Origin: Spirogloea muscicola
Lineage: Eukaryota > Streptophyta > Zygnematophyceae > Spirogloeales > Spirogloeaceae
Length of the DNA: 36,775 nt
Assembly: GCA_009602725.1 (NCBI GenBank)
Contig: WELB01000415.1
Location: 5,375 to 42,149, forward strand
Direction of reading: 5' to 3'
A program made the position numbers and the translations under genes. The notes beneath the pieces were generated by a model. The model had not been told where the DNA came from, made no database searches, and saw only the letters and a program-made list of their open reading frames with translations. How positions within the stretch are numbered: the stretch's first letter is position 1; each line of letters starts with the position of its first letter. Shown piece after piece: positions 1 through 36,775 of this stretch.

Positions 1-6116
<6,116 letters not shown>

Positions 6117-8007
6117 CCTTTCGTTTCAGCAGATTCTGCAGGTGTATAATGTAGCCTCCCATTTAACCCGGTTAAACTGTGTGCACTCTAGCAGGGCCAA
6201 TGAACCCCGGTAGCTTACACTCTCCATCATTCTTGGCCACGTTGACGCGTGTAGAGTGCAATGTCGTGGTGGAAGCTATTTGCCTTCTGGCCATGCATGC
6301 ACCCGGTGGACGTGTTTAATGTTTATAGGAGCAGCACTGCTGTCCTTCGTGGCCCCACCACCCCATCCCGTCCTTGATAGCTTATGCTTCTACAGCAGCT
6401 TGCACTAGTGTGCAGCATGGAGCAAATTCATAGATTCATAGTTTAGATTCTTGGCCACAACTCTACTTGCGGTGGATGCTGTGCTCGTCTTTTTTGGGCT
6501 CAAGTGCACTTGTATCATTTGGCTCAGCAGACCAGGTATACGTGCATCTGTGCAAAGGCAAGCTTGTTAAGCCTGACATTTACGTGAATGGCATAAATAT
6601 CAAAGTAAGTGAGGCAACCGCCAATCGAAGTGTGGCCTCCACTTTAAGCAACACCAACGACTTGGCATTGCCGCTGTTGGTCCTGCCAGATGCGTGAGCA
6701 CCAATCTGTTATTGCAGGAGGAGCACGAAATGCAAGCACAATGAGGTGTGTGCGCTGACATCTGAATGCAGATTTGGAATGTCAGAAGTGGCAGCGGAGC
6801 CAAGCCCAAACTGGCAGAACGACAATAAGTCAGAGAGCATAGCATCCGATGGCCCATACTTCGAGGCATGCGCACACTAGGTTGAAGTGCTGTGGCCAAG
6901 CGTTGACATCGCTCTGGACTGTCACAGGCTTCTGGCACTGATAACAAACTTGTACAATGCTGAGATTGAGCACTTCCTTATCGGCTGGCCTTCCACAGCC
7001 ATCGCTCTCTCAGGAAAAGCTTTGGCTGCCTCTTTTGTACATGTACAGCTTCATCTCATTTAAACAGCTTCGTCTAACAGAAGAAGTTGCTCTTAATAAT
7101 AGCAAGCTCAACTGAAGGGGGCGAGGACTGTGGAAACATTTGCTTGTGAAGTTGGACAAAGCCCGAAGGGCCCAAAAGCATCAAATCACACAGCTACGAA
7201 AGAGACCACGGGAGTCAGTCTAGTCGAGAAAAGGAGTCAGTGAGGCTGGCCGCTCATAAACCTCTAGTCAGCAGCCGCATGTCGAAACACCTAACGCTTT
7301 CAGCACTCTACTTGATCTGCTTTGCAGTTGTTGACTAGAGGTCATCGAGCCTACTCGCAGGAGTCCTCGAGGTTTCGTGCTTTTTGAGCCAATTTGGCCC
7401 TTTCAGTTCTTGTACATTACCGTGAGCTGGCCTCTCACAGCCATTTTCTAGTAAATTGGAAAGAGCTGCTTCTCTTGCCTAAAAGATCGACTTTAAGGTG
7501 GCTCGACTCGACTTAGAGAGTGGAGCTCAGCACGAGACCAACAGCTATGCGAGAGACCACACAGCAATGCGAGCGACTGCAGCGATTTATGGAAGCTCAG
7601 TAACCCCTAGTCAGCAGCCGCTACTGTTCTTCCTCACTCGTCTTCTGGCTACTGGAAGCTGCGGAAGCTGCGGCGGCTGCTCTAGTCTGAGGCAGCGCTT
7701 GCTACATCAAGAGCTTCTGATGAAGCACAGCCGGCCCGTCGTCGTCGCAGGCAGAAGCGCGCAAGGCCGCGGAGCTGGGGCTCCTTGCGGGGCCGCGCAC
7801 TGCAGGCCCTCGTTGCACAGAGGCTAAGGAGCCATGAGCTGGGACAACGAGCAGTGCGGCGGCATCTGTGATGTGGGCACGAGCTCACCATTGCTGTCGT
7901 CAAGCTTTGTGGGCGCACACTAGCAACGGAGGATGACACGGGAGCAGGGTGGAGCTCGACTGCGGTAGCCCATATGGCCAGCGCTTGAGAGGACAGCAGG
8001 GGCCGCC
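6117..8007. other. Intergenic region SPP-CCZ1: UTRs plus degenerate repeat fragments
   Basis: No convincing gene is visible. Degraded retroelement tails lie at 6976-7012 and 7395-7475 (+), where the GGCTGG...CAGCC hairpin module is seen. Two minus-strand ORF ends are also present: 7277-7254 reads RLLTRGL-stop and 7620-7597 reads RLLTRGY-stop. Both match the C-terminal tag of the LINE-like copies further right. The last 200 nt before 8008 are GC-rich and probably belong to the CCZ1 promoter and 5' UTR. Confidence 0.55.
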
Positions 8008-11000
8008 ATGGCTGCCACGGCGGCCTCGCCGCCATCCCTGCTCGGCGGCGGAGGCGGCGGCAATGGGCTGTGCGTGTTCGACTCACGGCGGGGTGAGCGA
8101 GAGGGCGAGGAGGCGGACAAGGTGCTGCTGTACCTCCCCGAGGCCGCGCTGCTGCCCCAGCAGCAGGCCACCGTCGGCCTCTGCGAGGCGCTCATCACCT
8201 TCTCGCGGTGCGTTGGCCCGAACTAATTTTAATTGTCAGCCCAGTTTGACTTTCAATCTCATGACCTTAGCCCTGGTCCTGTACACGTGCGACAATTAAT
8301 TGTGTCGATTTTCAGTGTCTGGACGCAAGGGTTGTAGCAACCGGCAGCTATGCCACCGCCAAGCTATGACATAAGTAAATCTGGTTGTGATTTTTAATCC
8401 TTATCGATAATACATGTCAGGTATATGCAAGAAGCTGTCCCCGCCCTTGAGAAGCCCCTGAGTGAGTAATCGAACGCCAGATGCTAATTATGGGTGCTAA
8501 TTCTGAGCAATGACCTGTCTAAATGGTGGTGCCGGGCGTCGCCTCTTGTAGGCTCTTCTCACCGGACGCGCCATGCGAGGGCATGGAGGGCGAGCGGTTA
8601 CACTACGTCCTGCTCGAGTGCGAGCCCCACATCTGGATGGTCCTGGTCAGCCCCCGCCTTTCCCTCTCTTCACCCTGCTCGTACTGCTCCTCGGGCTTAA
8701 GCCATAGAGATGTGATATCCTGATAATCACACTTATAACCATAGAGGCAGAGTCACTACCACTTGGCGGCATCTCCTCTCTTGTTCCTGCACAATCTGAG
8801 CTGCAGAGCTGCTGCCACTTGCACAGTGCTCGGCCTTCCGCAGCAGATGTCACAGTGGCTCGATTCGCCTCCAGCCGGCGGCCTCAGATTAGCTCTCATA
8901 TGCATAAGCACTTCTAAGCAATCCTGGACCTAGCCCTGGTCATAGTCGCGAGGGACTGGAATTAGCCACACTGTCGCAAGTGTGGTGACTATGCCTGAGA
9001 TTTTGCAAGTCATGCATCTTGGTCTCTTCATACCACTTACTACATGGCTGGCCTACACAGCAAATGCTCTTTCATGCAGAGTAAACGCCTTAATCGTGCG
9101 CTCTTCTGTAGCCGAGATTCTACTGCTAAGCCTAATTTAAAGCCAACATTCCCAGATCTCGATGCTCTGCCTCTCAGGTCCTGGAGCGAGGTGCAGAAGG
9201 ACGGAGGGAGGACGTGCGGCGAGAGGCGCTGCGGGCGGTCCTGCAGGAGGCCCACACACTTTTCCGCCTCTTCTTTGGCCCGCTTACGGCGCTGCTCGAC
9301 CGCGACCCCTCTGCTGGCTCTGCGAGGAGCGCCCTCCGAGCACTGTTGCCAGACTACCTCGCAGGTCCCCCCCCCCCGCGTACTACAGCACTTTGCACAC
9401 CTTTCTATCGGTAATTTGTACATGCGGTGTCAGTGAGAAGCCAATGCGTCAAGCCTCGTGTCTCTGTCAAGTGGACAGATTTGAGAGCTGAGCACATCGG
9501 CAGAGAACTTAAGAGTGCCGCTTGCTCTGAGGCATATTGAATGCCTGCCTTATATCGGCTGAAGCTCTACTTGTGCTGCTCAGGCTTCCAGGCCGGCAAG
9601 CGGTGGAAGCTTCCTGACCTCTCGTCTGGCCTGTGGGAGCGCGGCGCAGCTCCTACTCTCAAGGTCGACCGCCAGACCTCCATTGAGGTCCAGGTACAGC
9701 TTGCCCCCGGCAAGACAATCTTTGCGGCAATCGTCTTGACTGGCGAGGTGTTGTCAGTTTCTGGGACCCAAAGTGGAGACACATCCTCCTTGGAAACCCA
9801 TGAATAACTCCCACAAACCCCACTAATCCTGAAGTAATCTTTAAATTAGTCCTTGTGCTTGTTACGTCCTGGAACTCCTGTCTGCCGATGGACACTGGAA
9901 TGGACTTAAAGGCAGAGCCTTTGCTGAGCTTGGAACCAGTGGCCTTGCATGGCCTTGTCTTATGGCGAGTTGTCGAGCTCCACTGCAGTCACTAGTGAAT
10001 GCGCTGGAGACGTCGTTCGGCGGGCGGGCGGTGAAGCATGTGGCTATGCTGTACCAGGCCTTCCTCCTCTGGGCCACCCTCCCGCCGGTCTGGTCCCACA
10101 TTGATCTTACTTTCTGCAAGCAGCACTTGTGGCAGCTAGTAGGTTCCACCAGTTTATGTAACAAACAAATTGGTGGTCCACAAGTGTGTTCCTCCCAGGA
10201 GGAAGGCCCAGACACTCACTCGTGGACCTCTGAGGGTTTTGTGCAAGTGCTCATCATAAGTCCAGCACATTGGCATAACCCAGTAGAGCTCCGCTCTAAA
10301 TCCTAACCGTAAACCCTTTACCCTAACCCTAAATTTTAAACCCGTAAATTTAGGACCTTCTGCTGGTCCTTGCTAACCATCGAACTTGCACATTGGCTCC
10401 AGAGAGATGCCGTCGCGCTGTGGACATACGCATCCATGCGGATGCTTTCGGCCGCGACAGCACCTCTGAAGGCTGCAGCGGTGCATGCAGCGGCATTTCC
10501 CCCCAAGACGTTGCAGCAGGGACCGCCGCTTTCTCAGCCCGGCAAGCTCAGAGCCATGTTCCACAACGCGTCGTCGGCTGCGTCTGTTCCTGCCACGACA
10601 GGGCCTCGCCAGCTTGCCAGACCGCAGCAGAGCGACGACGCGTCGCCAGCGCCAGCAGCGCGGGTCGCTCTCCCACACCCGCTAAGCAAGGCCCACCCGT
10701 GGCGCCGGGCACCCGGCGGCATCCTGACGACGGACGCCTGGGGTAGCGAAGGAGCCCCGCGGGTTCACGTCAGCACATTGGCAGAGCCCCTTGAGCTGCA
10801 CGCGTACCAGCACCAAGGGCTTACGGTGCTCATGCTCCTGACGCCGGTGTCTAATGGCATCGTGCCGTCCATGATCGACAAGGTGTGAAACATTCATGGT
10901 GTTGTCTTATAGGTGTATGGGAAGACACTAGACTGGACTTTGACCTGGAAGCCCAACGGAGAGATGACGTTCAGAGTGTAACCCCTGTGCCTGCATGAAG

Positions 11001-12172
11001 GCGCCATAGTTGTCTTGCAGTGAACTTTGTCGCAGTGGATCCTGTCAAAGTCCTTAATTGACACTCTTATGGATGCATAGCAGATACTTAAATGCCATTG
11101 TGCAGATCAAGGTGAAGGCAGAGGCCCTGGAGGAGTCTATGGCGCAAAAGTTTGGGGCAGCAACGTCAACGCACGTGCAGGGCTACCGATACCTTCACCA
11201 TCATTTGGATATGGGCCTCTCCCGCATGTCGCCACTAGTCAAGGTCGCCACATTGACTAAGGTGAAATATGATTACAGATCATAGTCCTGACTGATGATA
11301 TCTCAAGACAACATCCCCTTGCACCCTGGGACGACTTGAGATGCCTACAGGCCGCCTAGACCTGTGAGTGAGCGATTTCATCTCCGCTGTGGGAGATGCA
11401 AACCGTTGTGAGCCGTCTTATCCAGGAATACATTCGTCCAAGGAAAGCTTCATATTCAACAATTAAGCAAGGACGTGTTGCAAGACAGCTACCTCCCAGG
11501 GCTGGCTCTTGTGTAGTACACTGACAGATTTAGATGCTGGTCTTGGGGGTTGTAGAAGACCTCTGCAGAAGCAGCAAGACAAGGACGCTGACCTCAGCCT
11601 TTCAATGGATTTTGCTCCAAGTCTGTCGGGGGCTTTCCAAATCTCATCCAATTGTGCTGATTTGATGCTGTTTGCAGGACTCTCTGGTGGCACTCAATCA
11701 GTTGAGGGCGGAGGTCGATCAGAATATGAGCAGGAGGCAAGGTGCCAAGGAGGAGGTGGAGCTTGTCGACGAGACTGCAATTCGGGCTCAGAATAATGCG
11801 TGGCTTGTTGCCAGGAGGGGTTGTGGCGAAGCACTGTACACAGTCATGGAGCGGGCCAGCGACACGCTGCTGCTCGCTACTGAGGCCGTCGACAACCTGG
11901 ATGAGAGGTGAGCACATGGACAGAGCCAAGTTGAGTAGAGGGAGTGGTAGAGGCAACTCGTGCTCTCTATGCTGGGGACCATATTACTCGGCAAACCATT
12001 ACTTTGGTATTGCTATTGAAAATCCTTGCCGGGGCATTATAACTAATGCCTTTATGCGCCTGCAAAGTGTGCCAACACGACAACAAGTTGACCTCATTGC
12101 TGAGCATTTGAAGACTTGAGTGCTTCACATTCCTGTGACAGGCACTTCAATGGAGCTTTGTCATTGGGTTGA
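8008..12172 (+). CDS. CCZ1: Vacuolar fusion protein CCZ1 homologue
   Basis: CCZ1 pairs with MON1 as the guanine-nucleotide exchange factor for Rab7-type GTPases, driving endosome-to-vacuole fusion. Nine exons: 8008-8207, 8552-8645, 9178-9364, 9584-9693, 9989-10087, 10403-10882, 11106-11261, 11678-11907, 12142-12172. They total 1587 nt (528 aa). The start ATG has a good GCCATGG context. Landmarks against plant CCZ1 as I remember it: GLCVFDSRRGEREGEEADKV and GLCEALITFSRLFSP near the N-terminus (first longin domain), HIWMVLVLERG, LKAAAVHAAA within an algal Ala/Ser/Pro-rich insertion in exon 6, GYRYLHHHLDMGLSRMSP, SLVALNQLRAEVD, and a C-terminus ending RHFNGAFSLG, comparable to plant NRYCSGAFPMD. 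The exon 3 donor is weak and precedes an 11-C run, so the protein may be about 15 residues longer there (see findings). Confidence 0.93.
10307..10350 (+). repeat. Telomere-like CCCTAAA repeats in a CCZ1 intron
   Basis: Imperfect C-strand telomere-type units (CCCTTTACCCTAACCCTAAA and neighbours) lie in the intron between exons 9989-10087 and 10403-10882, about 50 nt before the acceptor. The position resembles that of the G-strand motif in the SPP intron at 4584-4628. Confidence 0.65.
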
Positions 12173-12880
12173 CGCCGTTCTTGATAGCAAAGACAGCAAG
12201 ATTCACAATCCTGTACCTATTGTTAAGGTGGTTGAGTGTGCCCTCCTTTTATTTGTCGACCACGGCTCTAAATCCCACATTGCCCACGTTCATGTATTTT
12301 CTGGCTTCATTCGTCCATCTTGGCAGCACAGAATGAGCACCATTCACTGATTGCCTGGAGAAGTAGGTCCAGCAGTCCGATCAACATTATGTATGTCATC
12401 GAAAGAAATGATGTACTCACGGAGGGGTTTCGGTCCAAGCTGATGCAAGAAGAGGTACTGCATAAGCGCTCCGCAGGCCGGTGGCCGGCATCAGTCTTGT
12501 CACAGAACTGCCACCTTGTGCGAGCATTGCTGCTTCAAGCCCTTGCACCTGCCGCCCGGCGTTTGCCAGTAATGTGCACGTCATGTAACAATGACTGTTG
12601 GGCTCTCCATCAGAAGACTGAGGGCCAAGATTGCCCCCGCATTGGTTGCAATGCCAGCCGGGCGTCAGAGTCCAGTGCTTAAAGGATGCGTACACACAGA
12701 TGTGGAGCATGCGTAATAGCTACGAGTCAAGCGAGGGATGTCTGGCCTTTCACTGCCATCACGATCTTCTAGATGAGCTCTTGGAGCTTTAACGAGAGGA
12801 CTGGGACAAGGGCAGCAGCAGGAGGCACGGCCAGAGGCACGCGAGCGGCAGCAGGGGTGAGGCAGGCGACCGCACAGCAA
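12173..12880. other. CCZ1 3' flank, no gene recognised
   Basis: The CCZ1 3' UTR must end in this stretch. TGTAA, the usual green-algal poly(A) signal, occurs near 12585, but I cannot show that it is used. Open frames here have no recognisable motif or splice support. Confidence 0.5.
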
Positions 12881-12882
12881 GA

Positions 12883-12975
12883 AGAAAGTGCTCGCTTATT
12901 GAGAATAGGGGCTGGAACAACCAGCCCGAAAAAGAATGAACAGAGTACGAGAAGGGGGCCAGGGGAAGCGCTAAG
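12883..12975 (-). mobile_element. Family A LINE-like 3' end, truncated
   Basis: On the minus strand this is the 3' UTR tail of family A: a GCGCTTCCCCTGGCCCCCTT block, then CATTC, then the GGGCTGG/CCAGCCC hairpin, ending GCACTTTCTTC. The ORF end is degraded. Confidence 0.75.
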
Positions 12976-13352
12976 AATCAGAAACAAAGCAGCACAGCAA
13001 GCCCTGCAACGGCGGCCGTGGCAGCGAGGAGCAGTAGATGGTGACACTTGTGGTCTTCCGATAGCTATATCCAGTGGAGAAGCCGCGCGGTGCGCATGAG
13101 ATGCGAGGGAAGTCAAAAAGCCGATGCAACTTTCGGGCAGAAAGAGGCTGTGGCGGAAGGGAAATTCTGGCCAAACAGAAGCAGTTCTTCTAAAGAGGGC
13201 GAGGTCTAGGTACGGCCGCCCACAATAAGAAAATTGCTCGCTCACAGTAAAAGAAGAAGCCCATGCAAGAAGAAGAAGGAAATGGATAGACAAGGCCCCG
13301 TAGAAAAAATACTCGTCCAGTAGAGGGCGGTGGCTGTGATAGGCCAGCCCAG

Positions 13353-13466
13353 TAAAGAAAGAAGAAAGTGCTCGCCCATTGAGAATAGGGGCTGGATCAA
13401 CCAGCCCGAAAAAGAATGAACAGAGTACGAGAAGGGGGCCAGGGGAAGCGCTAAGTAACAGAAAGG
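13353..13466 (-). mobile_element. Family A LINE-like 3' end, truncated
   Basis: This is the same tail as at 12883-12975, again in minus orientation. It reads from TTACTTAGCGCTTCC through the hairpin GGGCTGG-TTGAT-CCAGCCC to GAGCACTTTCTTC. It is cut off 5' of the ORF stop. Confidence 0.8.
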
Positions 13467-13524
13467 TTGACCAGAGGTCGGAGGGTCAGAAAAACGTTGA
13501 AGCACACACCGACTGAAGTGGCCA

Positions 13525-13612
13525 CCCCCTGGTGATGTAGATTTTTAGATGTGCTTGCCTTTTGTACCTGGCCATTTGGCCTACATTTCTTTCTAATACA
13601 CGATCTCTTCCT
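13525..13612 (+). mobile_element. Family F 3' UTR copy
   Basis: About 85 nt match the reverse complement of 32400-32490, including the GGCCA-TT-TGGCC hairpin and the end CACGATCTCTTCC. It lies in opposite orientation to the ORF remnant at 13613-13800 and appears to interrupt it. Confidence 0.7.
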
Positions 13613-13800
13613 GGTGAGCAGCCGCAGGTCAGAGAAAGGACAAGGAAGTAGTCTCCGGGTAGCCGGTCCCCTGTCTATAGCCAGAGGCTGCAGCCAAAGC
13701 GACCGGCACGCAGACGCAACCCTTGTCATTGACCGCGATTGCAGCGATACTGCCAGGCGCATGCGACACACCTGGGCGAGAAGGTGCAGAGGTGCCGGAC
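13613..13800 (-). pseudogene. LINE-like ORF C-terminal remnant
   Basis: The minus strand encodes AQVCRMRLAVSLQ, then a diverged stretch, then FSDLRLLTRK. This parallels the family A end at 36500-36668 (AQVYRMRLAVSLQRSMARAL). It has no start, no catalytic domain and probable frameshifts, so it is a dead fragment. Confidence 0.65.
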
Positions 13801-13829
13801 AGAAGAGCGGACAAGAAAATGCTCGTCCC

Positions 13830-14063
13830 AGAGAAGAAGAAAGTGCTCGCCCATTGAGGATAGGGGCTGGAAAAGCCAGCCCAAAAAAGAATGAACAGAG
13901 TACGAAAAAGGGGGCCAGGGGAAGCGCTAAGAAAAACAAGCACACCTAGAAACAAAGCAGCTACGGATCACTCAGTAACCCCTGCTAAGCAGCCTCAGGG
14001 TCAGAGACGCTAGGCTCCTGGAAGTGGGTCCCAAGGAGGCCGGTGGCCTCTGATACGCCGTCC
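13830..14063 (-). mobile_element. Family A LINE-like 3' end with ORF terminus
   Basis: Read on the minus strand, the ORF end RLLSRGY-stop (13995-13972) follows a stretch matching the DPTSRS/GTHFQEP region of family A. The 3' UTR then carries the hairpin GGGCTGG-CTTTT-CCAGCCC and ends CACTTTCTTCTTC. Confidence 0.8.
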
Positions 14064-14351
14064 CGAATGGGCACCGGCAAGGGGACAAGCAAAGCCCCCC
14101 GTGGCTACAAGGTTTGCACAACTCGCGGCGGGGCCTACGTCGGGGAGGGTCGGTCGGGAGCCAAGTTGCAGTCGGTCGGGGGCTAAGTTGCAGAGGCAAA
14201 GAGGGGAAAGAACGTAAGGCATGGCCGTGAGAGGTCCAGTCCAAAAAGAGAAAGTGGCTTCCAAAGGGGGCGAGGCCGTACGAAGCAAGCTCGAAACAAA
14301 TGGACAAGATCTGAAGAATGCGCTGAATCCCCATAACTAACTCTGACAGAA

Positions 14352-14690
14352 GAAAGTGCTCGCCCATTGAGAATAGAGGAGCTCGCCCATTGAGGATAGG
14401 AGCTGGAAAGCCAGCCCAAAAAAGAATTAACAAAGGACGACAGAGGGAGCATGACTCTTCCAGAAGATGGCGACAGCTGTGATTGGGCATCCCACAAAAG
14501 GAATGAACAAGGCAATTTGACACTCTTCCAAAAAAGAAGATAGACGCTTCCAAGAGAGGAAGAAGTGCTCGCCCATAGAGAAGAGGGGCTGGCGAAGGAA
14601 GGTGCTCGCCCATTGAGAAGAGGGGCTGGCAAAGCCAACCCAAAAAGAATGGACAATGTTCAAAGCCAAAGAAAGAGGTGCCGAAACAGG
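14352..14690 (-). repeat. Array of truncated hairpin tails
   Basis: At least four very short tail modules lie head to tail in minus orientation. Each contains CTCGCCCAT(A/T)GAG or CTCTTCC..., a GGCTGG/CCAGCC-type stem-loop, and AATGAACAA or AATGGACAA. They look like severely 5'-truncated retroelement ends inserted into one another. Confidence 0.65.
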
Positions 14691-14754
14691 ACTACACTAC
14701 CAAACACGACAACGCAGTAGGGAAGCTCAGTACGCGCGAGTGAGCAACATCAGA

Positions 14755-14930
14755 TCGAAGAGGCTGGGAGGCCAGCCCAGAAAAAGGAATGAACAAAGTT
14801 TGAAGGGGCCAGGGAAAGCGCTGAAGCTAGCACACACTAAATCAAGCAGCTACGAAACACTCAGTAACCCCTGTCAATCTGGACGCGCTGTTTCCCCTGC
14901 TAAGCAGCTGCAGGTCAGAGGATAAAGAAG
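14755..14930 (-). mobile_element. Family A variant 3' end with nested 20-nt insertion
   Basis: A minus-strand family A tail with the hairpin near 14765 and the GGTTACTGAG ORF end near 14862. The ORF end is split at 14874-14893 by 20 nt resembling the last bases of family B in plus orientation. Direct CCCCTG repeats at 14868-14873 and 14894-14899 flank the insertion. Confidence 0.7.
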
Positions 14931-15235
14931 TGAGCTCTTCCAAAAGGGGCGGGGGCTGTGAAATGCAAGCGCGGCCTGAAAAGAGTGGAAAGCCAGCCCA
15001 GAAAGGATGAACAAGGTCCGAAGGGCCGAAATAAACAGCTCCTCCAGTGGCTGTGAAAGAATGAGCTCGCCCACAGAAAAGAGGGGCTGGCAGAAGCCAG
15101 CCAAAAAAGAATGGACAAAATCCAAAGATGGCCGAAAGGGCCAGAAAACAGCTCTTCCAGATTGACAGCAATGGCTGTGAGAGGCCAGCACAAAGGAATG
15201 GACAAGGTCTGAAAGGGCCGGATGGCGCAAAAAGC
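14931..15235 (-). repeat. Array of truncated hairpin tails
   Basis: About four modules in minus orientation. The shared elements are AGCTCTTCC or AGCTCCTCC, GGCTGTGA, GGCCAGCCC or its variants, GAATGGACAA, and GGTC(C/T)GAA(A)GGGCCG. None retains coding sequence. Confidence 0.65.
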
Positions 15236-15400
15236 AGGATACTAGTTTCCAAAACGTCAGCTAGTGGGTCTCAATGACCTCTAGTCAGTAAGACAAGTCT
15301 GACTAAGTAGAGGTTGGAAAAGCGACACCCTGACGGAACACGGAGGCAGCAGCCAAAGTGCACGCAAGCGGACGGCAAGTGCCAGAACCACACAGCGATG
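15198..15400 (-). mobile_element. Family D LINE-like 3' end
   Basis: The minus strand contains an ORF end reading LLTRGH-stop (15291-15271), then a tail with TCCGGCCCTTTCAGACCTTG and a hairpin. The same composite, more diverged, recurs at 22620-22850. The upstream block shared with that copy includes GGAGGCAGCAGCCAA. Confidence 0.6.
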
Positions 15401-15439
15401 CAAGAGACAAGGGCCTGATTAGAAAAGCAAGGGCCGGAC

Positions 15440-15618
15440 AGGGCAGAGAGCGTCTCCGACCTGAGGCTGCTTAGCAGGGGTTACTGAGTAATCCGTAGCT
15501 GCTTTGTTTCTTTGTGTGCTTGTTTTCCTTAGCGCTTCCCCTGGCCCCCTTCTCGTCTTCTGTTAGTTCCTTTTTTGGGCTGGCTTTTCCAGCCCCTATT
15601 CTCAATGGGCAGAGAACA
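15440..15618 (+). mobile_element. Family A LINE-like 3' end
   Basis: The plus-strand ORF end is LRLLSRGY-stop (stop near 15486). The GCGCTTCCCCTGGCCCCCTT block, the GGGCTGG-CTTTT-CCAGCCC hairpin and CTATTCTCAATGGGC follow. It forms an imperfect inverted repeat with 15705-15868. Confidence 0.8.
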
Positions 15619-15703
15619 CGTACGAGGTAGCGGGCCGCGAGCGGCCGTGCCGAGCGACCCGCCCAGATGGCTCGGGAGTGCGTCGTGGCCGCGCTGCCGC
15701 CAA
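15608..15703 (-). repeat. Family C GC-rich repeat, copy 1
   Basis: It shares CAGAGAACAC, then GGGCCGC(A/G)AGCGGCC, then GAGCGACCC with 16136-16233. The minus strand of both encodes a similar GRSARPLAA.YLVRVLC peptide. The function is unknown. Confidence 0.6.
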
Positions 15704-15704
15704 A

Positions 15705-15868
15705 GAAGAAAGTGCTCGCCCATTGAGAATAGGGGCTGGAACAACCAGCCCGAAAAAGAATGAACAGAGTACGAGAAGGGGGCCAGGGGAAGCGCTAAGT
15801 AACAGAAACAAAGCTGCTACGAGACACTCAGTAACCCCTGCTAAGCAGCCGCAGATCAGAGATGTGAA
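15705..15868 (-). mobile_element. Family A LINE-like 3' end, young subtype
   Basis: Its minus strand is nearly identical to 35400-35545 and 35580-35716. The ORF end is LRLLSRGY-stop, followed by GTTACTTAGCGCTTCCCC, the GGGCTGG-TTGTT-CCAGCCC hairpin, and GCACTTTCTTC. Confidence 0.85.
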
Positions 15869-16135
15869 AAAGCCAGCCCAGAAGAGAGAGAGAAGGCGCG
15901 CGGGGCGCATGAATTGAAAGGGAGGCCAATTCAAGCCAATACATTGTTCAGGCAGAGTCGAGTGCAGTCTAAACAATGCTACATAATACGGAGACCTAAT
16001 CTAAGGTACCTAAGATGACATTAGTACCCACGGGTGAGCACAAAAGCCAGAAAGAGCGAACAAGGTCCGAAGGGCTGGAAGGCGCCAAAAGCACACAACG
16101 ATGTGAGAGACGAAGGCCCTGCAAGGGCCGTAAAG

Positions 16136-16233
16136 GGCAGAGAACACGCACGAGATAGAGGGCCGCAAGCGGCCGAGCCGAGCGACCCTTGAGACGGCGT
16201 GGGTGGGCGTCGTGGCCCACGCTGCCGTCTCGG
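16136..16233 (-). repeat. Family C GC-rich repeat, copy 2
   Basis: Second copy of the block described at 15608-15703. The GC-rich sequence up to about 16680 may continue the same element, but I recognise no protein in it. Confidence 0.55.
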
Positions 16234-17027
16234 GGCCCGCTTCCGCGACGTCAGCCGGGGGGCGGGGCTTCTACGTCGGGCCCGCCCCCCCTGGCGGACG
16301 TCGCGGATCTCCTCTCCAGGTGCTCTCTGATGGCCCGCATGGCACCTTCCCCGGTGCAGGACGGCCTTCGAGGCCTCATGAGCTTCCCAGTCTTGTCGTT
16401 TTCCGGTGCGGGTGTGGTCGCGGGTCTGTCTCTGGTGGCGGTGACCGGCCCGGTCCAGGCCACCTGGCAGGGGGGTCTCAGGAGAACCCATCAGCATCTT
16501 GGCGCGCGGGGCAACTCCGGGGACGTCGGGGTCGTCTCGCCTGTCCTGGGGAAGACCAGGCCCAGCGGGGGGCTAAGAGGGGGAGAGCGCCCCGAGGGAG
16601 GGGCCCCCTCGTAGCCGTGAGCGCGGGGCGGGGAGGGAGGGAGCCCCCCCCCCTCGCCGCCCCGGCCCGCCTTCCACCCCCCCGGGCCTTATTATGGGCT
16701 CCCGGAACCTGCGCCTTGTCAGTCAGTTCAGCCTCCCCTCCCTCCCCACAAGCTGCCTCTGCCGCTCCTCGCCTCCACTACTCCTGTCAGTGCGTACTGC
16801 TGCCGCTCTGCCTTAAGCCTCCTCGCAGCGGCCTCTCAGCCACAGCTCCTTGGCCTTGGCGACCTCTGCGTCGTCGCGAAGCCACTTCAGGTCGAGGCTG
16901 GACCGCTCGCAGACGACGACTCCCAGGCTGCTGCCGTCCTCCAGCACAGGGCTGGCTGCACCACCTCGAGAGACTCTTCCGGTCAGAGCGGTAGAGCAGT
17001 TGCGGCGCGTTGGCAGCCGCGGGAGCC
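16234..17027. other. GC-rich flank and probable promoter of the beta-helix gene
   Basis: Very GC-rich, with C and G runs at 16640-16690. A weak TATA-like TTATTATG lies at 16689-16696, about 330 nt before the ATG at 17028. No supported gene is visible: the long open frames on both strands are what this composition produces by chance. Confidence 0.4.
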
Positions 17028-20000
17028 ATGGCGGCGCTGCAAGCACCATGCTGGCGACCTGTGCTGCTGCTCTGGTTACTGTGCTCCTTGCTCGTCTTGG
17101 GTGAGAGCTCCGTCTTGAGAAGTTGGTGCCCCTTGATCGTGCTCGGCCGCGCATAAGCAGCATGCGCAGCCAGTAGTGCGAGCACGTCCTCAGATGCACT
17201 CCAGGTTCTCGTTGCTAGCTTTGCGTGCTCGCGTGCTTATCCAAAGCCACTGCTGCTCCCATGCAGGCGCCTCCAATGAAGCTCCTATCGGAGCTCCATG
17301 GCTCGCACCCCTTGGATCTCCATTGGCCTCACCGGTTGAGGCCCCGGTGGCGGCACCAGAAGCCGGCGGGCCTACCTCCACTGTACTGGCCTCGTCAGTC
17401 ATGCCACCTCCAGCAATCACTATTGCTGGTTTGGGAAGAGCGGCCCCGCCGCCGCCGCTGAAGGCCCGGCGCATCAGCCGGCTCCGCAACGTGTCTGAGG
17501 ACGGCCCACCACCGACTCCTGCTCCCACCATGTCACCAACGCCGCTGCCGCCGGTGGCTATCCCTGCTCCAGCGCCATCGCCAACTGAAGCTCCATCACC
17601 AACACCATCGCCCAGCCCCGCTGCACCGCCCACACCAGCTCCTTCCCCATCACCGTCACAACCTCCATCATCGCCGCCGCTGCCAACCCCTGCTCCCGCA
17701 CCCTCGCCAGTGCCCTTCCCCCTGCCGCCATCGCCACCGCCGCCATCGCCACCGCCGCCGGCGCAACGCCCGCCCACGCCAGCTGCTCCCCTCCGGAGGT
17801 CGCCGCCACCGGCACCTAAGCTCTCTCCACCGCCACCAGCGCCCAAGTACTTGCCTCCACCGCCGCCCAAGCACTCGCCGCCACCGCCGTCCCCGCCCAA
17901 GAGCTCACCGCCGCCACCCAAGGGCATGCACAAGTCTCCGCCGCCGCCGCTCAAGCACTCGCCGCCACCGCCGCCGCCCAAGAAATCGCCGCCACCGCCG
18001 TCGCTGCCCAAGCACTCGCCCCCACCACCCAAGGGCATGCACAAGTCTCCGCCGCCGCCCAAGCACTCTCCGCCGCCGCCCAAACGCTCGCCGCCACCGC
18101 CGAAGCGCTCGCCGCCACCACCCAAGGGCATGCACAAGTTTCCGCCACCGCCCAAGCGCTCGCCGCCGCCGCCCAAGCGCTCGCCGACGCCGCCCAAGAG
18201 GCCGCCACCGCCGCCGCACTCGCCGCCCCCTGCCGCACCAATCCGGCGATCGCCTTCACCGCCCCCCATCTCTCCTCCCCCAGTGCAAGGCCATGGAGAA
18301 GGTAAGAGTGACATACTCACCACTTGGAGCTCTGAGCAGTCTGAGCAGCTAATTGCATCATCTATTGGTGCCATCCCATCTGCCTGACAGTAAACTTAGA
18401 TGAAATAGTTGATTCTTAGCAGATCCTCTGCCTCATTAACCATACTCAGTGCCAATTGTCCTGGTGATGCACTGCAGGTTGCAGCGCAAACCGCGTCACG
18501 ATCGAAGTCAATTCACCCGATGACATCAAAAAGCGAACGGGGTACCTGAGCACTCAGACAGTTGTGCTGGTACTCCAGCATGACATCACAGTACCCTCAA
18601 CGCTACGCCTGGACAAGTCGTACTCATGCACAATCATGACATCGCAGGGCGCCAACACCTACACCATCCGCACACAGAATGACAGGAGTGTGGCGGTCTT
18701 GATCACCGGCGTGCAGCACTTCCTGATGGTTCGCGTGAGCGTATATGTGCCCATTGTCGTCGACAAGTCCCCATCACCCTGCCCATACAAGGTCTACCAG
18801 CACCTGCAGATCGGCTATTGCCCTGCTGTGGTCATCAGCTACTCAAACCTCGTTCAGATTGTCAAAGGGAACTTCGATGGCGCAATCCACCTCTTCACAA
18901 GCACCAACTCTCTCATTGACTCAAATACCATAAGAACACATGACTTCTCTGTCATTGTCGGCGGCACTGGCGGCGGCAAGTGGACAACGGCAAAGATGAA
19001 TCACGTCGTCAGCAACAACCACATTTCTGGAGAGATTGTAGGCATCAATGTTGCATACGGGGCTGTGGGCGTTGAAGTCTCCAACAACTACATTACCGAT
19101 TTCATTTTTGCTGGCATCTCCCTTGGACGAGGTGTTCACAACACCGGCGATGGTAAGCCCGCACGCTGAACATGTGATGACCTGCACATGTTTCCTCGCG
19201 CCTCCCAGTGCATTCACCTAAATTGCCCTGCTTTACTTATAGGAGTTCATATCCAGCAGCTAATGGACGTCCTCGTGTGCCACTTGCAGCAATGTTTATC
19301 ACCCTATCTAACAACTACATGGACATCAAGTCAGAAACACCTTACATTCCTGATGCTACCGGAATCTACATGGTCACCCACTGGATCAACCCAGGTTAGT
19401 GAATAGGAGAATCAATGTCGCCTGTGACAAGTGCAATGTGCTGTGCTTGACTCTTAATTGCTGCTTTGCGCTCTGCAAGCATGCCCCAATAGTCACACTT
19501 GTGCTGTTGATTGATGTTAACACCTGTATACTTCGATCTGGTGCAGGCAATCACCTCAAATGCAACTATGTCGTTGGAAGCATCCCGCACTGCGTTTACC
19601 TCGACTTTGCCAGCTCAGGCTACCAGATTGATGGGCAAGTGTGCATTGGAACTGGGAACGGCTTGAAGGCCAATACGGGCCACAACAACAACATTCTCGG
19701 CATGGTCATAGCAGACCCGTATGCACAACCTGGCTACATTGCTCCACAGCTAAACTGGAACTGTGTCAGTGACCCTGGCATCTCCTGGGATTCTGATCGC
19801 CGGAAGTACTTTGACACCCCAGACTTTCAGAAGGTCAGTCCATCTATATCCTCATAAGCCTCACTTGGTGATGCTTGCTACCACCAGAGCTTTCACCATG
19901 CAAAGCAGTTCGCTTCTGCTTCAAGTGTCCAGTAAACTGACCTTCCTAGCTCCTGTTTTATGTCCAGGCCTACCCGTGGCTTCAGGACTTCTGCAAAATC

Positions 20001-20518
20001 ACACATGTCAACGGCCACAACTGCAACGCCCCTGGGGGCTTGACGCGAGAGCAAACTGGCGGTTGCAGCGGCATGCCCACGGGCAACATTTGGGAGGTGA
20101 GGCCACGTGGCAGTGTTCACCTCACAATGTTAGGCCATCTTGACTAATTTGAAGCTTTTATTATATAGCTGAGAAGGTAGCACATGCATACTGCAGTCGA
20201 CTGACCTTCCGGTTGCTTTCCATGATGCAGTCTGTTGTGCTTGCTGGGAAGACCAAGCATGTTCCAGAGTTCTATGGGTTGACCCTTTTGCCAGCATTGG
20301 CCGATGTCAACACCATCGAGTACCTCATGTACCCGGGCGCCAGTGCCTTTGCAGTTAACGCCATAAATGGGCTCCAATTCAATGATCCTGCCAGGAACGA
20401 CTACGGTCTCAGGCCAAACTCGCCAATTTACCAAACGTTCCCCCACTTCCCAAGCTGCCCAATTGACAATACAGGACCCAAATATGTGCCAGAGAGCTAC
20501 TACTACTTGAGGTTTTGA
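17028..20518 (+). CDS. Secreted proline-rich protein with beta-helix-like domain (paralogue 1)
   Basis: Seven exons: 17028-17100, 17267-18301, 18478-19152, 19257-19394, 19547-19833, 19968-20096, 20231-20518. They total 2625 nt (874 aa). Residues 1-25 form a signal peptide (LLLWLLCSLLVLG). Residues about 26-369 are a stalk rich in SPPPP and APSP, with KGMHK spacers, like algal hydroxyproline-rich wall proteins. From about residue 370 (GCSANRVTIEV) a 505-residue domain has the alternating short beta/Asn pattern of right-handed beta-helix proteins (VVSNNHISG, VEVSNNYITD, ITLSNNYMD). Its C-terminal module contains GYIAPQLNWNCVSDPGISWD, NGHNCNAPGGL and FNDPARNDYGLRPNSPIYQT, with several cysteines. 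Probably it is secreted to the wall or matrix. Whether it is an enzyme (lyase- or epimerase-like) or a structural protein is unknown. The paralogue at 23854-27231 confirms the exon structure. The acceptor at 19256 was chosen for phase and homology. Confidence 0.9.
17740..18235 (+). repeat. Coding tandem repeat: Ser-Pro4 stalk with KGMHK spacers
   Basis: Dense SPPPPK and HSPPPP units come from CCGCC-type codons. A longer unit with PPKGMHK(S/F)PPPP recurs three times, starting near 17917, 18028 and 18121 (about 95-110 bp apart). The array probably changes length by slippage or unequal crossing over. The minus strand is one long open frame only because of this composition. Confidence 0.85.
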
Positions 20519-21630
20519 TATGCTAGCCTGTCTTGCAGGATCACAGTGCAGTTACCTCTCCTATCTCCCTTAACCAGTGTTGTGTGCAGTTACTGTCTCC
20601 CACTCCCCCCCTGGCATGAGATCGTCTTTAGCGACCTACCTGTCCTTTGACGTAGCCCAGGGCAAGCGCAGACATTGTCACATAGAACGGCGACAGAGTT
20701 TCCATTCTGTCCATTTCACTTTCTGTAGGGTCACTGGACCAATATCCAAGCCGATGGTGCCTGCACCACGTGCTTGGCTCTTGGTCCACTTACCGTAGGA
20801 AAGGACAAGTTGAGACAGTATAGCAAAACTTCAGTGACTATTTATGATCACATATGACTTGTCTCCTTGATTCTCAAATGTTATCAATAACCTATCTCAA
20901 AATCTACTCTGATGTTCTTCCCACCCTAACAACTCACCAAGTATCCGAAGTTTGGCATGAGAAGTAAGAAACTTCTGCTGCAAATTTTGAACACAACAAT
21001 GATCATCATTGTTAAATTATTCACAGATTCACAGATAAAACTATGTCGACATTACTTTTATGTTAGATGTAACCTATTGCACACGTCACTAACTAAACAT
21101 TGACTTTCTCAATATAACTTTCTAATATGGTTCACTAAACACTTCCTTTGTTCACACAGCCACAACACACATCGACAAGCTGTCACATCTGTAAAAAGAT
21201 TGAGTTTATCGGTCAAATCTATTGTACCAATGTATCACTACAATCTGGTTGTCATACTAATGTCAAAAGTATTAAAATATTCAAAAGTCATTTCTATTTT
21301 ACAACTTATCTCTTAATTCCACATTGCAATTTTCTTGGAAGGAGAAAGGCGAGCTGACAACTGTCATTACAAAATTGCAAAACTTACGCTGTGGAAGTAC
21401 GTGGCAATGCTCTGGCGTACCTTTCTCCTCTCAGCTGGAGTACTGCCTTGTGGCGGGTGGTTGTCCATCCCAAGCACTCGACCTAATAAGGACGTATTCA
21501 ACAGCTCCTACCTGCGTGTCAGGGGCCAAACGCTACATTCACAATATTTCCGTTTGCTGGCTATGCCCTGCCATTTCATCTGTCACTGCAATTTGTTCAC
21601 GATCACTGCCTTCTTGGAGGAGGAAAGATC
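20519..21630. other. AT-rich intergenic, 3' flank of paralogue 1
   Basis: Clearly AT-richer than the genes. A TGTAA-type signal (GATGTAACC) lies near 21065, but it is far from the stop and unproven. I recognise no gene. The frames at 21324-21740 lack family motifs and run into a repeat tail. Confidence 0.5.
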
Positions 21631-21631
21631 T

Positions 21632-21740
21632 TTCTTTTGTGTGCTTCTTGGTGCCTCTCGGCCCTTTGCACCTTGCTCGTTCTTTGGGCTGGCCTCTCAC
21701 AGCCATTGCCTTACATTGAACGAGCTGTTTCTCGTCTAGG
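21632..21740 (+). repeat. Hairpin tail module
   Basis: CTCGGCCCTTTGCACCTTG, then CTTTGGGCTGGCCTCTCACAGCC, then a terminus GAGCTGTTTCTCG. It has the same layout as the other 3'-end tails, without ORF sequence. Confidence 0.65.
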
Positions 21741-22619
21741 CTATGATGCCGATCCTTCAGAAGCTCTACCCAACGGTTGGAGCTGTTATTCTTCTACCAA
21801 CCAGGCCAAATCCAGCACCGTGGTGCGTGCTCAACCGTTTACCCGGTAGTGGTGGACACTTTGCGCCGGACGACCCTCACATCTGCAAGTGACGACGGCC
21901 ATGTAAGTGATCTACAGTACTGCATTGTCTTCGAGTGTCATTCCTTTGCCGCCCGGCATTCAACTTAGTACCAGATCGAGCAGGAAGTGCTTGTGATGTT
22001 CACTATATGAGCTTCTGACGTCTTATTGCAACTAGTTAAGGTAGTTCCAGCATCCTGACTTATGACAAGAACCTGACTTTGAATGCAGTGGTTTACAAGA
22101 AGCAAATTTGTGCTATGACAGTGAGTCAAAGTGGCCAAGTAAACAGGCATGTATCAACAAGCAGATTGTTGATTTCTGCTTATGACTTTTCTACTTCATT
22201 GTACACTGCAGGCCTTCAGTCTGCACAGAATTCTGAACTTACATGACTGTGGATCTAGGGTTTAAGATTTGTGCGGCATGAAGTTCTCTACTTCTATGCC
22301 AATAGAGGGCTTCAGAACTGCTCTGGAAGTGAGCATACATGAACATGCAAAGAAGAGGTGCAGTGACTGATATAGACATCAACTGAAACTCAGATCAGTT
22401 GTATTTTGACAACCGATCAATGCTTGACAAAGGTTTTCAAAGCATTCCCTGTCAAAAATTGCACATACATTGGTGAGGTGTAATTATTGTCTGCTTCGCA
22501 TGGGGCCAGCCGAAGCTTGTATCTCATGTTCAAGATGCTGTGTTAGGTGTTGAAGGTCAAAAAGTCTGATTGGTGGACTGTGTTATGTGTGAGATTCAGC
22601 CCTTCTACACTAGGAATTG
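21741..22619. other. Intergenic, nothing recognised
   Basis: Mixed-composition sequence between the convergent paralogues. No ORF with splice support, no RNA gene and no clear repeat is visible. Confidence 0.5.
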
Positions 22620-22850
22620 AACAGCTTTTCCAATATAAGGCAGTGGCTGTGAAAAGCTAGCCCAAAGGAATGTACAAGGTCTGAAAGGGCCGGATGGTGC
22701 CAAGTGCAGAATACTGTTCTTCAAGACGTCAGCAAGTGGGCGCTTTAGTCAGCAAGTGTAAACCAGAAGAAGGCGGAAAATCGTCGCCCTAACAAAGCCC
22801 GGAGGCAGCAGCCAAGGCGCGACCTGCACGCAAGTGGACGGCAAATGCTA
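22620..22850 (-). mobile_element. Family D LINE-like 3' end, diverged
   Basis: It parallels 15198-15400: GGTCTGAAAGGGCCGGATGG, then GACGTCAGC(A/T)AGTGGG, then TAGTCAG, then GGAGGCAGCAGCCAA and CACGCAAG(C/T)GGACGGCAA. The ORF end is degraded. Orientation is inferred from the copy at 15.3 kb. Confidence 0.6.
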
Positions 22851-23853
22851 AGAACATTTCTCTTTGAAGATTGATAGCATGGGAGTACTACCAACATCAC
22901 TTGTTTAGAAGGTGGTTTAGTGGGTGCAGTGACAGAAGAGCGTGCTGATCGGAAAGGATATCCTGTTGGGAAGACTGTTGCATGTCCTGAACCAACAATT
23001 GTTTCACATACTGCGTTCCACAAGGAACTTAAATGGGTCCACTTCGAGTATTGCACTGTTCTTGAAAAGTACAGGTTTTCCACTAACTGAGAGTTTCACT
23101 GAAAGCAATCTTCATTTTCATTGGTACAACCGATGATATACAGTAACTTCGCATTGTACCAGTGTTCTTCTTGTTGCATTTTACCCCCACGATTCACTTT
23201 CAAGATGTTTACATTCATGATATTTACCTACTTGCTTGTAGTTTTGATTCACAACGATGCAATTTTAAGTTTCCCTTTCTTCGTGTGGTGCTATATTACT
23301 TAAGAATGAAACATACAAATGTATGTTACTAATGATAATACGACATACTGAAGATATTTGGATGAAATTTGTAAGTTTGGAGTTCTGTTGAGATTACATG
23401 GTACTGTTACATGGTTGTGTATTACAAGCTGGAGCTACTTTCTGCAACTTCACTCTCTTGGGTTCACTTAGTGATGACATGTGGTTTGGCAAATGATGTA
23501 AAGTGCAGCTTGTGCAGTATAAATCAAACCGTTGGCTGATAGTGTGCATTGTATGAGTTAGAAGCACTATTGTTAGGTCCACAAGATTGAGTGCTAGTAG
23601 ATGGTCAACGGCCAACTAAACGGATATGGGTTGTTAAGTATTCCCTACTCTACCTTTAGAACTTACAAATCCGTACAAGTTGGCTTTTGACCGTCGACTG
23701 CATTAACACTACCATATCAAGATGGAAAGAGCTTCTACAGCAGCTAGTAGTCTGCGTACAAGGGTCAAGGAAGTTAGGTAAGATCTTTCCAGCTTCGCCT
23801 TTTTCCATCTGTCACAGGGAGATCCGCTAGTGACATCTATGCCAAAGGTGTCT
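22851..23853. other. AT-rich intergenic, 3' flank of paralogue 2
   Basis: AT-rich unique-looking sequence. No gene, RNA or recognised repeat is visible. It should contain the 3' UTR of the minus-strand gene that stops at 23854. Confidence 0.5.
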
Positions 23854-26800
23854 TCAGCTGGCAAATTTGGTCAAGTAGAGGGAAGAGGCGACAGGTTTTG
23901 GACCATTGTCTGCTTTCGGGCAGTTGGGGAAGTTGGGGAACGTTTGGAAGATGGGGGAATTTGGGTGCAGTCCATAGTCGTTGTTGGCAGGGTCGTTGAA
24001 GCCCAGTGTGTAGTTGGCATTTGTAACCACAGCGGAGGGTCCTTTGTACTTCAGGTACTTGATGGTGTTGATGTTAGGTTGTGCAGGGAGGATGTCTAGG
24101 CCATAGAACTCGGGTATGTGACCGGAGATGGCAGCCACAATAACGCTCTGCACAATATCATGATGGAAAATGTTCAGTCATGTCTGTAGTGAGCTCACTG
24201 ATGAGCTACAGTGTAAGACCTGCGATGACTAGGAGCTTGAAGATGGAAGGTGGGAGACTAACAATTACAGCATATTACTCTGAAGTCAAGGAGTTGAGAA
24301 AGACTAACCTCCCAGTAATTTGCTGTGGGCATGCCACTGCAGTTTCCGGTTTTGGCGGCGGTGAGACCCCCCGGTGCATTGCAGTTCACGCCGTTGATTT
24401 TGGTGATGGAGCAAAAGTTGGTGAGCCATGGATATAGCTGTAAGTTCAGAAGGCAACATCTGTCAGATCTAGGCTTAACAGTCGAAGCACTATCTCTTGT
24501 AGCATCAGCACAGTACAAGGCAACAGCGCAAATGAAAGCCGAGTAAGTCAAGAGATTGCAGCAAAAATGCAGCAGCTTGAGTCGGAATCAGTGAGAAGTC
24601 AAACAAATACTGTGCTCAGTTGAGACTGCTTTCAGTTGTTCCAAGCCATGAGGATAACTCACAGCTCGAAATTGGGGTGTGTTGAAATATTGTTGCCGTT
24701 GCTTGTCCCAGGAGATGCCGGGATCCGCGACACAATTCCAGAAAAGTTGAGGGGCAATATATCCAGGCTGAGCGTAGGGCTCGGCAATAACCATACCCCT
24801 GATGTTGTTGCTGTGGCCCGTATTGATCTTCAGACCATTGCCACTGTGGATGCAGACAGTACCGTGGATCTGGACGCCAGAGGTGCCGAAGTCGAGGTAG
24901 ATGCAGTGAGGTATGCGGCCGACTATGTAATTGCAACTGAGAGTGTTATCTGCAACCGAAGACAAGGGACCAAGTCAGCACCCGGCGGCTCAATGACATC
25001 TGAGTGTACTCTGTTCAAAATCTCTAGGTGCACGGTAGTGAGTCAGACACTTGATTTGATGGGCTTTTTAACTATATGCAGCAGAGAGGCATATGTGCTG
25101 CTTACTTGGGTTGATCCAGTGCAGCACACAGTATATTCCAGCAGCATCAGGGATGACAATCGCGGTCGTGTTTAGGGCCTCAATGTAATTGTTCGCGACC
25201 ACATTGTGCATGGCTGGCACAGCAAGCAATGAGTGAACATGGCCTTAGACTGGTGAAGTGGACAGAGCAGATATCAATGTGGTCTGAAGTACTTTGGTCA
25301 AGTGAGCAAAAGTCAGTAGGAGTGCATTTGCATCGCATTCAGGATAAGGGGTTAGAGAAGGAATGGTCAAGAACGTTCAGGGGCCAGAGAGGAGACTACT
25401 AATGGACTTACCATCTCCAGTATTGTGAGCACCACGACCGAGAGTGACTCCAGAGAAGATGAACTCGTCAATGTAGTTGTTGAGGATGTAGATGCCAGTA
25501 GCACCATAAGCAACGCTCACGCCAGTCACGTAGCCCTGGATCCTGTTGTTACTGACCACGTTGTTCATGAGGCTGGTTGTCCACTTGCTACCGCCTGTGT
25601 TGCCGATAATTATTCCCCAGTCCAAGGTGGCAATGTGGTTGCTGTCGATCAGAGTGTTGGTGCTGCGGAAGAGATGGATGCCCCCATCTAAGGTCGCCCT
25701 CGTGATCTGGACGCGGTTGCAGAGGTCGATGGCCAGCGCTGGGCAGAATGTGGGCTCGATGTACGCAAACACCTTGTACGGGCAGGGCTTTGGCGAGGTC
25801 CCATTGATGATGGGTATGTGGAGATTGGTGTCCATCATGAGGAAGTTGTTGACCTGGGAGAGCAGCAGCACGGGCGCCTTGTCGCTCTGGGACTTGATGG
25901 TGTGGGGTTTGCTCGAACTTGACCGCAAGATGGTGCATGAGAAGGACTTATTGAAAGTTATGGTGGACGGGGTTGTGACATCATTGAGGAGCTGGAGCTC
26001 GACGGTCTGCGTCGCGGGCCACTTTAGCCGGCTATTGATGTCATTGATTGTGCGGACGCTGATGATCACCTTAGTCGCACTGCAGCCTGGAAGAACAGTC
26101 GAACTTGCAATCAGGTCAGCCTCGAGAGATAATACATGGTCAGGTCTTCTAAGTCAAGAGTCGCCCAATATGTGTATATATATATATGGGTGTACATTTA
26201 GGAGCTCTTAATATGACAGCAGATGGCACTGCAAGTTTCCGATTCTGCTCGAGGGCTTGTGAGAATCCTGGGCCTGGTTTTACCTGAGGTGCCAGGGGAA
26301 GATGGCTGGGCAGGTGGAGGGCGGAGGCCCGTAGACGGTGGGGGAAGTGCCGGGAGCGATGGCGGCAGCCGAGGTGGCGGATGCGGCGGCGGCAGCGACG
26401 GTGACGGCGGATGCGGCGGCGGCGGCGACGACGACGACGGCGGCGGATGCGGCGGCGGCGGCANTGATGATCACCTTAGTCGCACTGCAGCCTGGAAGAA
26501 CAGTCGAACTTGCAATCAGGTCAGCCTCGAGAGATAATACATGGTCAGGTCTTCTAAGTCAAGAGTCGCCCAATATGTGTATATATATATATGGGTGTAC
26601 ATTTAGGAGCTCTTAATATGACAGCAGATGGCACTGCAAGTTTCCGATTCTGCTCGAGGGCTTGTGAGAATCCTGGGCCTGGTTTTACCTGAGGTGCCAG
26701 GGGAAGATGGCTGGGCAGGTGGAGGGCGGAGGCCCGTAGACGGTGGGGGAAGTGCCGGGAGCGATGGCGGCAGCCGAGGTGGCGGATGCGGCGGCGGCAG

Positions 26801-27231
26801 CGACGGTGACGGCGGATGCGGCGGCGGCGGCGACGCCGTGGGAGGCGGCAGCGGCGGCGTTGTTGGCGGCGGCGGCGGCGGCGAAGGATTTGGCGTTGGC
26901 GGTGTGGCAGTTTGCGAGCGCAGGCGGACGATCTTGCGGGGCTGCAGCTGCGCCGTCGCTGCACAACGCCATGGCCGCCAGCACCAAGCAACGGCTAAGC
27001 AAAGGGGACAAGCTCTCATTTCGCGTCGTTCCAATTCGTTTCTTCTGCCGCGGCGGGCCGGCCATGGCTGCCGCCGCTAGAGCTGCGCCACAGCGGCCGA
27101 GCTCCTGCCGTCAGAGAAGTAAGCAAGAGCGGCGTCCGTCGCCCGCTAGCGGCTCGGCTCTCACCGCCCAGAGGGGAGGCCGCTGCGCAGAGGAGCAGCA
27201 GCAGCAGGGCGAGCGCCTTCGCGGGCGCCAT
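23854..27231 (-). CDS. Secreted proline-rich protein with beta-helix-like domain (paralogue 2)
   Basis: Seven exons on the minus strand: 27231-27165, 26958-26689, 26086-25412, 25243-25106, 24949-24663, 24437-24309, 24147-23854. They total 1860 nt (619 aa). Exon 1 is a signal peptide (MAPAKALALLLLLLCAAAS) ending at the same GTGAGAGC donor as paralogue 1, also in phase 1. Exon 2 gives QPRKIVRLR, then a stalk of only about 65 residues rich in PPPP and SPPP. The domain begins GCSATKVIISVR and matches paralogue 1 throughout: LGRGAHNTGDG, GYIAPQLFWNCVADPGISWD, NGVNCNAPGGL, FNDPANNDYGLHPNSPIFQT. Exons 3-6 are exactly the same lengths as in paralogue 1. An N at 26464 joins two exact copies of the exon 2/intron 2/exon 3-start region (26060-26430 and 26465-26835). 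I used exon 2 from the right copy and exon 3 from the left. The role is as uncertain as for paralogue 1. Confidence 0.88.
26060..26835. repeat. 371-bp exact direct repeat around an N (likely misassembly)
   Basis: 26060-26430 and 26465-26835 are identical at an offset of 405, separated by 33 nt of low-complexity sequence and one N (26464). Each copy holds the end of exon 2, intron 2 (with a TATATATATATATA run) and the first bases of exon 3 of the minus-strand gene. One copy gives an intact gene. The N makes an unresolved contig overlap the simplest explanation. Confidence 0.85.
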
Positions 27232-27400
27232 GGCGAGCAAGCTTCCGCCGCGGCAGCAGCAGCGGAGAGCAAGGTGCCTCCAGGCGATCTCGGCGAGCAG
27301 CGCTAGAGCGACGAGGAGCCGCAATCGGCGCCGAGGAGGAGGTGCGGCTGGCGCTGGCGGCTGGCTGCGGGGCAGTGGAAGCAGCGGCCAAGGCCTCAGA

Positions 27401-27410
27401 AGCCTTTATA
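27401..27410 (-). promoter_or_regulatory. TATA-like box upstream of paralogue 2
   Basis: The minus strand reads TATAAAGGCT, about 170 nt upstream of the ATG at 27231 and within GC-rich sequence. The position suits a core promoter with a 5' UTR of about 140 nt. No transcript evidence. Confidence 0.4.
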
Positions 27411-27854
27411 GGAGGGCCTTATGGAGGCACTCATAGCGGCGGCCATGGAGTAGGGGTCGTGCGGGGCTGGGTGGGCCGGGGCCGGGCGGCGGTGGCAGCC
27501 GCCATGGCGGAGGCCGGGAGGAGCTGCAGGCCACGGGGGGGGGGGGGGGTTTCCTTCCCCCGGGGTCGCTCTGTGGGATTCACCTGGCGCGAGATGCGGC
27601 GCTACGGACGGGGCGTGCCGTCCGGCGGCCGGAGGTACGTCCCCACTCCTGGGGACAAATGCTGCCCCAGGGGGGTAGGTGGGGTGATCAAAACTCCCCC
27701 CGCTGGACCCTCTCCACAGTATGGGCTCGCTAGTTTCTGCCCAGCATGGCCCGAGTGTTTTGTGATCAGAAGAAGCGGCACTCCCAGTGGCACTCCCAGC
27801 CTTTCCCAGCCACCAGTCAATCTGGCCGCGCATCCTTGCAGTGGGGGCAAAAGA
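27411..27854. other. GC-rich upstream region, no gene
   Basis: It contains a run of 15 G (27535-27549) and a CCGG-rich sequence. A plus-strand open frame across it has no recognisable domain and reads like composition-driven noise. Confidence 0.5.
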
Positions 27855-27953
27855 AGCAAGGGCAAGGGCTGTGAATAGCCAGCCCGAAAGAAGTGACAAA
27901 GGTTTGAAGGGGCCAAAAAACGTTTAGCAGCTACGAAGGGGCAAGAAGAAAGC
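27855..27953 (-). repeat. Hairpin tail module
   Basis: GGGCTGTGAATAGCCAGCCC, then a GACAAAGGT block, then ACGTTTAGCAGCTACGAAGG. A close relative lies at 34386-34476. Confidence 0.65.
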
Positions 27954-28178
27954 AAGCGCGGCCACATTAACAGGTGGCTAGGAGAGGCCAGCCCAAACCA
28001 CCAAGCGCGGCCAGATAAATTGGTGGCTGAGGCCAGCCCAAAAGAAGGGAAGCGCGGCCAGATTGACTGGTGGCTGGGAAAGGCCAGCCCAAAGGAGAAG
28101 CGCGGCCAGATTGACTGGTGGCTGGGAAAGGCCAGCCCAAAGGAATGGACAGTGTCTAAAGGAGCCGGAGTGTGAATG
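27954..28178 (-). repeat. Four tandem family B hairpin tails
   Basis: Units start near 27954, 28014, 28051 and 28098. Each reads AGCGCGGCCAGATTGACTGG (or a variant), then TGGCTGG(GAAA)GGCCAGCCCAAA. This is the reverse complement of the family B 3' terminus. Only the last unit continues into GAATGGACA and the CCGGAGTG block, as expected if successive copies were cut off just 5' of the hairpin. Confidence 0.8.
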
Positions 28179-28289
28179 ACAACCAATTACTGGCCACTCC
28201 AGGCCTGTCCCTATACGAAAGCGCGTTTGTATTCTCCCGTTCTGTTATAGCATTCTGAGTCCCCTCCGTCATGTGGCCCCTTCGAACCT

Positions 28290-28455
28290 TCAGCACTTCT
28301 TTTGGTTACTGAGGTTGCTGAGCGTTCCCTGGCTGATGTCTTAGTCCTAGTCCTTCGTACAACTGACTGCTTCCAGACCTTGCTTCAGACCTTGTCCATT
28401 CCTTTGGGCTGGCTTTTCCCAGCCACCAGTCAATCTGGCCGCGCTTTGCATCTTT
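28290..28455 (+). mobile_element. Family B LINE-like 3' end
   Basis: GGTTACTGAG-like start, then TGAGCGTTCCCTGGCTGATG, the TCAGACCTTGTCCATTCCTTT block, the hairpin GGCTGG-CTTTTC-CCAGCC, and CAGTCAATCTGGCCGCGCTT. Confidence 0.75.
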
Positions 28456-28911
28456 TGGGGCTGGCTTCTCACAGCCATTGCCCCCATTGAGAGATCCACT
28501 TCATCCGTCCCTTCGCGTCCACTTCAAGCGCCTGCAGGACTGGCAGATGAAGCAGCCTCAGCAGGTAAAGCGCCCCCACAGTTGGTCAAATCAGTTGTGC
28601 CCAGTCCAGCGGAGCAAAACCAGGCGGGGGGCCCGGATCGGCGCCCGCCCGGCGGTCTCCACGTGCAACACGTGGCGACGCCGCCGCGATCCTCGCCGCG
28701 AGGTGCGGCGGGCGCGCGGGCGCGCCCCCCGGGTCGTCTCCGACGTCGGGCCCCTTGTCGTTTTGCGGAGGCGGGGGACGGTGGGTGGGGCCCACCTCCC
28801 TTCCCTCCCTGAAGCTCAGTTTCTTACACTATCGTCAGTGACTGTCCTACATGGTCCTTGCTCAGTCACATCTCTTTCAGCGATTTCTGGCTTGCATCCA
28901 CTGACCAGAAG
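28456..28911. other. GC-rich unassigned segment
   Basis: The extreme GC core at 28620-28800 (GCGCGCGGGCGCGCC-type) resembles 16230-16340 only in composition and scattered words. No gene is recognised. It could be the 5' part of a repeat. Confidence 0.4.
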
Positions 28912-29000
28912 AAAGCGCGGCCAGATTGACTGGTGGCTGGGAAAGGCCAGCCCAAAAGGAATGGACAAGGTCTGAAGGAGCCGGAGTGCGAAGGACTGAC
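28912..29000 (-). mobile_element. Family B tail, left arm of inverted pair
   Basis: Minus-strand tail from ACTCCGGCTCC through the GGGCTGG/CCAGCC hairpin to GGCCGCGCTTTCTTC. It pairs with the plus-strand copy at 29003-29128. Confidence 0.75.
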
Positions 29001-29002
29001 CA

Positions 29003-29128
29003 GAGGTTACTGAGAGTCCCCTTGCCGATGTCTTTGTCCTTCCGCACTCCGGCTCCTTCAGACATTGTCCATTCCTTTGGGCTCGCCCCCCCCTGCCACC
29101 ACTTAAGCTGGCCGCGCTTGTCTCTTTC
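29003..29128 (+). mobile_element. Family B LINE-like 3' end, right arm of inverted pair
   Basis: AGAGGTTACTGAGAG, then GATGTCTTTGTCCTTC, CACTCCGGCTCCTTCAGAC, a damaged hairpin (GGGCTCGCCCCCCCCTGCC) and GGCCGCGCTTGTCTC. Confidence 0.7.
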
Positions 29129-29194
29129 GGAGTAAGTAGTTGTCCTACGTGGTCCCTGCTTAGTCATATCTGTCAGCGCTTTCTCGCCCTCGGA

Positions 29195-29478
29195 CCTTGT
29201 CAGCTGTCTTCGGAGTTTCCTTCTGGGATGGCCAATCACAGCCATCGCCCCCCTTCTGGAAGGACCACAGCCCTCGCCCCCTTGTGTGGAGCAGCGCCCC
29301 CTTCTTTTCGGCCCCTTCGAACCTTGTCAACTCTTTTCGGGCTGGCTATTCACAGCTCTCGACCCCTTTGATCATTGCTTAGACTCTAGGCGCTTTACGG
29401 CCACCAGTCAATTTGGAAGCGCTGTTTCTTCACGGCCCCTTCAGACCTCGTCATATCTTTTCGGGCTGGCATTCTCGC
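29195..29478 (+). repeat. Series of diverged hairpin tails
   Basis: At least four modules with GG(G/A)(C/T)TGGC...CAGCC or its variants, such as CGGGCTGGCTATTCACAGC and CCCTTCGAACCTTGTCAAC. They lie in plus orientation just before the organelle-type tRNA segment. Confidence 0.55.
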
Positions 29479-29514
29479 TCCTAATGGTCGCAGGTTCAAG
29501 CCCTCTACACTCAG

Positions 29515-29594
29515 GCGGGTATGATGGAATTGGTAGACAAGCTAGCTTAGGTTCTAGTGAAATTTTCATGGGGGTTCGAGTCCCTCTACCCGTA
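29515..29594 (+). tRNA. tRNA-Leu(UAG)-like, bacterial/organelle type
   Basis: The acceptor stem GCGGGTA pairs with TACCCGT (29587-29593) with one G-U. The D-arm has AATTGGTAGACA as in plastid tRNA-Leu. A variable arm TGAAATTTTCA and a T-arm GGGGG-TTCGAGT-CCCTC follow. The anticodon loop holds TAG, but the stem closes only with an 8-nt loop, as if one base changed. This suggests a non-functional nuclear copy. The genomic sequence has no CCA. Confidence 0.6.
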
Positions 29595-29597
29595 TCT

Positions 29598-29680
29598 GGA
29601 TGGATGTGTGAGTGGTTGAAGGTCCCAGTCCTGGAAAGTGAAGTACAATTAATACCGGGGGTTCAAATCTCTCTCCATCC
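29598..29680 (+). pseudogene. tRNA-Ser-like sequence, organelle type, degenerate
   Basis: The seven-pair acceptor stem GGATGGA/TCCATCC is perfect. The D-arm GAGTGGTTGAAGG, a GTACAATTAATAC variable arm and the T-arm GGGGG-TTCAAAT-CTCTC fit class II tRNA-Ser. The anticodon stem does not pair properly (loop perhaps CTGGAAA, anticodon GGA), so it is probably broken. Confidence 0.5.
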
Positions 29681-30040
29681 CAAGCACTCGCTTAGACTCA
29701 ACGCTATATCTTGTCTAAGCCTCACGTCGACATAAGCTACTCCTTGTGTGCCTCGTTTCGGCTAAAACTACCCGCGCCGATCGGCGCCTCTCCTTGTCCG
29801 GGCGTGCGTGCGCCCCGCTACACCTTACCTACTCGGACGCCGAAGGCGTGCGTCACGACCCTCTACAACGGCGGGGCCCAAGGACATTTCTGTCGCGAAT
29901 CAGTGTCCAGATCTCCGCTGCCATCCACGACCCAAGTCGGCAGTCAGTCGAGTGGGCCAGTGCTGAGCTCCCACGAAACATGCGTGCTGGAGCTCGTCCA
30001 CCGTATAAGTTAAACACTATGTTTACGTCACTCCTTATCG

Positions 30041-30295
30041 AGTTAATATATCCGTTGCAGTGCTCTGCCAATCTGGTCGCAGATTCCTTGTGCAGCTTAG
30101 TCGTATTCTTGCACCGAGAGAAAGGAGCAGGCATGGCTGAGGAGCCGAGACTTAGTATGAGAATGTGATGCAGGGCAAGTCAGGCACCTGAAGCTTCCTC
30201 AGCTGAAACGAAGCCATCCGCATCTTCTTTGGTGTCGAGATGCTTTTGCTGGCAATGACATTGCTACACTCCAGGCGGCAAGAGTAGTCACTTTT
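30041..30295. other. Unassigned sequence
   Basis: No gene or repeat is recognised between the organelle-type segment and the next hairpin tails. Confidence 0.4.
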
Positions 30296-30500
30296 GCAGG
30301 AGTACAGGAGTACAGGAGTAGAAGCAGCTCTTCCAACTGGGCTGAAAAAGCCACCCCACAAAAGCAATGAACAAGATCTAGAGAGGCCGGAATGAGGTGG
30401 ACAGCACAGGAGAGACTAACGAATAGAAAAGAATAGCTTTTCGATGTAAGGCAGAGGCTGTGAGGGGCTAACCTAAAGAATGTATAAGGTCTGAAGGGGC
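30296..30500 (-). repeat. Hairpin tails next to a short AGGAGTAC repeat
   Basis: A triple AGGAGTAC-type repeat (30298-30322) precedes CAGCTCTTCCAACTGGGCTG, then GAAAAAGCCACCCC and AATGAACAAGATC. A second module follows with GGCAGAGGCTGTGAGGGGCT, then GAATGTATAAGGTCTGAAGG, in minus orientation. Confidence 0.5.
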
Positions 30501-31609
30501 CGCAAAATGCACGAATCGGATCCAGCAGGAGCCTCTGCCGGGAGCCCAGTCTCGGAGATTGGCAGTGGCCGTGTTGAGAGCACGGCCGGGAATCTTAGCT
30601 CGGAAAGCGCACGCGGAAGCGTGGTGCCGCAGAGAGGCGCCTGGTGGGCATGCCTAACGAGGCCCGGAGAGGGCGCCCTATTAAGCAAGCCGAGTTCCTT
30701 GGGGCCAGGAGCTGCCACGGGGCGCCTGCCCAAATTTGGGCCGCTCTCTGGCTGGGGCTCCTGGGGCCGCATTCCCCCATCCCCTTGCCATCATCACAAG
30801 CCATGGCGCTTTTACGGCGCGCAGTGGGGCGCCCTCCTGGCCACCATCTTCTGCGGGGGCAAGCTCCGAGGGCGCCCCACACAGCGAGAGCTGTGCCCGA
30901 CCTTTGTCGCTCACCATATATCACTTACAGCATCCCCATCATTTGCAAGTATTGCTGGCCTTGCGGTGCTCGCTTGGTGTTGTCAATGACAGCATCACCA
31001 CCATTAGTGCTGGCGTCGTGGTGGTGCACTGTAGCGGAGCGCCTGCTCTCGCTCGCGTGAGCGTGCAGACAAAGCGACATGACGTCCCGGCTCTCTACGG
31101 GCGGGGAAAGACGTCGCGATGGGGCCCGCCATGATTGCCACCGCCGCGGCGCGCAGCCGTTCGGCGCGGCGGGGCGACGTGGGCGGCCCCACTGCCGCGC
31201 CCGCGGGATGGCGGCAATGGCGGGGCCTTGCCGCCCTGCCCCTCGTGTGTTAGGATGTCGGGGGACCAGGTATCTGGAGAAGAAGCTCTTCCAAAACAAA
31301 TCACTGGGATTGAGTGGGCACCCAGCCGTCGTCGCCATCTGTGTAGCGGTGTCTTTGTCGTTTCAGGGCCCCTCAAGCAGGCAGGTGTTTCGCATGCGCC
31401 TGTCCAAATCCATGCGCCATAATAGCCTTTTTAATATTGGAGTCATTTATGGCGCCACCGGTCCATGGCTCACGCCTTGTACATGCGTGCTGCCATGCTC
31501 TAGCTGCACCCTCTGGCTTCCGTCAAGGGGACTGCTTTCCGCTTCTGGTCTTCCTAACTCGAGGCTGCTAAGCGAAGGTCACCATGTGATTATCCTACAT
31601 GGTACGTGA
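30501..31609. pseudogene. GC-rich unassigned DNA with a LINE-like ORF remnant
   Basis: A 160-codon plus-strand frame (30507-30989) opens here, but I recognise nothing in it. Near 31370-31420 (+) the peptide QVFRMRLSKSMRHNSL resembles the QVYRMRLAVSLQRSM segment of family A. At least part of this region is therefore a degraded retroelement ORF. The rest remains unassigned. Confidence 0.4.
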
Positions 31610-32095
31610 AAAAGTCTAGCAATTTCCGGCCCCTTCTGACCATTTCGATTTTTCGGGCTGGCTTCCATAGCCCTCCACCCCTAAGGAAGGAGCTCACTTC
31701 ACCTTTCCGACCTTGTCTGCGTGTTTTGACTAGCGTAAACTGGAAGAGCTGTTTTATTGGGCTGACTTTTCTCAGTCATCGCCCTTCTGCTGTTTGGGAG
31801 TGGCTCAAGGCCACCGCTTCCTGTGGACGAGCATAATCTTCTGGAAGAGGGCGATGGCTGTGGACTGTCAAGCAGCTTCAGAGAAGGGGAGGGCTGTGGA
31901 AGGCCAGCCCACAATTGGCTGAACAAGGTCCAGGGTCCAGGGCCCAGGGTCCAGGGCCCATGCCTTTCTGTAGAGCTATTCCCGTCCTGTTGCATTTTTT
32001 TAGCTGTCCGGCCCCCTTATAGACCTTGTCCACTCATCTGTGGGCTGGCCTCTGACAGCAATTTCCCTTAATTGGATGAGCTGTTTCTTCCAAGA
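31610..32095. repeat. Mixed-orientation hairpin tails
   Basis: Plus-orientation modules lie near 31625-31700, 31735-31795 and 32010-32095, and a minus module near 31838-31930. The 31757 module has the stem GGCTGA/TCAGTC in place of GGCTGG/CCAGCC. Next to it, 31928-31960 is a CCAGGGTCCAGGGC micro-tandem. Confidence 0.6.
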
Positions 32096-32119
32096 GCCAG
32101 GCGAATTTTCTTGTATTCG

Positions 32120-32400
32120 AATAAACGGTCAAAACGACCAAGTGCAAAGGCAAGCACATCTGGTGATGTACATCACCTACTGCATGTTGACCGACCTCAA
32201 TAAGCACAGATTAACATGTAAAGGTCGCCTCATACGAGATACCTTCGATGCCTGACATCGGATGGCCACTTTCAAGCCCTTCTGCACCAAGTAGAGCTCC
32301 CCAGCTTTCTGGTGCAAAGCATGAGCCTGAGCACGCTGCACAGAGGCCGACACACGGCGGCGCAAGAACAACGGCTATGTAGCTGGCAAGCCCATCTCGG
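32120..32400 (-). pseudogene. Family F LINE-like 3' end, copy 1
   Basis: The minus strand encodes LRRRVSASVQRAQAHALHQK, then degraded sequence. Its 3' UTR keeps ATGTGCTTGCCTTTGCACTT and the hairpin GGTC-GTTTT-GACC. The copy next door at 32434-32703 is related across its whole length, about 308 nt away. Confidence 0.65.
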
Positions 32401-32433
32401 GGAGGAAGAGATCGTGTATTAGAAGGAAATGTA

Positions 32434-32703
32434 GGCCAAATGGCCAGGTACAAAGGCAAGCACATCTAAAAATCTACATAACCTACAGCAGATTGACCCG
32501 CTCAATAACCACGGGTCAAAACATAAAGGTCACTACTCGATGCATGAATACTAGTTGCCAGGAACGGAGCCCTTCTGCCACCTACTAGAGCTCGCCCAGC
32601 TTTGTGGTGCAAGGCACTAGCCTGAGCACGCTGCAAACAGGCCGAAACTCGTCGTCGCAAGAGCGACAGATGTGCAGCTGGCAAGCCCATCTCAGCCGGA
32701 AAC
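32434..32703 (-). pseudogene. Family F LINE-like 3' end, copy 2
   Basis: The minus-strand frame reads LRRRVSACLQRAQASALHHK, then AGRALVGG, and ends SSDLYVLTRGY-stop. This parallels YRMRLAVSLQRSMARALHLR and SDLRLLSRGY in family A. The 3' UTR runs to the GGCCA-TT-TGGCC hairpin near 32440. It is the C-terminus of a diverged LINE lineage. Confidence 0.75.
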
Positions 32704-32945
32704 ACATCTGCACGTCGGGGAGGGGGCCATGGCGGCTACGATGACGGCCAGCCCAAGCTGAGAACGCCGGAAGAGGTAATAGCTCTTCCAATGTAAGGCA
32801 ATGGCTATTGGAGAGCAGCCCAAAATTGGACAAGAATGAATGAAAACTTGGCTGCCGTGGGCGGCAGCCAGTGACCAGAAGGTAGCCAGCCGAGGGGGAA
32901 AAGACGAGATGCGGCGCAGATAGCCACTGGACCGAGAGGACAGCT
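32704..32945 (-). repeat. Hairpin tail and flanking unassigned DNA
   Basis: Minus-oriented module at 32770-32840: AGCTCTTCCAATGTAAGGCA, ATGGCTATTGGAGAGCAGCCC, then TTGGACAA. The remainder is unassigned. Confidence 0.5.
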
Positions 32946-33655
32946 TCTCTGGGCGCAATGTTGGCATCTTTGTCGAGGCCGGTTACACGGGTGCGCTCGA
33001 GAATACCAGCATCATGCCTCCGACGGTTGGGGCGGATGGCCGCCTCCACACCCGGCGCGCCGATCTCGTCGCCAGCGCGCTCGGCGTGGGGCCTCGGCTC
33101 ATCGCCGACGTTGTCACGACTGACTGTTTTCATTCCAGGAGCGCCAAACGCGCGTTGTAGGAGGCGGGCTGCGCAGTCCGCCAAGCGGCGGGCGCAAAGG
33201 AACGTAAATACTCTGATCACCCGGTGGGAGACGAGTTTGTCCCACTCGCCGCCGACGTACACGGCGGTTTTGGCACAAATTGGCTTGACCTGCTTCACCG
33301 CTTTGCGGGCGAGCACCGGCCCGCCGCCTCGGGCAGCAGGGCGAGCAGCCTGGCTTCAATGTCGCCGGGTCCCTCGCTCACGTCTTCCGGATGTGCTTGG
33401 TTATCTCTTTGCAGCGGTCCCTCGCCTTTGCGGTTCACTTGCACGCAGGCCGCGCTTTGGCGGCGGCCTCGGGCTTCCGTCAGGGCGACATCTTTCCGCC
33501 TGTGAGCTATTCCGACTTGCATCTTTTGACTAGAGGTTACTGAGCGTCCTCTTGCTGATGTCTTAGTCCTTAGCACTCCGGCTCCCTCAGACCTTGTGCA
33601 TTCCTTTGGGCTGACCTCTCCCAGACACCACTTAATGTGGCCGCGCTTTCTCTCT
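32946..33655 (+). mobile_element. Family B LINE: ORF C-terminal pseudogene plus 3' UTR
   Basis: It encodes, with at least one frameshift and an internal stop, GIFVEAGYTGALENTS, HTRRADLVAS, LIADVVTTDCF, KERKYSDHPVGDEFVPLAAD, VHGGFGTNWLDLLHR, then after a frame change AGSLAHVFRMCLVISLQRSL and YSDLHLLTRGY-stop (33541-33543). The RxADL, DV, KxxKY and FVPLAxxxxG pattern is typical of the region C-terminal to the reverse transcriptase of non-LTR retrotransposons. The UTR ends with the family B hairpin and GGCCGCGCTTTCTCTC. No RT or endonuclease domain is left. Confidence 0.8.
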
Positions 33656-33879
33656 TCTCTGGGCCCATGATTCTTTAATGTCAACCTCACATTGTTTGGA
33701 TCGTACACTATAATTTCCATGCTAGTCCAAGAGAGGATTCCAGCTGAATGCCCAACTAACAAATCTGCGCCGCATTGAAAATCACCCCCGGAAAGAAGGA
33801 CGCTTCCAGCAGAGAGCGGTGGCTGTGAGAGAAAAGTGGCTCTCCCAGAGGAGATGAGATGGAGAAGAGAGCTCTCTAT

Positions 33880-33955
33880 CTTTCTGTGTGCTTGTCTTTC
33901 GTAGCGCTTCCCCTGGCCCCCTTCTCGTACTTTGTTCATTCTTTCTTCCTCAATG
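33880..33955 (+). mobile_element. Family A 3' UTR fragment
   Basis: GCGCTTCCCCTGGCCCCCTT, then TTTGTTCATTCTTTC, then CTCAATGGG. The hairpin itself is deleted. A family B copy follows at once. Confidence 0.7.
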
Positions 33956-33956
33956 G

Positions 33957-34140
33957 GTAAGCCCTTTCTCCCGGCTAGCTACTCAGACTTGCATCTCCTG
34001 ACTAGAGGTTACTGAGCGTTCCCTGGCTGATGTCTTAGTCCTGGTCCTTCGTACTCCGGCTCCTTCAGACCTTGTCCATCCCTTTGGGCTGGCCTTTCCC
34101 AGCCACCAGTCAATCTGGCCGCGCTTCCTTTCTCTCAATG
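33957..34140 (+). mobile_element. Family B LINE-like 3' end
   Basis: The ORF end ASYSDLHLLTRGY-stop (stop near 34013) is followed by the full family B UTR: TGAGCGTTCCCTGGCTGATG, CTCCGGCTCCTTCAGACC, the hairpin GGCTGG-CCTTTC-CCAGCC, and GGCCGCGCTTCC. Confidence 0.8.
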
Positions 34141-34480
34141 GCTGTGAAAGGCCAGCGGGGAAAGCAGCAAAGAAGAAGAAAGGCCTCGCCGATCAAGAAT
34201 AATGAGGAGAGCGGTTGGAAAAGCCGGCCCAAAAATGAAGGAACAAAGAACGAGAATGGGGCCAGGAGAAGGAGAAGTGCTCGCCCATAGAGAAGAGAGG
34301 CTGGCAAAGCCAGCCCTAATAAGAGTGGACAATGTCCAAAGCGAAAGAAAGAGGAGCCGGAAAAAGAAGAAGTGGCACTCGCATTGGGGGCAAGGGCTGT
34401 GAAAAGACAGCCCGAAAAGAATTGACAAAAGGTCGAAGGGACCAGAAAACGCTTAGCAGCTACGAAGGAGCAAGAAGAAG
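34141..34480 (-). repeat. Array of truncated hairpin tails
   Basis: Modules in minus orientation lie near 34200-34260, 34276-34340 and 34375-34476. The last closely resembles 27855-27953. The 34276 unit reads GTGCTCGCCCATAGAGAAG, then GGCTGGCAAAGCCAGCC. Confidence 0.6.
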
Positions 34481-34559
34481 GGGCCTGAAGAAGCTAAACA
34501 ACGGGGAAAAGGACTACACTACAAAAACTGCAAAAGACGGAGAATGGGAGGGAAGCTCA

Positions 34560-34790
34560 GGGAGAAGAAAGTGCTCGCCCATTGAGGATAGGGGCAGGAA
34601 AAGCCAGCCCCAAAAAGAAGCAACAACCGATGAGAAGGGGGCCAGGGGAAGCGCTAAGAAAAACAAGCACACAAAGAAAAACAAGCACACAAAGAAACAA
34701 AGCAGCTACGGATCACTCAGTAACCCTTGCTAAGCAGCCCCAGGTCAGAGACGCTAGGCTCCTGGAAGTGGGTCCCCTGGCCAGAGCCAG
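34560..34790 (-). mobile_element. Family A LINE-like 3' end
   Basis: The minus-strand ORF end (GTHFQEP-like, then LLSKGY-like stop near 34718) is followed by the UTR and hairpin to GCACTTTCTTC. A 17-nt unit (AAAAACAAGCACACAAAG) is duplicated at 34664-34697. Confidence 0.8.
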
Positions 34791-34899
34791 AGAGCTCGCC
34801 CGCAGAGAAGAGGGGCTGGCAAAACCAACCCAAAAGAACGGACTATGTCCAAAGGCAAAGCCAAAGAAAGAAGTGCCGTCAGGGGGCCAGCAAGGGGGC
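34791..34899 (-). repeat. Hairpin tail with short duplication
   Basis: GAGCTCGCCCGCAGAGAAG, then GGCTGGCAAAACCAACCC, then GAACGGACTATGTCC. Nearby GGGGGCCAGCAA occurs twice in tandem. Confidence 0.5.
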
Positions 34900-35545
34900 C
34901 AGCAAAGCCCCTCAACCTGTGAGGGGGGCGGGGCCGGGTGCTTCGAACGGCCGGCTGCCGCCTTATCGGACTGACCGCCTGGGCGGCCGAGAAGCCACCA
35001 CGTGGCGGGTGCGCAGTGGTTCTGAGCCAGTTCTTTTTCCCGCTGGCAATTGATACCCATGGGGCGTTGGGCGCTCGGTGGCTCGAGTTGCTCACCCAGC
35101 TCGCCCGCCACGCCATCGCCCGTCGCTTCCATGGGGCGGGGAGCGGATAGGACGCGGCACGGCCCGCCGTCGACAGGCGGGAGAGCTGGTGGCGCGGGCG
35201 CAAGTGGGCGCCTCGGCGCGCGGCTCGGCGGCACGACTCGGGTCGGCCGTCGCGTCGACGTCGGAGCGGCGTCCCGCTTCCCTCCCCTTGGGAGGACCTG
35301 GGCGCCCTCCGGCCTTCGTGCCGGCAGAGCCCTCGCTGCTGCCTCTGGCTCTGGCCAGGGGACCCACTTCCAGGAGCCCAGCTTCTCTGATCTGCGGCTG
35401 CTTAGCAGGGGTTACTGAGTGTCTCGTAGCAGCTTTGTTTCTGTTACTTAGCGCTTCCCCTGGCCCCCTTCTCGTACTCTGTTCATTCTTTTTCGGGCTG
35501 GTTGTTCCAGCCCCTATTCTCAATGGGCGAGCACTTTCTTCCGGG
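34900..35545 (+). mobile_element. Family A LINE: ORF C-terminal pseudogene plus 3' UTR
   Basis: The plus strand encodes SQFFFPLAIDTHGALGARWL and ELLTQLARHAIARRF, then a stop. Later it encodes AGRALAAASGSGQGTHFQEP and SFSDLRLLSRGY-stop (stop near 35415). The FPLAIDTHGALG segment matches FVPLAADVHGGFG of family B. The UTR has the TTGTT-loop hairpin and ends GCACTTTCTTC. It is frameshifted and has no catalytic domain. Confidence 0.8.
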
Positions 35546-35577
35546 GCTGTCCCCGGCCCTCCCCGGGGCTACTTAAA

Positions 35578-35717
35578 AAGGGGTTACTGAGTGTCTCGTA
35601 GCAGCTTTGTTTCTGTTACTTAGCGCTTCCCCTGGCCCCCTTCTCGTACTCTGTTCATTCTTTTTCGGGCTGGTTGTTCCAGCCCCTATTCTCAATGGGC
35701 GAGCACTTTCTTCTGAT
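35578..35717 (+). mobile_element. Family A 3' end, near-identical second copy
   Basis: It begins exactly in the ORF end (GGGGTTACTGAGTGTCTCG) and repeats 35407-35543 with no difference I can see until GCACTTTCTTC. The spacing is 173 nt. It is a 5'-truncated recent insertion or local duplication. Confidence 0.85.
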
Positions 35718-35744
35718 AGGAACGCACGACCTGCTGCGGGATGC

Positions 35745-36460
35745 CATTTTGGCATCTTTGTCGAGGCCGGTTATGCGGTGGCGCTCGAGAACACCAGCGT
35801 CATGCCTCCGACCGTTGGGGCGGATGGCCGCATCCACACCCGGCGCGCCGACCTCGTCGCCTTCTTCTTCGCTCGGCGGGGGACCTCGGCTTATCGCAGA
35901 CGTCGTCACAACTGACAGCTTCGTTTCCAGCAGCGCAACACGCTCGTCGGAGGAGGCGGGCTACGCAGTCAGCCAAGCGGCGGGCGAAAAGGAACGGAAG
36001 TACTCGGATCGCCCGGTGGGAGACGAGTTCGTTCTACTGGCAGTCGACGTGCACGGAGCCTCTGCCTCGAAATGGCTTGACTTGCTCCACCGCCTGGCGC
36101 GGCGTGCAGCGGCCCGCCGCCTCGGGCAGCAGGGCGAGCAGCCCCGCCCGGCTTCAACGTCGCCGGGTCCCTCGCTCAAGTTTTCCGTATGCGTTTGGCC
36201 GTCTCGATGCAGCGGTCCCTTGCCTTCGCGGTTCACTTGCGCGCAGGCCGAGCTTTGGCGGCGGCCTCCGGCTTCCGTCAGGGCGACGTCTTTCTGCCAG
36301 CTAGCTACTCGGACTTGCATCTCCTGACTAGAGGTTACTGAGCGTTCCCTGGCTGAGTCTTAGTCCTAGTCGTTCGCACTCAGGCTCCCTCAGACCTTGT
36401 CCATTCCTTTGGGCTGGCCTTTCCCAGCCACCAGTCAATCTGGCCGCGCTTCTCCTCTTC
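35745..36460 (+). mobile_element. Family B LINE: ORF C-terminal pseudogene plus 3' UTR, copy 2
   Basis: It is parallel to 32946-33655. It encodes FGIFVEAGYAVALENTS, HTRRADLVAF, and after a frame change IADVVTTDSF, EKERKYSDRPVGDEF, VDVHGASASKWLDLLHRLAR, then YSDLHLLTRGY-stop (36341-36343). The UTR runs through GGCTGG-CCTTTC-CCAGCC to GGCCGCGCTTCTCCTCTTCC. Confidence 0.8.
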
Positions 36461-36461
36461 C

Positions 36462-36740
36462 ATGGGGGAGCCGGTGGACTTTCTTGCAGCCGGGTCGCTA
36501 GCGCAGGTGTACCGGATGCGCTTGGCCGTCTCGCTGCAGCGGTCGATGGCCCGCGCGCTGCACCTGCGGGCCGGCAGAGCCCTCGCTGCTGCCTCTGGCT
36601 CTGGCCAGGGGACCCACTTCCAGGAGCCTAGCGTCTCTGACCCGAGGCTGCTTAGCAGGGATTACTGAGTGATCCGTAGCTGGTTTGTTTCTTTGTGTGC
36701 TATTTTAAATAGCGCTTCCCCTGGCCCCTGTCGTGCCGTA
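36462..36740 (+). mobile_element. Family A LINE-like 3' end with longest intact C-terminus
   Basis: One open frame reads AAGSLAQVYRMRLAVSLQRS, MARALHLRAGRALAAASGSG and QGTHFQEP, ending SDPRLLSRDY-stop (36666-36668). The UTR follows to GCGCTTCCCCTGGCCCC, where the copy diverges before the hairpin. Confidence 0.75.
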
Positions 36741-36775
36741 TCCTGTCGACTGCTCATTTGTGTCGATCTGACTAG

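Follow-up and report, generated by a model that had tools for sequence, protein, structure and literature searches.

The repeated fragments in the window (the whole analysed stretch of DNA, 36,775 nucleotides) are very probably copies, truncated at the 5' end and in many cases nested, that stem from a radiation of non-LTR retrotransposons of the RLE (restriction-like endonuclease) type, a type assigned by motif. The sequence-only reading, which described several related LINE lineages with a common C-terminal peptide and 3' architecture, is thereby supported, with corrections to the type of endonuclease (RLE, not APE), to the extent of the "graveyard" and to the share of the region that it explains.

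The shared C-terminal peptide is conserved at the amino-acid level, given that different lineages spell it with different codons and that the stop varies too in some copies. A six-frame scan of the window found ten strict (L/V)L(S/T)RGY-stop ends, against a mean of 0.01 and a maximum of one across 100 dinucleotide shuffles: on the + strand at 15467-15487, 33523-33543, 33995-34015, 35398-35418 and 36321-36341, and on the - strand at 7597-7617, 13972-13992, 15828-15848, 16021-16041 and 32502-32522. Nine of the 11 positions at which the peptide had previously been listed are strict matches, the remaining two being close variants on the - strand, LLTRGL-stop near 7254 and LLTRGH-stop near 15271. 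Two ends were missing from that list, VLTRGY-stop at 16021 and LLSRDY-stop at 36648-36668. The copies mapped in the window, by family letter, were as follows.

7294-7467, +, E-type LINE 3' end, 5'-truncated and decayed (72% to E probe)
7597-7617, -, LLTRGY-stop end with B-type UTR by eye (TGAGCTTCC; motif scan)
12881-12993, -, A tail, UTR only (95.6%)
13361-13464, -, A tail, UTR only (97.1%)
13531-13606, +, D tail, UTR only (97.4%)
13610-13780, -, A coding piece, decayed (68% by tail probe; 51% over 59 aligned, E 4e-4)
13836-14032, -, A 3' end, LRLLSRGY-stop at 13972 (motif scan and tail probe)
14349-14450, -, A tail in two pieces, 14349-14379 and 14381-14450 (tail probe)
14559-14703, -, A tail piece (14559-14592) and B tail (14616-14703) (tail probe)
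14772-14920, -, A in two pieces, 14772-14873 and 14894-14920 (tail probe)
15079-15127, -, B tail piece (tail probe)
15150-15356, -, E 3' end, variant peptide LLTRGH-stop at 15271 (tail probe)
15449-15610, +, A 3' end, LRLLSRGY-stop at 15467-15487 (motif scan and tail probe)
15705-15864, -, A 3' end, LRLLSRGY-stop at 15828 (motif scan and tail probe); 15705-15862 matches 35384-35541 at 100% identity
15891-16044, -, H 3' end, VLTRGY-stop at 16021 (98%)
21670-21709, +, E tail piece, outside the span first described (tail probe)
22623-22831, -, E 3' end, outside the span first described (76%)
27799-27831, +, short F tail piece (100% over 33 bp)
27954-28180, -, four consecutive F tail ends of 44, 48, 47 and 83 bp (tail probe)
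28311-28446, +, F tail with shared flank word TCTTTTGG (tail probe and flank comparison)
28455-28481, +, E hairpin piece (E 4e-5)
28913-28997, -, F insertion of 85 bp with shared flank word TCTGGTCAGT (tail probe and flank comparison)
28996-29119, +, F tail (tail probe)
30456-30505, -, weak E tail piece (E 3e-6)
31382-31565, +, F-like coding, decayed, two pieces (E 2.5e-4)
31996-32082, +, decayed E tail (tail probe)
32132-32356, -, older D 3' end (73%)
32409-32717, -, D 3' end and coding (71 aa, 96%), YVLTRGY-stop at 32502 (motif scan and tail probe)
32781-32834, -, weak E tail piece (E 1e-4)
32939-33648, +, F 3' end and coding of the putative RLE region, frame broken, LLTRGY-stop at 33543, flank word TTCTCTGGGC (tail probe)
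33899-33944, +, A tail piece (tail probe)
33964-34126, +, F 3' end, HLLTRGY-stop at 34015 (motif scan and tail probe)
34203-34271, -, A tail piece (tail probe)
34291-34370, -, B tail piece (tail probe)
34564-34792, -, A 3' end whose peptide has degenerated to LLSKGY near 34720 (sequence reading and tail probe)
34806-34876, -, B tail piece (tail probe)
35034-35135, +, A coding piece (34 aa, 97%)
35313-35541, +, A 3' end, LRLLSRGY-stop at 35418 (98.7%)
35579-35713, +, A tail beginning at GGGGTTACTGAG (135 bp identical to 35407-35541)
35748-36451, +, F 3' end from the putative RLE region to the tail, three frame pieces, HLLTRGY-stop at 36341 (tail probe)
36432-36728, +, A 3' end and coding (78 aligned, 82%), LLSRDY-stop at 36668; the A-tail match ends at 36728

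Tail probes for seven families span 54% of 12,883-16,100 and 33% of 27,700-36,775, the latter rising to roughly 45% when coding pieces are added by hand. The claim that these fragments explain most of 12-16 and 28-37 kb was therefore too strong, the repeats accounting for nearer half. The order of parts proposed for families A, B, D and F was seen in the A, D, F, G and H representatives: after the stop come a short UTR, then a hairpin, 22-29 nt and the end (distances counted by eye). B and E have the same hairpin, with ends not fixed exactly. The UTR is about 96-133 nt long, and the hairpin is of the GGCTG...CAGCC type in five families. Folds computed over 27-28 nt were weak in the case of D and H. 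For F, the hairpin forms in the 28-nt window but is missing from the minimum-energy structure of the final 75 nt. No poly(A) or simple repeat was seen at the tail ends, with variable flank adjoining the 3' ends. Seven loci (L001, L009, L069, L070, L072, L080 and L083) were excluded from tail counts for overlaps or gaps; the motif list excluded L001, L009, L069, L070 and L080, with the overlapping L072 and L038 both still counted.

The search that had been proposed, extending the tails upstream to a full-length element with reverse transcriptase (RT), was run with F-, A- and D-type C-termini as queries, F being extended upstream, and complete parents of some families turned up at other places in this genome. 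Sequence reading established full-length, RT-bearing elements for F and B. For A they were established through coordinates: among the 18 places with a shared 332-bit RT score, 14 have an A C-terminus that agrees in contig, strand and open-frame length. ORFs ending in the peptide include L079 (1,521 aa between stops; 1,442 when counted from an ATG shared with L077), L076 (1,130 aa) and the C411 copy (L077/L075). The parents that were read consist of one ORF, encoding a proline-rich N-terminus, one or two CCHC fingers, RT, a CCHC knuckle, an RLE-like domain and the C-terminal motif, and none of them looks like a DNA transposon or LTR element. Three pairwise dN/dS values were 0.176, 0.179 and 0.192 (about 0.18). 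One element could be delimited exactly: it is 4,363 bp long, is nearly filled by one long ORF, is flanked by a 5-bp target duplication (CTTAG) and shows no match between its ends, and so no LTR; joining its flanks restores an A-family tail over 112 of 120 bases without a gap, as expected of an empty site. Elsewhere in these searches, one further A copy proved to be mostly N, the longest "open frames" followed up among the C-terminal matches, of 4,073 and 2,038 aa, were assembly gaps read through as N, and the genome-wide RVT_1 query led, in the loci for which an RT frame was shown, to unrelated Ty3/gypsy elements.

The sequence-only reading had anticipated both endonuclease and RT domains, and it is the RT that was found directly, matching Pfam RVT_1 at E 1.2e-14, 2e-11 and 7.5e-11. 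In a PDB search with a profile of three RT regions, the R2 proteins 9nl3 (E 5.7e-4) and 9dou (E 7.5e-4) lead, the other three matches lying at E 0.45 to 0.57; L076 as a single-sequence query retrieved no RT at E up to 10. The knuckle after the RT reads C-x-C-G-x11-H-x3-C in L079 and L076, and is also visible in the D and G alignment rows. Across six lineages (39-71% identity to F), the aligned C-termini share D-V-V and K...Y without exception, and all end in S-x-S-D-(L/F)-x-x-L-(S/T)-R-G-Y-stop. The endonuclease is putatively of the restriction-like type, an assignment made by motif and position because the domain matches no Pfam or PDB profile: the D-x(about 14)-D-V-V...K...Y pattern is conserved, the P of PD being A, V or L here. 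No APE family was found by Pfam at E up to 1 in the two full-length ORFs of 1,521 and 1,130 aa.

The copies behave as products of retrotransposition. They are 5'-truncated, with start points scattered through the tail and coding region, and F copies grade from 31 to 4,492 bp, the shortest values (31-35 bp) being aligned lengths that may represent remnants. A shared flank word of at least 6 bp borders 20 of 48 F copies and is lacking in the other 28; the 200 control re-pairings averaged 3.6 such copies and never exceeded 10.2. Pyrimidines make up 0.81 of the 3' flank at +1 to +8 compared with 0.56 at +16 to +30, and only 0.625 of the 5' flank compared with 0.55 further out, with A copies mostly reading TTTCTTC at the 3' junction, such that the run may be partly element-encoded. 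In this reading of 3' flanks, the F anchor (one mismatch allowed) took in some non-F matches that were not removed, and the retained E anchor is not at the true end of E. The insertion sites are dispersed: the 3' flanks of 69 F-anchor matches vary, F C-termini occur on many contigs, and some insertions lie inside other LINE tails.

Where copies of different families lie no more than 30 bp apart, 57 of 73 pairs point the same way (P 1.5e-6), compared with 17 of 30 for spacings of 301-1000 bp; the bias was not significant when the window was taken by itself (25/43, P 0.26). Existing tails as favoured landing sites were unsupported, with 53 of 175 copies in tails against about 50 expected. Of these landings, 36 were on the same strand and 17 on the opposite, against means of 27 and 23 and a "same" control maximum of 39 in 500, a modest strand bias. 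A preference for short C/T-rich landing sites would fit the dense nesting of copies in one direction.

A mechanism can be proposed on this basis. The protein would bind the 3' hairpin of its own RNA and, judging from the junctions, nick a short pyrimidine tract on its purine-rich strand, whose 3' end would then prime copying from the RNA tail, as in target-primed reverse transcription; truncation and target duplications are observed. Copying usually stopped early, as the short fragments show. The tails being pyrimidine-rich on the sense strand may be what causes later insertions to lie mostly in the same direction.

The scattered start points, and the gradation of F copies in length, also bear on whether the short tail-only repeats are instead SINEs, or a separate non-autonomous family with a borrowed LINE 3' end. 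UTR-only copies are common enough to suggest it (39 of 67 A and 19 of 29 H among copies reaching the 3' end), and Chlamydomonas has LINE/SINE pairs with a common tail, as described in part of PMC3747384. Yet truncation points are spread through tail and coding region alike and no shared non-LINE head was noticed in an unsystematic inspection, making this explanation quite improbable. That the shared peptide is a non-coding DNA motif (GGTTACTGAG) of a hairpin satellite or DNA transposon, read as protein by chance, is scarcely credible: the nucleotide motif does recur and most short copies cannot code, but codons differ between lineages, long ORFs have dN/dS of about 0.18, the parents bear RT, and the duplications and empty site fit retrotransposition.

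An assignment of the elements to Dualen/RandI, LINEs with an APE as well as an RLE, is likewise unlikely. The host looks algal, a weak argument in its favour, and Dualen is present in relatives of Chlamydomonas (in the accessible text of PMC8226300). Against this stand the lack of any APE match in the two full-length ORFs, the single ORF that takes up nearly all of the 4,363-bp element, and the repeats in which all 8 RandI families tabulated in the available part of PMC3747384 end, none of which was seen here.

Known systems resemble these elements in part, as far as the accessible portions of the cited papers describe them. R2 (PDB 9dou, R2Tg, and 9nl3) provides the best solved RT by profile, a remote similarity, and shares one ORF with N-terminal fingers, RT, CCHC and an endonuclease-like domain, as well as frequent 5' truncation (PMC7650587); unlike R2, the window elements are not confined to 28S rDNA, with 1,792 exact F ends in the genome and C-terminal copies on many contigs. 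Utopia/NeSL elements (Kojima and Jurka 2015, PMC4640811) likewise have one to three fingers, RT, and a finger plus RLE, and are reported in Amoebozoa, SAR and Opisthokonta; set side by side by description, Utopia targets U2 snRNA genes, whereas the window elements are dispersed. BLAG, a non-site-specific R2-like element of cockroach (PMC7650587), and HERO (PMC4640811) are RLE-type with no unique target, although BLAG is an animal element likened by description alone. EhSINE1 of Entamoeba, thought to be mobilised by EhLINE1, prefers pyrimidine-rich or T-rich sites (PMC2996970), and the title of a paper cited there gives EhLINE1 a restriction-enzyme-like endonuclease; the host differs, and this likeness too is by description. 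Among green algae, Dualen/RandI of Chlamydomonas are RLE-bearing LINEs, but also encode APE and, where tabulated, end in repeats, neither of which was seen in the window elements (PMC3636483, PMC8226300, PMC3747384). Zepp of Coccomyxa/Chlorella forms nested LINE clusters, but is L1-type, with one cluster per chromosome and a poly(A) end, whereas the window elements are dispersed with no terminal repeat (PMC3446292, PMC8226300, PMC3747384).

RLE-only LINEs in green algae have no account in the accessible literature searched, outside which lay most subscription papers and Repbase. A tentative possibility is that these elements form a separate RLE-only clade, with at least seven coexisting algal lineages sharing SxSD(L/F)xxL(S/T)RGY and pyrimidine-tract targeting, no poly(A) and no fixed target; they would lay strand-coherent arrays in each other because every tail is pyrimidine-rich on the sense strand.

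Exact 3'-end words number 1,792 for F, 2,200 for A and 301 for D in the 153-Mb genome, compared with 0 for controls. The description as a graveyard holds for the window, but elsewhere in the genome A and D look recently active because so many of their C-termini score equally (127 of 150 scored for A, 68 of 150 for D, by hand count).

The elements belong to a known general kind, the RLE-type LINEs, which are best known for strict target specificity. Here they would provide a case, RLE being assigned by motif, of such LINEs living dispersed with a loose pyrimidine preference. Their fragments explain much of a region that is otherwise unreadable, they have thousands of exact 3' ends genome-wide, and the coexistence of several lineages opens their 3' ends, hairpins and conserved C-terminus to comparison. 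If the host is a green alga, RLE-only LINEs would be added to the RandI/Dualen, RTEX and L1 types described in the accessible part of PMC3747384.

Ten open frames in the window end in the peptide [LV]L[ST]RGY and a stop, whereas 100 dinucleotide shuffles gave a mean of 0.01. The sequence-only reading had proposed a graveyard of LINEs sharing this C-terminus and a 3′ architecture; nine of its eleven end positions match the strict peptide and the other two are variants (LLTRGL and LLTRGH before the stop), with the ends at 16021 and 36668 being additional to its list. The genome examined comprised 153,112,186 bases in 471 contigs, with the window on contig C415. A slightly wider motif had 103 sites across the window and the loci used, including the overlapping loci L072 and L038. 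Among the matches listed, peptide and UTR together separated seven tail types.

Tail types, with C-terminal peptide and the share of UTR-only copies among those reaching the probe's 3′ end
Type A: DLRLLSRGY; 39/67
Type B: DLLLLTRGY, DLMLLTRGY; 0/1
Type D: DLYVLTRGY; 3/19
Type E: DLHLLTRGY, UTR unlike that of F; 13/23, the E end not being fixed
Type F: DLHLLTRGY or DLHLLSRGY; 20/50
Type G: DFLLLTRGY; 3/11
Type H: DLFVLTRGY; 19/29

The C-termini of five other lineages are 71, 62, 39, 54 and 44% identical to that of F, and S.SD...L.RGY is invariant in the six-lineage alignment. The peptide's codons vary between family representatives (GGT, GGA, GGG; TAC, TAT), as does the stop among the matches listed: mostly TGA, but TAA in the majority of H copies and in some of G. 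Hence the peptide is maintained as protein; dN/dS was 0.176, 0.179 and 0.192 in three pairs. In the representatives, a UTR of 96-133 nt and a hairpin come after the stop, and in five families (A, D, F, G, H) the element ends 22-29 nt past the hairpin (distances counted by eye). The proposed common order of 3′ parts was borne out in these families, and in B and E as far as the hairpin, their ends not being fixed. Families A, B, E, F and G have a GGCTG...CAGCC hairpin or a close variant of it; in D it reads GGCC...GGCC, and in H it is weak. The F hairpin is not the minimum-energy choice when the last 75 nt are folded. Neither poly(A) nor a simple repeat was seen past the element ends.

When the 65-aa F C-terminus was used as a genome query, 150 of 17,374 initial candidates were scored, and all 150 matched with at least 91% identity. 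Alignments among these loci have staggered left ends, the pattern that 5′ truncation gives. Upstream extension yielded three gap-free full-length parents: L079 (contig C36), L076 (C115), and L077 with L075 (C411), the L079 ORF being 1,442 aa counted from an ATG in common with L077. Pfam detected RVT_1 in the parents, and a profile of their three reverse transcriptase (RT) regions matched R2 retrotransposon proteins among 177,635 PDB sequences (E 5.7e-4 and 7.5e-4; the remaining three matches, 0.45 to 0.57), none of these matches being recovered by a single-sequence search with L076. The N-terminal side of the RT carries one or two CCHC fingers, and in L079 and L076 a CCHC knuckle precedes the last domain. 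This domain's pattern, D-x(about 14)-D-V-V...K...Y, would be compatible with a restriction-like endonuclease (RLE); Pfam and PDB gave no supporting profile match. For family A, 18 places have an RT score of 332 bits, and at 14 of them contig, strand and open-frame length agree with those of a C-terminus match, placing both in one open frame; this evidence is strong but indirect because assembly gaps can inflate open frames. In 7 of the 150 places scored for D, the C-terminus sits in an open frame of 1,056-1,562 aa, two longer frames being set aside as probable gaps.

These elements share their order of parts with R2, NeSL and Utopia, as described in passages of PMC4640811 and PMC7650587. R2 and Utopia have fixed targets, whereas these elements have neither target; Dualen, in the partial description available, has an APE and a simple 3′ repeat, neither found here. 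We provisionally file these sequences as an RLE-type LINE group of known kind, of which the literature searched gave no earlier account.

On C411, a 4,363-bp element (14725-19087) interrupts an A-family tail with CTTAG on either side. Removing it with one CTTAG rejoins the A sequence without gaps (112/120 bases), and its first and last 300 bases have no direct or inverted match. Flank words of at least 5 bp were common to both sides of 31/48 F copies (control mean 11.4, maximum 21.0, in 200 re-pairings), and of at least 6 bp in 20/48 (mean 3.6, maximum 10.2). Aligned F copies span 31 to 4,492 bp, and 7 of the 21 below 130 bp have a flank word of at least 6 bp. In L075, a cysteine-desulfurase-like coding start, which we take to be NFS1-like (about 2610-3312), lies ~200 bp downstream of a full-length F insertion, hence insertions can lie near genes.

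Pyrimidine-rich bases directly follow the ends of A, D, F and H, and follow that of G from the second base onward; the first bases past E as anchored are not pyrimidine-rich. The pyrimidine share of the F 3′ flank is 0.81 at +1..+8 versus 0.56 at +16..+30, and that of the 5′ flank 0.625 versus 0.55 farther out. We read this as a landing preference for short C/T tracts, although part of the run is possibly element-encoded, above all in A. Such a taste is not itself new, as EhSINE1 of Entamoeba is reported to prefer pyrimidine or T-rich sites (PMC2996970, in the part available). A special affinity for tails as landing sites was not supported, with 53/175 insertions inside tails versus about 50 expected. 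Insertions on the same strand as the tail numbered 36, modestly above the control mean of 27 (maximum 39 in 500 controls), and those on the opposite strand 17, below the mean of 23; this fits pyrimidine targeting of pyrimidine-rich sense strands rather than tail affinity. Neighbouring tails of different families had the same orientation in 33/44 pairs at gaps of up to 10 bp, 57/73 up to 30 bp, 82/121 up to 100 bp, 124/187 up to 300 bp, and 17/30 at 301-1000 bp; within the window alone, 25/43 was not significant.

Other features of the window
1-123: run of 123 A, then a GCC repeat
17137-18384 (+): 416-aa open frame without Pfam match; its SPPPP/KSPPPP repeats presumably resemble cell-wall glycoproteins
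18468-20518 (+) and 23854-26153 (-): inverted pair of related stretches, with three blocks aligning at 66-78% DNA identity; Pfam matches to the right-handed beta-helix are weak (E 3e-4 to 4e-4) and fall short of the curated cut-off
26060-26859: 405-bp tandem duplication (98-100%) with an undetermined base, adjoining GGC-rich repeats; possibly an assembly artefact
29515-29594 (+): tRNA (cmscan, ARAGORN) with an unclear anticodon, which we take to resemble plastid tRNA-Leu; this would make a photosynthetic host likely, probably an alga
About 29600-29690: second tRNA-like stretch, by eye; 29515-29690 may be a nuclear copy of plastid DNA

Elsewhere, RVT_1 matches at loci L039-L048 (contigs C33, C70, C80, C170, C225, C235, C267, C294 and C412) are Ty3/gypsy in the frames read, and are probably recent copies, with an identical 1,237-aa open frame in 9/10 and equal or nearly equal scores. 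One pair of A copies, with open frames of 1350 and 283 and a spacing of 5,023 bp, is present on both C338 and C20 in opposite orientation, which points to duplication either of a genomic segment or in the assembly.

Exact 3′-end words occur genome-wide 1,792 times for F, 2,200 for A and 301 for D, whereas their reversed-word controls have no match in the genome. The description as a graveyard suits the window, where coding pieces are truncated and several frame-broken. Elsewhere, one identical score is found at 127/150 scored places over 59 aa of the A C-terminus, and at 68/150 over 66 aa for D (hand counts). Hence, judged by these equal-scoring C-termini, the A and D lineages look recently active outside the window.
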